Shown here: positions 1 through 64,000 of the stretch, one piece after another
How the letters are laid out: the number at the start of each line of letters is the position of its first letter
Numbering within the stretch: the stretch's first letter is position 1
Source: Tribonema minus
Taxonomy: Eukaryota > Sar > Xanthophyceae > Tribonematales > Tribonemataceae
NCBI GenBank assembly: GCA_017506865.1
Contig: JAFCMP010000115.1
Span: forward strand, 178,732-242,731
Length of the DNA: 64,000 nucleotides
Direction: 5' to 3'
Made by a program: the position numbers and the translations under genes
The notes under the pieces: model-generated
What the model was told of the DNA's origin: nothing
The model's database searches: none
The model's input: the letters and a program-made list of their open reading frames with translations, nothing else

Positions 1-939
1 CGCAGTGCATCTGCAGCAAGGGCATCATGCTCGTGGATGATTGGTTCGCTTCGGTGAATGAACGACTCTCGCTGTGCGGCCAGCATGTTACGTGAATGGA
101 TTTTGCTTTCATAAACATTTCCTCAGGAACGTTCTCCGCTGTGTTGGAATGATCATGGTTTTGCTCGCCTTGCTGAGCGCCCTTGGATGCATGCTGTTGC
201 TGGGCGTTGCTTAATGCTGCAAGAAGCTCACGTTATCTCGTGAAATCTTGCACGCGTGTAGCGTTTTTGCAACTGCTGAGTAGCAAAGCAGAAACAACTA
301 CATCGAAACAAAAGCATCCACATTGCCCGGCTGCAGTACTTCTGCTGATGACCACCACGCTCGGAGGTTGTGTTTACCACAGGGTGGTGGCTACCAACTG
401 ACCTTGATCTTCACACAATTTGACTTTGATGATGTTGAACTTTGCTGCTCATTCCGCACACGCAAAAGATGAATAGCGTGGACCATTCTGTAGGACAACA
501 GGTTTGTGAGGGAGGGTCTCAGGGAGTGAGCTTGCCATAATTGACTGTAGCTGCAGCTATTGAGCCCACCGAAAGCATGCACCATAAACAGCGAAGACAT
601 GCAATTATTAAACCATCTGTACTCTACCCGCCCTTGCCGCCTTCTGGTTTAGCTGAAGTTGGCTGGCTTTTACAGAGTTCTGCGCAGGCGTCAGCGCACC
701 AGATAGGTAGGGGGGAGGGTGTTCACCTCAGTGTTCCATGCGCCGCTTCCCCTCACCACAATGTGACCACATACATGTTGTGCAGATGAATATTTTGGTG
801 TGCACTAATTGCAGCCTTCTTCCTTCCCCAAAAGTAACGGAATAACAGTGTGTCAACAATTAAAGCGCTAGCTGATGAGATACGTTGGAACGGAAAGCAT
901 AGCACCCGGATAGCTAGTGTCGAGAGTTGTGCAGCACAG
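1..939. other. window edge, no gene resolved
   Basis: I see no exon with convincing splice sites or recognisable protein sequence here. Upstream exons or the 5' UTR of the TPR-like gene beginning near 940 could lie in this stretch or outside the window. Confidence 0.4.
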
Positions 940-3243
940 CAATCTTGGCACACGCATGTCGGAAGCAATATGGTTAGAGCTGCTGCAGGCATTAGCAGAT
1001 CTGGAAAAGTTATTGAACGATGCAGATGCCATCTACGAGGACGCCGGTGGCTTCTCTCTGGCTGGCGCATCTACAACAGCCGCTTTGACGCGAGTTGCCA
1101 AGGTGCGAAGGGTGACAAGCCACCGACCGTGCATGCAGCAGGTTTGCTTGGGTCTTCACACAACTGAACAACTCCGGCACGGATCTTCACGATCTTCTTT
1201 CGTGGCGCACTGATGCTGTACCCTTGGAGTACGTGCTTGTTTCAGCGGCGCTCGTTGACGCTAGGTTTATGCATTTGCAAGAAGGACAACACCCATAGGT
1301 GTGCGGCATAGCAAATGATATGACATGATACCAGAGTGATTCGCGGGTGCCCAAAGACCGGGGTTCAACATAGCTTGACCGGAGACAATGGTCGCTGAGC
1401 CGGCCTCCCACCATGCAGAATCAAGTGCCCTCTGCACAATGAAGCGTTTCGCAGCAGCATTCAGCACGTCTACCACTTTGACTGGCCCGCGCATCATCGC
1501 ACCGCATGCTCCCGCTGCCCCCCCCCCCCCCACCGCGTGCGCAAGGTCACGGGTGTCTGCCAACAACGGAATCTGGCCGCACTGCGCGCGCTGCTCGATC
1601 CCGCACGCGCCAAGGTGCTGGCGGCGGCGTTCGCGGCGGAGGGGGGGCACATTGGGGCACGCGCGCTGCTTGAGCGGGCGAAGGGCGAGGCGCTGCCTGC
1701 TATAGAGGGGCTGGTGCAGCGGCTGCACGTGGGCACTCTGACGTGAGTCACCACAACACACATAAATGCATTGCGAAAACTTCCAAATATATCTGATAAA
1801 CACGAACGCAAACCCAAGGAAACCTCAGTAGGGACGAATGATCAAGACAATTAAATAGAAAATAAATTGGCTAGACCGCAGTTTCTCATGGTGGTGCAGG
1901 GCTTCACACGCGTTTTGTGCGGCGTTAGCACAGGCACGCAGCTTGCATATCTGCTCTGCTGCTGGCGCTGCAGATGCACGTGCTGATGTTGTCTGGCTGC
2001 AGCCTTGGCGCTGACAAATGACAGGTGTTGGTGTACGTGGTACTGCAGCAGCTGGTCACGTTTCATTATTCCTGGCTGCATTGATGCTAGAGTCGTGGAT
2101 CCGGTCTTGCTTGAATGCAGAATGCTGCCGGTCCGCGCTGGCCTCTGGAATGCATCGTATTGCCCTGCAGTTACATTTCAGCTGCGCCTGGCAGGCATCG
2201 TGAGCACAAATGACCATGCCAGAGTTGTTGGGCTCGCCAACGCCTTAAAGAGTGGCGATGGTGGCGAGTACACTTAAGAGTGTGCTATTGAACGCCGATA
2301 CTGCCGGCCATGTACTTCACGCCTCACTGTGGCAGGCATCAAGCTGCTGCCAATCATGGTGCTTTCTACAAGCAAGTCCCTAGGAAGTGGCAGTCATCGA
2401 CAACAGCAGTGCCTGCAGTACATATTTAGCGTTTAATGAGGTGAGGTACCTACAGTGTGATAGATACTGTATGGCACCTCCCTCATGCAAAAGAGCAGCG
2501 CACCAGACTAAGCAGCGATGCCACAGTCTACACCAGTCTATGACAGGATGCTAAACCGCAAGCTTTACTGCACATCCGCTGCTGCCTTGCTTGCGCTCTG
2601 GCTGTGTAAGCAGTGTCCATGGTGGTCTCGTTGAGACCGTTGCAGCCTACATGCCCCCTAACAATCAAAGGCGGTATGACGTGGCTTCAGCTTGCAGCTT
2701 CCCAATCATTGCACATTGACACGTAGCAGCTATCACACATGAAAGTCAACGGCAAGCATGCGGTTTCGCTACAATCACATTTTGTGTGCTGCTCATGGCT
2801 TGCACAGGGGCGCTGAGCTGGAGGCGTACCAAGCACAATTGGCTGAGGTATGTATGTGTTTGTTTGAAGTTTAACCTGCAGTGCTCCACGGCGCTGGGGG
2901 GTGCCCTACTGGGTGACGGGTTTTGAAGTGCATTTGAAGTTGAAGTACACGGCGCTCTGGCGCCACGCGCCGCCATTTCACCGGCGTTGCCTCTGCAGAA
3001 GTAAAAAAGTAGCAGTAGAAAGAGTAAGATGAAGGCTTTCTGTGGGGATAGAAAAGCATACTCGAACACGTGCGCGTTGGGAGTGAATCAACGTGTCAAG
3101 CGTGTGAATTGCGGCAATCGCGTGCGTTCACCGCATGTATCTGCAAAACAGGCTCGCCCACGGCGCAATGGTCTGACGTTCCTTTTAAAAAACCAGGATC
3201 TTTCTGTTCATTGCTTGCATTGGTTTAGATATATATATATATA

Positions 3244-3324
<81 letters not shown>

Positions 3325-6300
3325 ACGTGTGTGTTTACGTGTAAAAGTTAATCTAAAGTCAAACAAAGGCGCATATAGTGAAAGCTATCAAAGTCCAACC
3401 TCAAATGCATGAAGCGGGCACGTCACCAGTTGAAGAGTTGAAACGCTCTCCGGGCCTGACGACATGTACGCTTCTCAGGCCGCAGGAGCTGGCAAGCGCG
3501 GGATGTCACACTATACACCACTACAGCCCGCCTTCTCATGCGCCTTCAACTGTGATTGATGGACGTTGTTGCAGAAAACGCGCGGGTCTCATACCTCAAG
3601 CAATGCTCAGCTAGAGCCCGTTGCAGAAGATGCAGGCGACGATGATGCCGGCGAAGAAGTGCTGCCGGTCGTGCGCGTCATTGAGGATCTGCAGGTGTTG
3701 GAGCCTGATGAGACCTGGGAGGTGGAGGGCATTGCGCCCAGCAGCATCAGGCCGGAGATGCCGACTGTCGCTGAGATAAGGCAAGCCGAACTACATGTAC
3801 ATCATACTTCAAAGTATCATACACTTTCAAGTATAAAAGTGGCTGATCAGACAGCAATAAAGTGTTGGTAAAATCTACTTCAGAATGCCATCAGGGCAGC
3901 AAATGGCTTGAGTTGGCTTTCCTGATGCACAACCGTAGCTTCTGCCGACAGTGCATGCCTGCGATATGTATTCTTGCCTGCGAATATGCATCCTTCTGCT
4001 GGCGTGAATGTAGCTCCGCTGTGTCATGCAGTGAGGCCAGTGTCGGCCTTTCAAGCTTGGCCAGTATAGAATGACCGGGCACCGCTGCTTGCGCGAGGCT
4101 TCTTGCTGCAAGCGGCGCCGCCTCCGCTGCAGTGTCATTCCTCGTCTGCCTACAACACTTCAGTAGCACTAGATGAGGGTCAGACGCTGCATTCGCCAAT
4201 GGATTGAAATTTGTAGCTACATTGCTCAGCACTCTACCGCTGACGCAATCGATGTCGTCGCCACGCGCCGCTCTTTCAGCGCCGCCCGGCCGCGTCACGC
4301 GGCGCTGCAGCTGTGCCTGGGGTGGGACTGTCACGCGCCCGCTGCATGCGCGCTGCGCTATCGCCACTTGCATCCTCAAGATATAGCACTGTGCGCCGCT
4401 ACTGCAAGCGGCGTTGCAGCGTCGAGAGGGGCGAGTGAGGGCGCATTGGGGGCCTTGGATCGGGCGTTGGCAGCTCTTGAGGCGCAAGAGGGCGCCCCTG
4501 AGTTGGCGTCTGCGCGGGCAGCGGAGGGTATCGTCGGTACCGCAGCGAAGACGCCAGTCAAGTCAGTGTTGGTGAGTGTGGGGGGAGGGGGGGGGGTCTC
4601 ACGATCGAGGCTTCATGACCCACTCTGTGAATCGTGTCATGGAGCTTGTTGTCATGCAGGATGTTCTTGAGGCCGCTGACAGTGTCAGCGTACTGGTCCT
4701 GCGTGTGCATCTAGGTCAACTGGCTGTGCTGTGGGAAGCTCGCCAAGTACTCATTGCCGCATGTGATTGTCCGCAGATTACTGGTCCCCTTGAGCCACAG
4801 CCAGCACTTACAGTGGTCCATGCCTTGGTTGCACCGTCTCAGCGTTGTTTCGCTTTCCACGGCAGCAATAGCGTCCATCCCGCGCCGCGCGTCTCACATG
4901 CATCATGCCACAACACAGTGCCGCTCAGCTCATCGCCCCCCCCCCCCCCCCCCCCCTTCTGTACAGGCGTTCGAAGACACGCTCGCACAGGCCAAGCAGG
5001 AGGCAGCGGCCCCCAGTGCCAGCCCTTGGGCGCACTACCGCCTGGCCATCATCCTGGAGGGTCTAGGCCTATGGGGCAGCGCCTGCGAGGCGTACTGCAC
5101 TGCCAGGAGGGGGCTGGGGGGGGGAGAGGGGGCTGCGGCGCTGGGGGAGTGGCGCTGCCGGCAGGAGTGCGCCGCTGCCATGCAGTCACTGGTGAGCGTC
5201 ACCAGTGCAACTTCAACTTGTACTTCAAATTGGTGCCAACGATGGCGGTCTGCTGGCGTGCGCCCGTCGTTTCAGCAGTCGCCGACTGGGGAGCCCTTGC
5301 AACAGTGTTATTAAAGTACCCGAGTGTAGCAGTGTTGAGACAAGCGTCCTCAGTCGCATCGCGGCGGCCGCGGTGCGAACTTCTATTTCTGGCATTGTGA
5401 TGTTGTTGCGATTATCAGCACCGCATGCAGATAGCTCTGCAAGGCTAGACCAAGGCAGCAGTCGGTCTGTGTCGTTCCGCATGATTTTAAAAGTAAGTCA
5501 TAGCCGACACCTCGCACACTCACTGGGTCCAACACACATGGCGTTGGCATACATGATCGCTTGTCGTTTTATTCATGCCTCTTGTCCGATGCACGGATGC
5601 CCGTGCAGATGTGACCCACTGCAGCCACACAGACAATACGCAATTGCGCATCAATATGCTCCCGCTGCTCCTAACGTGCACCTGCAGCGCGTCGGATCCG
5701 CTCCGCATGGCAGCGCGCAACAGTACGCCTCCGTCACCGAGGACGAGCTTCAACAAGAGCGCCGCCTGCTGGCCCAGTACGGGTACGGAGAGACCCCGCT
5801 AGAGCTGCTGTTATACTGCGCGGCCGCCGGCAATTGTGACGGGGAATCGTGCAGAGGCCTCCACGTGGCACTGGCAGAGGTCAGAACCAGTGTTAGGGTC
5901 AGGGATACCTCTAATACTACTAGGGTTGAGATTTGGTAAGGGTTAGGACGTGGTGGTGCGGTCATCGTTGTATGCGGTGACAAGCCCGAGAGAGGTTGTG
6001 CTGGTTGGCCCAGCCAATGTACGAGGCGAGACACAGCAGCGGTGCTGTACCCAACACAGCCGGGGGGATACCGGCGGCGCAACCACACCTACGCCAGTGG
6101 CCCCATAATGCCAATCAGTGAAGTCGCCAATGACCCAATGAGCCATTCACCCGCGCCTGACACGATGCCGGCTTCCCGCTTCAGGCTTGGGCCCGCTCAA
6201 CCCCTGCACCTGTCAAGAAGAATCTGCTAATATATCTATTGCAAACTGCCTCGCCATATAAGGCTCCAGCACCAGAATGTGTCGGTTGTGCTGGAGCGCG

Positions 6301-6846
6301 GCTGACAAAGACATTTGACGTTCGGACTGCGGCATCTTGTCCAAGCAGAGACCCGTCGCTGAGGAATGCCGTATGCCCGCTTGTGTGCGCCATGCATGCA
6401 TGTCCCGTGGGCCGCCCCCAGTGCTCCGCGCATCTGTGCATACTGCGAGCACATACCCATTCCGTCGGTGCACATCAAGTCTCTCAGCACTTGCCCTCTG
6501 ATCCCCCCCCTCCTCCAGAAATCACGCTGCGACGGTGTCGCGCGCCGTTGTCCAGGCCCGTGTCGCCTAAGACGACGGTGCTGCGCACCGCTCGCAGAGT
6601 ACATGTCGTTGTATACGACCACGTTGCGCAATGTAACGCCCCCCTCCACTGCTGCGCGCGCAGGCCCGCCTGCAGCGCGGCGATGGCGAAGCAGCGCTCA
6701 GCGCCTGCGAGCACGTCCTGCAGCAGCACGGCTCAGGCGATGCGGAGGCGCTCGCGCTGTCGGGGCAGGCGTTGGCAGCGCTCGGCAGGCTTGCAGAAGC
6801 AGCAGCAGTGCTCCGTACGCTGCGCTGCTCCGCAGTAGCTCCGTGA
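940..6846 (+). CDS. TPR-like protein of unknown family, probable multi-exon gene
   Basis: Not recognised as a named family. Proposed exons are 956-1102 (ATG 956, or an internal exon from 940), 1546-1742, 3601-3780, 4409-4571, 4967-5191, 5688-5879 and 6664-6846 (stop TGA 6844-6846). All seven join in phase and give about 428 residues. The last four are best supported: donors are GTGAGT at 4572, GTGAGC at 5192 and GTCAGA at 5880, and a long poly(C) tract precedes the 4967 acceptor. The 3780 donor would be GC (GCAAGC). The product is Ala/Leu/Glu-rich and helical. Pieces such as WAHYRLAIILEGLGLW and LSGQALAALGRLAEAAAVL look like tetratricopeptide helix pairs. An acidic stretch lies near residues 116-150. 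A scaffold or adaptor role is only an inference from the repeats. Starts of exons 1-4 are uncertain, small exons may be missing, and the 5' end may lie outside the window. Confidence 0.5.
3228..3322. repeat. (AT)n then (GT)n microsatellite
   Basis: A short AT dinucleotide run is followed by a nearly pure GT run of about 75 bp, within the proposed second intron of the TPR-like gene. Confidence 0.95.
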
Positions 6847-8375
6847 CACTGCCTTTCCTGATGTGCTCACCCAAGAGCGTATTGTTTCTGAAGTGTAGAA
6901 GGCGGTGCATGCAGCGAGAGGGCGCGCAAGAACGCACGGCACTCGCCTTTGGGCGTGCCGCGCGCATACTGATGCATCATACTTCCGTGAAGCCGTTTGA
7001 TGCGTGGCCACAACACCCTTCTCTGCGCAGCGTTGTGAGTAAGCCGACAAACCCCGCGCTGGCATTCAGTTCTGTGCGAACGCTCTGAAGCCTACATGCC
7101 AGGATGAGCTGCCTGAGCTCTGCCGTAAACCATGCGGGTGATTTGTGTGTGCACAGCGTGCACGTAATGAGTATACGCACTTGGTCCAAGTTGAACCGTG
7201 CCGCGCCGCGCGCCGCCAATGCGGCTGCCTGTGTCCTCAATGAACTGGTGCTTGCGGCGTTGCCAGCGAAGTCAGTGCTCAATAGAGCTGCGCGCAGCCC
7301 TCCCCGCGCTGCCATTCATGATGCAACAACGAATTGGCACCATGTGCAATGCTGCTCTCAATCGCGTGTGCTGACTGGCACTCCAGTCTACATTGCGCCT
7401 ACAGTGGCGCCCGCAACAAATTATTACAATATGAGCATCACCTACGCCGACTGAGCACTGTTTCTTCCGTGTACAGGTCACATTCCTACAGGAACACACA
7501 GGCGTAATACTCAAAAGTCACTCTCAGCATCACTGCGCAATTTATAGTTGGTTGCTGGCCGGTTCTGCACAGCACAGCAGATGCATGCAGTGCCGCCACT
7601 GCGACAGCAATTGACACCATCCTGACTTGCACTGCTTCGCAGTAACAGTCAATGCATTGGCCATTCATGCATAGTCTTAGCTCCAACCACCAACAATACA
7701 TTTAAAAAGCTTGGGAAGGCATCGACGGCCATCAATCAATAATTACTATAGTAAACATAGCACGCACGCGTGTATGCGTTAATATCATGGTGTGCTACGT
7801 TTGCCCCTTGCAATGGCCCCTCCCACGCTGGCAAGCCAAAGCCTCCCCTTCATCAGCAGGAAACGATGTTTTGCACACAACAACACTCACGCATCTGACC
7901 GTACTGTTGAGGCCGAAATGGCACAGCACAGTCTCTAAGGCGACCAGTAAGTTGCAGTTGCAGCAGACGAGTCTGCTTTTCAAGGCAGCTTTTTGTGACA
8001 TGGCAACAACACCTGCCTTTAGAAACAGTCACTCGTCACACTTGAGCCCCCAGGTAATTTCCTCTCCAGGCAGTGTGTCTGCTGTATCCTGAAAATATGA
8101 TGGGGGTTACATGCAGCCGTACGATGCTAGTGCCTTGTATTAATTGTTAAGACTGCAACGCCTGTCACACAGCGCGCGGACCGCCTACTGGGTATCACGA
8201 GAACGCACAGTTTTGATGATGGTTGTGTCCGTCAGGCTGCTGGCAGATCAAGTTCAACGTCAAATTGATGCGTGTCACCTCCCTGAGGCGTGTCACCAAA
8301 ATGTCCGCCTGCGCCAGGCGCGCTGTGCAGCACTCATACACGCAAAGTCCTGGGAAGACAGAGACAGCAAGCGTC
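6847..8375. other. intergenic region, nothing recognised
   Basis: No exon, RNA gene or repeat could be supported between the stop of the TPR-like gene and the ATG of the Gly/Trp-rich peptide gene. The promoter of the latter presumably lies in its right part, but I see no clear core element. Confidence 0.4.
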
Positions 8376-9189
8376 ATGAAGGCCGTTTTCCTGTTCGCCA
8401 TCGTGGCCATGTGCCTGGCCAGCGTCATGGGCGCGACCACGCCCCTGCCGAGGCACCGCCGTCGTGCGCTCGCGGAAGGCGAGGTTGCTCACCATGGCGG
8501 GCCTCCTCGTCACCTGCGGGGCGCCGACACTCCCGCGCAGCGCGACCTATGTAAGTATCCTATTTGTCATCCTCTATCTTGCAACATCGCCGCCATCCTG
8601 TCGCCGATCTGTAACGCATTGTCAAGTCCGCAGCACTGAAAGTCCGTGACCGTTTCTGCCGCCGTCTGATCGCTGTCAGGGGGTGGTTGGGGAGGAGGCT
8701 GGGGCGGCTACGGCTGGGGCGGCGGCTGGGGCGGCTGGGGCGGCTACGGCTGGGGCGGCTGGGGCGGTACGTCGCACTACGCAAGCGTGCGTTGAATGGC
8801 TCAACCCTGTTCGTGTACATTTCGTGTCGGCCTGATTTGCCCGCTTTCCTGTAGCTGCTTGATATTGACAATTGGCTCCACACTTGTTGCCACTACCAGC
8901 TTAGAATACCTGCTTGCAGACCCGTTTGAAGTTTGCCATCCAGATCCTACATGCGACGAGCACTGCTCTTGTGGACTTGATCGTTCTACGCAGGCCACCA
9001 GACCCCAGCAGTTTGTTGCACAGATGCATTGAACAACGTGCACATGCCCTGCTTACTACCCTTCCCCCCTCTTGACATATTCAACAGCACACGCATCAGC
9101 TCCCATCTGCGACTGACACACCTTTTTTTCTTTTCATTCCCGCCCCCTCAGGCTACCCCTGGGGCGGCTGGTACGGCGGCTGGTGGTAA
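8376..9189 (+). CDS. secreted Gly/Trp/Tyr-rich peptide precursor, 99 residues
   Basis: Three exons join in phase: 8376-8550, 8680-8766 and 9152-9189 (300 nt, stop TAA 9187-9189). Donors are GTAAGT (8551) and GTACGT (8767); acceptors end in CTGTCAG and CCCCCTCAG. Residues 1-20 form a clear signal peptide (MKAVFLFAIVAMCLASV then MGA). A basic, His/Arg-containing pro-region follows, with PRHRRRALAEG and RHLRGAD. The C-terminal 40 or so residues are built almost only of Gly, Trp and Tyr as GGWGG and GGYGWGG repeats, ending in WYGGWW. Codons in the repeat are near-uniform GGC/TGG. The layout resembles precursors of secreted glycine-rich peptides (antimicrobial, wall or matrix types), but I can assign no family. 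GW repeats also serve as Argonaute hooks; the signal peptide argues against that here. The RHRRR site could be a processing site (inference). Confidence 0.8.
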
Positions 9190-12100
9190 ACACCAAGACC
9201 CCCCGCCCCCCCTACCCCCCTTTCCAACGGGGGTCGACGGTCGCACCGGCGCCGAGGGCAGCCATCACGCAGTCCAAGCTCCACATCCTTGCCCAGTCAG
9301 CATTCCAAGTCTCGCGCCGGCAGGCGCTGGCAGCATAGCGCGAGACGCATCCACAATCCTCGCGGGAACTTGAGTTGGAGAATGGTACATGTTTGACGTG
9401 CGTGATTGTTGTACACTGGCCGATCGCGGGCCGCCTTTTTGCGCGCGCGCGTGCGGTCACCGTCAGAGGCGCGTTGTAACCTAACGACTGCATGCGCGCG
9501 GCTGCATGCATGCTCTCGGGCGCGCTAAATCAGGGGGTAAGATTGAGTCATGGTGCGATGCAGCGGCAGGGGGGTGGGGGGTGAGCTGTCGCGCACGGCA
9601 GATGCATGCGCTTTTGGGCTGTTGATTGCCGGGCGCGCGCGCAAGCGCGCGCCAGCCATTTCAATTTGAACCTTTCACACGAGCCTCCTGTGTTTTTCGT
9701 GCGTCTCGTGGATTTCTGTCAGTCCGCTGTGGTGCTGGCATTATTGGTGCATTGCTCCTGTTGCAACTGCAACACTGCACATGGTTGTATCTGAGACTGG
9801 GTTGCCCACAATTGACACGATGTGACTGCTGCTTGTGAGCATGCCTGCTGTTCGAGGTGCCATTGAATCATGTCAGTCGTCTTTCGAGCTGAGGTACTCT
9901 CAGTTGCCTTTACAACTGTCTCTTTACTCATGATGCCATCTGTCGCCACCTTAAACGGCAGCAGGTAGGTGCTGTGTGCGCTTGCTCTCACAGCCCCTTG
10001 TGCTGCATTTGCTACACCTCAAAAGTGTGCTCTATGACCTTGTGTTTACCTTCGCTTGACGAGCATAAAACCCTGAATGATGACGAAGCATGTAGAGTAT
10101 GTGCAGTGTAGCCATCGTACCTGGCTCCCATTGCACACAGGGTGCGCCTGAGCGCATCCCCTTCCGCATTTTGTACTGAGATTGATGTGTACACATATGT
10201 GTACTTAATGATACATGTGCTGTCAGCTGATGTTCCCGAGCTGCCTGGTAGTACCCACGGCTGTGCACGTACATGTATGACAGGTTGATGTTCTGCAGCA
10301 CTGCTGTGCCCAGTGCGTGTACTACTGTGCTTCAGTTTGTTTGTATGCGTGCAAGTAAACAGAAGTTGCGCGATCGCATGCCTTTCAAGCATGCGTTGCG
10401 ATGGCACCCTGACTTTGACTTGCACATCTGACCAGCGGACACGCACTTCAAGTAGGTGGCCCACTGCATGCCAAGTCGCTGGCAAGACCCCTTGCGACAA
10501 ATCAGAGCATGTGTGAACCGAATGCATGGCAGAGTACGCGTACGTGTTGAAGGACTCGCCTGAGCAGCGAGCAGCGCACAGGTGTCAGGGTAGCTTTCCA
10601 ACATGCAGGTCACAACGACAGCAGCACTCATGATGACATGTCGACACACTTTGCAAAGCGAACAATGCAGCGGTCGCGGCAAGCGCTAACCTCGACAGGG
10701 CATGCAACCCTAATTGTGCAACAGCGCCACATTGTGCTGGTGCCTGATAATCCATATGTGTATGTACATGCGCCAGAGCATGGAGAGCGGCAGTACAGAA
10801 GTCCAGCAGCATGTGCACCTCCTGCGCATGGCGTGCAAGTAGTTTATTCAAGTCCAGGCCATTATCATGCGGCATGCACTGTGTGCTTTCTCCGGCATGT
10901 AAGTGCCGAATGCACGACATTGCATCCATCATCCCGTAATCTGTGTTCAACTTGAAGTTCATGTTGAAAAGTAGTGCTCAGGACGCTGTCATGGCGAGCT
11001 GACTCGTGCACGCAGCGCATGGAGCACCTGCCGAGTCCAAAAACGCATGCACGCAGCAATCACTCTCCCGCAGAAAGGCGGCATGTAGCGGCACGCTTGC
11101 TGCCAGTCGCCTACTTCAGCTGTCGCAGCCTTGTGCACCTGTCACAAAAACTGATCCATGCTCAGATCACCAAAGTGCAATAAGCCAATTGTCATAGAAG
11201 TGCAACAAAGTTGACATACAGTTTGCAAAAGTCAAGCATGTGCTCACCAATTACCTGTGTGTAACCTGCAAAGGCGACTGCAGCTAGGGCCAGGGTTAGC
11301 TGCCACGACGACACGCTACTAGGTTTCACCCCCTAACGCAGCGCACCCTGCCTCATCGATCTCGGGTGGCACTCTTGAGTGAGCAAGGGCGAGCACAGAG
11401 CATGTACACTGCACGAAGTGCTGCTGAGCTTTCATTGAAGTAAACAAAATGCTGGACTTTTTTGAAGTTTCCGGTGTCTCGCGGGCATAAACTTTTTGAA
11501 GTGATTGTCAGCAAGTCACTTGAGATCCGCACTATTCTCTGATCATGTGAGCAAAACAACAGATCAGTTTGGGAGCACCAGCAGGTGCTTGGGTCGTGAA
11601 ACGCCTATGATGCAAAAGAGGGCTACGACTCAGCCAGGACTTTGCACGACCACTCCAGCTGGGACTTTGCGGGCTGCAGACAGAAAAATTGTCATCACGA
11701 GGCGAAAACCGTCGTGCTGCTGATATAATCACATCGAACAGAGTGCAATGATTGAGTACACCACCAAGGCAACCCCAAGGCGAATTGCAACCAAACAGCA
11801 GCCAAGCACAGTGTGCAGCACCAGCAAGAATCCGAACTTCCCCAAGTTTGAACAGGCAGCCACCGGGCGCAGTAATCCCTTGATACTTAGAAGTACTATG
11901 TAGGGCAAGCATGTGCATACCTTCAGATCTTGTCTCACAGGCGTACAAGTGAACGCAGTGCTCAAGTGGTCAAGTCAAGCACACAGTATTGCGCCGCATA
12001 TAGCAGCTGATGGCAAACTTCTGGCAGAAGGGTGGTGTTTAAAAACACCGGTGGGTTTCAAGAACGCAGAACCAGCATACGCCTCAAGACAATCAGCAAG

Positions 12101-12240
12101 TGAGACACGGTCAGAGAGGATATTCAATGACCGCTTGGACATTTCAGGCACTCACAAGTCGAATTGCAATACTGCATACATTGAACACGAGCACTTGCAA
12201 CATCAACTAAGACAACGAGTGTACATTGAAAAATCAACAG
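9190..12240. other. intergenic, no gene recognised
   Basis: About 3 kb without a coding exon I can support. It has lower GC than the genic regions and many stops in all frames. A CG-rich palindromic stretch lies near 9636-9655. The open frames seen here have no domain-like sequence. Confidence 0.5.
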
Positions 12241-13880
12241 AAAACTGAGTAACCGCTGGTTATCCGTCATCAGTGACAAAAACTGTGTGGACCGTGCATC
12301 ACTCGAAGCGTGGCGATTTGGAGGCGACAGGTGACTGGCAGAGACAGCTGAGGCGCAGGGCCTCACTGTATAGTGCTGACACCAACAACAACTCACACTC
12401 AGCGTACCACACAGGATGAGCAGCGGTGCGCAGTGGATCGGCGTACATGTGCACTATGCCAGCTGCAAAGGACCCACCAACAGCAAAGGCTTCAACAACA
12501 ACACATATGTCAAGGCGGCAGAGCTCAATCTTGAGCTTCCGCATACTTGCCGTTGGACGTGTTGAAGCCTCCTGCATTGGGAAGTCCTACGCAGCTGTCA
12601 TAGCGCACGTATACATTGACCCACCGGTCAAGATGCTCATCCTGGTGTGATTGGTTGAGAGTGGCCTGTTGTTCGTGCCAGCACTACAATGCGGTAGCCG
12701 TGAGCCTCAGCAGTAACCGTCAGTTACCTGCCGCCCCCGAATCGCGACGCTTCCAGCGGATGCACAGTCCTCGCAGTCATAGCGATGACCAATCACCGGC
12801 GGTCATCGTCAGGTCTAGCTTGGTCAGCACCGAGTTGACGAGGCTCAGTGCTGAAGCCCCTGCACCGCGACAAGGTGAGACCTTTGCAGGGGAAAAGAAT
12901 ATCTGCCCGGTGGGCAGGGATACGTGACAGACACACATCAGTGGGTCAGCACGGGGTCAGGGGACAGGCTGCATGCAGACAGTGTCAATGGCATCAGATG
13001 CGGGCAACGGAAAGAAGACACGGCGTGGGGTGTAGTATACTTCTATTTATAGACCAAACGACAATTTGAGTGACGCTGGTCATCAGTCATGGGTAAAAAA
13101 ACTGTGTGGGCCGTGCATCGCTGGAAGCATGGCGATTTGAGGGCGAGAAGTGATTGACAGAAACGGCCAAGATGCTGGGCCATTGCTGTGTGGTGCCAGC
13201 GCAAACAACGAGCTACCCTTTGCCAAACGCACAGGACGGGCAACGGTGCGCGGGGGATAGCAGACCGACGTACATGGGCTGCGCTGTGAACATTGCATCG
13301 GACTCACCGGCACCAAAGACGTCAACACATACGTCAAGGCGTTAGACTTCCATCGTCTGCGCTTTCGCCTGTGTACCGTAGACGCATTGTGCGTTGGTGA
13401 GGATGACGCAACTGTCATGTAGCATAGCATAGGTGTACGACTAATCCAGCAGGTACGCACCTTGCTCGTCCTGCTGTGGTTGGCAAGATGCGGCGCCATG
13501 TTTGTGCCAGCACTAGGCAGTGGTGACCGTGAGCATCAGTCCTCGTCGCCGACCACTTCGAGTCCCCGAATCGCTACCCTTCAAGTGGATGCACAATCCA
13601 TTCTCACAGTTTATTACTGATGACCAACAACCTGCGGTCATGCTCAGGTCTATCTTGGTCAGCACAAGAGTTGGCAATACTCAGTGCTGAAGCCCCTGCA
13701 CCACGACAAGGTGAGACCATCGCAGAGGAAAAGAACGACCTAAGTACGCAAGGATACACGACAGACACATCAAATGGTCCAGCACGGGGAGAGGGGACAG
13801 GCGCGAAGCCCTCACCGCAGTGGAGGAAAACACACAGCCGAAACGCTGCCTGCCCGACGTGTCTTCCTCGCAAACTGTCG
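12241..13880. repeat. tandem duplication (about 820 bp units) of a fold-back element
   Basis: Two diverged direct copies lie at about 12241-13060 and 13061-13880. Matching landmarks are AACTGTGTGG-ACCGTGCATC at 12280/13100, the CACAGGA(T/C)G-GCA-CGGTGCGC block at 12410/13230, and GCTGAAGCCCCTGCACC at 12851/13687. Inside each unit, a segment near the start (12252-12310; 13076-13138) is the imperfect reverse complement of one about 490 bp on (12735-12800; 13566-13630). Each unit therefore has roughly 60-bp inverted arms, as in a MITE or fold-back transposon. No transposase frame is seen. Ends are approximate. Confidence 0.7.
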
Positions 13881-14758
13881 CCCTAAGTTTGCATACCACT
13901 GCCAGTGCAAAGCCTCCTTGAGGGGTGTCGTTTCGGCTCTGGCTGCACTAGGCCCCGCTGCGATGCAGAAGAGCTGGGAAGCGCACATAGTACCGTCCCG
14001 CCCAGCCCCTGTTCAACTGCAGGGGCCGCTGGCAGGCAGACAAGAGCTTCTCTTGAATTCTGGCAATCTATGTCCGTGAACGTTATCCTGCGTCACTAAG
14101 GCACTCACCCAGATTCTGGGCCAGATAACATCGCCCGGGCAAGGGGAGCCGCAGAGGGCAGCTCGATGGTATCCTCCCGGCACAAGCAAACGCCTGAAGT
14201 CGAGTCAGCTGACGGCCCCGGCACGCGGTCCTGCACGTACGGGAGGGTGTAAGCACCGCTAGGCTACTGGCTGTCTAGCCGCCGCCACCGGTCGCCTGTT
14301 GAACGCCTTGCCTCCGGTCCGATTCTGAAGCAAGACCACGTTCAGACAAAGCGACCGATCTCGTCTGCTCCCAGAAGGCAGGCTTGGTCGTGGGCCCCAG
14401 CAATCACAAGGAGAAGACCCTGTGCGCCGAGCCTCCTGATTCGTGTGCCATCGTGCTCACGGCCACCACGACTGAGCTCACACCCGCTCTATTTTCTGAG
14501 GTGAAATATTGCTGAATGAGTCGTCGTGGGGCTCCTCGCGCTCTCTTCCGAGCGGTCGTGGCGACGCTGTGCAGTACCAGACGCCCCGCGCGCTCTCGTT
14601 GCGTAGGCTCTCTGCACTGCACGTCAAGATGAACGAAGTGCGCACACCGTTTTTTGTGCAAGTGTCGAAAGGGGACAACTTCATAGTTACTTCTCTTGAA
14701 GATGCGGCAACTTCAAAAGATGGTTATGTTTATTCTGATCCATCGTCTTTTGAGAGCC
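13881..14758. other. intergenic, no gene recognised
   Basis: No supported exon or repeat. The right part is upstream of the orphan exon at 14759 and could include its promoter; no motif is convincing. Confidence 0.4.
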
Positions 14759-15154
14759 ATGTCACAGCACAGAACGCGTGCCAACAGCGGTCTGGAGGGC
14801 GTTGCCTGCTCTAACTCGGATCTGGTGCAGAAATTGTCTCTGGAGGCTGTCAAGTTTGCGGAAGAGATGGCGCGCAACCTGCCCAGGGACCACCTTGGCA
14901 TAATAGTGCAAGTGGATCCTGCCGCCGTCCACGAGGCTCTCGGTCTGGACAGTGCACCTGCGAACAGGGGCGCTACACCCGAGGAATCTGCGACCAATCT
15001 GCTGAAGTGGCTCATCGCAGAAGCTGCGGCAGCCGGGGCCCAGCCGCCGAAGCAGCAAGGGACAGCAGTAGCTTGGGCGGGTCTGACGCCGGAGATGATC
15101 AACAAACTCCTGTATGGTCGCTGGTGGCAGATGGATTGGGCTTTTGAGGTGAAG
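14759..15154 (+). CDS. orphan 5' coding exon, 132 codons, unknown protein
   Basis: An ATG at 14759 opens 132 codons that run into a good donor, AAG then GTGAGT at 15155. The protein is soluble-looking and mixed-composition (GLEGVACSNSDLVQKLSLEA near the N terminus, TPEMINKLLYGRWWQMDWAF at the C-terminal end of the exon). I do not recognise it. No downstream exon could be found before 17 kb, so this is either the first exon of a gene with short undetected exons or a gene fragment. Support that it was once coding comes from a second diverged copy at 17225-17347, in which many differences are at third codon positions. Confidence 0.5.
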
Positions 15155-16528
15155 GTGAGTCTGCGTTGATGCGCCGCCATTAGACTCGATTTTCATCTGA
15201 AGTACTGCTTTACTACAATATGGGCTTGCAATAGCGGCATACTGAAGCACAGAATTGCATGTCATCTCAAGCGCAACTTTGTGAACATCAAATTCAGCTT
15301 TTTAGTCCAAGTTCAGACCGACACCTCACTGGTGCAGACTCATGGAAATTGCTAAGCGGCAGCACTGATTCAGGCTAGAAACCGCAATGCTGGGTCAAGA
15401 GTATGTTTACGTAGAGGTACTACTACTGTAGCAGGTGTGTGCGCAGGGCCAGGACGACATTGTGGAAACTGTGGGTCATGAGTTGTGCACAGCGATACTT
15501 TACGCAGTGCTGATGTATGTATAGCAGAAAATGGGCACCTCTAGGGCCGCTTGCCTCCAGCAAAGGCGGAATAGGGGCACTGCTAGGACCGCTTGCCTCA
15601 AGCAAAGGCTTCCATATCTGCGTACCATTGACGCACTGGCTTGATCCTCATGGGACGGCTATCGGAGGTTCAGCTGGGTGTCATGCTTCCGGCACACCTG
15701 ATTGATTCTCAACAATTGTAGCACTCAGCAGCCAGGCGTCACGTGCATGCTCTGCTGGAAGTCAAACTAGCCGAAGGACAGTTTGATGATTCGGAACCTC
15801 AAAGGGATCATTGTACTACAAGGGCGACTGAATGAAAAAGATCACGCTGCCCCACAGGCAGAAATCTTGCGGTGTTGAAGCTGGAAAGACTGGTCATTTG
15901 TGTAGAGATTGGCTGTGCTGCAGCGGCTTTTTCTGCATGCCTGTGGCGCCCTGGGTAGCGAGGCAGATGTGCATAAAAAAATAGCATGTGGGCTAGTCCA
16001 CTTGCCACACCCTGATGTGTGGGCGTCATGTATATCATAATGATTGCGACATCATGTAATGGTGTCAACATGTTTGGTGTGAACATGAATCCCGTTGAAT
16101 GCCGCCAGCTCAACAGGCTCGCAGCCCAGCCTAGCATATCCCTGCTGGTGCTGTTTGTGAAGGTTGAACGTTCAAGCAGTGCATCGTTCATTGTTGCCCA
16201 GTCATCCCATGTCATACTCGTGCAACCTCTCATTCATGTGCCGCCTGCAATATGACTGCATTCACAACGGTAGACGACGTCTCCAGAGCTGTGTGGGAAG
16301 GTGGCATTTGCCCAGCATTTAGAACGACTGGGACGCCAGCGTGCCAACATGTTTGAGCCGCACCAGGTCTTCCCTTGATGCGGTGAGTCACCCATGCTGG
16401 CCATATCTGTGACAGCAGATTAGGTAAGAGATCAATGCCAGGACGTGACAGCTGTTGTAGAGCGTAGAGCCCGTCTGAAGGAAATGATCAATGCGCTCTA
16501 GACACTTGTCAAGTAAGTTTTTACAAGA
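15155..16528. other. intergenic or intronic, nothing coding seen
   Basis: Contains two imperfect direct copies of a roughly 35-bp segment at about 15535-15570 and 15575-15610 (CCGCTTGCCT-CAGCAAAGGC in each). Otherwise nothing I can support. Confidence 0.4.
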
Positions 16529-16593
16529 CACATGTAAATTTTTGGCAAGCTGGACATCTAGCATCTGGGCCCTTTCGCGCCCTAAGCGAGAAT
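16529..16593 (+). mobile_element. short 3' fragment of the LINE family, diverged
   Basis: Matches the 3' untranslated end of the LINE at 26709-29032. Shared landmarks are ACATGTA-ATT, CATCTGGG, TTTCGCGCCCT and AGCGAGAAT. It is more diverged than the 17539 copy and I could not identify a target-site duplication. Confidence 0.65.
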
Positions 16594-17224
16594 CACATAG
16601 TATATTAACTCTTCAGAATTTTATCGTTGTCCAATGCCGGCATAAATGTGCATTTGCGCAAGCCAATGAGTTCTGGATGTGTTTATTGCAGTGAGCGTTT
16701 CTGAGCACTGTGTACATGTCAGTTTCATGTGCCGCATTGTGCCACAGGTCGCAACATGCCATTTGGCAAGTGTCAAGCTTGCTGTACGACAGGTGGGCTA
16801 ACGGCTACATATAGTATGTGCTTAAAATTCAGGTTGTAATCAAGACAGCAGTGGCTACTGCAGCCTATGCAACCACTTCGTCAACTGTCACATGCCACGT
16901 TGTTGTTTTCTTAGCCACTGCCATCCATGAGTAAACCCGATGTCATACACGTAATCATGACCGTGTCAACACCAGCCTTCGCTACGCAGGCACGCTCGAG
17001 GCAACGAGAGCAGATCTGTGAGCAAGGGAAGCAGGGCTACGACTCTGTGGACTGCAGAGAGTATGGCAGCTTGTCAACATCATGTAGTGGGCAGTGCTGT
17101 CAAGTATATTCTCCCATGAAGGCAATGCTGCAACTGTTGTGACAAAGTCTCAAGCATGTCGCATTACGATGAGCACGTGCTCCAGGAATAGCCTTCAGCC
17201 CTTGGCTGCTTGCTTGCTTTAGCC

Positions 17225-17347
17225 ATGCCCGCCAACAGCGGTGTTGAGAGCGCTGCCTGCGCTACCCCGGAGCTGGTGCAGAAGTTGTCCCCGGAGGCTG
17301 TCAAATTTGCAGAAGAGATATCCAGATGGCGCGCAACCTGCCCCTGA
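17225..17347 (+). pseudogene. decayed copy of the 14759 exon
   Basis: From its ATG (17225) it tracks the start of the 14759 exon: ANSG, then an ELVQKLSPEAVKFAEE block against DLVQKLSLEAVKFAEE. After the GAAGAGAT codons there is an insertion (ATCCAGAT repeats the preceding AGAT) that shifts the frame. The next bases, ATGGCGCGCAACCTGCCC, are still recognisable in the old frame, and the shifted frame stops at TGA 17345-17347. No similarity continues downstream. Confidence 0.75.
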
Positions 17348-17538
17348 AGGGACATATCGATAGACCACAAGCTCTCCAGATCAAGTTCATACTGTTGAAT
17401 CAAACATTTAAAATGCTGAATGGACCAACTTGAAATGTCACATGAACACTCTGTCAGGAAGAGCAGCCAAATGGACTGTGCCACCGCAGATCCAAATTTT
17501 GCAACCATGCCATTTTTCTGTACAGCTACAGTGTGTAC

Positions 17539-17627
17539 TTGTTATTAATTCACGCTCAGGGCGCGAAAAAGCCCAGATGATTGGCATCTAGCTGTAAGGA
17601 ATCTACATGTCGTATGACAGTCTGAAA
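17539..17627 (-). mobile_element. 5'-truncated LINE 3' end (about 89 bp) with target-site duplication
   Basis: The minus strand reads the same 3' sequence as the LINE at 28950-29032, from TTTCAGACTGTCATACGACA through TTTTTCGCGCCCTGAGCG to AATTAATAA. The insert is flanked by a perfect 13-bp direct repeat, CTACAGTGTGTAC, at 17526-17538 and 17628-17640. Severe 5' truncation plus a target-site duplication is the signature of target-primed reverse transcription. Confidence 0.9.
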
Positions 17628-17640
17628 CTACAGTGTGTAC

Positions 17641-18650
17641 CTACCAGTTTTTTTTACTGTATGAAGTTTTTTTTTTAAATCAATGACACTCAGATTCTGA
17701 GGCCTCCCTAGGTGTTAATCTCACAGGATGCAATCACAAGGATGGCTGTATAGCTGATTGAAAGTTGCTCGGAATTTGTTTCAATAATATTCAAACATCA
17801 TATTCGAATTAAAACTGTGTCAGTGTTGTTGTTGTACATCCCAAATCCTTGCCCAATTCTGTAAAATAAAGTTGGCCGATTTGGGCCTGCCCTAATGGCG
17901 ACAGCAACAGCTGCTCATCGACACATGCATACGCCCGACAACAACGACAACGGGCAAACGCAGGCAGACGCGCGTGTGGGGAGAAAACAGACGGTGACAA
18001 TAACCATTGTGAGTTAGAGGTGCGCAGCTCCGAAATGAAGAAACATGCAAGGGCTCGGAAGGGACATGGGGGCGGGCTGGCCCCCGCTACTCTCAGGCTG
18101 CAAGTCCAACGTACAAATTGTGCCGCCGCCGCCGCCGCCGCTGTGCCATCGTATGGCGGCAGCGGCGGCACGGGAGGGGACGGCGGCAACGCGCGCCGAG
18201 GCGGGAGAAAGAGACAGAAACGCACGTGTGCAGGGCCCGTGAGCGCAGGTTGCATTGCCGCCAGCCCGCCCAAAACCCCCCCAGTTGAGGAGTGAAGGGG
18301 GCATCCCTTCCGGTTTTCTTCTTGAAGTGCTTATAAAGGACACGCGTCGTCGCCGCCGTCGCCGCCCCCGCCGTCGCTGTCGTCTGCTGGGGCCCTCGGG
18401 AGCATTTACGGTCGTAAGCGGTTGTTCTGTCGGGGCTGGTCTCTGTCGGTCGCGCTGCCTGCTACTGTATCTCTTTGGCTGCGTGCTGCTGTGTATAGAA
18501 GAAGGAAAGCAAGCTACGTACACAGGCAGTGGCCGCTGGCCCACTGCTGCTGCTGCCGGCGCAGCTCCTTGTTGCTGGCCGGCGCTGCTGCCGCTGCTGC
18601 TCGAGTCGTCATGGGTGTTGTCGTTTGCGCAGTTGCCGGCCCCCTGCCGA
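17641..18650. other. AT-rich then CpG/CCG-rich stretch, no gene resolved
   Basis: Up to about 18000 the sequence has poly(T) runs. From 18100 to 18400 it is rich in CCG/CGG triplets, and a TTATAAAGGA box-like element sits at 18331-18340. This could be a promoter or CpG-island-like region, but I see no downstream exon with splice sites or domain content. Confidence 0.3.
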
Positions 18651-19260
18651 AGCCCCCCACCCCCCCAAGTTAACCCTAGATGTCCCCCTCAAAAAAGGGG
18701 TGCGCACCGCCCTCCCCCTCCCATTTGGCCGTCAGAAAGGCTGGCCGTACGGCCAAAAGGGAACTGTCTGCCCCTGCAGGCCCTTGCAAAACTGCCCCCT
18801 GCCCCCACCAAAAGGAGTCCTTGCGATATGCCCCCCCTTCCCCCACCCCATTACACACACAACCCCCCCCCCATCCCCGCCCTCCCAGCATCACACACTG
18901 TTACCCCCCCCTGAAAGCCCAATGGCCTGCCCCTGCACCCGTCGCCCTGCATGGGCGCCGCGTGCTGGGCTCCCCATTCACATAAAACCTCCGGAAAAGC
19001 AACTCAGGCTGACGCGCCCCTGCCCCTCAAGAAAGGCGTGGGCGCGGTCCCTACAGCCCCCATCATGTCCCCCTCAACCCAATTACCCCCTCCCCTCGCC
19101 GCCCCCCCCAGCCCGTAGCGGCTGTCAAAACGGCACCACCCCACAAAACCCTGGCTATGAGAGGCAGCCTGTAGGGCTGCGCCCCTGCTACAGCCCGCAT
19201 CCCCCGGAAAAAACCCTCACTTCATGGCACAATATATAACCCCCCCTCACCCTCCCCTCT
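18651..19260. repeat. C-rich low-complexity tract
   Basis: Plus strand dominated by runs of C and CCCT/CCCA. The long proline-rich open frames here are a consequence of the composition. Confidence 0.7.
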
Positions 19261-19379
19261 TCCAATGCCGCTTCTCAAAATCGGCGCTGCTGCTGATGGC
19301 GTCGCCCCCCCTGCGATGCAGCGTCGCTCCGCACACGCGGCGCGCGTGCACACGCCCCCGGTTCCATCGTTACCGCTGC

Positions 19380-19640
19380 TCTTTACATCGCAGGAACCTG
19401 CGCAGCAGGGGCGTGGCGTCAACGCGATGCAGGTCAGCAGTGTCTCGTGTTTGTGATGAGGCTGTTGCGTCAGAGTCTCCACATCGCAGGAACCTGTGCA
19501 GCAAGGGCGTGGCGTCAACATGATGCGTGTCAGCAGTGCCTCACATTTGTGATACCGCTCTTACATAAGAGTCTCTGCAATCTCTGCATCACAGGGACCT
19601 GTGCAGCAGAGCCTAGCCTCGCCTTTGTAATGATTAGTAG
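19380..19640. repeat. three tandem units of about 100 bp
   Basis: Each unit carries CA(G/T)C(A/G)CAGGAACCTG-like sequence, GCAGCA-GGGCGTGGCGTCAAC and a CAGCAGTG block. Units begin near 19386, 19487 and 19588, and the third is the most diverged. They lie beyond the probable 3' end of the Bicaudal-C-like gene. Confidence 0.75.
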
Positions 19641-20086
19641 TAGTGGCCCCAGGTGGCAGCATCAAACCCTTTGCCCCATCAACTCTGAAGCACAATGCAA
19701 CAGCAGCTCAAGCAGTCGGACAAGTGGCAGACGACCCGGGTGGCACAAACTTGAAGCGAGCAAACTCATCAACTTAGAGTGCGCGACGAACGATATCCAA
19801 CGTGCTTTGGAAGCAAGTGATGCCATCACCACCACAAGAGTAGAATACTTGACACATGAGCGCTGCCACTATGACACAATGAACTCCAACCCACGGTACC
19901 ACGGCATGAGCTGGCATCTTGACCTGGGGCATGGCGATGTTGCGGTGCGGCAACGCGTACACGAAGCTGTTTTCAACTTCAAAGCTGGCAATTCACCTGA
20001 GGCGTGCTGCTGTTGCGGTGCGAGGCATGGGCCTGGTGCTGCGGCACAACGAAAACATCAACTACAGTATCACAACTTCACTTCAC
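19641..20086 (-). other. last intron / possible 3' end of the Bicaudal-C-like gene
   Basis: Contains an echo of the 3' end of the preceding exon at about 19995-20030 (CACCTGAGGCGTGCTGC on the plus strand). A candidate terminal exon starts at 19684 on the minus strand (acceptor GTGCTTCAG, then AGT TGA). This would end the protein at residue 955. No poly(A) signal is clear. Confidence 0.35.
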
Positions 20087-23000
20087 CTGAGGCGTGGTGC
20101 TGCCGTGGTGCGGCGATACTCGCTTGAAGCTGTTGTCGCGGCTGGGGCCGTCACTGGCGGCGCTGGCGCTGTCCGTGGACGCGTCGCTGCCGTTGGCGCC
20201 ACGCGAGCACGGCTCAGCAAGGCCCATGTGCGGCGGGGACGCCTGAAGGGGGCGGAGAAGGGGGGGGGCGGGGGGTTAGTGACTGTGATAGCGTGAATAG
20301 GGGGTGCGCAACCTCGGCTCAGCGAGGGCCAGATGCGGCGCGGACGCCTGGAGGGGATGGGGTGGGTGGGGGGGGGGGTCAATCAGTGAAGGTTATGGCG
20401 CGTGAACAGGGGGTGAGCGCGTTGATTCAGGGCGTGCACACACTTGATGTTGATTTGTTCACGTTGAGGTATGTATCTGTTGAAAGCCGTTGTGTGAATG
20501 ACGCAGAGCACACTGCGAAGTGCATGCCGCGCTGCCTGCCTATCAGTCTTCTGCGACGCGCGCACGTGTGAAGCGTGTCCACGCTCACAAACCAAACAAT
20601 TTAGAGATGAGGTTGCGGAGCTAAGTTGAAGTCTTGAGCGCCTCGAGCGCACCTGCACGCTGCCCGTCACAGACGCGGACTCGACGAATTCATGGTTGAA
20701 GTTAGTGAGGCAGAGTTAAAGTTTGAGGATGACGCACCTGCACGCTGCCCGCCGCGGACGCCGACTCGACGCTCCCCATGCGGTGCTCCGGGAACATGCG
20801 CTGCAGCTCCGCCATGATCTGAAAAAGTGGCAATAGGACGTTCGTTTTTGACGTGAATTTATTGATGCTTCAATGTATAATGCTCATGTTCACGAATGAA
20901 ATGCCCATCTGTACTTGATGGAAGGCCATGGTGCACAGAAATTTTGCGCCTGAGATTGGCTCGGTCCGACAGCAACTCGGGCAGACCTTGTCTGTTAACG
21001 GTCAGACCTTGTCTGTTAACTGTGTTGTCGAAGCCAGAAGTGTGTACTTTTAATAGTACGCATAAAGGTGGAACGGCACAACAATAAAAACAAAACGATG
21101 ACGTAGATCGAGGGAGGCTGCTGGGTGTATTCGCGCGGATAGAAAGTGCAGCTCTGGTGCAGACACCTCATTGCGCTTTTTCTCTGCGTGCATATTGATT
21201 CATGTACGTGCCACAGCGACTCCAGGAAAGCGGCCCATTGCAGACTTTGCAACACACAGACATATTTTTCCAAGCCCGTCCTGAATAGGTCATGAACACT
21301 ACCCCAAAGTGGACCAATAACGTATGCGCCGAGGTCATGAAGGCTACCCCGAAGTGCACTAATAATAGGCTCACCTTGAGCCTGGGCCCCTTGACGACGC
21401 CCAGCTCCGCAAAGTCCTGGCCAGAAAAAAAGCATGGCACCCAATGTGTATGTGTTGATGTTAGCCCAATTCCTCTCTCAGCTTGCAAAGAAATTTCCAC
21501 ATATGGGCAGTAATTATAGTGAAATACATTTGATAAAGCAACGCGCAGCAGGTGATGAGGGTTGTAGGGGGCGCGTCAGACGGGCTGCCCTGCCGCAAGC
21601 ATTATGTGGCGAAGCGAGCGAGGGCTGCCACGGATGTCGAGCGCTGCTGCAGATGATGATGAGCGCTGCTGCAGATGGTGATGAGCGCTGTCGTAGATGA
21701 TGCTGAGCGCTGCTGCAGGTGGAGCGCTGCTGCAGATGATGATGAGCGCTGACGCTGATGGCGAGCGCTGCTGCAGATTATGATGAGCGCTGCTGCAGAT
21801 GATCATAAGCGCTGCTGCAGATGATCATGAGCTGCTGCAGGTGATGGTGAGCGCTGTCGTAGATGATGCTGAGCGCTGCTGCAGGTGAAGGTGAGCGCTG
21901 TCATAGATGATGATGAGCGCCGCTGTAGGTGATGGTGAGCGCTGTCCTACATGATGACGAGCGCTGTCGTAGATGACGATCAGCCCTTTCATAGCTGATG
22001 ATGAGCGCTGTTGTAGCTGAGCTGCGGCAGGTGCCGTATCGGTCCGCCGCAATTAGCGGCCCTGGCACGCGTGACGTTGCAGTTGCCGAGCGGGCGAATG
22101 GTGCGCGCGTTCAGTGCGCACAAGAGTGCTGCTGGGTGTACGTGAGGGGGAGGATGGATTTTTTGTGCTACAGCCGAGCGACGACGAGGAAGGAAATACC
22201 CCCTGACGTCTTCACGACGACGTTGCTTACACTGCGCGCTCTACGCCAGATGCGCCTGCCCCGTCCTTTGCATCATCAACTTGCACAAGACCTCGAGGCG
22301 CAGCCGCTTAGGGTAAGTAGGTTAGGAATGGGGCTAGGGTTAGAGTTAGGGTGAGCCCTAACATAACCCTTACCCTAACCCTAACTCTCTGCGCAGCGCC
22401 TTAGAAGACGTCACCGGACACGTCCTCCTTGTCGTCGCTCGGCTGCAGTACAAAAAATCCATCCTCCTCGTAAGGACAGCCAGCGGCGCATTGCGCACGT
22501 CGAACGCGTGCATTACGGCCCGCTCGGCAGCTGCAAGGCCATGCGTGCCGAGGCAAGGCACTTAAAGCACATGGAGGCGTAGGCGAACGGCAGAGCTGCT
22601 GCAGCAGAGCGCTAGCGGGAGAGCTAGCACAGACAACAGTCCTATGAGACAATATACAAACTTCGACTTCAAGTCTTCCTTGCCCACCTGCTCTCCCGCA
22701 TGCATGGCAGGCAGAGCACCAGCGGGGAGGCTTGCATAGAACACAGTCCACAAGACGATCTGCAGATTTCAACTTCAAGTCTTCAAGTTCAAGTCATTGC
22801 TCACCTGCTCGCGCATGGCAGCCATGGCGGCGATGTCCACTTTCGCCTCTTCGAAGCTAGACTGGTACTGAAACGGGCGGATGGCGGTAGATAACACAGA
22901 GGTCATGGCGGTGTGAGCAGCGTATCTTCAAATCATCTTGAATGCACTGACGACGCTTCAGCTTGCAGCGGTCAGTGAATACGAGCTCGTTTCACGTCCT

Positions 23001-26000
23001 CTTGTGGCTACTTGATGACTGTTATCTAGCATGAACTCCAAAGTACATCACGAAAAGGCGATGGCATTTGAGACAGCTCAACACACCTGCAGAACAGCAC
23101 TTCACCCTGGGCCTCAAAACATCAAGTGCATGCTCAGCGACATTCACGGGAAATTTGCAAGTACCAAGTGCTCAATTTCAAGTTCAACTCCAACCTCAAG
23201 ACCTTCAGATCGGCAGCAATGCGCACCTTGAGCATGGCCATGGTGCTGAGGAACTACGCGTGCTGAGCGGCAGCATGGCGCCCGGGGATACTCACATGAA
23301 CTTTTGCTCAAGTAACTTCAAGTACAACTTCAAGTTTAACATCACAAGACCTTCACACAGAGGCGGGCACAGCGCTTTCAACACCCACTTCAAGACCTTC
23401 ACAGCCGCAGCAGCACATACCTTGGACATGCCCATGGCGCTGAGGAACTGGCGCGTGAGCTCAAAGCAAGCTCAAGTCCGACTTCAAGTACTTTCACAGC
23501 AGCAGCGCTCACCTTGGACATGCCCATGGCGCTGAGGAACTGGCGCGTGCTGAGCGGCAGGGTGGCGCCCGGGGGGGCGCGCCCCTCGCGCAGCGCGTAC
23601 GCAATCTTGGCCGCGGGGCCCTTGGGGATGCCTATCTCCACAAAGTCGCGCGCGCCCATGAGGCGCATGGCCTCCAGGTCGATCTCATTCTCCTGCAGCA
23701 ATGCGGGGTGGGGGGAGGGTACTTCAAGTGAGCAAGTGATTCGTTTGAATGCCTATCTCCACAAAGTCGCGCGCGCCCATGAGGCGCATGGCCTCCAGGT
23801 CGATCTCGTTCTCCTGCGACAGGGCGAAGGGGGGGGGGGGGGGGTGAGTGATTTATGTGATGAGTGATTCATGTGATCCGGGGTCAATCTCGGTTCTCCT
23901 GCGGCCATGGGGGATGGGGGGAGAGGGGGGGGGGAGTGTACTTCAAGTGAGTCAGTGGTTTGTTAGGATGCCTATATCCACAAAGTCGCGCGCGCCCATG
24001 AGGCGCATGGCCTCCAGGTCAATCTCGTTCTTCTGCAGCGATGGGGGGAAGGGGGGGGGGGACAGGCTGAGACACACTTGTTGCTGTGATTTCAAGGCTC
24101 ATCGCAGCCAGGCTCCATTCCCAGCAGCAGCAGCAGCAGCGGCAAATCTCGCGCGCATCGGCGCAACCATGGCAGCAGCAGACAACTGACACCCGCACCG
24201 CCATCGTGAGCGCCGTCATCAGCGCCTACGCGCCGCGGCGACACGGCAGCGGCAGCGCCGGCGTAACATCTCAGACAAGCTCGCTTAGTGCCCCAGCTCA
24301 ACCAGCAATTACGACAGCAGTCGACAGCTGCAAAAACTCAAAATCGTAGTGCCCCAGCCCGTTGCCTACGGCCCCAAGATAATCCTCCATGCACACTTTA
24401 CCTAACCTCACCTTGAACACGCTCGCGTAGTGCCCCAGCCCGCTGCCTACGGCCTCCAGGTAGTCCTCCATGCACACCGACGGTGGCGCGGTGAGCAGCG
24501 GCTTGGCGGCATCGCTCAGCGCGAGGGGGGACGCGCCGCCCCCCCTGCGCGTGCCCGTGCCGACGCCCGCCATGCGCAGCATGTGCCCCTCGATGGTCCT
24601 CTCGCCGGTGGCGTTGGCAACGGCGTTGGCGGCTGCGGCAGCGGCAGCAGGAGGTCCAGGGCGAGGGGGGATCAGTGTGTGTGGCAGCAACGGTTAGGAC
24701 AGGGGGCGCACGATCACGCAGGGATGGAAAGCATCGCACGCATGCGTATTCACGATATGCCATATACAAGTAATGCAGTAGGCCAGCCATCGTCCGCACT
24801 CAGCCTCGTGCCGCTCAATGGGCCTCTCGCCAGCGAAGGGCGTTGGCGACGGCGTTGGCGGCTGCGGCGGCAGCGGCGACGGCGAAAAGTGTACGGGGGT
24901 CAGTGTTTGTCGCCTAACCCTACTTCTAATTGCCCTCCGACGCCAGGCAGAACAGCGCCGAGCTGTACACGGACCAGTCGCTCACGTCGTCGCTCGACTT
25001 CAATTTCAATCACAAGTTCAACATAAACTTCAACTCATGCAACCGCGCGTCAGCGCTCACCGTTCTCATCGCCCTCCGACGCCAGGCAGAACAGCGCCGA
25101 GCTGAACACAGACCAGTCGCTCACGCCGCCGCTGCTGGCGGCGCCGGCACCGCCGCCACCGTGCGGACTGCCCTCCATGGAGCCCGTCGTCGGCGCGCCG
25201 CCGCCGCCGCCGGCGGTCGCCGTCTGGATCTGCAGCTGCTGCAGCTGCTGCTGCTGCTGCTGCGCATGCTGCTGCTGCTGCTGCGGTGAGGTGAGCTGCG
25301 CAGGCGGGGCGCCTGAGCGCTGTGACTGCAAGGGGGAAGGGAGGGGGGGGGGAGGGGGGGTGAGTGGTGTTACGGCGGGGGGGGGGGGGGGGTAGCGGTT
25401 GATTGGGGGGCAGGGGGTGGGAAAAAGGGGGGGAGGGGGGGGGTAGCTGAAGCTCGGGGCTGACGGCGGGGGCGGCTTGGGACGGCATGCACGTTCTACT
25501 CACAAAACAACTCATCGACATAAGGTTCTCGACAACAAGCCAGGACCGCGAATTTGTACTCTCACATAGACATGCAAGCTGAGATCGCTGCAGACTACGC
25601 ATGCGCATGGGCTCAAAAATGCAGCAACTCGGCAACCACCTGATCCAGCATCAAGAACTAAACGCCACGCCAACAGACCAGCTGTTGGATGATCTTGTTG
25701 GTTGCAGAAGCAGCTCACTGGCTGAACACTCGTACATCTGCAACAATTCACGGTGCGTACATACCTGAGGGACCCACGGCGCGGCCAGCGGGTTGGGGTG
25801 GCGCGCGCCACCGCCGCCGCCGCCGCCGCTGGTCGGCCGCCCCGCCTGCACACGGTGCTGCAGCGACGACGGCTGCTGCGGCGCAGGCGGCTGCATCGAC
25901 TGCGGCGAGGCTTGCGGCTCGAACGCGCCGGGAGCGGGGCGCACGTCGTGGCCCTGCAGTGACAGGCGGTTACGGGCAGTTGCGGGATGAGCATCGGCTG

Positions 26001-29000
26001 CAGCGAGGCCTGTGGCTCAAATGCGCTGGGCGCAGGGCGCACGTCGTGCGGTTACAGGCGGTTACGGGCAGTTACGGGCAGTTACGAATGAGTGGCGAGT
26101 GAGCGGGGCTGCGCTGCGAGCAGGTGATGCCTGGGGTTACAGGCGTTTCCGGGCGGTTACGGGCAGTTACGGGCAGTGCGTAAGGGTGGTGAGTTGAGGA
26201 GCGCTGCGCGGCAGGTAATGGTGGCGATATACTGCTGCTGCTTGCTGCAGCTGCAGCTGCTGCTGCTGCTGCCGCCGCCACCGCAGAGGAGACCGATGCG
26301 CTGCATACGCGCCACACGTCTTTACAGGTTGAAGAGCGACTTCGCTCTGTCGGATAGCGCCTCCTGTCAGCAGACGCCAGCTTCCACGCGCCTCTAATTG
26401 CTTTTGGTGGCGCTCAGTCTCTCGACAAGAAAGGAAACTGCTATTGCAGGCTTGCATGTGCCAGACGATAGGTCTCGCTTATCAGGCCTCTTCTATCAAG
26501 CCTCTTCTCTCTTCCTGGAACGAAACCCCCATAGAAGTACCTACATACCTGCGCGTGGCCGGGCTTGAACCGGCGGCCCCTCACATGGCCCCAACGGCAG
26601 GTCGCGCTTGAACGACGCGCCGTATATATTAAGCCTCTTCTCTCTTCCTGAATACATCAAGCCTCTTCTCTCTTCCTGAAACAAAACCACAAAGAAGTAC
26701 ATACACACTACGCAGACAGCGCCAGCCGCCAAGGAGTGGGATCGGGTCACGCAGTGGGTGCTTGAGCACTCAATGGGCCTGCAGCCACCAGGCCAGACCT
26801 GGCGCCAGTTTGAGCAAAGTGGGGCCCACTTCCATCTGGCAGCGCACGGCCCAGCCTTACAGCAAGCGCGACTCCCAACACGGCATGGCGGCCTTGGCAA
26901 TACCAGCGCCTGCGACATCGCTGATGCTGCGTATGTGGCGGGCACGTTGCAAGCGCTGCAACCAGCACTCTCTGGATGGGCGGGGGTGCTGCAGCAGGCG
27001 GCTCCTCAAGCGGCTGCAGACAACACTGCTGAGGATGCGGCAACACAAGCGGCACCGGCAGCAGCAGCAGCAGCAGCACCAGCACCAGCAGCATCAGCAG
27101 CGGCAACTGTTACAGCGGCAGCGGCGGTTGCCAGTGGAGGCGCGACCGCTCCGGCAGCGGCAACTGCATCAGCGGCTGGCCGCGCTTATGGCGCAGCCAT
27201 TCCGGCAACACACGACGCAGCTGCCGCTGGATCAGGGGCCGCGGCGGCAGCACAGGCGGCACCAGCGGCAGCAGCAGCAGCGGCGGCGCACGGCGCAACT
27301 ACTCCGGCGGCAGCAGCAGCGGCGGCAGCAGCAGCTGCTCCAGCATCAGAGGCTGCTGCAGCAGCGGCAGCACATGTTGCACCTCAAGTGGCCTCGGCGG
27401 CATCACTAACTGCAGCATCAACAGCAGCGGCTGCGGGCATAGGCAACACAGCTGCTACAGGCCCTACTAGCCTAAGGGCTGCTGCAGCACCTGCAACAGG
27501 AGCAGCGTCGGCAGGCGGCGCCGCAACCGTGCCGGCTGCGACAGCGGCAATGGCGGTGGCAGCGGCCAATGCGGCAGGTGCTGCACCAACACCTGCGGCA
27601 GCAGCAACACCACTGGCAGCAGCAGCAACGGCAGGCGGCGCAGCTGCAGCACCAGCGCACGCAGCAGCGGCAGCCGTCAATGCAGGCGCTGCGCGTTCCA
27701 CACCAGCAATGCTACAAGGCGCAGCAGCAGCAGAGGTGGCGCGCCTGCCCCTCATGCGGACGATCGCCACAGCTGCCACATCTCTACGTGCAGCAACAGG
27801 TGACAAGCTGGAACATATACTGCCACCAGCGCTAACGCCACTGCAGCAGCAACCACCTACGCAGCAGCCGCCGCTGCGGCCGACAGCAGGTGGTGGCACT
27901 GGTGCGGATGCTGCTTGCGTACTTGACGCCAGTGCTCTGCAGTTGCAGTGTAGCCTGAAGCGCCCCAATCAGAGTGCGCTTACAGATGCCGTCGCTACCG
28001 AGCTTGCAGATAAGGTGGAGGCGGACCTGCAACAGCTGCCGCAGGGCACGCAACGCACGCAAGCACTTGCTCGATTCCAGTCGCAGCGCCACATGCACTC
28101 GATCGGCATGGCATTCCTCAACGAGCCCATGTACTCCACAACGGCTTCGTTCGATGGCCTATCCTGGCAGCTGGCCGTCATACGCGCCATCGGAGTAGAG
28201 GAGCAGACGGCAGGCTGCAAGCTGTGCGCGAAGTCGCCGGGCGGCACCCTGCATGCACGGCTGTGTCAAGCGCCACGCGTCAAGGCGCACGACACCATCG
28301 TCCACAATAGCGTCAAGAGGGCCACGCAGCGCATCCTGCGGCAATACCTCAAAACGGGACTGGTGGACGAGGACTACACGCCGTTTCTGGGGTCCGCCGG
28401 GCCGCCGGGGAGTCGCAGGATGGACATCGTGCTGCCTGCCGACGCCTTCCCGGTGACCGGCTACAACGATCCGACACGCCACCTACCGCTCATGGTGGAC
28501 GTTACCTGCTTCGAGGCACAGGTGGCGTCGCGGGCGGCGAAGACTGCAGCAGACCCCGAGCGATGCTGCCGCGACCAAGAGGCCGCCAAGACTACCCACT
28601 ATTCTGGTCATTATGATCAGAATTGCTACAAACTTGCCACTTTGGCAATAGGGTCATTTGGCAGCATCGGGGAGCAGGGGCGGAAGCTGCTGGAGGCTGT
28701 GGCGATGGAGTATGCCAGCAGGATGTCAGTGCCCGGAGGAGCGCGCCCTAAAGCTCTCAAGGGCATCGCCCTGGCGCGCTTACGCTCGGCACTGTCGGCA
28801 GCGCTCCACATGGCGTACTCTGGCCGTGTCATGACACACATGGCAGAATCCAGGGGGGGGGGGCACATGGAGGAGGACGTAGGGGAGGACCCCGAGATGC
28901 CATTTAGCAGCGGCGGCGTCGTTTGAGTGGTTGTCGTTGCGACACTTTCAGACTGTCATACGACATGTAGATTCCTTACAGCTAGATGCCAATCATCTGG

Positions 29001-32000
29001 GCTTTTTCGCGCCCTGAGCGAGAATTAATAAAAAGTACATACACACCTGAGCATGGCCGGGCTCGAAACGGCGGCCCTCGCGCGGCCCCAGCGGCACATC
29101 GCGCTCGTACGACGCGCCATACGGGCTGCCGCCCATCCTGCCAGCGCCGTGCTGGACGCTCTGCAAGCGCAGTAGAGCGACGACGGTAGGAGCGTGAGGG
29201 AGCGGGCTTCGTGCACAGTGGTGAGCAAATGCACGTTGAAGTGTAAGTTCAAGTGGTGAATGGCAGTTGAAGCGTCCGCCCTCCTGCCAGCGCCGTGCTG
29301 GACGCTCTACGGACGCGGTAGAGGCGAGACGGGCACAAAGAAGCGTGAGGGAGCAGGCTTTGTGCGCAGATGGGGAACGAGCGCATGTTGAAATGTACGT
29401 TGAAGTGTTGAATGACAGTAGTGTCCGCCCATCCTGCCAGCGCCGTGCTGGGCGCGGTAGAGAAGAGACGGACACAAAGAAGTGTCAAGGAGCAGGCTTC
29501 GTCCAGGGGTGAGAACAAGCGCACATCGAAGTGAACGCCAGCGCCGGCATACCCTTCGTTTTCTGCCCCGTGGCTCGCGCGCTCAAATGCCAACCTCGAC
29601 GGTCGAACCCGCGCGCGCCATGCGTACAGACAACCGTACGCACTTGTACCTGGTAGTGGTACGGGCCGGGCGCGGCGGATGCGGACACTTCAAGCCAAAA
29701 TGACACAACCTTTGTGAGACAATATGTATCATCAACAGCTGCCTTAGTTCCTATTGACAGCTGCAACTTGTTATCGTGGGACGAGCGCGCGCCACATGCA
29801 TGCGTACGAACATGCGTACGTGGTAGTGGTACGGGCTAGGCACGGCGGACGCGGACACGCTGCGCGGGCGGAAGACGTCATCGCTGCCGAAAGCAACTTC
29901 AAGTCAAAATGTACATTGTTTACTTTTATTATAGTTTATACATCGATGTCAATCATTGGAATTTGCGTTAGTTCGTAGCGAAGGCTTCACCTTGATTTCA
30001 TGAAATCAAGCGCGCGTGCCAGCATACATGTGTACCTGATGGTGGAATGGGCTGGGCATGGCGGACGCCGACACGCTGCGCGGGCGGAAGACGTCATCGC
30101 TGCCGCAAGCAACTTCAACTCAAATTTACAATTTCAGTCATCAATGCATGTCATTTGCCTTAGTTCGCATGAAAACCTTCACCTTGATGTTATGACACCA
30201 AGCGCTCGTGCATATACCTGATAGGTAAACGGGCTGACGGCGGACGCCGACACGCTGCGCGGGCGGAAGACGTCGTCGCCGCCGCCCGCATTCCCCGGCC
30301 CCCCAACGAGGCCGTAATCGAGGATGTCGGAGCCGTACTCCATGTAGTCCTGAGCCGTGCCCTAAAGAGGGGGTGGGGGAAGGGGGGGGGGACAGTCAGT
30401 ATGACATGGGCCCGCGACATGGGCCGCGCGAAATAGTCAAAGTTGAAGTTTTTGAACATGATGACGCGCTTGTGGCGCAGGGGGGTGGGGGGGGGTGGGG
30501 GAGAGGGGCGTGCGGCGAGAGGACAGTGCTCAATTCTGCTGCTGGGCAACGCAAAGGGAGCTGAAGTTGGCCAGCAGCCGGAGGTTCGCCTGCGATACGG
30601 GCTACACCAGACGAGACAGCACAGCACACGTATGCAGTCCTGAGCTGTGCGCTGAAGGGAGCCGGGGGGGCGAGGACACAGCTCATTTGTAAGGGAGGGG
30701 GGGGGCGGTCAGAGAAGGTGCTTTGGTGGGCCTGTGCTAAGGACTTGAAGTTGAAGTTGGCCAGCAGCCGTGTATATATACATGGTGACGACTCTCCCGT
30801 GATGCGGGCTACACCAAATAGCACAAATACTTGCGCATGTACAAGTTGTCTTGAGCCGTGTCCTCAGCGGCGGAGCTGGGGGCGAGCACAGTTCGGATTA
30901 TAAGGAAGTTGAAGCTGACCAGCGGCCGTGCTGAAGACGCAATGGTGGAGACTTCCGCGATACGCACGACGCCACGCAGCACAGGACAAGTGCTGCCGCA
31001 CGGCCATCAGAAAGCCCGTCAACTTGCAACACAGAACACGCAGTGGCACGAAGAACTTCAACTCATGGACCTCGTGGCGCCAGGCTCACATGAGCTGATG
31101 CTCGCAACGTCTGTTTGTGGATTTCTGATGCACACTGTTCACTCGCGCAACACAGCGTTCAGCCTTCATTGTGCATGTGCGTACCCGAAGCGGGAACGTG
31201 TGGTGGCCTGCGGGGATGGTGGTGGCATCAGCGACCGCAACTTGAAGCACACACTTTGAGCCTCGCAGCAATCGCCACGCTGCTCGTGCGCACTTTTGAG
31301 AATTACGATCAGCAAAGTGCTGAGCACTGATTGTGTGTGCGTACCTGCAGTGGGAAGGTGTGATGGCCAGCGGCCATGGTGGTGGCGTGGTGGTGCTGCT
31401 CGTCGGCCGCCTTGCCAAACGTGAAGACATCCTCAATCATGGCGACCGCCAGGCGCACGCTCTGCGGTATGCCGCTCACAATGACCTGCAATGAGGGGTG
31501 AACAAGGGTTGGGGGCTGTTATGATAGTATCATGAATACGACTGCCAAGGGTGTAATGGCGCATACAAGTATCAAGCGTGTCAAGGCGTCCTCATTCATG
31601 GCCAACGTGAGGCACACGCTCTGCGGTATGCCGCTCACAATGACCTGCGGACAAGGTTGAGGCTGGGTAACACAACTGTGAAGCGGATGAAGGAGTCCCC
31701 TTGTGGCCAGCGCTGCCAGCACAGAGGCAGAACAGGCGTGGCGCATATGGGCATGGCAAGAGCTGGGGAGGCGCGTGGCGTGTGGTGTGTATGCGATCAG
31801 TACCGAAACATCATCTTCTGGTTGATGACGACGATAGCGCGTGACTCCTCCTTGATGCGCTTGATGGCCCTAGAGTATGTATGTGAAAGCAGGCCACACC
31901 CACGTGCATATACTTCAACTTGAAGTACCTGCATCCAAAGCACATACCTTCATCATCTTCTGGTTGATAACGACGTTAGCGCGCGACTCCTCCTTGATGC

Positions 32001-35000
32001 GCTTGATGGTCGACCCGCCCCTCCCAATGAGCAGGCCAATGAGGTGCGGCGGGCAGTCCATCATCTGGCTCACAACTTCATCTTCAACTCCCGCGGCGCT
32101 GACGTTCACGGGCGCCTGGGTTCGAAGAAACGGATAAGTGTGATCAGGGGGGAGAGTCGCCGTCTAGCTTTTTGCACTGCTTTCGAAACAACTGTCACAC
32201 AGGGGAATCGCCTACACCGTACAACAGCACAGCGCCATGAATCATGCGCACTGCCTCAGCCACTGTGACTGCGCAGTGAAGTCCACGCTTGCGACTGCGC
32301 GGCTACGCAGGTCGACATGCTTGAACTGTGGTATTGCAGGGATACATACGGTACCTTGGAGATGAGGTCCGCGACCATGCCCGCTGCAATGTGAATCCGC
32401 TGATATGCACGATACATACCCTTAAATGACGGTACATACGGTACCTTGGAGATGAGATCCGCGACCATGCCTGCCGCAATGTGAATGCGCGGCATGTCGG
32501 TGCCCGTGATGTACAGCTTGAGGTCCTTCTGGTCGACCCACATGCCGCAGCCGCTGCGGTGCTTCATCTCCTTGATGTGACTGCCGCTGCGCCCGATGAC
32601 CCAGCCCACCACCTTAGCGCGCAGGAGCGTGTAGGAAATGGGGGGGGGGGGGGAAGGGGGTTAGAGGTGAGACTTCACAAGCAGTAGTGGCCAGGAAGCA
32701 GTAGTGGCCAAGAATGTTGCTTTGATGCGAATGTTGTCTTGATGTGACTGCCGCTACGCCCAATGACCCAGCCCACCACCTGAGACGGGGGGCGCGGCAT
32801 GAAGGGGGGTTTGGGGGGGGAGTTGGAGATGAATCTGGGCGCCAGTGTTTGTACGGAGACACGGGGGGGAAGAGACCATTCATCGTCAAGGGGCAGTAGA
32901 GGCAGTAGTGGCCAAGACTACTGCTTTGGTGCCGCTGCACCCGATGACCCAGCCCACCACCTGAGAGCGGGGTGTGGCGTGAAAGGGGTTTTGGAGGGGG
33001 GGGGGGGGGGGGGGGGGATACTTGGGGCTGGGCGCCAGTGCTTTGCGCAGAGGCACACGGTTGCAACACGACCTGAACTCAAGCTAGCATAATTAAAAAG
33101 ACCCCCCCCCTCCCCCAAATCCTAATCAATAATGAAATGAGCCTAAAGAATACTGCCTACCAATCCCGCACATGCACAGCCCTATGCCCTGCGCCTGAAC
33201 ACGCTCGCAGACTAATGCCAAGCTGTGAAGCTCCAAGAACCACAAACACCTTACCTTTGAAGAACAGGCGACTTTTCCAACATGACGCTCCTCCGCCGCA
33301 ATGTCCACGACGCAGCGCACGCTGCTGTGCGAAGAAAAATCTCACAATTAGAAAACACACTTCAAACTTTGAAGTAGGCGACTTTCCGAGTGCCTTTCCC
33401 AATACATACCTCTGGCGCCATGTCCACGACGCAGCACACGAACCCCAGAAACTTCTCCAGCACCGCCGGCACCGCCGACGCGGGCATCGTCGGCGCAACG
33501 GGCGGAGTGATGCTGTGACACACCTCGCCCTATCTAGAAACAAACTTCAACTTTGAAGTTTCCCACATCGTAAACGCACCTCTGACACGCTGTAGACATC
33601 CAGAAGACAAATGAAAAAAATTGAAATTCAAAGCAGGCAATATTCCAAAACGCACCCATACATACGTACCTCCGGCGCAATGTCCACGACGCAGCGCACG
33701 AACCCCGGGAACTTCTCCAGCACCGTGGGAACGGCGGGCGCGGGCATCGACGGCGCCACTTGCGGGGCGATGCCGTGACGCTCCTCCCCCCCGCCGCCGC
33801 CCCCCATACCCCCCCCGTACCCCCTGTGATGGGGCCCCCCCCCGCCGCCGAAGGGGTGGGAGGGGGGGTGGTAGTAGGGGGGCCCGCCGCCGCCGCCGCC
33901 GCCGCCGCTGCCTGGGTATGTGGCGGGTGCGCCGCTCAGGCCCGGGGGGCCCATGCCGCCGGGTTCATTCCAAGCCTGGAGAGAGAGCGGGGAAGGGTTT
34001 GATGGTGGGTGCAAGGAAGCGAAGGCGCAGGGGGGGGGGGGGGGCTTAAGCTTTGCTCTCACATGAAGTGAAGGTGTGTGTGTGTGTGTGGGGGGGGGGG
34101 GGCCTTGTGAGGGAGCCCCTGCCTGGAGTGTGTGTTGGACATTTGGCACGGCATGGTGGGCGAGCATCGTCGCATACACCTCATCTGTGGGCTGGGGACA
34201 TGAGAATGATGCAGTGCCAACTCGCCGTCACATGGCAGCGCAGGAAGACGCCAGATGGGGAAAGCCGTTGATGGCGGTCAATGGGTGACGATGTGCCGGA
34301 GAGACTCATCATAAAGCACCAAGACAAAACACAATGCGAGACACCCATGCTTCAGCAGCAGCGCACGCACCACCAGTGAGCAGCTAGACCGATGACACGA
34401 GCCTGGCGCATAAGTAAACTGCTAGGCAGGCCTTGCTGACCGCGTCAAACCCCAATGATATGGGCCAATGTACACATCCATCGCGTGTGGGCGAACCCCC
34501 AGGCAGGCCCTGCGGGCCTGAACACCATGTACGCCTTTCACCTACCCCCCAAAGACATGGGCCAGTGTCCTTCTACATCATCGTGACGCAAACGCTCACC
34601 GGTGCCTCCTGACCGGGGGCCGGCCCCCCCATCCCCCTCCCTCCCATGACCATGCCGGGGTACCCCGCGTGGGGGGGCGCCAGGTGGGGGCTAAACATGC
34701 CCCCCCCCCCTCCCCCCCTCTGGGCCTCGTGGGGCTGCTCCATGCCGTAGGGCGCGCCTGTACGTGCGTATGTGTGTGTGTTGGGGGGGGGGGGGTACGA
34801 GGAGGCAGTGGTCAGTAGCGGCAGCAGCAGCACGGCTCGACGCATGACGCCGGCGCGGCGGTGGCCGGCGGATGCGCTCACGAGGCTTCATTTTCACTGA
34901 TACATGCAACTTTGGACATGATGGAGGCGCGGAGCGGCCAGAGAAATCGCCAGAGAAGTTGCCAGAAAAATTGTTGGCTCCACAGTGGGGTGAGGGCAGG

Positions 35001-37708
35001 CGCTAGCGACACGCGTCCCACCAATAAATGCACCGCTACCTTTGGCTGCCTGCATGCTGGTCGGTGAGAGCTTGGGCGCGACGCCGTAAATCAACAGCGG
35101 CGCGGTACGCTGTGCCGCGGGCCGCTGTGCCGCGAGCTCTTAAATCCTTGCTTGTGAACGGGGCGACGACAGCGGCGCAGCAATACATGCCGTCGGATTG
35201 TGGCGAAGCAAGTCACGCTACCTATAGACCGCCGAAAACAGACGTTGCGAGGTCACGGCCCCGTCACTTGCACGCACCGGAAAAAAATCATCGCGCAAAG
35301 CTCGGCAGCAGCGGCCAAGCCCATCACGCGCATCGCATACGCCGCTTGCACCCACACACTCGCACGCCATTCCTACCGCAAATGCAAACGCCGCGGCGTA
35401 CACAGAGCAAACACACGGGACACTCTCCCGGGCAAGCGGGAAAAACATTACAGCGCATCGCCAGCGCACGCCGCAGCGTTCACTCAACGCCCCCCCCCCG
35501 CCCCCCGCCGCCGCGCCTCATTGGGCGCTCACACAAGCAGAACACACGACATGAGCCGTGTCCACAGCGACAGCAGCGGCGCGCGTGCATTCTGCACGCG
35601 GAGAAAAAAATCACACCGCGTCGCCACGAGCAGCAGTGGCGAGCGCGCGTGCCGCACTACTCACCCCCTAGCCCGCTGCCGCCGCCGCCGCCGCCTCCGC
35701 CCATCGCAGCGTATGCGCCACTGCACCCACGGACAACAAAAATGCGCCGCGGCGTCGCAACTTCACTCACCCCCCGGCCCCCGGCCGCCGCTCATCGCGT
35801 CGCTGCCCATGGCGGGCGCCACGCGCGGCGACGCGTCCGCGAAGCGTACCCATGAGGCACTCGCGCGCGTAAGCAACACAAAAATCACTTCACACAGCGT
35901 CGCCAGCGCAAGCAGCAGCAGCGAGGACGTTTTTCACTCACCACCCGGCCCCCCGCCGCCGCCGCCCATCGCGTAGCCCATGGCGGGCGCCACGCGCGGC
36001 GACGCGTCCGCGAAGCGCGCGTCCGCGGCGGCGCCGCCCTCGCCGCCGAACGCCGTGGCAGCGCTCGGGCCCAGGCCGAGCGGCGGCAGCGCCTGATCCG
36101 TTGAAGCGTATTGCGCGTAGGCGTCGCCGGCAGCGCGCTGCTGCTGCTGCTGCTGGTGGTGGTGGTGGTCGGACATGCGCAGCGCGTCGTAGCGCGCTGT
36201 TTGGCTGTTGAAAAAGGTGGGGAACGCGCCGGAACCGTTCTGCGGCGGGATGGGGGAGGGGGGGGGAGGTGGGGGGTTGGATATGTGAGGTGAGGGGCCG
36301 CAGGCATGGGGGGATCGACAAGCTAAGTTGCTGCCATAGAAATCTTACAAGGCAAGCTCTCAACCTACTTGTGCAGCGCGATCTTGCGGCGTGCTCAGCA
36401 AGTATTGCTTTTATTTTGGTATTAAAGGGAACGTAGGCACACCACATATGATGATGAGGGCCGCGCACACACAGCGCATGTGCGTTGGTGGGCTCGAATC
36501 GTCGCTGGCAGGATATACTGACCAAAAAGTACAGCTGCAGCGTGAAATGCAGCCAGGCATGCTTAGCACACTGCAGTTGACAGGTAAAAGTGGCCAATGC
36601 AGACGAGTTCAACGCTGGCACCGCCCAGGTTGAAGTCGGGCATCTCCCGCCACTGTGATTTTTGCAGCACACTGCCGGTTGCAGCATTGAACGACATCCA
36701 AGAAAAGCTGCAGTGCCAAGATAAGATTGTGCAGCACCCTTGTCCTCGAGAAATTTTACAAGGCAAGCTCTCAACCTACTCGTGCAGCGCGATCTTGCGG
36801 CGTGCTCAGCAAGTATTGCTTTTATTTTGGTATTAAAGGGAACGTTGGCACACCACATATGATGATGAGGGCCGCGCACACACAGCGCATGTGCGTTGGT
36901 GGGCTCGAATCGTCGCTGGCAGGATATACTGACCAAAAAGTACAGCTGCAGCGTGAAATGCAGCCAGGCATGCTTAGCACACTGCAGTTGACAGGTAAAA
37001 GTGGCCAATGCAGACGAGTTCAACGCTGGCACCGCCCAGGTTGAAGTCGGGCATCTCCCGCCACTGTGATCTTTTGCAGCACACTGCCGGTTGCAGCATT
37101 GAAAGACATCCAAGAAAAGCTGCAGTGCCAAGATAAGATTGTGCAACACCCTTGTCCTCGCACCGGCAGCCAACGATGCAGGCCAACCAAAGCCGATTGG
37201 GTTTTCCGGCGATTTCGGCGATCGCGGGCGTGGAACAAGAGGCATCAAAGTGGAGACATGTGACGCTCAGGGCATTCAGGATATGATAAATCGACCTCCA
37301 TGTCATCGCACAACACAAAGTTGTCGCGCCAGGTGTGCCAGCGGGCTGTATTGACCGAGTTCCAGGAACGTAGTTGAAGTTGAACCCACCTGAAAACTGG
37401 CATCAGCGCCGACGCCACCGCCTCCGCTCTGACCTGCACGAGCGTAATACACCAGAACAACGCAGCAAACCGTTAGAGACCTCAGCGACCTGTTGGCAGG
37501 CGGTATATCCTGGAATACCGTCAAGTCCAACCAGAAGGCTCCACGTTGAAGACGCACCTAGATGATTTGAAGCAGCCCCCCCACCTGCCGCCCTCGTGCT
37601 GATGGGTGGGCTGGGGCTTGCTTGCGGACTATGTGCAGCGCTGCGATCGCTTGCTGCGCTCGCTGCCTCCCCCTCTCCCCCTGTAGAAGCTCTGCTTGTG
37701 CGCTCCAT
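20087..37708 (-). CDS. Bicaudal-C-like RNA-binding protein: two KH and two SAM domains
   Basis: Eighteen in-phase exons (minus strand, in order): 37708-37585 (ATG 37708, in-frame stop upstream), 37433-37390, 36239-35942, 34757-34600, 33975-33670, 32612-32445, 32115-31948, 31485-31345, 30361-30218, 29160-29047, 25953-25765, 25325-25061, 24632-24412, 23692-23513, 22867-22805, 21416-21375, 20818-20738, 20242-20087. They encode 954 residues. The N-terminal 290 residues are Gly/Pro/His-rich. KH1 lies at about 300-362 (VVGWVIGRSGSHIK, GxxG = GRSG) and KH2 at about 385-445 (GLLIGRGGSTIKRIK). After a low-complexity linker come SAM1 at about 757-818 and SAM2 at about 826-888. KH plus C-terminal SAM is the architecture of Bicaudal-C/BICC1, which binds mRNA through KH and polymerises through SAM; two SAM domains are unusual. 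The 3' end is unresolved: a phase-0 acceptor before 19684 would add Ser and a TGA (19681-19679). Small exons between 29047 and 25953 could be missing. Confidence 0.88.
21590..22020. repeat. minisatellite, GATGATGAGCGCTGCTGCA-type units
   Basis: About fifteen irregular copies of a short unit containing GATGA(T/G)GAGCGCTG(C/T)(T/C)G, in intron 21417-22804 of the Bicaudal-C-like gene. Confidence 0.9.
22055..22560. repeat. imperfect inverted repeat with a head-to-head telomere-like core
   Basis: Left arm 22055-22230 matches the reverse complement of 22395-22560. Shared blocks include TTGCAG(T/C)TGCCGAGCGGGC, GGAGGATGGATTTTTTGT, CAGCCGAGCGACGAC and TGACGTCTTC. The centre (about 22312-22385) runs TTAGGG-type repeats into CCCTAA-type repeats. 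The left arm has about 80 bp near the centre that the right arm lacks. Both arms encode the peptide DGFFVLQPSDD pointing to the centre (22153-22185 plus; 22463-22431 minus), with synonymous differences at the Val and Leu codons. Confidence 0.8.
23223..24050 (-). repeat. echo array around the SAM1/SAM2 exon 23692-23513
   Basis: Downstream copies of the exon's 3' end lie at about 23412-23457 and 23223-23290 (GCGCTGAGGAACTGGCGCG on the plus strand). Upstream copies of its 5' end lie at about 23750-23822, 23966-24040 and a short one at 23882-23905 (AAGTCGCGCGCGCCCATGAG). Each keeps the acceptor- or donor-proximal sequence. Confidence 0.9.
24345..24998 (-). repeat. echoes of exons 24632-24412 and 25325-25061
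   Basis: A 3' echo at 24345-24402 (minus reading VCMEDYLGAVGNGLGHYD) and a 5' echo at about 24815-24875 flank exon 24632-24412. A 3' echo of exon 25325-25061 lies at about 24928-24998 (GACGCCAGGCAGAACAGCGC on the plus strand). Confidence 0.88.
25985..26170 (-). repeat. 5' echo of exon 25953-25765 and GGTTACGGGCAG tandem repeats
   Basis: 25985-26052 repeats the exon start on the minus strand (DVRPAPSAFEPQASLQPM against DVRPAPGAFEPQASPQSM). From 25968 to 26177 the surrounding intron contains many copies of GG(C/G)(A/G)GTTACGGGCAGTTAC-like units. Confidence 0.88.
26540..26640 (-). repeat. decayed echo of exon 29160-29047, now beyond the LINE
   Basis: The minus strand reads YGASFKRDLPLGPCEG against YGASYERDVPLGPREG in the exon, then shifts frame by an extra G and ends in a donor-like CAG GTATGTAG. 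The intron start after both copies is also similar (TACTTCT, then GAAGAGAGAAGAGGCTTGAT). The unit is therefore exon end plus donor plus about 60 bp of intron, duplicated before the LINE inserted between the copies. Confidence 0.85.
26695..26708. repeat. left target-site duplication of the LINE
   Basis: AAGTACATACACAC, identical to 29033-29046. On the minus strand it reads as the start of the interrupted intron, GTGTGTATGTACTT. Confidence 0.9.
26709..28926 (+). CDS. LINE polyprotein C-terminal fragment with CCHC knuckle and restriction-like endonuclease
   Basis: The frame is open from 26680 (stop TGA 26677-26679) to TGA 28924-28926; element-derived codons begin after the target-site duplication. 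Early residues (LPTRHGGLGNTSACDIADAA) match the motif typical downstream of LINE reverse-transcriptase domains in algae. A roughly 240-residue Ala-rich low-complexity region follows (about 27000-27730). Then comes a CX2CX8HX3C knuckle (CKLC...H...C from 28216) and a C-terminal part with RRMDIV and PLMVDVTCFEAQ. That fits the PD-(D/E)XK-like restriction-type endonuclease that follows a CCHC knuckle in R2-type elements; this is a motif-level call. The reverse-transcriptase catalytic domain itself is absent through truncation. It probably has no function at this site, as there is no evident promoter or genuine start codon. Confidence 0.85.
26709..29032 (+). mobile_element. 5'-truncated non-LTR retrotransposon (LINE) with target-site duplication
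   Basis: A 2.3-kb insertion flanked by perfect 14-bp direct repeats, AAGTACATACACAC, at 26695-26708 and 29033-29046. Its body is the open C-terminal end of a LINE reverse-transcriptase polyprotein, followed by a short 3' UTR ending in GAATTAATAA. Two further copies of that 3' UTR are in the window (17539-17627 minus, 16529-16593 plus). The frame starts abruptly after the left repeat, as expected for 5' truncation, and is uninterrupted, so the insertion looks young. It sits antisense in an intron of the Bicaudal-C-like gene, directly next to the splice donor at 29046. Confidence 0.92.
29033..29046. repeat. right target-site duplication, containing the splice donor
   Basis: Identical to 26695-26708. 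On the minus strand the exon ends CAG at 29047 and this repeat supplies GTGTGTATGTAC, so the 5' splice site of the host intron is preserved. Confidence 0.9.
29270..30880 (-). repeat. echoes of exons 29160-29047 and 30361-30218
   Basis: 5' echoes of exon 29160-29047 lie at about 29275-29300 and 29428-29460 (CTGCCAGCGCCGTGCTGG) in units of about 150 bp. 3' echoes of exon 30361-30218 lie at about 30035-30106, 29815-29888 and 29645-29690 (CACGCTGCGCGGGCGGAAGA). 5' echoes of the same exon lie at about 30630-30660 and 30850-30880. Confidence 0.88.
31190..32968 (-). repeat. echoes around the KH exons
   Basis: Exon 31485-31345 has a 5' echo at 31598-31652 and a weak 3' echo at 31190-31225. Exon 32115-31948 has a 3' echo at 31806-31872, reading IKRIKEESRAIVVINQKM. 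Exon 32612-32445 has a 3' echo at 32340-32412 and two 5' echoes at 32738-32782 and 32930-32968, the last two repeating the GWVIGRSG coding sequence behind an acceptor. Confidence 0.9.
31345..33703 (-). other. KH-domain exons of the Bicaudal-C-like gene
   Basis: KH1 starts at the 3' end of exon 33975-33670 (RCVVDIAPE) and continues in exon 32612-32445 with the GRSG loop and the beta strand KLYITG. KH2 is split between exons 32115-31948 (CPPHLIGLLIGRGGS) and 31485-31345 (VIVSGIPQSVRLAVAMIEDV). Introns interrupt KH1 just before the GxxG loop and KH2 after the second helix. Both GxxG loops have the Gly-X-X-Gly and basic residues expected for nucleic-acid binding. Confidence 0.88.
33285..33530 (-). 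repeat. 3' echoes of exon 33975-33670
   Basis: 33405-33530 repeats VLEKFLGFVCCVVDMAPE-type coding sequence and the donor region. 33285-33325 is a shorter copy (CAATGTCCACGACGCAGCGC on the plus strand). Confidence 0.9.
35480..35860 (-). repeat. 3' echoes of exon 36239-35942
   Basis: Copies lie at about 35765-35860 (CATGGCGGGCGCCACGCGCG, strong), 35655-35715 and 35480-35530 (weak), each beginning with a CTCAC donor complement. Confidence 0.85.
36339..37160. repeat. two near-identical tandem copies of a 411-bp unit
   Basis: Copies at 36339-36748 and 36750-37160 differ at only a handful of bases and one 1-bp indel near 36650/37061. They lie in intron 36240-37389 of the Bicaudal-C-like gene. The minus-strand frame that stays open through both is not linked to exons by splice sites. 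Confidence 0.95.
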
Positions 37709-38493
37709 GTTGGTCAGCAACCGAACATGGATTGTGCTCCACTACGAGCCCTTTTGCCAGATGCCACGCCTGATCGTCGCTCAAGAGCTACGACTGGTAT
37801 CAGTATCAGGCTCTGTGCTATGCTCCGGCTGACGGTTAGTGCCTGTGTGGTAGTGTTGCCCTCGTCTCGTGCGGAGCAATAGGCAAAGAAATCGAGGAGC
37901 TGCCAGCGGCAAGGGGGGCTCTGTGCTGATCAACGGACACAAAAATCCCGTGCTGTGAGTCGCCACCAGGTCAAGTTGCTCCTCGCCGTGTGCTGTATAT
38001 ATGCCGTGGCTGCTGCAAGTATGCGAGTTCTGAATTATTAAAAAAAAAATTAGTATCCTCTGTGTGATTTTTGAAACTTTGAAAGGGCACACTCTGATGA
38101 CCTACCTATAGGGTTGGAAAAGTGTCCGATGAACAGAGGTTGGCAATTTCAGGAAGTGGGCTGGCGGTGCGTGCCTGGGCATAACGCTCGGCCGCCAGGT
38201 CAACCGGAGAGCCGTACGGACGCTTTCTCTGCTGTGAGTGGCTGCGCTGGCGAGGGAGAGCGCAAGGAGGGATACACAGAGCTGCTGGTCGTGTCGACAG
38301 GGGTCGCGGCGCGTAAGGCGTCCTGCACCGGCAGTCATGACGAGCCGCTTGGCCATGTGGTGCTGCAAGGGCATCTTGCAGGGCCCCGACCGCAATGAGT
38401 TCTATGAGTTGCTCAGGTGAGCTTTGGTGAGAGGTATTTTGGATCTGCTGATCTTGTGATGAAAACCTGCTTCGGTATACCTGGCACTGGCAC
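37709..38493. promoter_or_regulatory. head-to-head intergenic region between the Bicaudal-C-like and J-domain genes
   Basis: 785 bp separate two divergent ATGs (37708 minus, 38494 plus). The region must hold both 5' UTRs and probably both promoters. A short poly(A)/(T) tract lies at 38038-38051. No TATA or initiator element is clear. Assignment as a shared promoter rests on geometry alone. Confidence 0.4.
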
Positions 38494-40109
38494 ATGGCCG
38501 GAGAGCTCAGCCCCAACTACGTCGACGACTTCAGCGCTATCTCGCAGAAAACGGATGGGTACGTTGCCCAGGGCTATGTCGCAATGTGCACTCCTCACAA
38601 TGTATTGCCTACAACATCGTTGCCCCCCGCACCGCAGCTCCCCAATGTTGTCGCCAGTGTCGCCTTCATTAAAAATTCGAATTGTGTTACAAATCACCGC
38701 GCTAGCCACTCTGGCTGCTCACGTCTGCTTGCTGCTATTCATGTGTCAGTGTGGAGCGATCTGCGGACACGGAGGCGATAAAGCGGGCGTATAGGAGCAA
38801 ATGCCTGGAGCTGCACCCCGACAGGATACGACAGCGGGGGCAGGAGGTAAATAGTGTCATTTGAAGTTCATCGTGAAGTCTAGCAACAGAGATGCGGTTC
38901 TGAGAAATCCCTTGTTATGCAAATATCTTGGCAGGGAGAGAAGGAACTGTCACTTAGGGTCACCTGTCGGTAGCCATGCTTGCCAAGCGGTGCATGCATC
39001 AGAGACATTTCATGTTGTTGATGCTGATTCTTGCGCTGATGTGCTGCATGTGCATAACTATTCACTGCCTGCGTATTTTGGCAAGCTTCGACACTCCCCC
39101 TCACTACCATCACTGTTGCCATGGTTGTTGGCTGCAGTCTGCGATCCCTGGATACTTCTATCATCGCCGCAAGCGTTTTCGCTCGTAGCCTCTGTAACGC
39201 AGGCACAGTACCGCGGCTGTCTGTGTTCAACGCTGCATCGCAGAGCCTGTGTCCACATCATTGGGATGCCAGTGTGCTGCTGTGTGTGTACATGCACAGA
39301 AAGACTGCAGTATGCTCAGCAAGGACGAGCCCGTGAATATGTACTTCAGTTGAAGTTGTACTGCGACAACAACGTACATATGCCCTGCTGCTATGTCACT
39401 CACATTGGCTTATCGGTCAAAAGGAACTGAAGAAGAAGAAGAAAGTTCAGTTGTTACTGCGGTAACTGCAGACTCCACGCAAGACACCAAACGGTGGGTC
39501 TGTTTTTCCAACAGCCCACGCTCACTTGGCGGCGATGGCGGTTGGGAGTTGAAATGTGTGCAGGCGCAGAAAGAAAACCGTCGCACACATCATGAACTTC
39601 AACACATGCGGCCCTTGAGCTGTGTGCCAACGCGCACCCCGCGCAAGCTTCAAGACGCGAAGACCACGCGCGCTCGCCGCGAGTGCGCCACATTCTCACG
39701 TGCGCCATTCGCCCGCGCAGCTCAGCCTCTGCAGTGGCGGTGCAACGCGCGCGCTGCTACACTCCTTGAAGTGCGGCGCACAGCCGCGTGCCGCGCGCGT
39801 GCAGGCCAGCGGACGCCTGCAGGGCGCGCGCCTTCTGCATACTTCAAGCGTGACGCGCTTTCGCATGCTCTGCTTCATACTTCAAGTTCTGCTACATACT
39901 TCAAGTGTGACTCAAGTCTCTCCGACGTGACGCTCTGGCCCGCGCTCCGCATCTGCGCGTAGGTCACGGACGCGCACAGAGCGCGCTTCCAGCACATGAA
40001 GCAGGCGTACGATGTGCTCATCGACCCCAAGCGGCGGGACCTGTACGACCAGCTGGGCGAGACGGGCATGATGATGATAGAGGACCCCTCAAATCTGTCC
40101 ATGGAAAAG
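38494..40109 (+). other. J-domain exons
   Basis: Helix I (VDDFSAIS) is in the first exon. Helix II and the HPD loop (DTEAIKRAYR, LELHPDR) are in the second. Helices III-IV (RFQHMKQAYDVLIDPKRRDL) are in the third. The join of exons 1 and 2 puts four extra residues before GVERSADTE, so the 38558/38750 junction is the least certain part of this gene model. Confidence 0.8.
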
Positions 40110-43100
40110 GTACATATGAGCTGCGCTCTTTCATGATGATGATAGAGGACTTCCCCTTAAATCTGTCCATGGAGAAGGTGAAGTACGCTAGAGTATTCTG
40201 CTGATGGTGACCCCTGGATTTGGCCCGTTGTTTCGTTCACGAAGAATATGACTCGCTCTTTGTTCTGCTCATGATACACCCCTCAAATCGACCGTTGACA
40301 GTCTATGGAGAAGGTGAAGTACGCTCTTTCCTGCTGACGACGGGCACGATGATGATCGAGGACCTCTCAAATCTGTCAATGGAGAAGGTGAACCATGCGT
40401 TTCTTCAGGTTCTGCTGATGACGATCCCCTCAATTTAGCCTTTTGTCTGCCCATGGAGAAGGTGAGCTACGCTCTTTCCTGCTGATGACGGGCATGATGA
40501 TGATCGATGTCCCCTCACAACTGTCCGCGGTGAAGGCGACGCTGCTGCGTGGTGTGTGTGCGGGTGCGCTACGCTACACACAACCCCGTGTTCTGACCCT
40601 CGGGGGCTTGCGCAGCTCCGCCCGCCGGTTGCTGGTCCGACCGAGGGGGCTGGAGCGCAATTTTCTGCGCGCGCACGCACCGCAAAGGAAAATGGCATCT
40701 TGAAGATGGGTGGCTGTACAGTTCCGGTCACAGGCAACACTCCCCTCGCCGTCAGCTGACGACAGACGACAGATCTGCAGCGTGTGCGTCAACTTCTACA
40801 CCTGGCAGTCACCCGATTGCGCAAGAACTGTCTGCGCGGATAGATCTGCCGGCAGCTGCACGAGACTGGGCATGTAGGTATGGTGGCGCCGCGATGAACC
40901 CCTTTTTCAATGGAAACACCTGAGCAATTGCATTCGTGTGACTGCGCTCATACCATAACACGTGTCCGCTGCGCCGCCCCCCCCCCCCCCCCCCCCCCCC
41001 GCCTGCCCAGGTCATGAACAACTTCCTGAACATGCGCAACAGGGAGCGGCTCAAGCTGGTCATGTTCGTGGTGCTCTTTGTCGGCGCCATGCTGCTGTTC
41101 CCCATACTGCTTTGCGCCAAGATCGACGACGACATCAGCGCAAGGTGCGTCTTTTTGAAGTGTCTTCTTGAAGTTTGCAGGCACGTTGAGACTGTTTTGG
41201 CCATGGTCACTCTATTCATTGGTGAGGTGAGGTGTTTTCAACCCTGTCCCAGCGATCTGGTTATCGTATTTGAAAGTCAAAGCGCCATGCTGCTGTTCCC
41301 GGTACTGCCGTGCGCCAAGATCGACAACAACATTAGCACCACGTGCGTGTCTTCTTGAAGTTCAACGGCATGCTCAGACAGTTTGGTGATTGCCACTACT
41401 TTGAAGTACGTCTGTTGGCCAGGTGAAGGTTCTTGGAGTTTTCGTCTGAGTTCACACTGTTCTGGTAAACGGTACCTCAACTTGAAGCACTACATGTATG
41501 GCGGTTGTAGGTTGCATGTCGTTGCTTTTGAGCTCATCAACTGGCGATGCTGCTACCTGACCGGCACATTTTCCATGCGCTTTTGAGTATGTAAAGCATG
41601 AGGAGTCACTCGACCACGTGTCAAACTTTCTCCATCTAGGTGACAGTGGTGCCAGGGTGAGGTATATCAGAGGGAGATGTTCTTCTCGGACAGAAGAGTG
41701 TGTTGTCGTTCGCATTTGTGGGAGGGCGTTCAGATGTCATCACGCTCGCTCTCTCTCACCCTTTGGTTCTGTCTGCTGCTCCACTGCAGCTGGGCGGTGG
41801 TGTGGATACCGCTATGGATATACGATGCTGTGGGCCTGTACTACTACTGCATGCTGGTTTCGCTGGGAAAGGTGAGAAAAGCGTCTGTCACCCCCTCTGC
41901 CCCCCCCCCCCCCCCCCCATGTACTGGTGACTTAAAGTATACGTTGAAGTGCGTGTGACACACCAGGATGATATACATGTGGCTCACGTGCGGCGGGAGG
42001 CGCTGCGCGCCACCGTGAAGTTGATGTCTGCAAGCGAGATGCTGAGACTTCAACGACCACAGAGCGCAGTCTTGCCCGCAGGCGGGGTGGAGATGAGGGC
42101 GGGGTTGGGATAGGCGAGCACTGCCGCGTTGAGCAATGCCGCCTAATTGTCCTGTGGTGTCCACAGACAAGCCAGCGCCGACATTCGTCAGGCGCATCAG
42201 CCAGCGACTCATGTCGCAACAGGGCCTCTCTGGGCCAGCAGAACTGCGCTGTGCAAGCAGCAGTACGCCACACACCACCAGATCCATGCAAGAGCGATTC
42301 ATTCATGTGTGAAGAGCAGCAGTGACACTCCATCTTCCTGCTCCACAACCCTAACCCTAGGGCAACAGGCAATGCTACCACAAACGACCATGTGCCAGCG
42401 GAGTGGCGCGCGCTCCCCTTACTTTCACCTAACCCTAACCCTAACCCTAAGATGGGGCAACGCTCAGCGCCTGTCACCGCAGCCCTAACCCTAACCCTGC
42501 GCGACGCGAGCCCCGCATGTGCTTAGGGTCAGGGTCAGGGTCAGGTGTGGTGCGCCTTGCCGTTGGGGTTAGGGGTACGGTTAGGCTAACTCTAACCCTA
42601 ATTATGTGTCAGCGCTCGACTCCATCGAGTGCAGGCTCAAGCTTATGCTGACGAGTGCGCTCTGTGATCTCCGACGCGCTCATGCGTTGCAGGTGGTGGG
42701 GTAAAGGTCAGGTTTAGGTTTAGGTTTAGGGTTAGCTCAGGGTTAGGGTTAGGGTTAGGCGCTGCAGGCGCTCCACCGCGGTGATGGGGTTGTTGCCCTT
42801 GTGTGCGTCCTCAGATTCGGCGTCCGCAGTGCGCAGAGGAGGGGCTTGGGACAACCCTTCGGCGCCGCACCTGCTTGTGTGATTCTTAAATGAAATGCAT
42901 TCCGGTTATGTCTGGACGGCACGCTCATTGCATACCCTACATACAAATCCTGCTACCGCCAGCCAACGTGACTTCCCAGAGTCAGGTGCAAATCTCACTG
43001 CTATATTCCTCTCCCATTCCCGATCGAGTATTTAAAGGGCATTGAAGAGGAGCTCTGGGAGGGCTCTTCGCCGCTGCTTGATGGACACATCACCTTGGAT

Positions 43101-46100
43101 GCCTGTCACGAGCACCACATACATGCCCCGTGATATGGCACCAAGTTTTCAAAAGTATTTACTCTGTTCATGTGATGCACTGCAGCTCTCAGTCGCCTAG
43201 TACGCTTTTGCCCTTTCCCGCCCCAGATCCAGCGCCCGGAGGGCATTGAAGAGGAGCTCTGGGAGCAGCCTTTGCCGCTGTGTGTTGGTTACAGCCTCTG
43301 ATACAAACAGTAATGGTGCGCACATTGCATACAGGCTCTCCGTATCCACGTGATGGCACTGCCATTTTGAGTCGCCTACCAGCTTCTGCCCTTTGCCGCC
43401 ACAGATTCAGCGCCCGGAGGGCATTGAAGAGGAGCTCTGGGAGGACCCCTCGCCGCTGTACCTGCGCGTCTTGGGCCTGGCGCAGTGGAGCCTGTTCATC
43501 CTGCAGCAGATCTTCCTCACGCTGCGGCTGGACTCCAATATCACGTGAGTGACTCGCCGGGCTGCACCTGAAGTTGGCAATGCAGCAGATTTCCTAACCC
43601 AACCCTAACCCTCACGCTGTGGCTGGACTCTCCAACATGAAGTGAGTGACTTGCCGGACCGCACTTGACGTTGGCGATGCGTCAGATCTCCCTCACGCTG
43701 CGGCTGGTCTTCCAGCATCAAGTGGGTGACTCGCCAGACCGCACTTCAAGTTGGCGATGCAGCAGATGTTCCTCACGCTGCGGCTGGACTCTGACATCAA
43801 GTGAGTGACTTGCCGATAGCATTTGAAGTTGGCGATGCGTCATATCCCCCTCACACTGCGGCTAAACTCCCACATCAAGTGAGCGACTGACTCGCTCGCC
43901 CGCAGCGAGGCACACACATCCTTGAAGTTCAGCTCCTTACTTGTTGAAGTTGGAGACGCAGACCCGGCGCGCGTCCGACTGTCTCGTGCAGTAGAAGGTC
44001 GCAGGTCCCACCAAGAGTGCCCTTCGCGCATCCGAGTCATGTGCCGAGAGGGCCGCCGCTCGCCGTCACTGCGGCACCAGTTTGCGAGCGATGTGTTGCG
44101 CCACGATGAGCGCTCCACCCTATCCTTAGCCCCGCAAGTCTAACCCTAATGCATCGATGCAGCGTCACCTGCTGGCCCTGACCCTAACCGTAACCCTAAC
44201 CTCCCAGGGCCTGATGCAGCGGACGAGAGGTGAGTCAGGGCCGCTCCCTGAGTGCTCGCTTCAGAGCGCCCTCTCGCGCTCGCAGCGCAGTCACACATCC
44301 CGTCCCACTATCCCTTGCATGCCGCTGCACGCGCGTGCGCTGTTTGGACCCTTCCTACTGAAGCTCTGCCGCCTGCTCCGTAGCGCATCTGCTCATCCCT
44401 TGCAGAGCTCCTTCTCGCGCCGATCCTGCGCGGCTGCCGTCCCTCCAGATCTCTGTTCTCGGGCTCATGTTGTGCTGCTGCGCTTAAAACTCTTTCTGGC
44501 GCTCATTATGTGCTGCTGCGGTCCCTCCAAATCTCTGTCTCGTGGTCATTCTGTGCTGCTCCCCGCGCATGCGCGTGCACACGTGCAGGTGGTCTCATGA
44601 CTAGGTATGTGCTGCTGTCATCCCTCCGAACTTCTGTCTCATTCAGTGCCCGTTGCGTGCTCATTTTGTGCTGCTACGCGTGCGTGCGTGCGTGCGCACG
44701 GGCAGGTGGTCGTGGCCATGCGTGCTGCTGGCGGTAGCACATCCGCGCACTCCTCGCATCTCTGTCTCATACTCACGTCTCATACTCACTGTCCCCTTCT
44801 GCACGTGCGTGTGTGCGTGCGCAGGTGGTCGTGAGCGTGCGTGCTGCTGCCGGTAGCGCATCTGCTCGTCCCTCCAAATCTCTGTCACATACTCGTTTTG
44901 TGCCGCTGTCTGTGCGCGCGTGCGTGCGCCTGGCGGGTGTTCTCATGCCCAAGTATGTGCTGCTGTCATCCCTCCAGAACCTCTGTCTCATTCAACTCCT
45001 GTCTCCTGCTCAATTTTTGCCGCTGCTGCACGCGTGCACACGTGCAGCTGGTCGTGGGCGTGCGTGCTGGTGCCGTGGCTCGTCTGGGAGAGCGCGACGC
45101 TGTGCGCGACGCTGCTGAGGGCGATGCTGCCGCTGCCGAGGGAAGATGACCAGGTCATTCGACGTTGATCTTGCACGCGTTGAGCTGCGCGGATGGAGAC
45201 CGGAGCGTTTGAAGTTGAACGTGATGTTATATTAGATCAGTCGTGAAGTTGGACTGGAGTATTACCAGGTGGTGAGGGAGAGCGCGACGCTGTGCGCGAC
45301 GCTGCTGAGGGCGCTGCTGCCGCTGCCGAGGGAAGATGACCAGGTCATTTCATGTTGGACCTGCGCGCTTTCAGAACGCAGCATTTGAAGTTGGACGGAA
45401 TTTCATTTTACAGCTGGAACAGAAAATTACCACGTCATTTGACGTTGAACCTGCGCGCGGATGAACGTGCGTGCATTGAGCACGGGGCATTTGAAGTCGA
45501 ATGGAACATTACTGACTCATTTGAAAAGTCGGAACTGATTATCACAAGGTCAGTTTACGTTGGGCTGCGCGTGCTGAACTGCGCTCGTTGAGACCGGAGT
45601 AGTTGGAGGTGAACGACGCGGCGCTGAACCCACACTTCTCCTGTCGCCATCAGAGTGAGCGGCAGTGTCTGCCGACGGTCAATGCTGTGCTCGCATTGGT
45701 GGCCGGGCCCCGTCTGAGCTGACTGAATGGTGCTAGACTCATCCCTCCATACATCAGGGCCGGCCGCAGGCAGAGTTAGGGATAAGGTTGGGGTACAGAA
45801 GAGTCAGAGTTAGGGTTAGGGTTAGGGTTAGGGTGACACGGCGCTCAACAGCCCCATGTCGCTGCATCTGCTCCCCGGACTCGTTCCGCGAGCTCAGGAC
45901 CACCCCAGGGGGAGCACTGGGTTGCCCCAGCAGGACCCTCCCTCACCTAGGGTTGAAGTTAACGCGAAACCCTAAGTAGCCCTAACTTTGGCATATGCTT
46001 GCTTTCTGTCTCCCCTAGGGTTGAAGTTAACGCCAAGCCAAGGTAGCTTTGCTCCAGGGTTGAAGGTCACGCTAAACCCTAGGTAGCTCTGATCACAACC

Positions 46101-49100
46101 CTTGGCATATGTTCGTCCTCTTTCTAGGGTTGAAGAGGTAACGCTAAGCCCCTGAGTAGCCCTGATCCGCACCCTTGGCATATGCTTGTTCCCTGTCCCG
46201 CCTAGGGTTGACGTTAACGCCAACCCTCCAAGTAGCCCTGATCTTCACCCCTGGCGTATGCTCGTTCTCTGTCTCGCCTACCATTGAAAACTCAACACGA
46301 AGCCCCAAGTAGCCCTGCTCATAACCCTCAGCACATGCTTGTTCTCTGTCTTACCTACGGTGTAAGTCAACGCCAAGCTCTCAGTAGCGCTGCTCCTGAC
46401 CCTTGGCATACCTACGCTCCTTCTCTTTCTTGCCTGCTGCGTGCAGGGCATCATGGAGTTATGTAGAGGGAGGGTTAGGGTCGAGGGGTACTGAGTTGCC
46501 CCAGCAGGACCTTCCCCCCTCGCCTAGGGTTGAAGTTGACGCTAAGAAAAAGGCCCTGAGTAGCTCTGGTCATGTGCTCGTTCTCTGTCTTGCCTGCTGC
46601 GTGCAGGGCTGAGCCTCACCACTTGTATGCTCCTCCTAGCCCTGCATAGCCCTGTAGGACTTAGCAGCCCTGATCCTCACCGTTTGTCATGTGCTCATTC
46701 TCTCTGATCTTGCCTGCTGTGTGCAGGGACCCTTGCTGAGGGTTGCTAATTAGCATTTGACGCTAAGCCCTAAGTAGCCCTGCCCCTAACCCTTGGCATA
46801 TGCTCGTTATCTGTCTCGCCTAGGGTTGTAGAAGTAATGCTAAGCTCTAAGTAGCCCTGATCCTCACCCTGGGCATACCTATGCTCGCATTCTTTTCGCC
46901 TGCTGCGTGCAGGGCATTCTGGAGGAGGGCGAGGGCGAAGGCGCGCAGGACGCCAAGCGCGCCGCCGTCATGCTGGTGCGCCAAAAAGCCAGGTGCGACA
47001 CGGCGCGGCCGCCGCGTGTGCTGACACGGCGATCTTCGTCCTAGTCTTTGATTATTGTGATGTTTCTTTGCCTGTTAAAATGCCAAGCGCGCCGCCGTCA
47101 TGATGGTGCGCCAAATAGCACGGTGCGACACGGCGCGGCCGCCGCAAGTGCTGAAGGGTCATTCTATGTTGATATTTACAATAAGATATACTTCATGTTG
47201 ATATTTGAATAAGATACACTTCATGGTATTTACTCGCCCGTTAAAACGCAAAGCGCGTGGCTGTCATGATGCTGCGCCAGAAAGCCAGGTGCGACACGGC
47301 ACGGCCGCCACATGTGCTGACAGGCCAAGTTTATCAGAGGTTTTGATGTTGTTGTATGTTCATATGGTTTATACATGCAGTACTCACCCGCCCAATAGCT
47401 ATAGTTTTACCCATTTACGCTCGCATGTGTTGTACCTAAAAAAAACTGGTGTTATCGTCAGGCTTTAAAGCGTTTGTGGGAGGGGGGGCATGTAAACCCC
47501 TCAAATGTGCGGCCAGCGACTGCCACAGGGGGCGAGGTGGCACAGCTAGGGTGAGGGTTGAGGTTAGGTTTAGGGTCAGGGTAAGCCTAACCCTTAGCCC
47601 GCAGCGGCACGGCTCAGCGGTTGTTGTGAGTGCATCGATCGATGGGGAGGCGTTTTTGAAACCATTTTCAGGAATGGGCCATTTCTATCAGCAGCATCAG
47701 CACACTCGACGGTCCGAGTTGCGGTCGGCACTGGTGTCGGTCTAACCCTAACCCTAACCCTCGGTCATGTACGTCCCCTGCAGACCAGCAAGGTCAGCAC
47801 ACGATCTTTTCGAGTTGCGATCGCTTGTGTTAGTCTGCACACCTAAAAACCTTGCACATCAGCAGCGTAGCACAAAACGGATTGTGTTGCTGTCAGCGCT
47901 GGTGTTAGTCTATACACGTACGTCCTGTGCACCCCCCTGTTAGTGCTGCTGCGCGCACGCTGCGTGATGGTCGGTGCCCGGGGCCGCAGGATGGCCAAGC
48001 CACAGGTGTCATCACCAGCGCCGCGCCTATGCGTGAGGCAACTACTACTTGAAGTACGAGTGTCACCGCTCAGCAAGTACTGTACGATGAAGGAGTACCT
48101 AGTCGAGCTATCTGATGTACACGTGTGTACATGAAGCACATAGACTACATTCATATGACGCCAAGCACTGTCTGATGACAGAGCATTTGTCAAGCTACTT
48201 TTTTTACACTGTGTGCTTGAAGCGCACAGACTACATTCATACGACTCCATTGCTCAGCACCTCTTGCTGACAGCAGCGCGCGCGCACTTGAAGCGCATGG
48301 GCTACATGCGAACGACTACGCTGCTCAGCAACTCTTGCTGACACCAGAGCGCCCCCCCCCCCCCCCCCTCCTCCCGAGGGCGAGGGCGAGCGCATAAACT
48401 ACATTCACACGACTCCATTGCTCAGCACCTCTTGCTGACAGCGGTGTGCACCTCGCTTGCCCCCCACCCCAACCCCTTCCCCCCCCCCCCCCCATTCCCC
48501 CATTTGCCCCGCGCGCAGGGGCGAGCTGTTCATCAAGGTGACGCGCCTGCTCCAGGGGATCATGCTCATACTGCGGCTCGACCACGACATCACGTGGGAC
48601 TGGTGGGCGGTGTGGTGGCCGACGTACGCCTATGTGGCGTTCCACCTGGCCAGCCTCCTACTGGTCTACTTGCAGGTGCGCGTCGCTGTGTTTGTTGTCT
48701 GTGTGTGTGTGTGTGTGCGTGTTGACGCAACGACAGCAAGGGGGGGGGGGGGGGGGCGAAAGATGCGCACGCGGCACTCCACTTGGCCTCCTACTGGTCT
48801 ACTTGCAGGTGCGCGCCACGGTGTGCTCTCACACTGTGCGTGTGTGTGTATGTGCGTGTTGATGCAACAACAGCGCGGGGGGGAGGGGGCGGGGGGGGGG
48901 GGGTGGCGTTGCTTCTTCGGTTTGAAATGCTTGTGCTTCCGATGAAGCATCTGGCTGATGTTGAGGGCCTCTCTTGGTCTACCTGCAGGTGCGCGCCACG
49001 CTGTGCGTTGTGTGCGTGTGTGTGTTGGCGCGACGGCAATAATGGGGAGGGGGGGGGGGGGTAGTGCGTGACGGACCACTAGCTTTTACAGTTGTATTGA

Positions 49101-52100
49101 CATGTGCTACCATTGGACACGGCACCAATTGTCGGTGCCGCCGAACGGTCAGGTGCCACTTATGCACGCTGAACTTCACATTTGCAAAATACCAGTCGCT
49201 GTGGCTCGCTCGCTGCGTGCACGAGCGACTGCCGCCGTTCATGCTTCCATGGGATGCAGTGCGATGATACGGTGGGATATTAGTGTCTTTGCCGCCGTGC
49301 TAACAGGTGCCGACGCGTACAGCGCATTGTGGCTGACTGCCGCAGCAGCGGTGACCACGCTTATTCGTGGAAGGCATTTACGGCTCATCACACCTTGTCA
49401 CCTAGAGCTCTACGATCTTTTGATTCGTTTCCGCGAAATTGTCAGTGCCGCCGTGCGCTCAGGCGCCAACGCTTACAGCGTGTTGTGATGTTGTCAGTGC
49501 CGCTACGCAGTCAGGTGCAAATGCTTGCATTTGCAGCGGTTTCATCCGTTTCATCCCCTCCACCCCCCCCTTCCCCCCGCAGTCGCTGCACCTGCTGAGC
49601 GACCTAACGGCCAACGAGGCGGGCACGCTGTCCGAGGAGGACGCCATGAAGGCAAGTTCAACTTGAAGTTTGCAGTTGGGCGGCGGAGCATCATATCGCC
49701 AACGCGGTGTTGTTTTCAAAGGCTCTGGACAACAGCCCCCTGGCATGCCGGCTTGTAGTGGCCCGGCTTCTTAGACAGGGTTAGGGTTATGTGTGCGGTC
49801 AGGGTCAGGGTAAGGTTAGCCGCCACCAATCCTCACTCCAGTGGCGTGCCGCACGTCTTGTGAATGGCCCAGCTTAGGGGGTCAGTGCTAGGGTTAGGGT
49901 TACGGTTAGGGTTAGGGGGTAGCTCACCCCCAATCCAGCGGCGTCCCGCACGTCGCTCATGTGGCGGACGTTCGTGTTGTGCGCTGCCGTTGCGCTGCCG
50001 CGATTCGCGTGCGTGCCGCGCGCGTCGACCTCTGCGAATGATTTGTTTGACGTGTAGCATTTGAATGTGAGTGCTCATGCATGTGAACATGCGTGCTAGG
50101 AATTGCAAGTACGCCTGATGGTAAATGCCGCTCAACAGACGCTGACGACTCGTGTGCTCATGTGCTCATGTCGACTCCTCATGTGCTCATGTGCGTTTGC
50201 AATGTTGCGGAGCGGCGCGCCGCTGCGGACACGTGCACGCGACGCTGCGCTCGTGGTGCTCTCTCTCGGGCGACGCAGGTGGCCTTTTTGCAGACGCCGC
50301 GGCCGCTGGCGCACAAGCGTGCGTGCCCCGCGCGTTGACCATCCCGATCGCTGACGTAGCTGACGCGCGATGCTCTCTCTCTCGCTCTTTCGCTCTCTCG
50401 ACGATGCAGATGGAGTTTGCACAGATGCTGCGGTCGCAGGCCAAGGCGGGCTGCTTCAGCTGGGGCGTCCTGCTGGTCATGGTGCTGCTGGCGGGTGAGC
50501 GCTGCCGCACGCGAATGAACGTATGAATGCACACATGAAATCTTGTATGAATGAACAGACGTGGTGCCGCTGGCGGGTGAGCGCTGCCTCGCACGTGGAT
50601 GAATGCATGAATGAACATGTGCATTCACGCATGAATGAAGAAACGTGGTGGTGCTGGCGGGTGAGCGCTGCCGCGCATGAATGAATGCGTGAATGAAAAC
50701 GTGAAGTCACGCATGGCACTGTTTCGCTCGTGGCCGATTGCCGCAGCAGCGGCGGCCACGGTCATTGGTGGAAGGCGTTTTGCGGCTAATCACACCTTGT
50801 CACCTAGAGCTCTTTGATCTTCTGATTCGTTTTCATGAATGAAGGAACGTGCGAATGAATGCACTGAGGAAGGGGCCGGCGGCTTGCTGGTCGTGAGCGT
50901 GCGCACACATGTGAATGATTGCATGAATGGATAACACACATTATAGGCAAGGGACCCTTCAGGGCGCGCGGCCACACCCAGGAAGCTGCGAGCTTATTCT
51001 GGCGCTGGCTCTCCAGCTCACGAGGTGTTGCTGCGAAGGCGGCGCTGACCGCATGCAGCGGTGCAGCGCTTAGCACGTACCGTACTGCAGTCTGAAGCCT
51101 GCGGCCACGCTTCGCGGCCTGCACAGCTCTCGAGGGCTTACGGTCTCTACTTTTCCATTCGCTAGCGTCTACTTCAAAGCCGTTACCCGCAACTTCACTT
51201 CCTGACGCTAACCCTAGCCCTAGCTTAGGGTTAGGACTGGTGTTCATGTGCTAAGCGTTGCAGGACGGCTTACTTGCAATGCACAGCAGAAGATTCAAGC
51301 AATTGCTGAGGCGATGGTCTCTGACCTGCTCTAAGCGCAACTTACACAAGAGGCTGTCTGTTCCCGGGTCGCTCGCCCCCCATTCCTTTAGGGAGGGGGT
51401 GCTTTCTTGTAAAGGAACACGTGATTGTGAGCATGCGCACACATGTGAGTGATTGCATGAATGGATTACACACACTGGAAAGGAATACGTGAATGAATAA
51501 TTCCACTTTCACTGCTGGGTGTGCGCAGCGCTCTCAGCACGCACGTGTGCAAGTTACCGCTCACTCCTTGCCTTGAAGCCGCTCGGTCGTCACCGGCGCC
51601 GCTGTCTCAAAAGGGGCGCAGCTGATGATCAGCGGGCTGCAATGTCGACATCTTAACCCTAACCCTAACCCATCTGCCGCGCGTGCACTTACAGGGCGTC
51701 CACCCTCGCCGTCATCAAAATTATCATGAATTGCAGCGCTCGTGCTGTCTTCATAGCGCTTAGGAGCACTGCCGCTCCACGATAGGCTGCCACGTTGACG
51801 CGTGGCGAGCGCAGCTCACTGCCGCGCACGTCGGCTCTCCACATCTGCTCATCGCGCACGCGCTTTTGCCCCGTCTGCCCTTGCCGATTGCGCCAACGCG
51901 CGCCGTAGGGTCAAGATGTTGTCGTGTTGACGCCTCGCGAGCGAAGCGCGTTGAAATTCACGCTGGCTCTCCGCATTGCGCTCACGCGCTTGCCCGATCT
52001 GCCCCGTGCCGCCGCCGCGCGCGCGGCAGGCAGAAGCTCACTGACTCGTACGTTGACTCTCCGTGTCGCTCATGCTCTTACCTTGTCTGTACGTGCCGCC

Positions 52101-54799
52101 GCTGCCGCGGGCTGCAGTTGCCAAGATGGCGGGTGCGGACTTCAGCACATTCATCATCTTCATCCCCGTCTTTGCCGCGGCGGGCTGCCTCGTGTGCACC
52201 ATGTCGTGCCTCATCTGCTGCATGCGGTGAGTGAGTCAGTGAGTGAGTGACCGAGTGAGTGAGTGAGTAGATCGTGTGCACCATGTCGTGCCACATCTGC
52301 TGCATGCGGTGAGTGAGTGAATGAGTGAGTGAGTGAGTCGACTGCACGGCTCAGCGCACGACAGCAGGCAGCTGCTCGCGTGTATCGTCCGGTCCCCCCT
52401 GTCCTTCCGGTCGCCCCCGTTGTCGATACGTGTAGTGGGCGCAGCGGTGCAGCGCCTCGAACCAGCCCAGGGGGCGTCCGAACCCTAACCGCAACCCTAG
52501 TAGCTATCACCTGTGTCCCGGGCGATCCCTGCGCGCGGCAGCAGCGCTCCTGCACCGCAACGCTGGTATTGTCTTTGCAAAGGCGGCGGGTCCAGCCACT
52601 GGTCGCTCTTGGCATGCGCGCACACCCTGCGTGCTGCACAGCTGCACACGCATACGTTCTGCTTGGCGGCTCACGCCACAGCGGTTAAAGGCGTACCGTA
52701 CTGTACACTCTGTACAGGCCGCATCCGCCCTTTGCGCCTGCCACATCAGCCGCTGTTGATGGTCGAAACACTGACACCCAGCGTTTTCACCAGAGGCTCT
52801 CGCAGCGGCCGCCTTGTTTTCTCTTGGCAACGCTCAGCTATGGGCCTACCGCGGTGCCGTCCACGTCAAGTGCGTTTCTCGCGCCGCCGCCGCCGCAGCG
52901 CGCGCGCGAGCACGGCAGCGCTCGCTGGATCATGCGAGTCGGCAGCGTCAACATCAGCTGGGCCTTACCGGTGGTAGCTTTCTTGCGCTGCAAGCAAGCG
53001 GTGGCGACGGCGCACACACGCAGGCAATGCGCAGCAACAGGCAGGCGACCGCAGTCACTCAGCAGGCCTCTTGAAGATGCGGGGCGCTTATATGCCCTTC
53101 ATGGTTTCCTTGCGCCAAAGCTCCACTGACCACTATGATCAATACAATGGTAGGCGCCGGTTTCGTCACTCACGGGCCCCGCCGACTTGTCATCCCCCCC
53201 CCCTCGCGTGCAGCGGCGATCTGAGCGATATGGACATGGAGGCGGGGGAGGGGGCGCCAGGGGCAGGGGGCGCGGGCGGAGCGTCATCTTCAACTACGGC
53301 TGCGGACGCGCCGCTGCCAGCGGAGTACACGCCCTACGTCGGTAACTACGTAAGTGCGCCGTGTGGCGATACGCCATGCTTGAGGTCGTGTGTGGCTAAA
53401 CATGGCAGAATGCGGCGAAACAGTCGCTGGCGCTGCGCCGCCCGTCGGCGCTGCCAATGCTGCTGTGGCATGGCGCCTTTCGAGGGTGTGAGCTAGGCCA
53501 GCCGTGGGCGTGTATGTGTGCCGGGCATGTGCGGCGGGGCATGCTGTCAATGCGCGTGCGACTGCCGCACTCCGCAGCAGCTAGAATTTTGTGCAGAGGA
53601 TGCTCAGATGTGCGAGTTGCGGCGGACCTAGACTTAGACTCTTACTAGAACTCTGAAACGTGCAGCGTTACTACGTTGCGGTGTGCTTGTGTGCAGGGCG
53701 CCATACGCTCATGACTGTGGGTGTGGCCCCTGCGCACAACGCGGCCGCCAGCGCGCGCGCACGCGGTTGCTGCCTTGTCTCCAGAGCGAGCGCAGACACA
53801 GGTTGCAGACGGGGCGCGCGCGCAGCAGGTTGGACATCGCCAACCTTTACTGAGCCCTGTTGAAACTTGTGCGGACAAGCTAGCAACTGGCGCGCCAGTT
53901 GCAGTTGCCAGTTGATGTGAATTTGCGGCACGGTTGGTCTGATTTTGCGGCACGGACAGAATGCGCGCACGCGTAGCAGGTCGTACAAAACACCAGTCCG
54001 AGCGGCATTGACTGCATCCCAGAGAAGCTTGCGATCGCTACACCCTGTTGGAGTAACATCAACGGCCCCGGCAGGTAGAGGGCCTCCGCTTGCTGCATGC
54101 GAGACCTTGTGTGTGCGCAGCTGCGAGGCCGCCAGTCAGGATTTGTGTTAGCGTTAGGGTTAGTGCCATGTAGCAACCGCGCTGCTGTGGTTTATTGCTT
54201 GGCGGGCGGTGCTGTGCGTGGGGCGGCCCACCGTCGTGCAGCGTCGGCGGTTGAGTTGCGCATGTGGATTGCATGCGTCACACATAGAGTGCGTGTACAT
54301 TGCCCTCTTGCTGGCCTGCGATAGCATCTCGTGCCCTCTCATCTTCTGCACCGTCGCACCGCGTGAGCACCTGGCGCAAGCAAAGCCCTGCCGCCTGAGA
54401 GCGCTGCGCCGTCTCCGCGCTCGCGCGACATCAGCTTCTGCGCGCGCTGCGTCGCCACAACCTCTTGTACAAGCACCTTCCCCCCTTCTCTCCGAAAGCT
54501 GGCTGCACATGCACACGCACATAGCCATTGTAACTGCCGCTGTGGCGCGTACGCAGCAATCAGCGGCGCCGCTGTCTTTGAGTCAGCAATTGCGACTCGC
54601 AACTAACCCGCCGCTTCAACCCCCCCTGCTTTCGCAGAAGCCCCCCCAGGCGGACCCCACGCCCACCGCGCCAGTTACAGAGCTGCCTCCGCCGCCAACT
54701 GCAACTTCAACTTCAACAACTCCACCGCCTGCGACGTCGCCGCAGCAGCCCACGCGCGTCCCCACGCCCGTGACGACCATCGACGCCGACATTGACTGA
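38494..54799 (+). CDS. J-domain protein with TMEM185-like multi-pass membrane region, 522 residues
   Basis: Fourteen exons join in phase: 38494-38558, 38750-38846, 39963-40109, 41011-41144, 41790-41871, 43405-43544, 45048-45153, 46913-46992, 48519-48675, 49583-49651, 50410-50494, 52118-52226, 53214-53349, 54638-54799 (TGA 54797-54799). The J domain covers about residues 11-96, with LELHPDR carrying the HPD motif and ending in RRDLYDQLGETG. From about 118 there are seven or eight hydrophobic segments. Repeated W-x-W/PLW signatures (SWAVVWIPLWIYD, TWSWACVLVPWLVW, TWDWWAVWWP) match the Tmemb_185A (TMEM185/FAM11) family. The C terminus (about 424-522) is low-complexity, rich in Pro/Thr. HPD implies Hsp70 stimulation, probably at an endomembrane surface (inference). 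The gene is over 90% intron; intron 10 has a GC donor (GCAAGT at 49652). Confidence 0.92.
40120..40530 (+). repeat. five 3' echoes of exon 39963-40109
   Basis: Copies of ATGATGAT(A/C)GAGGAC...CCATGGA(G/A)AAGGT at about 40120-40180, 40265-40325, 40320-40395, 40415-40465 and 40470-40530. Most retain the exon end MEK, the GT donor position and following intron bases (GAAGTACGCT). Divergence grows unevenly from copy to copy. Confidence 0.9.
41281..41362 (+). repeat. 3' echo of exon 41011-41144
   Basis: Reads AMLLFPVLPCAKIDNNIS against AMLLFPILLCAKIDDDIS, then keeps the donor GTGCGT and the following TCTTCTTGAAGT of the real intron. Confidence 0.93.
42340..42765. repeat. interstitial telomere-like repeats, both orientations
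   Basis: CCCTAA-type tracts at about 42346-42360, 42429-42450 and 42482-42499 are followed by degenerate AGGGTC/TTTAGG and then TTAGGG tracts at 42717-42760. They lie in intron 41872-43404 of the J-domain gene. Confidence 0.9.
43028..43885 (+). repeat. 5' and 3' echoes of exon 43405-43544
   Basis: 5' echoes at about 43028-43075 and 43225-43270 repeat GGCATTGAAGAGGAGCTCTG behind an acceptor-like tract. 3' echoes at about 43608-43650, 43684-43730, 43757-43810 and 43838-43885 repeat CTCACGCTGCGGCTGGACTC, the donor GTGAGTGACT and the following TTGAAGTTGGC(A/G)ATG intron sequence. Confidence 0.93.
44440..45040 (+). repeat. 5' echo array before exon 45048-45153
   Basis: Four or five units of about 110-130 bp contain TCCCTCCA(A/G)A(T/C)CTCTGTCTC, a TGCTGCTG block, a GTGCGTGCG run and GCAGGTGGTC(G/T). 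The end of each unit resembles the acceptor and first bases of the exon (GTGCAGCTGGTCGTGG). Confidence 0.85.
45268..45345 (+). repeat. 3' echo of exon 45048-45153
   Basis: Near-identical copy of the last 70 bases of the exon (GAGAGCGCGACGCTGTGCGC) and of the donor region CAGGTCATT. Confidence 0.95.
45780..46870 (+). repeat. intronic minisatellite with telomere-like and TTGAAGTT sequence
   Basis: After a TTAGGG tract (45800-45832), about ten units of roughly 80-140 bp share CTAGGGTTGAAGTTAACGC, AAGC(C)C-AAGTAGC(C)CTGAT, CACCCTTGGCATATGCT and CGTTCTCTGTCTCGCCT. Several later units end in GCCTGCTG(C/T)GTGCAGGG, which is the acceptor and first bases of exon 46913-46992. Confidence 0.9.
47080..47312 (+). 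repeat. two 3' echoes of exon 46913-46992
   Basis: 47080-47147 and 47242-47312 repeat AAGCGCG(C/T)-GC(C/T)GTCATGAT, GTGCGCCA, the donor AGGTGCGACACGGC and the downstream GGCCGCC bases. Confidence 0.93.
48776..49030 (+). repeat. two 3' echoes of exon 48519-48675
   Basis: 48776-48865 and 48972-49030 repeat CTACTGGTCTACTTGCAGGT-type sequence, the GTGCGCGCCACG donor region, the TGTGTGTG run and a following poly(G) tract. Confidence 0.9.
50562..50682 (+). repeat. two 3' echoes of exon 50410-50494
   Basis: GTG(C/G)(C/T)GCTGGCGGGTGAGCG, the exon end plus donor, recurs at about 50562-50600 and 50643-50682, each followed by CTGCC-CGCA and a GAATGAATG-rich spacer. Confidence 0.9.
52268..52330 (+). 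repeat. 3' echo of exon 52118-52226
   Basis: CACCATGTCGTGCC(A/T)CATCT with GCTGCATGCGGTGAGTGAGT recurs once; only one coding base differs over about 40. Confidence 0.95.
53885..53900. repeat. 16-bp perfect palindrome
   Basis: AACTGGCGCGCCAGTT in intron 53350-54637 of the J-domain gene, followed by two further GTTGCAGTTGCCAGTT-like copies. Confidence 0.8.
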
Positions 54800-56144
54800 G
54801 GCGCGCTGCACGGTGCTGAGCGCTGCTGCAGCAGCCGTTGGCGCGGTGTGCGCATGTCGCAGCGCCTGCTGCCGCTCACCCCACATAATGAAATGAGCGC
54901 TGATGACAGGAGCAGCAGCGCTCGAGCGGGCGGCGCAGCGGCGGCAGCAGCAAGCCCCGCGCCCCTGCAGCTTGTACCTATTTACGATGTTACTTGGATG
55001 GTGTGTCTCATCTAGCGCGGGTGCGGTTTTTTGTTGCAAAGGCGGGTCAGTGTTCAGTGTGCGGCGGTGAACACTTTTGGTGCCCGCTTCGTGGTCCTGT
55101 ATTGGCGCAGCGGCGGGGGGCGGGGCGGGGGCATTGTGTGTTGGGCACAGCATGGTACATGCAGCCGCCGTGACACGTCTCTATTTTGCTTGCAGCGGGT
55201 ATACCGTCAATTCAATATACCGCCATGTCCCCCTCTCTTCGCGCCGCGTGACTCTCCTTGTGTATCCAGTGCAGACGACAGCTGTCGCGGCCGTGCGCAG
55301 CACGATGGTGTGCGTGCAGAGTGATGAGGGTAAATTGCATACCTGAGGAGTGGCATGTAGTTTCGGGCCATGGCCAGCTATGTGCTCTTTCAATGCAACC
55401 TGCAGGTTGCATTTCATGACGAGCTGGCACCACAAGATGCATCCTTACACACGTATATACTACTTATTTTTTGTATGTAGTATATATGCACATCATGCTG
55501 AGTCGTCCAGGTCCATGCTTACCTCCGACGCCGGCCATAGCCAGTCCTACACGTGTACCGGTATAGTATACCCAGGTAAGACACCGCAAGAACAACAGAA
55601 AAACACCGACATGCCTTTCACATCGACTTTTGCAAGACCAAGTCCTTCGAATGTAGCGGACATCATGATGGCTGAGTGCAGCACACAACGTGACTTTACC
55701 TCCCCCCTAGAATGGCTGCTCTAGTCTACTAGTCACCCACCTTTGCAAGCGGGGCTCCCAGGGCTCTAGTGAGATCTGCGAGGTACAACGCTGGCTAATA
55801 GCTGCTGAACTGTAACATGTGCCACTCAATGACAGCTACATGAGGCTGCTTGAATCGCAGCCCACCTCGTACTGCAGTATACTGAGCGCATCACGCCGAT
55901 GGATGTTGCCGTACACTAATGCGTGAGTGAGCTCATCAGGGAGTGGGGTACACATCACACGCGAGCGAGTTTGGGTCCAGGCTGGAAGAACGCACAGGCA
56001 AGCTCGACACAGCAGCAGCACGGCATGCGACGCGCAGGGGCGCCTGCTATCTGCTTCCTACTTCCCACAGGCTGAACCATGACTCTTCGGCGAAACATCG
56101 TAAACTTCCTTTAGTTGCTCGGTGAGAGAGACAGGCACAGCGAG
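54800..56144. other. intergenic, no gene recognised
   Basis: Holds the 3' UTR of the J-domain gene and the promoter and 5' UTR of the HHIP-like gene. It includes an AT-rich TATATA-containing stretch at 55455-55492. I see no coding exon or RNA gene. Confidence 0.45.
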
Positions 56145-59100
56145 ATGAGGTCTCAGCGGCTAGCGCTGGCAGCAGCAGTGGCCGCGGCTGCAGTGAGCGC
56201 TCACCCGCAATGTCTTGATGCCTCATCTCCGAGCCAAGCGCTGCAAGACCAACTTAGTTTCTGCAATCGACCAAGCGATGCGACGACTAGCAAGGGCGCA
56301 TGCTGTAGCAGGCAGCAGGAGCTGGCGGCGAAGGCTCAGCTCTATACGCCCCATCTGCCTCTTTCGGATGCGTGCAAGCCATACCAACGGCAGGTGGCGT
56401 GCGGTGAGTCTCATCAAAACGAGTGCGTGTCTCCACTAACTGGCGTTGCGCGCTAATGGGCTAGCTGTCGCGCGGCCAGGCACCAACTATTATAGCAGCG
56501 TTTGCAACCCGGGGGCTCATAATGGCTGACGCTGTCGCACGAATGATGCTGGAGCAGCACTGCACAGTAAACATAATCAACGTCTCGATAGAAATTAAGA
56601 ACTGTGACTAGTAATGGTGCATGCGCATTTGCCAGCACAAAGGTTCAGTTGCAATGAAGGTTTGACCATTTCGAGTCCAGGGCCCACTGTGCGAGGATTG
56701 TCGCTGTGTGCGACTTCAGGTTAATTCGCTCCGACGCTCTCAGGACCCCAGCAGAATCTGCTTGCTTTGGACACATTTTAATTTGTGCTTGGGGCCTGTC
56801 TTCGCTGTGTTTTTTCAAAATTCTCCTGTTGCAAACTGAAACTTGAGAGTGGTCATCATCATTCACAGTGTCATGCCGGAGTCTGGGGTCTTGATATAAT
56901 CATCACTTACTTACTGTGTGTGGACACGTCTGGTGCTGCCATTGCAACTGTCAGCTCCAACAGCCTGAGCAGCACCCTGCATGCTTTTCCAGGGTGTTCT
57001 GCTTATTCCACCGTCACTTTCAGTGAATATGCTGTTACAGCTAACGGCATGAGACTGCCGGCAGCGTTGACATGTCGTCTTCAGTGAACCGACTGCGCCC
57101 CTGAAAGCTTTTAAGAGTAGAAGCTGGTGTGCACCATACCAACATGTCTGTCGCCCAAACCATTGACCAAACACCAACGACCGTGCGCCTGTGAGATCAG
57201 CTCACTCATCCAACAGTTGTGATCCGGCAATACAGGCTGCTCCGCACGCCCTTCTGGTTTGCTGCAAGCGCAGACGCTGCTCAGTGGCAGAGCACAATCT
57301 TCCATATATCAGAACTCCGCTGCACATGTGTGTTGAATTTTCAAGTCAATTGTCATTGGCAAGCCTGCATCGCATGTCCCTGTTACCGCTGGCACTTGCT
57401 GGGGTTAGGCTCAAGACCAAGAGCAGTACATGGTAGCTGTTGTTGGTGTACTTCACTGCCAACTCATCGCATTGTCTTTCTCTGTGTTGACTGCCAGCTA
57501 TGGCTCTGCTGCAGCTGCGTGTCTCGTATAGCTGGCCTGGTGGCAAACAACAACTTCAAATCAACAACTTCAAGTGATGGCGCTCGTCAGTGATGGCTGC
57601 TGCTTCCCCAAATCCCTCCGTTAAAACTTCACTTTCTGTTCCGTAAATGTATCTTCTTGTCGGCTGAGCATCGCGCTCTTCACGACATCACACATGTTGA
57701 CGCTGCGCCGCCGTGCTGCGCGCCGCCGCCGCCACCGCCGCCAGTCTCCTTGCAGTCACCACGCACAGCGCGCACCGTGTCCGCACTTCTCGCGTAGAAC
57801 GCGCCGCGCTCGCCGCACCACGCTTTCTGTGGCGCTTGCGTGATTGCTGCGCGCGCACGCCGTCATCTCAGCTCCGCGCCACATCTCACAAACCTGCGCC
57901 GCCGCGCTGCGCTGCGCGCTGGCGCCGCCAGGCTCGTGCTCGCCCTACGCGGCGCACATCGCGAGCGCACCTCTCTCGTAGACCGCGGCGCAATCGCCAC
58001 ACCACGCTTCCGTGGCACTCGTGCCGCCGCGCCGCGGCTCACGACATCCCACATGTTTACGCTGCGCCGCCGCACCGCGCGCCGCCGCCGCCGCCGCCAG
58101 GCTCCTGCTCGCCCTACGCGACGCGCATCGCATTCGCGCCTCTCTCTTAGCACGCGCCACGCCGCGGGTGCTCGCGAGCGCTGCGCGCACGCGGTCTCCT
58201 CAGCTCCGCGCCGCACCTCACGACATCAGTGCTGACATTGCGCCGCCGCGCTGTGCCCCGCCGCCGCCGCCGCCAGGCTCCTGCTCGCCGTACGCGGCGC
58301 ACATCGCGAGCGCCGCGGACGGCCTCACGGGCATGTGCGCGCCGTTCTGCGGCGCGTACGTCGCGGCGTGCGGCGCGGAGCTGGGCCTCGCCGCCGACTT
58401 CTGCGCGACGCGCTCCACCGCGAGCGCCTACTGCTATCCCGACTACGCCGCCGAGAACCTCACGCCGAGCTCCACGGCGCTGCAGCCGTACTGGCCGCGG
58501 CTCGACGGCCACGGCAAGCTGCCGACGCAGCCGATAGGCATGTTCATGAAGCCGGGGGGCAACAGCTGGTGGATCGTGAACCAGCGCGGGCAGATCTCGC
58601 AGATCCGCAACATCCCCGGCGCGGAGCAGCTGACGCCGATCCTGGACATCAGCGACCGCGTGATTCAGGGCGGCGCGACGGGCGAGCTCGGCGAGATGGG
58701 CCTGCTGGGCCTTGCCTTCAGGTGTGAGCCCTAATCCTAGCCCTACCCCTAGTCCTGACCCTAGACCTAACCCTAGACCTAACCAAAAACACAGGGCGGC
58801 GCGACGGGCGAGCTTAGCGAGATGGGCCTGCTGGGCCTCGCCTTCAGGTGTGAGCCCTAGCCCTAGCCCTAATCCTAGTCCTAGCCCTAGCCCAACCCTA
58901 GACGTAACAGGCAGTGTGCGCGCGGTGCACCGCGTGCGTATGCCTCGGCAGAGTTTGAGCACTGGTTGCTGAGCGCTGTCATGACTGACTGCTGAGCGCT
59001 GCGCACTGTTGCACACGTGCGCACACGCGGGCGCAGCGCGGATGGAGTCGCTGCATGCGACGCCATGCGTGTACGCGCCCGTTGCATTGAGCGCTGCTCA

Positions 59101-62100
59101 CTGACCTGAGCGCTGCTGCGCTGACACTAATTGCTGAGCGCTGTTGCGCGCGTACGCACGCCGCGCGCAGCCCCGACTTCCTGCGCACGGGCTACTTCTA
59201 CGTCAACTACATCAACCTGGCGCGCTTCACCGTGGTGGCGCGCTTCACGTTCGCGAGCGGCAAGCCCAAGAAGACCGCCGCGTCCGAGGTTCAGGTGCGC
59301 CGCGCTGCGGTGGAGCGCCGAGCGCTGATGCCATCAAGCAAGTGCAGGAAAACGCAGATTGCGATGACGCGTGCAGTGCGTGCGCGCAACTTGTGCGTGA
59401 TTAAACTGGCGTAGGCTGACTTGAGAGCTGGCGCGCTCTGCGCTGGCACCACACTCTTTTGCCTTGTCTCGTGTCGGTTTGCGCGCTGGTTGGTCAAGAC
59501 AGCAGGGGGAGGGGAGGGGGGGGGGGGGGGGGTCGATTGCCGCACAGCAGTCCTGGGGAGAATTAGACGAGAGCGGTGTAATGCGCTGCACTTACAGCGC
59601 GCGCACAGCATGCTCAAGTTCAGCCGTGCGGACGCTCGGTGAAATCAGGGCTTGCAATCGCTGTATGAATGTACGTGTGTACGTGTATGTACGATAGCAT
59701 GAATTGTGATGCAAGATTGTCAAGTGCAATGCGGCTGCCTGACTGTCACCCCCCCTGCCCCCCCCGCTTGGCGCTGTCCACTCCTTACGCAGATCCTGTC
59801 GCACTGGCAGCCGTACGAGAACCACAACGGCGGCACGCTGCTGTTTGAGCCCGGGGACCTTGCGGACCCGTACGCGGCGGGGAAGACGGGATACAACCTA
59901 TACATACCTACGGGTAAGTAATTGTACTCACAGCAACGCTTGCAACTGTATCTTGCACGCCTGCAAAAACCATGACGAGTTCCGCTGTTGCGCCTGCAAC
60001 CGTTGTGACAGGCGACGGCGGCCTGTACGGCGACCCGGACCCACTCACAACTGTGACTCTCAACTCTGACTCCGAACTGTACCTTGCACGTCTTCAAATC
60101 TTGCAATATCATGACGACTTTGCTATTGCGCTGCAAACCGTTGCGACAGGCGACGGCGGCCTGTACGGCGACCCTGAGAACCGCGCGCAGGGCGTGAACG
60201 TCAGATGCGCGACTCACGACTGCGACTCTTGACTAAGACTTTGAAAGTGCACATGTACCACATGACTTCATGTTGCTCTCTTTGTGCTGCAAAACATTGC
60301 GCCAGGCGACGGCGGCCTGTACGGGGATCCTGAGAACCGTGCACAGGACGTGAACGTCAGATACGGCAAGATCCTGAGGATCACCCTGCCCGCGGGGACG
60401 AACGAGGGGGGCTACTCCATACCGGAGGGCAACATCAGTGCGGAAGTGTGGGCGTACGGCTTTAGAAACCCCTGGAAGTGAGTCAGCCCGGTGGTTGTAT
60501 GACCTTTTGAACTACGTACTTTTACTTGAAGTGCCTCAGAAGTGCCTGCCCTTGAAGATGTACTTGAAGTTATCTCAGTAGTGCCTGCCCGTGACGCATG
60601 ACTTTGTTAGCGCTGCAGTGCGACTCTGGTCAAAATATGTCATATGCGGCTTGAGCGGACTTTGTTAGTGCAGTTGCTGCAATGTGACGACATCGTGTGT
60701 AGCAGCGCTTCATACCTGGCACGGCCAATGTTGACTGAGGAGCCCGCGCTGACCCCAGTTTTGCGGGCTATTGACTGGTGCAAACGAGAACTCTGGATGC
60801 GAGAGCTGGCATAACCTCAACAATGTTTGCTCTGCACGCGCTGGCGATGCTTGCGCTTGAAAAGTGCCGTTGTCACTTCATCTAACCCCCCCTGCATGCT
60901 GCCCCTCCTGTGGCGGTCAGGTGCACATTTGACAGGGCGCACCTGGACGCGCCGCAGATGTGGTGTGGCGACGTTGGTCAAGACAAGTTTGAGAAGGTGA
61001 GTGAGTGAGTGAGTCAGTGAGTGAGTGCGAGGCAAATGTGGTGCGGCGATGTCGGCCTGGACAAATTTGAGCAGGTGAGTGAGTGAGGTTTGGGAGCCAA
61101 TGTGGCGCGGCAGCGTTGTCTATGACAAGTGTTGGGAAGGTGAGTGAATGAGTGAGTGCTCAAGGCTTGAAGTGGGGAAAATGAGACAATGGTGTGCATG
61201 TGATGGGGCTCTGGCGCCTTTGTCACAGCATGGTGGCGCAATGGACGGCTGTCAGCCCTTTTTCTGGGTCAGTGCTACAAGGTCACAGCCGCAGCGGCAG
61301 GTATGCGTGTGTGGAGCTCCTGAGCATATGCCACAGAGCGGTGCCAGCATGGCCCTAACGCTGACGCCCTACGAAGAATCGCAAGAGGAGAGTTGCGGCA
61401 GTCCCTCCTTGCATGCCATGCGCCGACATGCCAAGGCTACATGAGCACGGAGGGTCATATGCCACTGCTGTGAGGCGACGAGTCTGCGTGAGTCGCTTGC
61501 GCTGAACGAGGAGGAGCAGCGTGAGTGAGCCTGCAACAGCAGTCCGAGCGCTTGTGGTTGTCGGCGCCGTTGAGCGTTGCCATCGCCGCAGCGCTCAGCA
61601 AGCCTGCGCTGCAGGGGGGTGTGACCGTCCGCGCGCATACATAAATGTATGCACACATGTTGGTCATGCAGCTAGGCCCATGTGCACGGCGCGCCTGGCT
61701 CGTGCAGAGCACATGCGCACACGGCAATCCGACGCTCTGAGGAAGCAGCTCCTGCGTCTGCCCCCTGTGTGCTGCTGGGCCGGGCGCACGCCAGTCATGA
61801 TCGAGCCGCCATGCGCACACGTATGCGCCTTATTTTTCTCTGGTCTCACGGAGCGCTGCTGCCTCGCTCGCCAGGTGATCCGCGTCCTGCCGCGACAGAA
61901 CCACGGCTGGCGCAACTACGAGGGCAGCTCCCTCTACTCGCCGCCCAAGATCGCCTACGTGGACCCCGACTTTGAGTGAGACTTCCACACACTCAGTAGT
62001 TCAAGTGCATGTGGAACATCAGCGTTGCCAGATTGCCTACGTGGACCCCGACTTTGAGTGAGGCTACCACACATGGCCGCGTACTCAATAGTTCAAGTGC

Positions 62101-64000
62101 ATGTTGAATATTACTGTCGCGATCGCCTACGTGGGCCCCGACTTTGAGTGAGGCTTTCAACAAGGCCTGCTTGCTACCCTATGTGAATGCCGAAGTTCGG
62201 CGCTGCCGCTGCGTGTTCGGTACGTGCGTAGAGCCGCGCAGTCGACCGAGGCTGGCAAGGAGGATAGGCGAGAATTCCAGCAAGAAGCTTGGGGCGTACG
62301 TGCTTGAGTGCGAGGTTTGCGACCATGTAGAGTTGCGGCCGCCGCCGCGTGGACAGCGTGTTGGCATGGAGCGCGTGTATTGGCCATGTCCTGGCAATGC
62401 AATGCTGTGTCCAAACCTGCAGTCCTTGGGGGTGGGGTCAGGGTTTGAGGTTGATCTCATCACTCTGCATACAGTAGGTGCACGGCGGCAAGACACGTAC
62501 GCTTGCACCCAAAACTGCGAGAGGGGGGATGACGCGTCTCGCGCTTATGCTGAGCTGGCGAGCTCGGGCAAAGCTTGAGTTGGAAGCTCCTCGTCGTGCG
62601 GTTTGCAGCTCACTGCAGTCCCCCCCGCACAGTGCACTACTGTATCTGCTAGGGGCGTGAACTGCAAGCGCAAACACACGTGACGTGCTCACAGTCTCGC
62701 GTTCCTGCTGTACTGACTACACTCCAAAGTACGACGTTTCCCCCCTGGCACACAGCCACCCAATCTTCATGCAATCCATCAGTTTTGCGCGCCCTTATCT
62801 GCAGCCCACTGCTTGCCCTCCTGGGGTATGTATGCAGGTACTGCAGCGGCGGGGTACAGCTTCGGTCGGAGCTCATCACTGCACCATTTATTTTTCTTGG
62901 AGAGTTCGTCGTTGAACTGCGCGACTCACTCCCTGGTCCATGCAATTTTTACGCGATCCTACGGGCGCCCTAACCTGCAGCCCATTGCTTGCCCTCCTGG
63001 GTATGTATGCAGGTACTGCCACGGCGGAGTCACCAATGCGCCCAAGCAGTGCGCGGGCAAGACCTTCACCGGCGAGTCCGTGACCGGCGGGTGAGCGCTG
63101 CTGCTGTTGTATCTTCCAGTTCTTACATACTAGGAGCTCGTGGCACCTCGCGTCAACTTGAGCGCTGGTGCTATTGTTTCTGTGAAGTGTCTGGTCAGAG
63201 TCACTATTGCTGCTTCCCAAGCCATGGTCCGGTACTTTGCTTCACCCGCACGTACACATGCAAATGCACACAGAAGTAGCTACAAGGCATCATCGCCATA
63301 TGTGCCAAACGTTGTTGCACCAAGAAAAAGCCAGAGGCTCCCCAAGGCCTGAGGACCATCGCTTCTATCGTATATGCGGCTGTGTTACAGGACGTCAGCT
63401 AGCTAGCAATCTCTCCGCCGGGTTGTGCATGCTCGCTTTTGGCAGTTCTTGAAAAGCACGATGAGCTCCCTGCGAGGGTGCAAAAGCAACTTCAACTTGC
63501 AGTGCTTGGCTACGCTACTGACCAGTGCCCGCAGCAACTGCGTGAGGCCTGCGGCTGCTTTCTCATGAGATGCGTGGCAGTGGCTGAACTGGGCACTTCC
63601 GAAGTGCTTCCTACCACTTCCGTGCTGGCGCTGGCTTTGAGGGTTAAGGTTAGGGTTAGGGCTAGCTTGGCAGCTCCAGAACCCTGCTTACAACTTCGTG
63701 CTGGCACTTGCCTGTGCTCTGATGTACATGGTCTACATCGCCGGCAGAGATGGCAGCAAGTGGCAATTATTGGATGTTTTGATTAGGCATGCACGTGGCA
63801 GCAAGTTGCGGCCGTCTGTTGCTCCCCAGAGCATTTCATTTGTGCGACGAACTTCAAGTTCATGAGACACTGAGTACGCCATCTTGTGCGCGCTCTCTGG
63901 TGCGCATGAAGGTTGACCTCGTGGTGCCCGCTGTGCCCTCGTTGTCCTTGCAGGTACATCTACAGGGGCACCAAGCAGGCTGACATGTACGCCGGGCAGT
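56145..64000 (+). CDS. secreted HHIP-like / glucose-sorbosone dehydrogenase family protein (3' partial)
   Basis: Nine exons join in phase: 56145-56403, 58277-58721, 59171-59294, 59793-59913, 60306-60477, 60921-60996, 61875-61975, 63013-63090 and 63954 to the window end (about 474 residues, incomplete). Residues 1-19 are an Ala-rich signal peptide. HPQCLD at 20-25 and a Cys-rich region (CC at 53-54, SCSPYAAH near 88) match the folate-receptor-like N-terminal domain of HHIPL proteins. The beta-propeller domain of PQQ-dependent glucose/sorbosone dehydrogenases follows: GLLGLAF, YFYVNY, ENHNGGTLLF, GDGGLYGDPENRAQ, YGFRNPW, WCGDVGQDKFEKV, NHGWRNYEG and YIYRGTKQADMY. The His of NHNGG aligns with the conserved region of family members. 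Substrate and PQQ dependence cannot be judged; vertebrate HHIP relatives are not enzymes. It acts extracellularly or in the secretory pathway (inference). Confidence 0.93.
57680..58276 (+). repeat. three tandem units of about 185 bp ending in acceptor plus exon start
   Basis: Each unit contains CACGACATC(A/C)CACATGTT-ACGCTGCGCCGCCG, a CCGCCGCCGCCGCCAG acceptor, a copy of the start of exon 58277-58721 (GGCTC(C/G)TGCTCGCCCTACGC, clear at about 57920 and 58100, weak at 57735), then CACCACGCTT or similar. The fourth acceptor is the one used in the proposed gene. Confidence 0.9.
58735..58912 (+). repeat. CCCTA-rich telomere-like tracts and 3' echo of exon 58277-58721
   Basis: Two CCCTA(A/G)(C/T)CCTA-type tracts (58728-58785, 58854-58905) each follow a copy of GAGATGGGCCTGCTGGGCCT and its donor AGGTGTGAGCC. 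The echo is at 58790-58852. The duplicated unit therefore includes exon end, donor and telomere-like intron start. Confidence 0.93.
60000..60205 (+). repeat. two 5' echoes of exon 60306-60477
   Basis: Copies at about 60000-60045 and 60135-60205 repeat CTGCAA(A)(A)C(C/A)(G/A)TTG, the acceptor ACAG, and GCGACGGCGGCCTGTACGGC. The second continues through GAGAACCGCGCGCAGGGCGT before diverging into stops. Confidence 0.95.
61025..61145 (+). repeat. two 3' echoes of exon 60921-60996
   Basis: About 61025-61080 and 61095-61145 repeat ATGTGG(T/C)G(C)GGC and a GACAA(A/G)T(T)TGAG(A/C)AGGTGAGTGAGT-like end, the second more decayed. Confidence 0.88.
62030..62152 (+). repeat. two 3' echoes of exon 61875-61975
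   Basis: GATCGCCTACGTGGACCCCG with ACTTTGAGTGAG(G/A)C recurs almost unchanged at 62030-62062 and 62122-62152. Spacers share CTCA(G/A)TAGTTCAAGTGCATG. Confidence 0.95.
62795..62860 (+). repeat. 5' echo of exon 63013-63090
   Basis: CTGCAGCCCA(C/T)TGCTTGCCCT, CCTGGG, GTATGTATGCAGGTACTGC, and CGGCGG occur here and again at 62980-63026, where the exon continues in frame. Confidence 0.95.
63640..63662 (+). repeat. short interstitial TTAGGG-like tract
   Basis: GGTTAAGGTTAGGGTTAGGG in intron 63091-63953 of the HHIP-like gene. Confidence 0.85.

Follow-up and report, generated by a model that had tools for sequence, protein, structure and literature searches.

Short repair-mediated duplications, or 'doublets', were reportedly described in vertebrates by Thomas et al. 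in 2004. The excerpted text of Pace et al. (2009; PMC2671141) treats such duplications in vertebrates, splice sites included, and for the human set gives 4 of 824 donors as partial exon/intron, with copies ≤ 50 bp apart excluded as tandem. The duplications described here, in nuclear genes of Tribonema minus, are likewise short and local, include splice sites and are in some cases similarly spaced; unlike the vertebrate doublets in those excerpts, however, they are dominated by tandem copies and touch a fifth to a third of the sampled junctions. In the potato RdRp gene, according to the sections of PMC4974935 on that case, a tandem genomic duplication crossing an intron–exon boundary made a new intron. 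Our case resembles it in that tandem duplication crosses from the 3′ end of an intron into the 5′ end of the exon that follows, but differs from that single, intron-creating event in that dozens of junctions are involved and the partial copies lie inside existing introns. Lehmann et al. (2010; PMC2891723, in extract) describe a tandemly duplicated coding segment with splice signals that becomes a new intron; in both systems coding sequence duplicated in tandem together with splice signals shapes gene structure, although here an old intron is lengthened, whereas there an exon segment turns into a new one. Finally, the nuclear genome of Haematococcus lacustris (151 Mb, repeat-rich, AACCCT telomere repeat) also has short repeats in tandem and complex arrangements, and the parts of that genome paper devoted to repeats mention no junction or exon-edge copies (PMC7617258).

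The window, the whole stretch of 64,000 nucleotides that was analysed, contains three genes whose models were read off the sequence, with a coding scan as an additional basis for the first two; all splice sites are predicted. A KH+SAM (BICC1-like) gene occupies 20087–36251 on the reverse strand; its 16 modelled exons run from the one that ends at D35941 to exon 20242–20087 (edges are named in window coordinates, A for the first exon base and D for the first intron base). A gene for a J-domain + TMEM185-like membrane protein (39960–52226, forward strand) has seven modelled exons at 43405–52226 and extra upstream coding stretches at ∼ 39960–40085 and ∼ 41005–41139. A glucose/sorbosone dehydrogenase (GSDH) gene (58277–64000, forward strand, eight modelled exons) reaches the contig end. 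Pfam searches with the joined exons returned SAM_1 (6e-9) and KH_1 (6e-24) for the first gene, Tmemb_185A (1e-6) and DnaJ (4e-5; 24.1 bits, under the Pfam cut-off of 27.8) for the second and GSDH (2e-19) for the third.

The first-pass annotation had reported that exon edges recur in the neighbouring introns at more than twenty junctions of these genes, at both exon ends, and the analysis confirmed that exon-edge copying is real and this count correct. When 80 bp across each junction were compared with a ±1.2 kb neighbourhood, at a score reached by unrelated regions in 1.1% of trials, a same-strand partial copy was found near 31 of the 56 tested junctions (19/28 donors, 12/28 acceptors); 28 of the 56 still had a copy at a stricter score. 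A43405, D52227 and A58277, outside this set, are also covered by self-BLAST pairs.

The positions below come mainly from self-BLAST pairs, most of them backed by junction probes. In the KH+SAM gene all copies are on the reverse strand. The donor edge D35941 is copied at 35762–35846 (88.6% identity to 35933–36017) and D33669 at 33402–33530 (82.9% to 33662–33790), with a second, short copy at 33280–33321. The acceptor edge A32612 has two copies within 32738–33013 (32738–32821 and 32930–33013). Single copies belong to D32444 (32343–32400, 93.1%), A31485 (31573–31648, 85.5%) and D31344 (31168–31226, 83%), while an exon-end copy near D31947 (31809–31867, 94.9%) ends 3 bp before the donor and has no similarity past that point. 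D30217 is followed by three successive copies (29635–30106) and A29160 has two tandem copies (29276–29537), both counted by reading. Further downstream are copies of A25953 (25991–26171, 73%) and A24632 (24808–24877, 81%), an exon-end copy at D25060 (24924–24994, 91.5%) whose alignment ends 2 bp before the donor, and another near D24411 (24345–24396, 90%) that ends 14 bp before it. A23692 has two copies (23749–24059, each 90.4%), as does D23512 (23179–23457), and the series closes with D20737 (20648–20686, 89.7%) and A20242 (20307–20418, 74%).

In the TMEM185-like gene, where copies are on the forward strand, A43405 has two copies (43036–43288), D43545 three to four tandem copies with a period of ∼ 80 (43610–43888) and A45048 tandem copies (44521–44852). 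The copy of D45154 (45276–45374, 89.9%) includes 68 of the 106 exon bases. Two copies each accompany D46993 (47082–47322) and D48676 (48786–49061); D50495 has about two tandem copies with a period of 84 (50562–50715) and D52227 a single one (52272–52338, 92.5%). The GSDH gene, also on the forward strand, has copies of A58277 (57680–57968, 72.8% to 58039–58313), D58722 (58792–58908, 89.8%), D60997 (61032–61087, 83.9%) and A63013 (62789–62855, 89.6%), tandem copies of A60306 (59944–60209, two by reading) and two copies of D61976 (62030–62167).

For comparison outside the window we used 26 gene regions chosen by protein family, seven of them, taken in shortened form, picked as compact multi-exon genes. 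Of the family hits, all 56 TCP1 rows and 50 of the 132 kinesin rows, namely those in the sampled regions, were used. Since overlapping hits were already visible at C51, C5, C135, C246:701357 and C511:562024, the sample is family-chosen and not fully blind. Five of its 58 modelled introns were left out as uncertain before counting, which left 53 introns in 22 genes; 52 of their 53 acceptors could be probed (one was lost to masking). Window and sample together hold 95 junction-spanning copies at 46 of 162 junctions, and all 95 lie in the adjoining intron, with 1.5 kb searched on both sides and the exon-attached copy counted as the original by construction. The density of edge copies looks unusually high. 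Copies are offset by a median of 197 bp at donors and 256 bp at acceptors (10–90% range ∼ 90–480 bp), so the earlier description as tandem copies of 80–190 bp stands for many of them as to the tandem arrangement but not as to the range, and some are spaced. Just one of 100 exon-derived copies contains a whole exon, itself partly modelled; the median copy covers 27% of its exon.

Two origins had been put forward at the outset: a local process with a preference for splice junctions, or random tandem duplication that is visible only where it overlaps exons. The family-chosen sample speaks for the second, showing no clear excess of duplication at junctions over deep intron. By BLAST coverage 23 of its 106 junctions are spanned, against 20.7% for 9,800 control points in introns; by probe, duplication is found at 36/105 junctions versus 106/358 deep-intron points in the 53 introns (30/105 versus 92/358 at the stricter score). 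The confidence interval for junction minus deep intron, from −3.6 to +12.7 points, includes zero; it was obtained by bootstrap over genes, the deep-intron probes (up to eight per intron) being non-independent. Simulations with no junction preference gave a detection advantage of 1.01–1.21, as compared with the observed 1.16, and the small junction surplus in the sample is thus expected from the slower decay of exons alone. Wholly intronic probes placed beside the sampled junctions were not enriched either (21/99, a difference of −17.6 to +1.0 points from the deep probes). Per base, then, purely intronic duplication is about as frequent as the junction-spanning kind in the family-chosen sample, an outcome that the first-pass annotation had named as overturning a junction preference. 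The window taken alone behaves in the opposite way, with 31/56 junctions versus 67/213 deep-intron points and a high value for donor-side near probes (15/27), and window and sample pooled give a junction excess of +0.8 to +19.3 points. These excesses, together with the clustering of edge copies by gene (permutation p 0.028), would be expected if R-loops or splicing-coupled breaks at transcribed junctions started the duplications, making junctions true hot spots. We consider such targeting improbable in view of the sample, its unenriched junction-adjacent intron and the agreement with the preference-free simulation; the window is given less weight because it was singled out for this very pattern. 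Outside the window, junction targeting is left unsupported by BLAST coverage, probes, gene bootstrap and simulation alike. The clustering also indicates that the process is not uniform, and we would entertain, as a speculation with little likelihood, that in hot genes a coupling of duplication to transcription or to splicing makes junctions truly preferred starting points, and that the resulting one-sided decoys forced exon definition and occasionally gave rise to new introns, perhaps in the chaperonin gene L044 (see below).

Across the window and the 26 gene regions, local pairs are direct in 382 cases and inverted in 29, with a median offset of 202 bp, and in none of the direct pairs do both copies fall mainly within the modelled exons, which total 26,113 bases. 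A gapped test for tandem continuation, which asks whether the stretch between the copies reappears after the second one (x y x′ y′), classed the 133 nearest non-exonic pairs as 92 tandem, 24 spaced, 14 weak and three undecided. We therefore think it very probable that untargeted tandem duplication, short, local and on the same strand, has been filtered by selection on exons. In this model the nuclear genome would experience a high rate of such duplication anywhere along its genes, in units placed mostly head-to-tail and ∼ 75 to a few hundred bp long. Units wholly within exons would break the reading frame and presumably be lost. A unit straddling a junction would leave one intact exon edge and add an extra edge copy in the intron; if the cell kept using the exon-attached site, the message would be unchanged, and the copy would be tolerated and decay freely in a longer intron. 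Recurrent events would build arrays. Replication slippage or break repair may be the molecular cause. The copied sites would be ignored, probably through exon definition, a copy having one of the two splice sites, which fits with the whole exon being present in only one of 100 copies.

The 24 of 133 nearest pairs that are spaced by unrelated sequence count against simple tandem duplication. They would be accounted for more readily if the main process were break repair that copies and inserts local sequence (synthesis-dependent strand annealing, as in 'doublets'). This was also suggested by 19 of 21 fresh non-exonic pairs (identity ≥ 88%), whose copies are separated by a spacer and whose ungapped flanks look random (of the other two, one is a tandem pair of 411 bp and one a tandem array), and by 18 of 34 testable nearest exon-derived copies, which show no similarity past the aligned part. 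With the gapped test, however, 11 of the 19 freshest nearest non-exonic pairs continue in tandem, like the 92 of 133 overall. Moreover, only four of 100 exon-derived copies stop at least 4 bp before the junction, a scarcity predicted by tandem geometry and not by free capture, and the bias to direct orientation is strong. Copy-and-insert as the main process is consequently unlikely in our judgement, and its pure form loses ground with the gapped test and the scarcity of exon-only copies. It overlaps with tandem duplication, the reading that we prefer, whose molecular cause stays general. Many copies are tandem with a decayed intron part, and some are spaced.

Repeats are common and the assembly is in 554 contigs, circumstances in which a transposon, an introner or an assembly artefact might be suspected. 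The one 401-bp query searched genome-wide, with very common words skipped, nevertheless found, apart from itself, just a nearby copy and a single 77% match, the latter to a paralogous exon on a different contig. The copies, differing mostly by 5–30%, show a graded decay unlike assembly duplicates. An origin of this kind seems extremely unlikely.

The copies look like neutral debris. Their exon parts mismatch the original at 250 of 2540 positions (9.8%), with 9.0, 6.2 and 14.3% at codon positions 1, 2 and 3, and their intron parts at 399 of 2278 (17.5%), the divergence pattern of a free copy facing a constrained exon. This is in keeping with the proposal of the first-pass annotation that they decay and are not functional alternative exons. 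Selection maintaining them as functional exons or splice sites, whether alternative or as backup, would fit with the intact GT/AG dinucleotide in 84 of the 95 junction-spanning copies, with a splice-matrix score equal to or above that of the real site in 41 of the 95 and with codon position 2 being the least changed. On the other hand, positions 1 and 2 do still differ, almost no copy is a complete exon, and retention of GT/AG is no higher than that of the same dinucleotide elsewhere on the exon side (80/97 intact, p 0.31; intron side 87/151). We regard selective maintenance as very unlikely, codon position, splice-dinucleotide retention and completeness all failing to support functional exons. 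Weak constraint on some copies is possible, as the value at codon position 2 is below half the intron value. The comparison of dinucleotide retention in copies and controls gave no sign either that decoy splice sites are purged.

That the duplications make introns long, as had also been suggested, is supported in two ways. Intron length rises with the duplicated fraction (rho 0.53, p 5e-5, 53 introns), a correlation that is partly mechanical because short introns cannot hold detectable pairs. A natural experiment is provided by two chaperonin paralogues: L044 has 16 exon-edge copies at five junctions, and at five junctions of L039 none was found. The L044 copies are 92.0% identical to their own exon and 80.2% to the L039 exon (84.4% exon versus exon), and thus both the edge copies and the longer introns of L044 arose after the gene duplication. 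The four shared introns compared (the intron after exon 4 was left out) measure 2382/357, 897/479, 1131/772 and 823/524 bp in L044/L039, i.e. they are 1.5–6.7 times longer in L044. Self pairs number 31 in 9.9 kb of L044 and two in 6.5 kb of L039; one of the latter starts ∼ 10 bp inside the exon at the fifth donor, so L039 has not entirely escaped the process. L044 may perhaps also be a candidate for intron gain, at its position 8203–8847. In a paralogue of the KH+SAM gene (L003 on C540), the donor of the same exon has a copy too, with too few differences to tell a shared from an independent origin.

A difference between introns and intergenic DNA looked likely from the zero duplication coverage at 1–12000 of the window, but a coding scan found exon-like stretches there too (1573–6786), which makes gene-to-gene variation the simpler reading. 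Coverage is not explained by intron G+C (rho 0.19, p 0.17), and position relative to contig ends, judged by eye from the coordinates with no statistic, followed no clear rule.

These genes thus offer a direct, dateable view of intron lengthening, in which exon–intron edges are duplicated and the copies left to rot; in the chaperonin pair this growth falls in the time since a single gene duplication. With edge copies at a fifth (BLAST) to a third (probe) of the junctions in the family-chosen sample, and GT/AG kept in most junction-spanning copies, the genome lends itself to testing how the spliceosome tells a real site from a near-identical decoy. Gene predictors and homology searches may call false exons in such genomes: apparent edge copies already surface as extra Pfam matches, for example at C51:21979 and 22169 beside 22346.

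The window is the final 64 kb of contig C115 (JAFCMP010000115.1), in an assembly of 158 Mb and 554 contigs. Three of its genes were modelled: a BICC1-like KH+SAM gene (minus strand, 16 exons), a J-domain/TMEM185-like gene (plus strand, seven exons) and a GSDH-like (glucose/sorbosone dehydrogenase) gene (plus strand, eight exons), which continues to the contig end. Because the joined exons match the Pfam families expected for all three genes (DnaJ under its curated cut-off), the splice models, predicted from sequence, are probably correct for the most part. The donor GCAAGT at window 49652 in the TMEM185-like gene is probably that of a GC-AG intron. Coding score indicates an additional gene at 1573–6786 (+); no local duplicates were detected in window 1–12000 (coverage 0.000), unlike in the three genes alongside.

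The first-pass annotation claimed that exon edges are repeatedly duplicated, with their splice sites, into introns, and this is confirmed. Comparison of the window with itself (BLAST) gave 105 pairs at most 4 kb apart, 102 of them direct, and 80-bp junction probes found a copy inside 1.2 kb at 31/56 junctions, at a score attained by unrelated regions in 1.1% of trials. Some cases are visible by eye (A, first exon base; D, first intron base): the exon end at D43545 is present as tandem copies, the start of the SAM exon at A23692 is copied twice, as is the donor edge at D61976. The edge D29046 has its copy at 26535–26624. Between the two, within a KH+SAM intron and on the strand opposite to the gene, sits a 748-codon open frame (26680–28926, +) for which a Pfam search gave no match; because of this location it may be a later insertion and, as a guess, a mobile element. 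A KH+SAM paralogue on contig C540 has in its intron a 92% copy, of shared or independent origin, of an exon end that is likewise copied in the window gene.

A preference for junctions was one of the two readings first proposed. To examine it, comparison genes were picked by protein family (Cpn60/TCP1, 56 hits; kinesin, 132 hits) and a subset of loci was analysed; splice-site scores and continuity of the profile guided the joining of hits, which gave 58 introns from 24 genes. After five uncertain introns had been set aside, 53 from 22 genes remained. Local duplicates (BLAST) span 10/53 donors and 13/53 acceptors, and 20.7% of 9,800 points drawn at random within introns, none closer than 120 bp to an intron end. 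Probes found copies at 36/105 junctions, 21/99 wholly intronic positions beside junctions and 106/358 deep-intron positions (30/105, 12/99 and 92/358 at a stricter score). In a bootstrap over genes, the difference from deep intron was −3.6 to +12.7 points for junctions and −17.6 to +1.0 for the probes beside them. In a simulation where duplications land anywhere and one exon copy is constrained, the junction/deep detection ratio was 1.01–1.21, varying with age. Since the bootstrap spans zero and the observed ratio, 1.16, lies within the simulated range, the sample shows no preference for junctions by BLAST, probes, bootstrap or simulation. The window alone does show an excess (31/56 junctions versus 67/213 deep-intron positions; donor-side near probes also high, 15/27), and pooling it with the sample gives +0.8 to +19.3 points. 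We treat this excess, which remains the main evidence for a preference, as a selection effect, because the window was picked for its eye-catching pattern.

Across window and sample, 382 local pairs are direct and 29 inverted (median offset 202 bp). Among 133 nearest non-exonic pairs, 92 continue as expected for head-to-tail units, 24 have unrelated sequence between the copies, and the outcome was weak for 14 and undecided for three. Local copying with insertion nearby would account for the spacer and random-like ungapped flanks in 19/21 fresh non-exonic pairs, but a gapped test finds 11/19 of the freshest nearest pairs to be tandem, which leaves copy-and-insert a minority role at most. As tandem geometry requires, 90 of 100 exon-derived copies cross the junction by at least 4 bp, six have their end no more than 3 bp from it, and four terminate inside the exon. 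Similarity extends past the aligned part in 15 of the 34 testable nearest exon-derived copies and is absent in 18; in the remaining nearest copies the spacer is too short or within the aligned part. Window 36338–37160 is an exact head-to-tail duplication (411–412 bp, 98.5% identity); inspection by eye showed no microhomology where it begins and ends.

All 95 copies that span a junction are located in the intron next to it. Mismatch is 9.8% in exon-derived and 17.5% in intron-derived parts, and 9.0, 6.2 and 14.3% at codon positions 1, 2 and 3. A fully constrained coding copy should change far less at positions 1 and 2, so the pattern is that of a free copy compared with a constrained exon, in agreement with the decay that had been noted. 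GT or AG is intact in 84/95 copies; at other positions these dinucleotides survive in 80/97 cases in exon-derived sequence (p 0.31) and in 87/151 in intron-derived sequence. Copied splice sites are thus neither purged nor clearly retained. By splice matrix, 41/95 score at least as high as the real site. A copy brings a single splice site with it and, at the median, about 27% of the exon, so exon definition would presumably ignore it. No pairs with both copies mainly within modelled exons were found (26,113 exon bases), which fits removal by selection.

The paralogous chaperonin genes L044 and L039 have matching exons and differ in duplication. L044 has 31 self-duplicate pairs and 16 exon-edge copies at five junctions; L039 has two pairs, one starting ∼10 bp within the exon at the fifth donor, and no exon-edge copies were found at the same junctions. 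With 92.0% identity to their own exon, 80.2% to the L039 exon and 84.4% between exons, the L044 copies postdate the gene duplication. This contrast, and clustering of echoes by gene (p 0.028), show that the duplication rate varies between loci. Four shared introns measure 2382, 897, 1131 and 823 bp in L044 and 357, 479, 772 and 524 bp in L039; sample-wide, introns tend to be longer the larger their duplicated share (rho 0.53, p 5e-5), which is partly a mechanical effect. The first-pass suggestion that duplication lengthens introns is supported. One L044 intron (8203–8847, contig C516) interrupts cpn60 at a point where two other cpn60 genes, the paralogue L039 and the more distantly related L043, are uninterrupted. 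This intron, which already holds donor and acceptor copies, is a candidate gain in L044; the alternative is loss from both other genes. By eye, the order of the copies is at odds with simple AGGT tandem duplication.

Single cases of junction-crossing tandem duplication are on record, e.g. in a potato RdRp intron (PMC4974935), and introns have been proposed, and documented, to arise when proto-splice sites are duplicated in tandem (PMC2891723, PMC3296678). Vertebrates are known to have local duplications that take in splice sites; among 824 donors there, four were partial exon/intron (PMC2671141). Among the titles and abstract openings covered, none reported such copies at 1/5 to 1/3 of junctions. 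The process is thus familiar, while its density and effect on introns here seem new.

Short CCCTAA/TTAGGG arrays, many of them in introns, occur at window 42421, 42706, 43590, 44183, 45809, 47747, 49889, 51656, 58730 and 63640. The CCCTAA motif is reported from the ends of scaffolds in H. lacustris, whose genome is 151 Mb (PMC7617258); in the present assembly, contigs C2 and C3 carry long CCCTAA arrays close to their starts.
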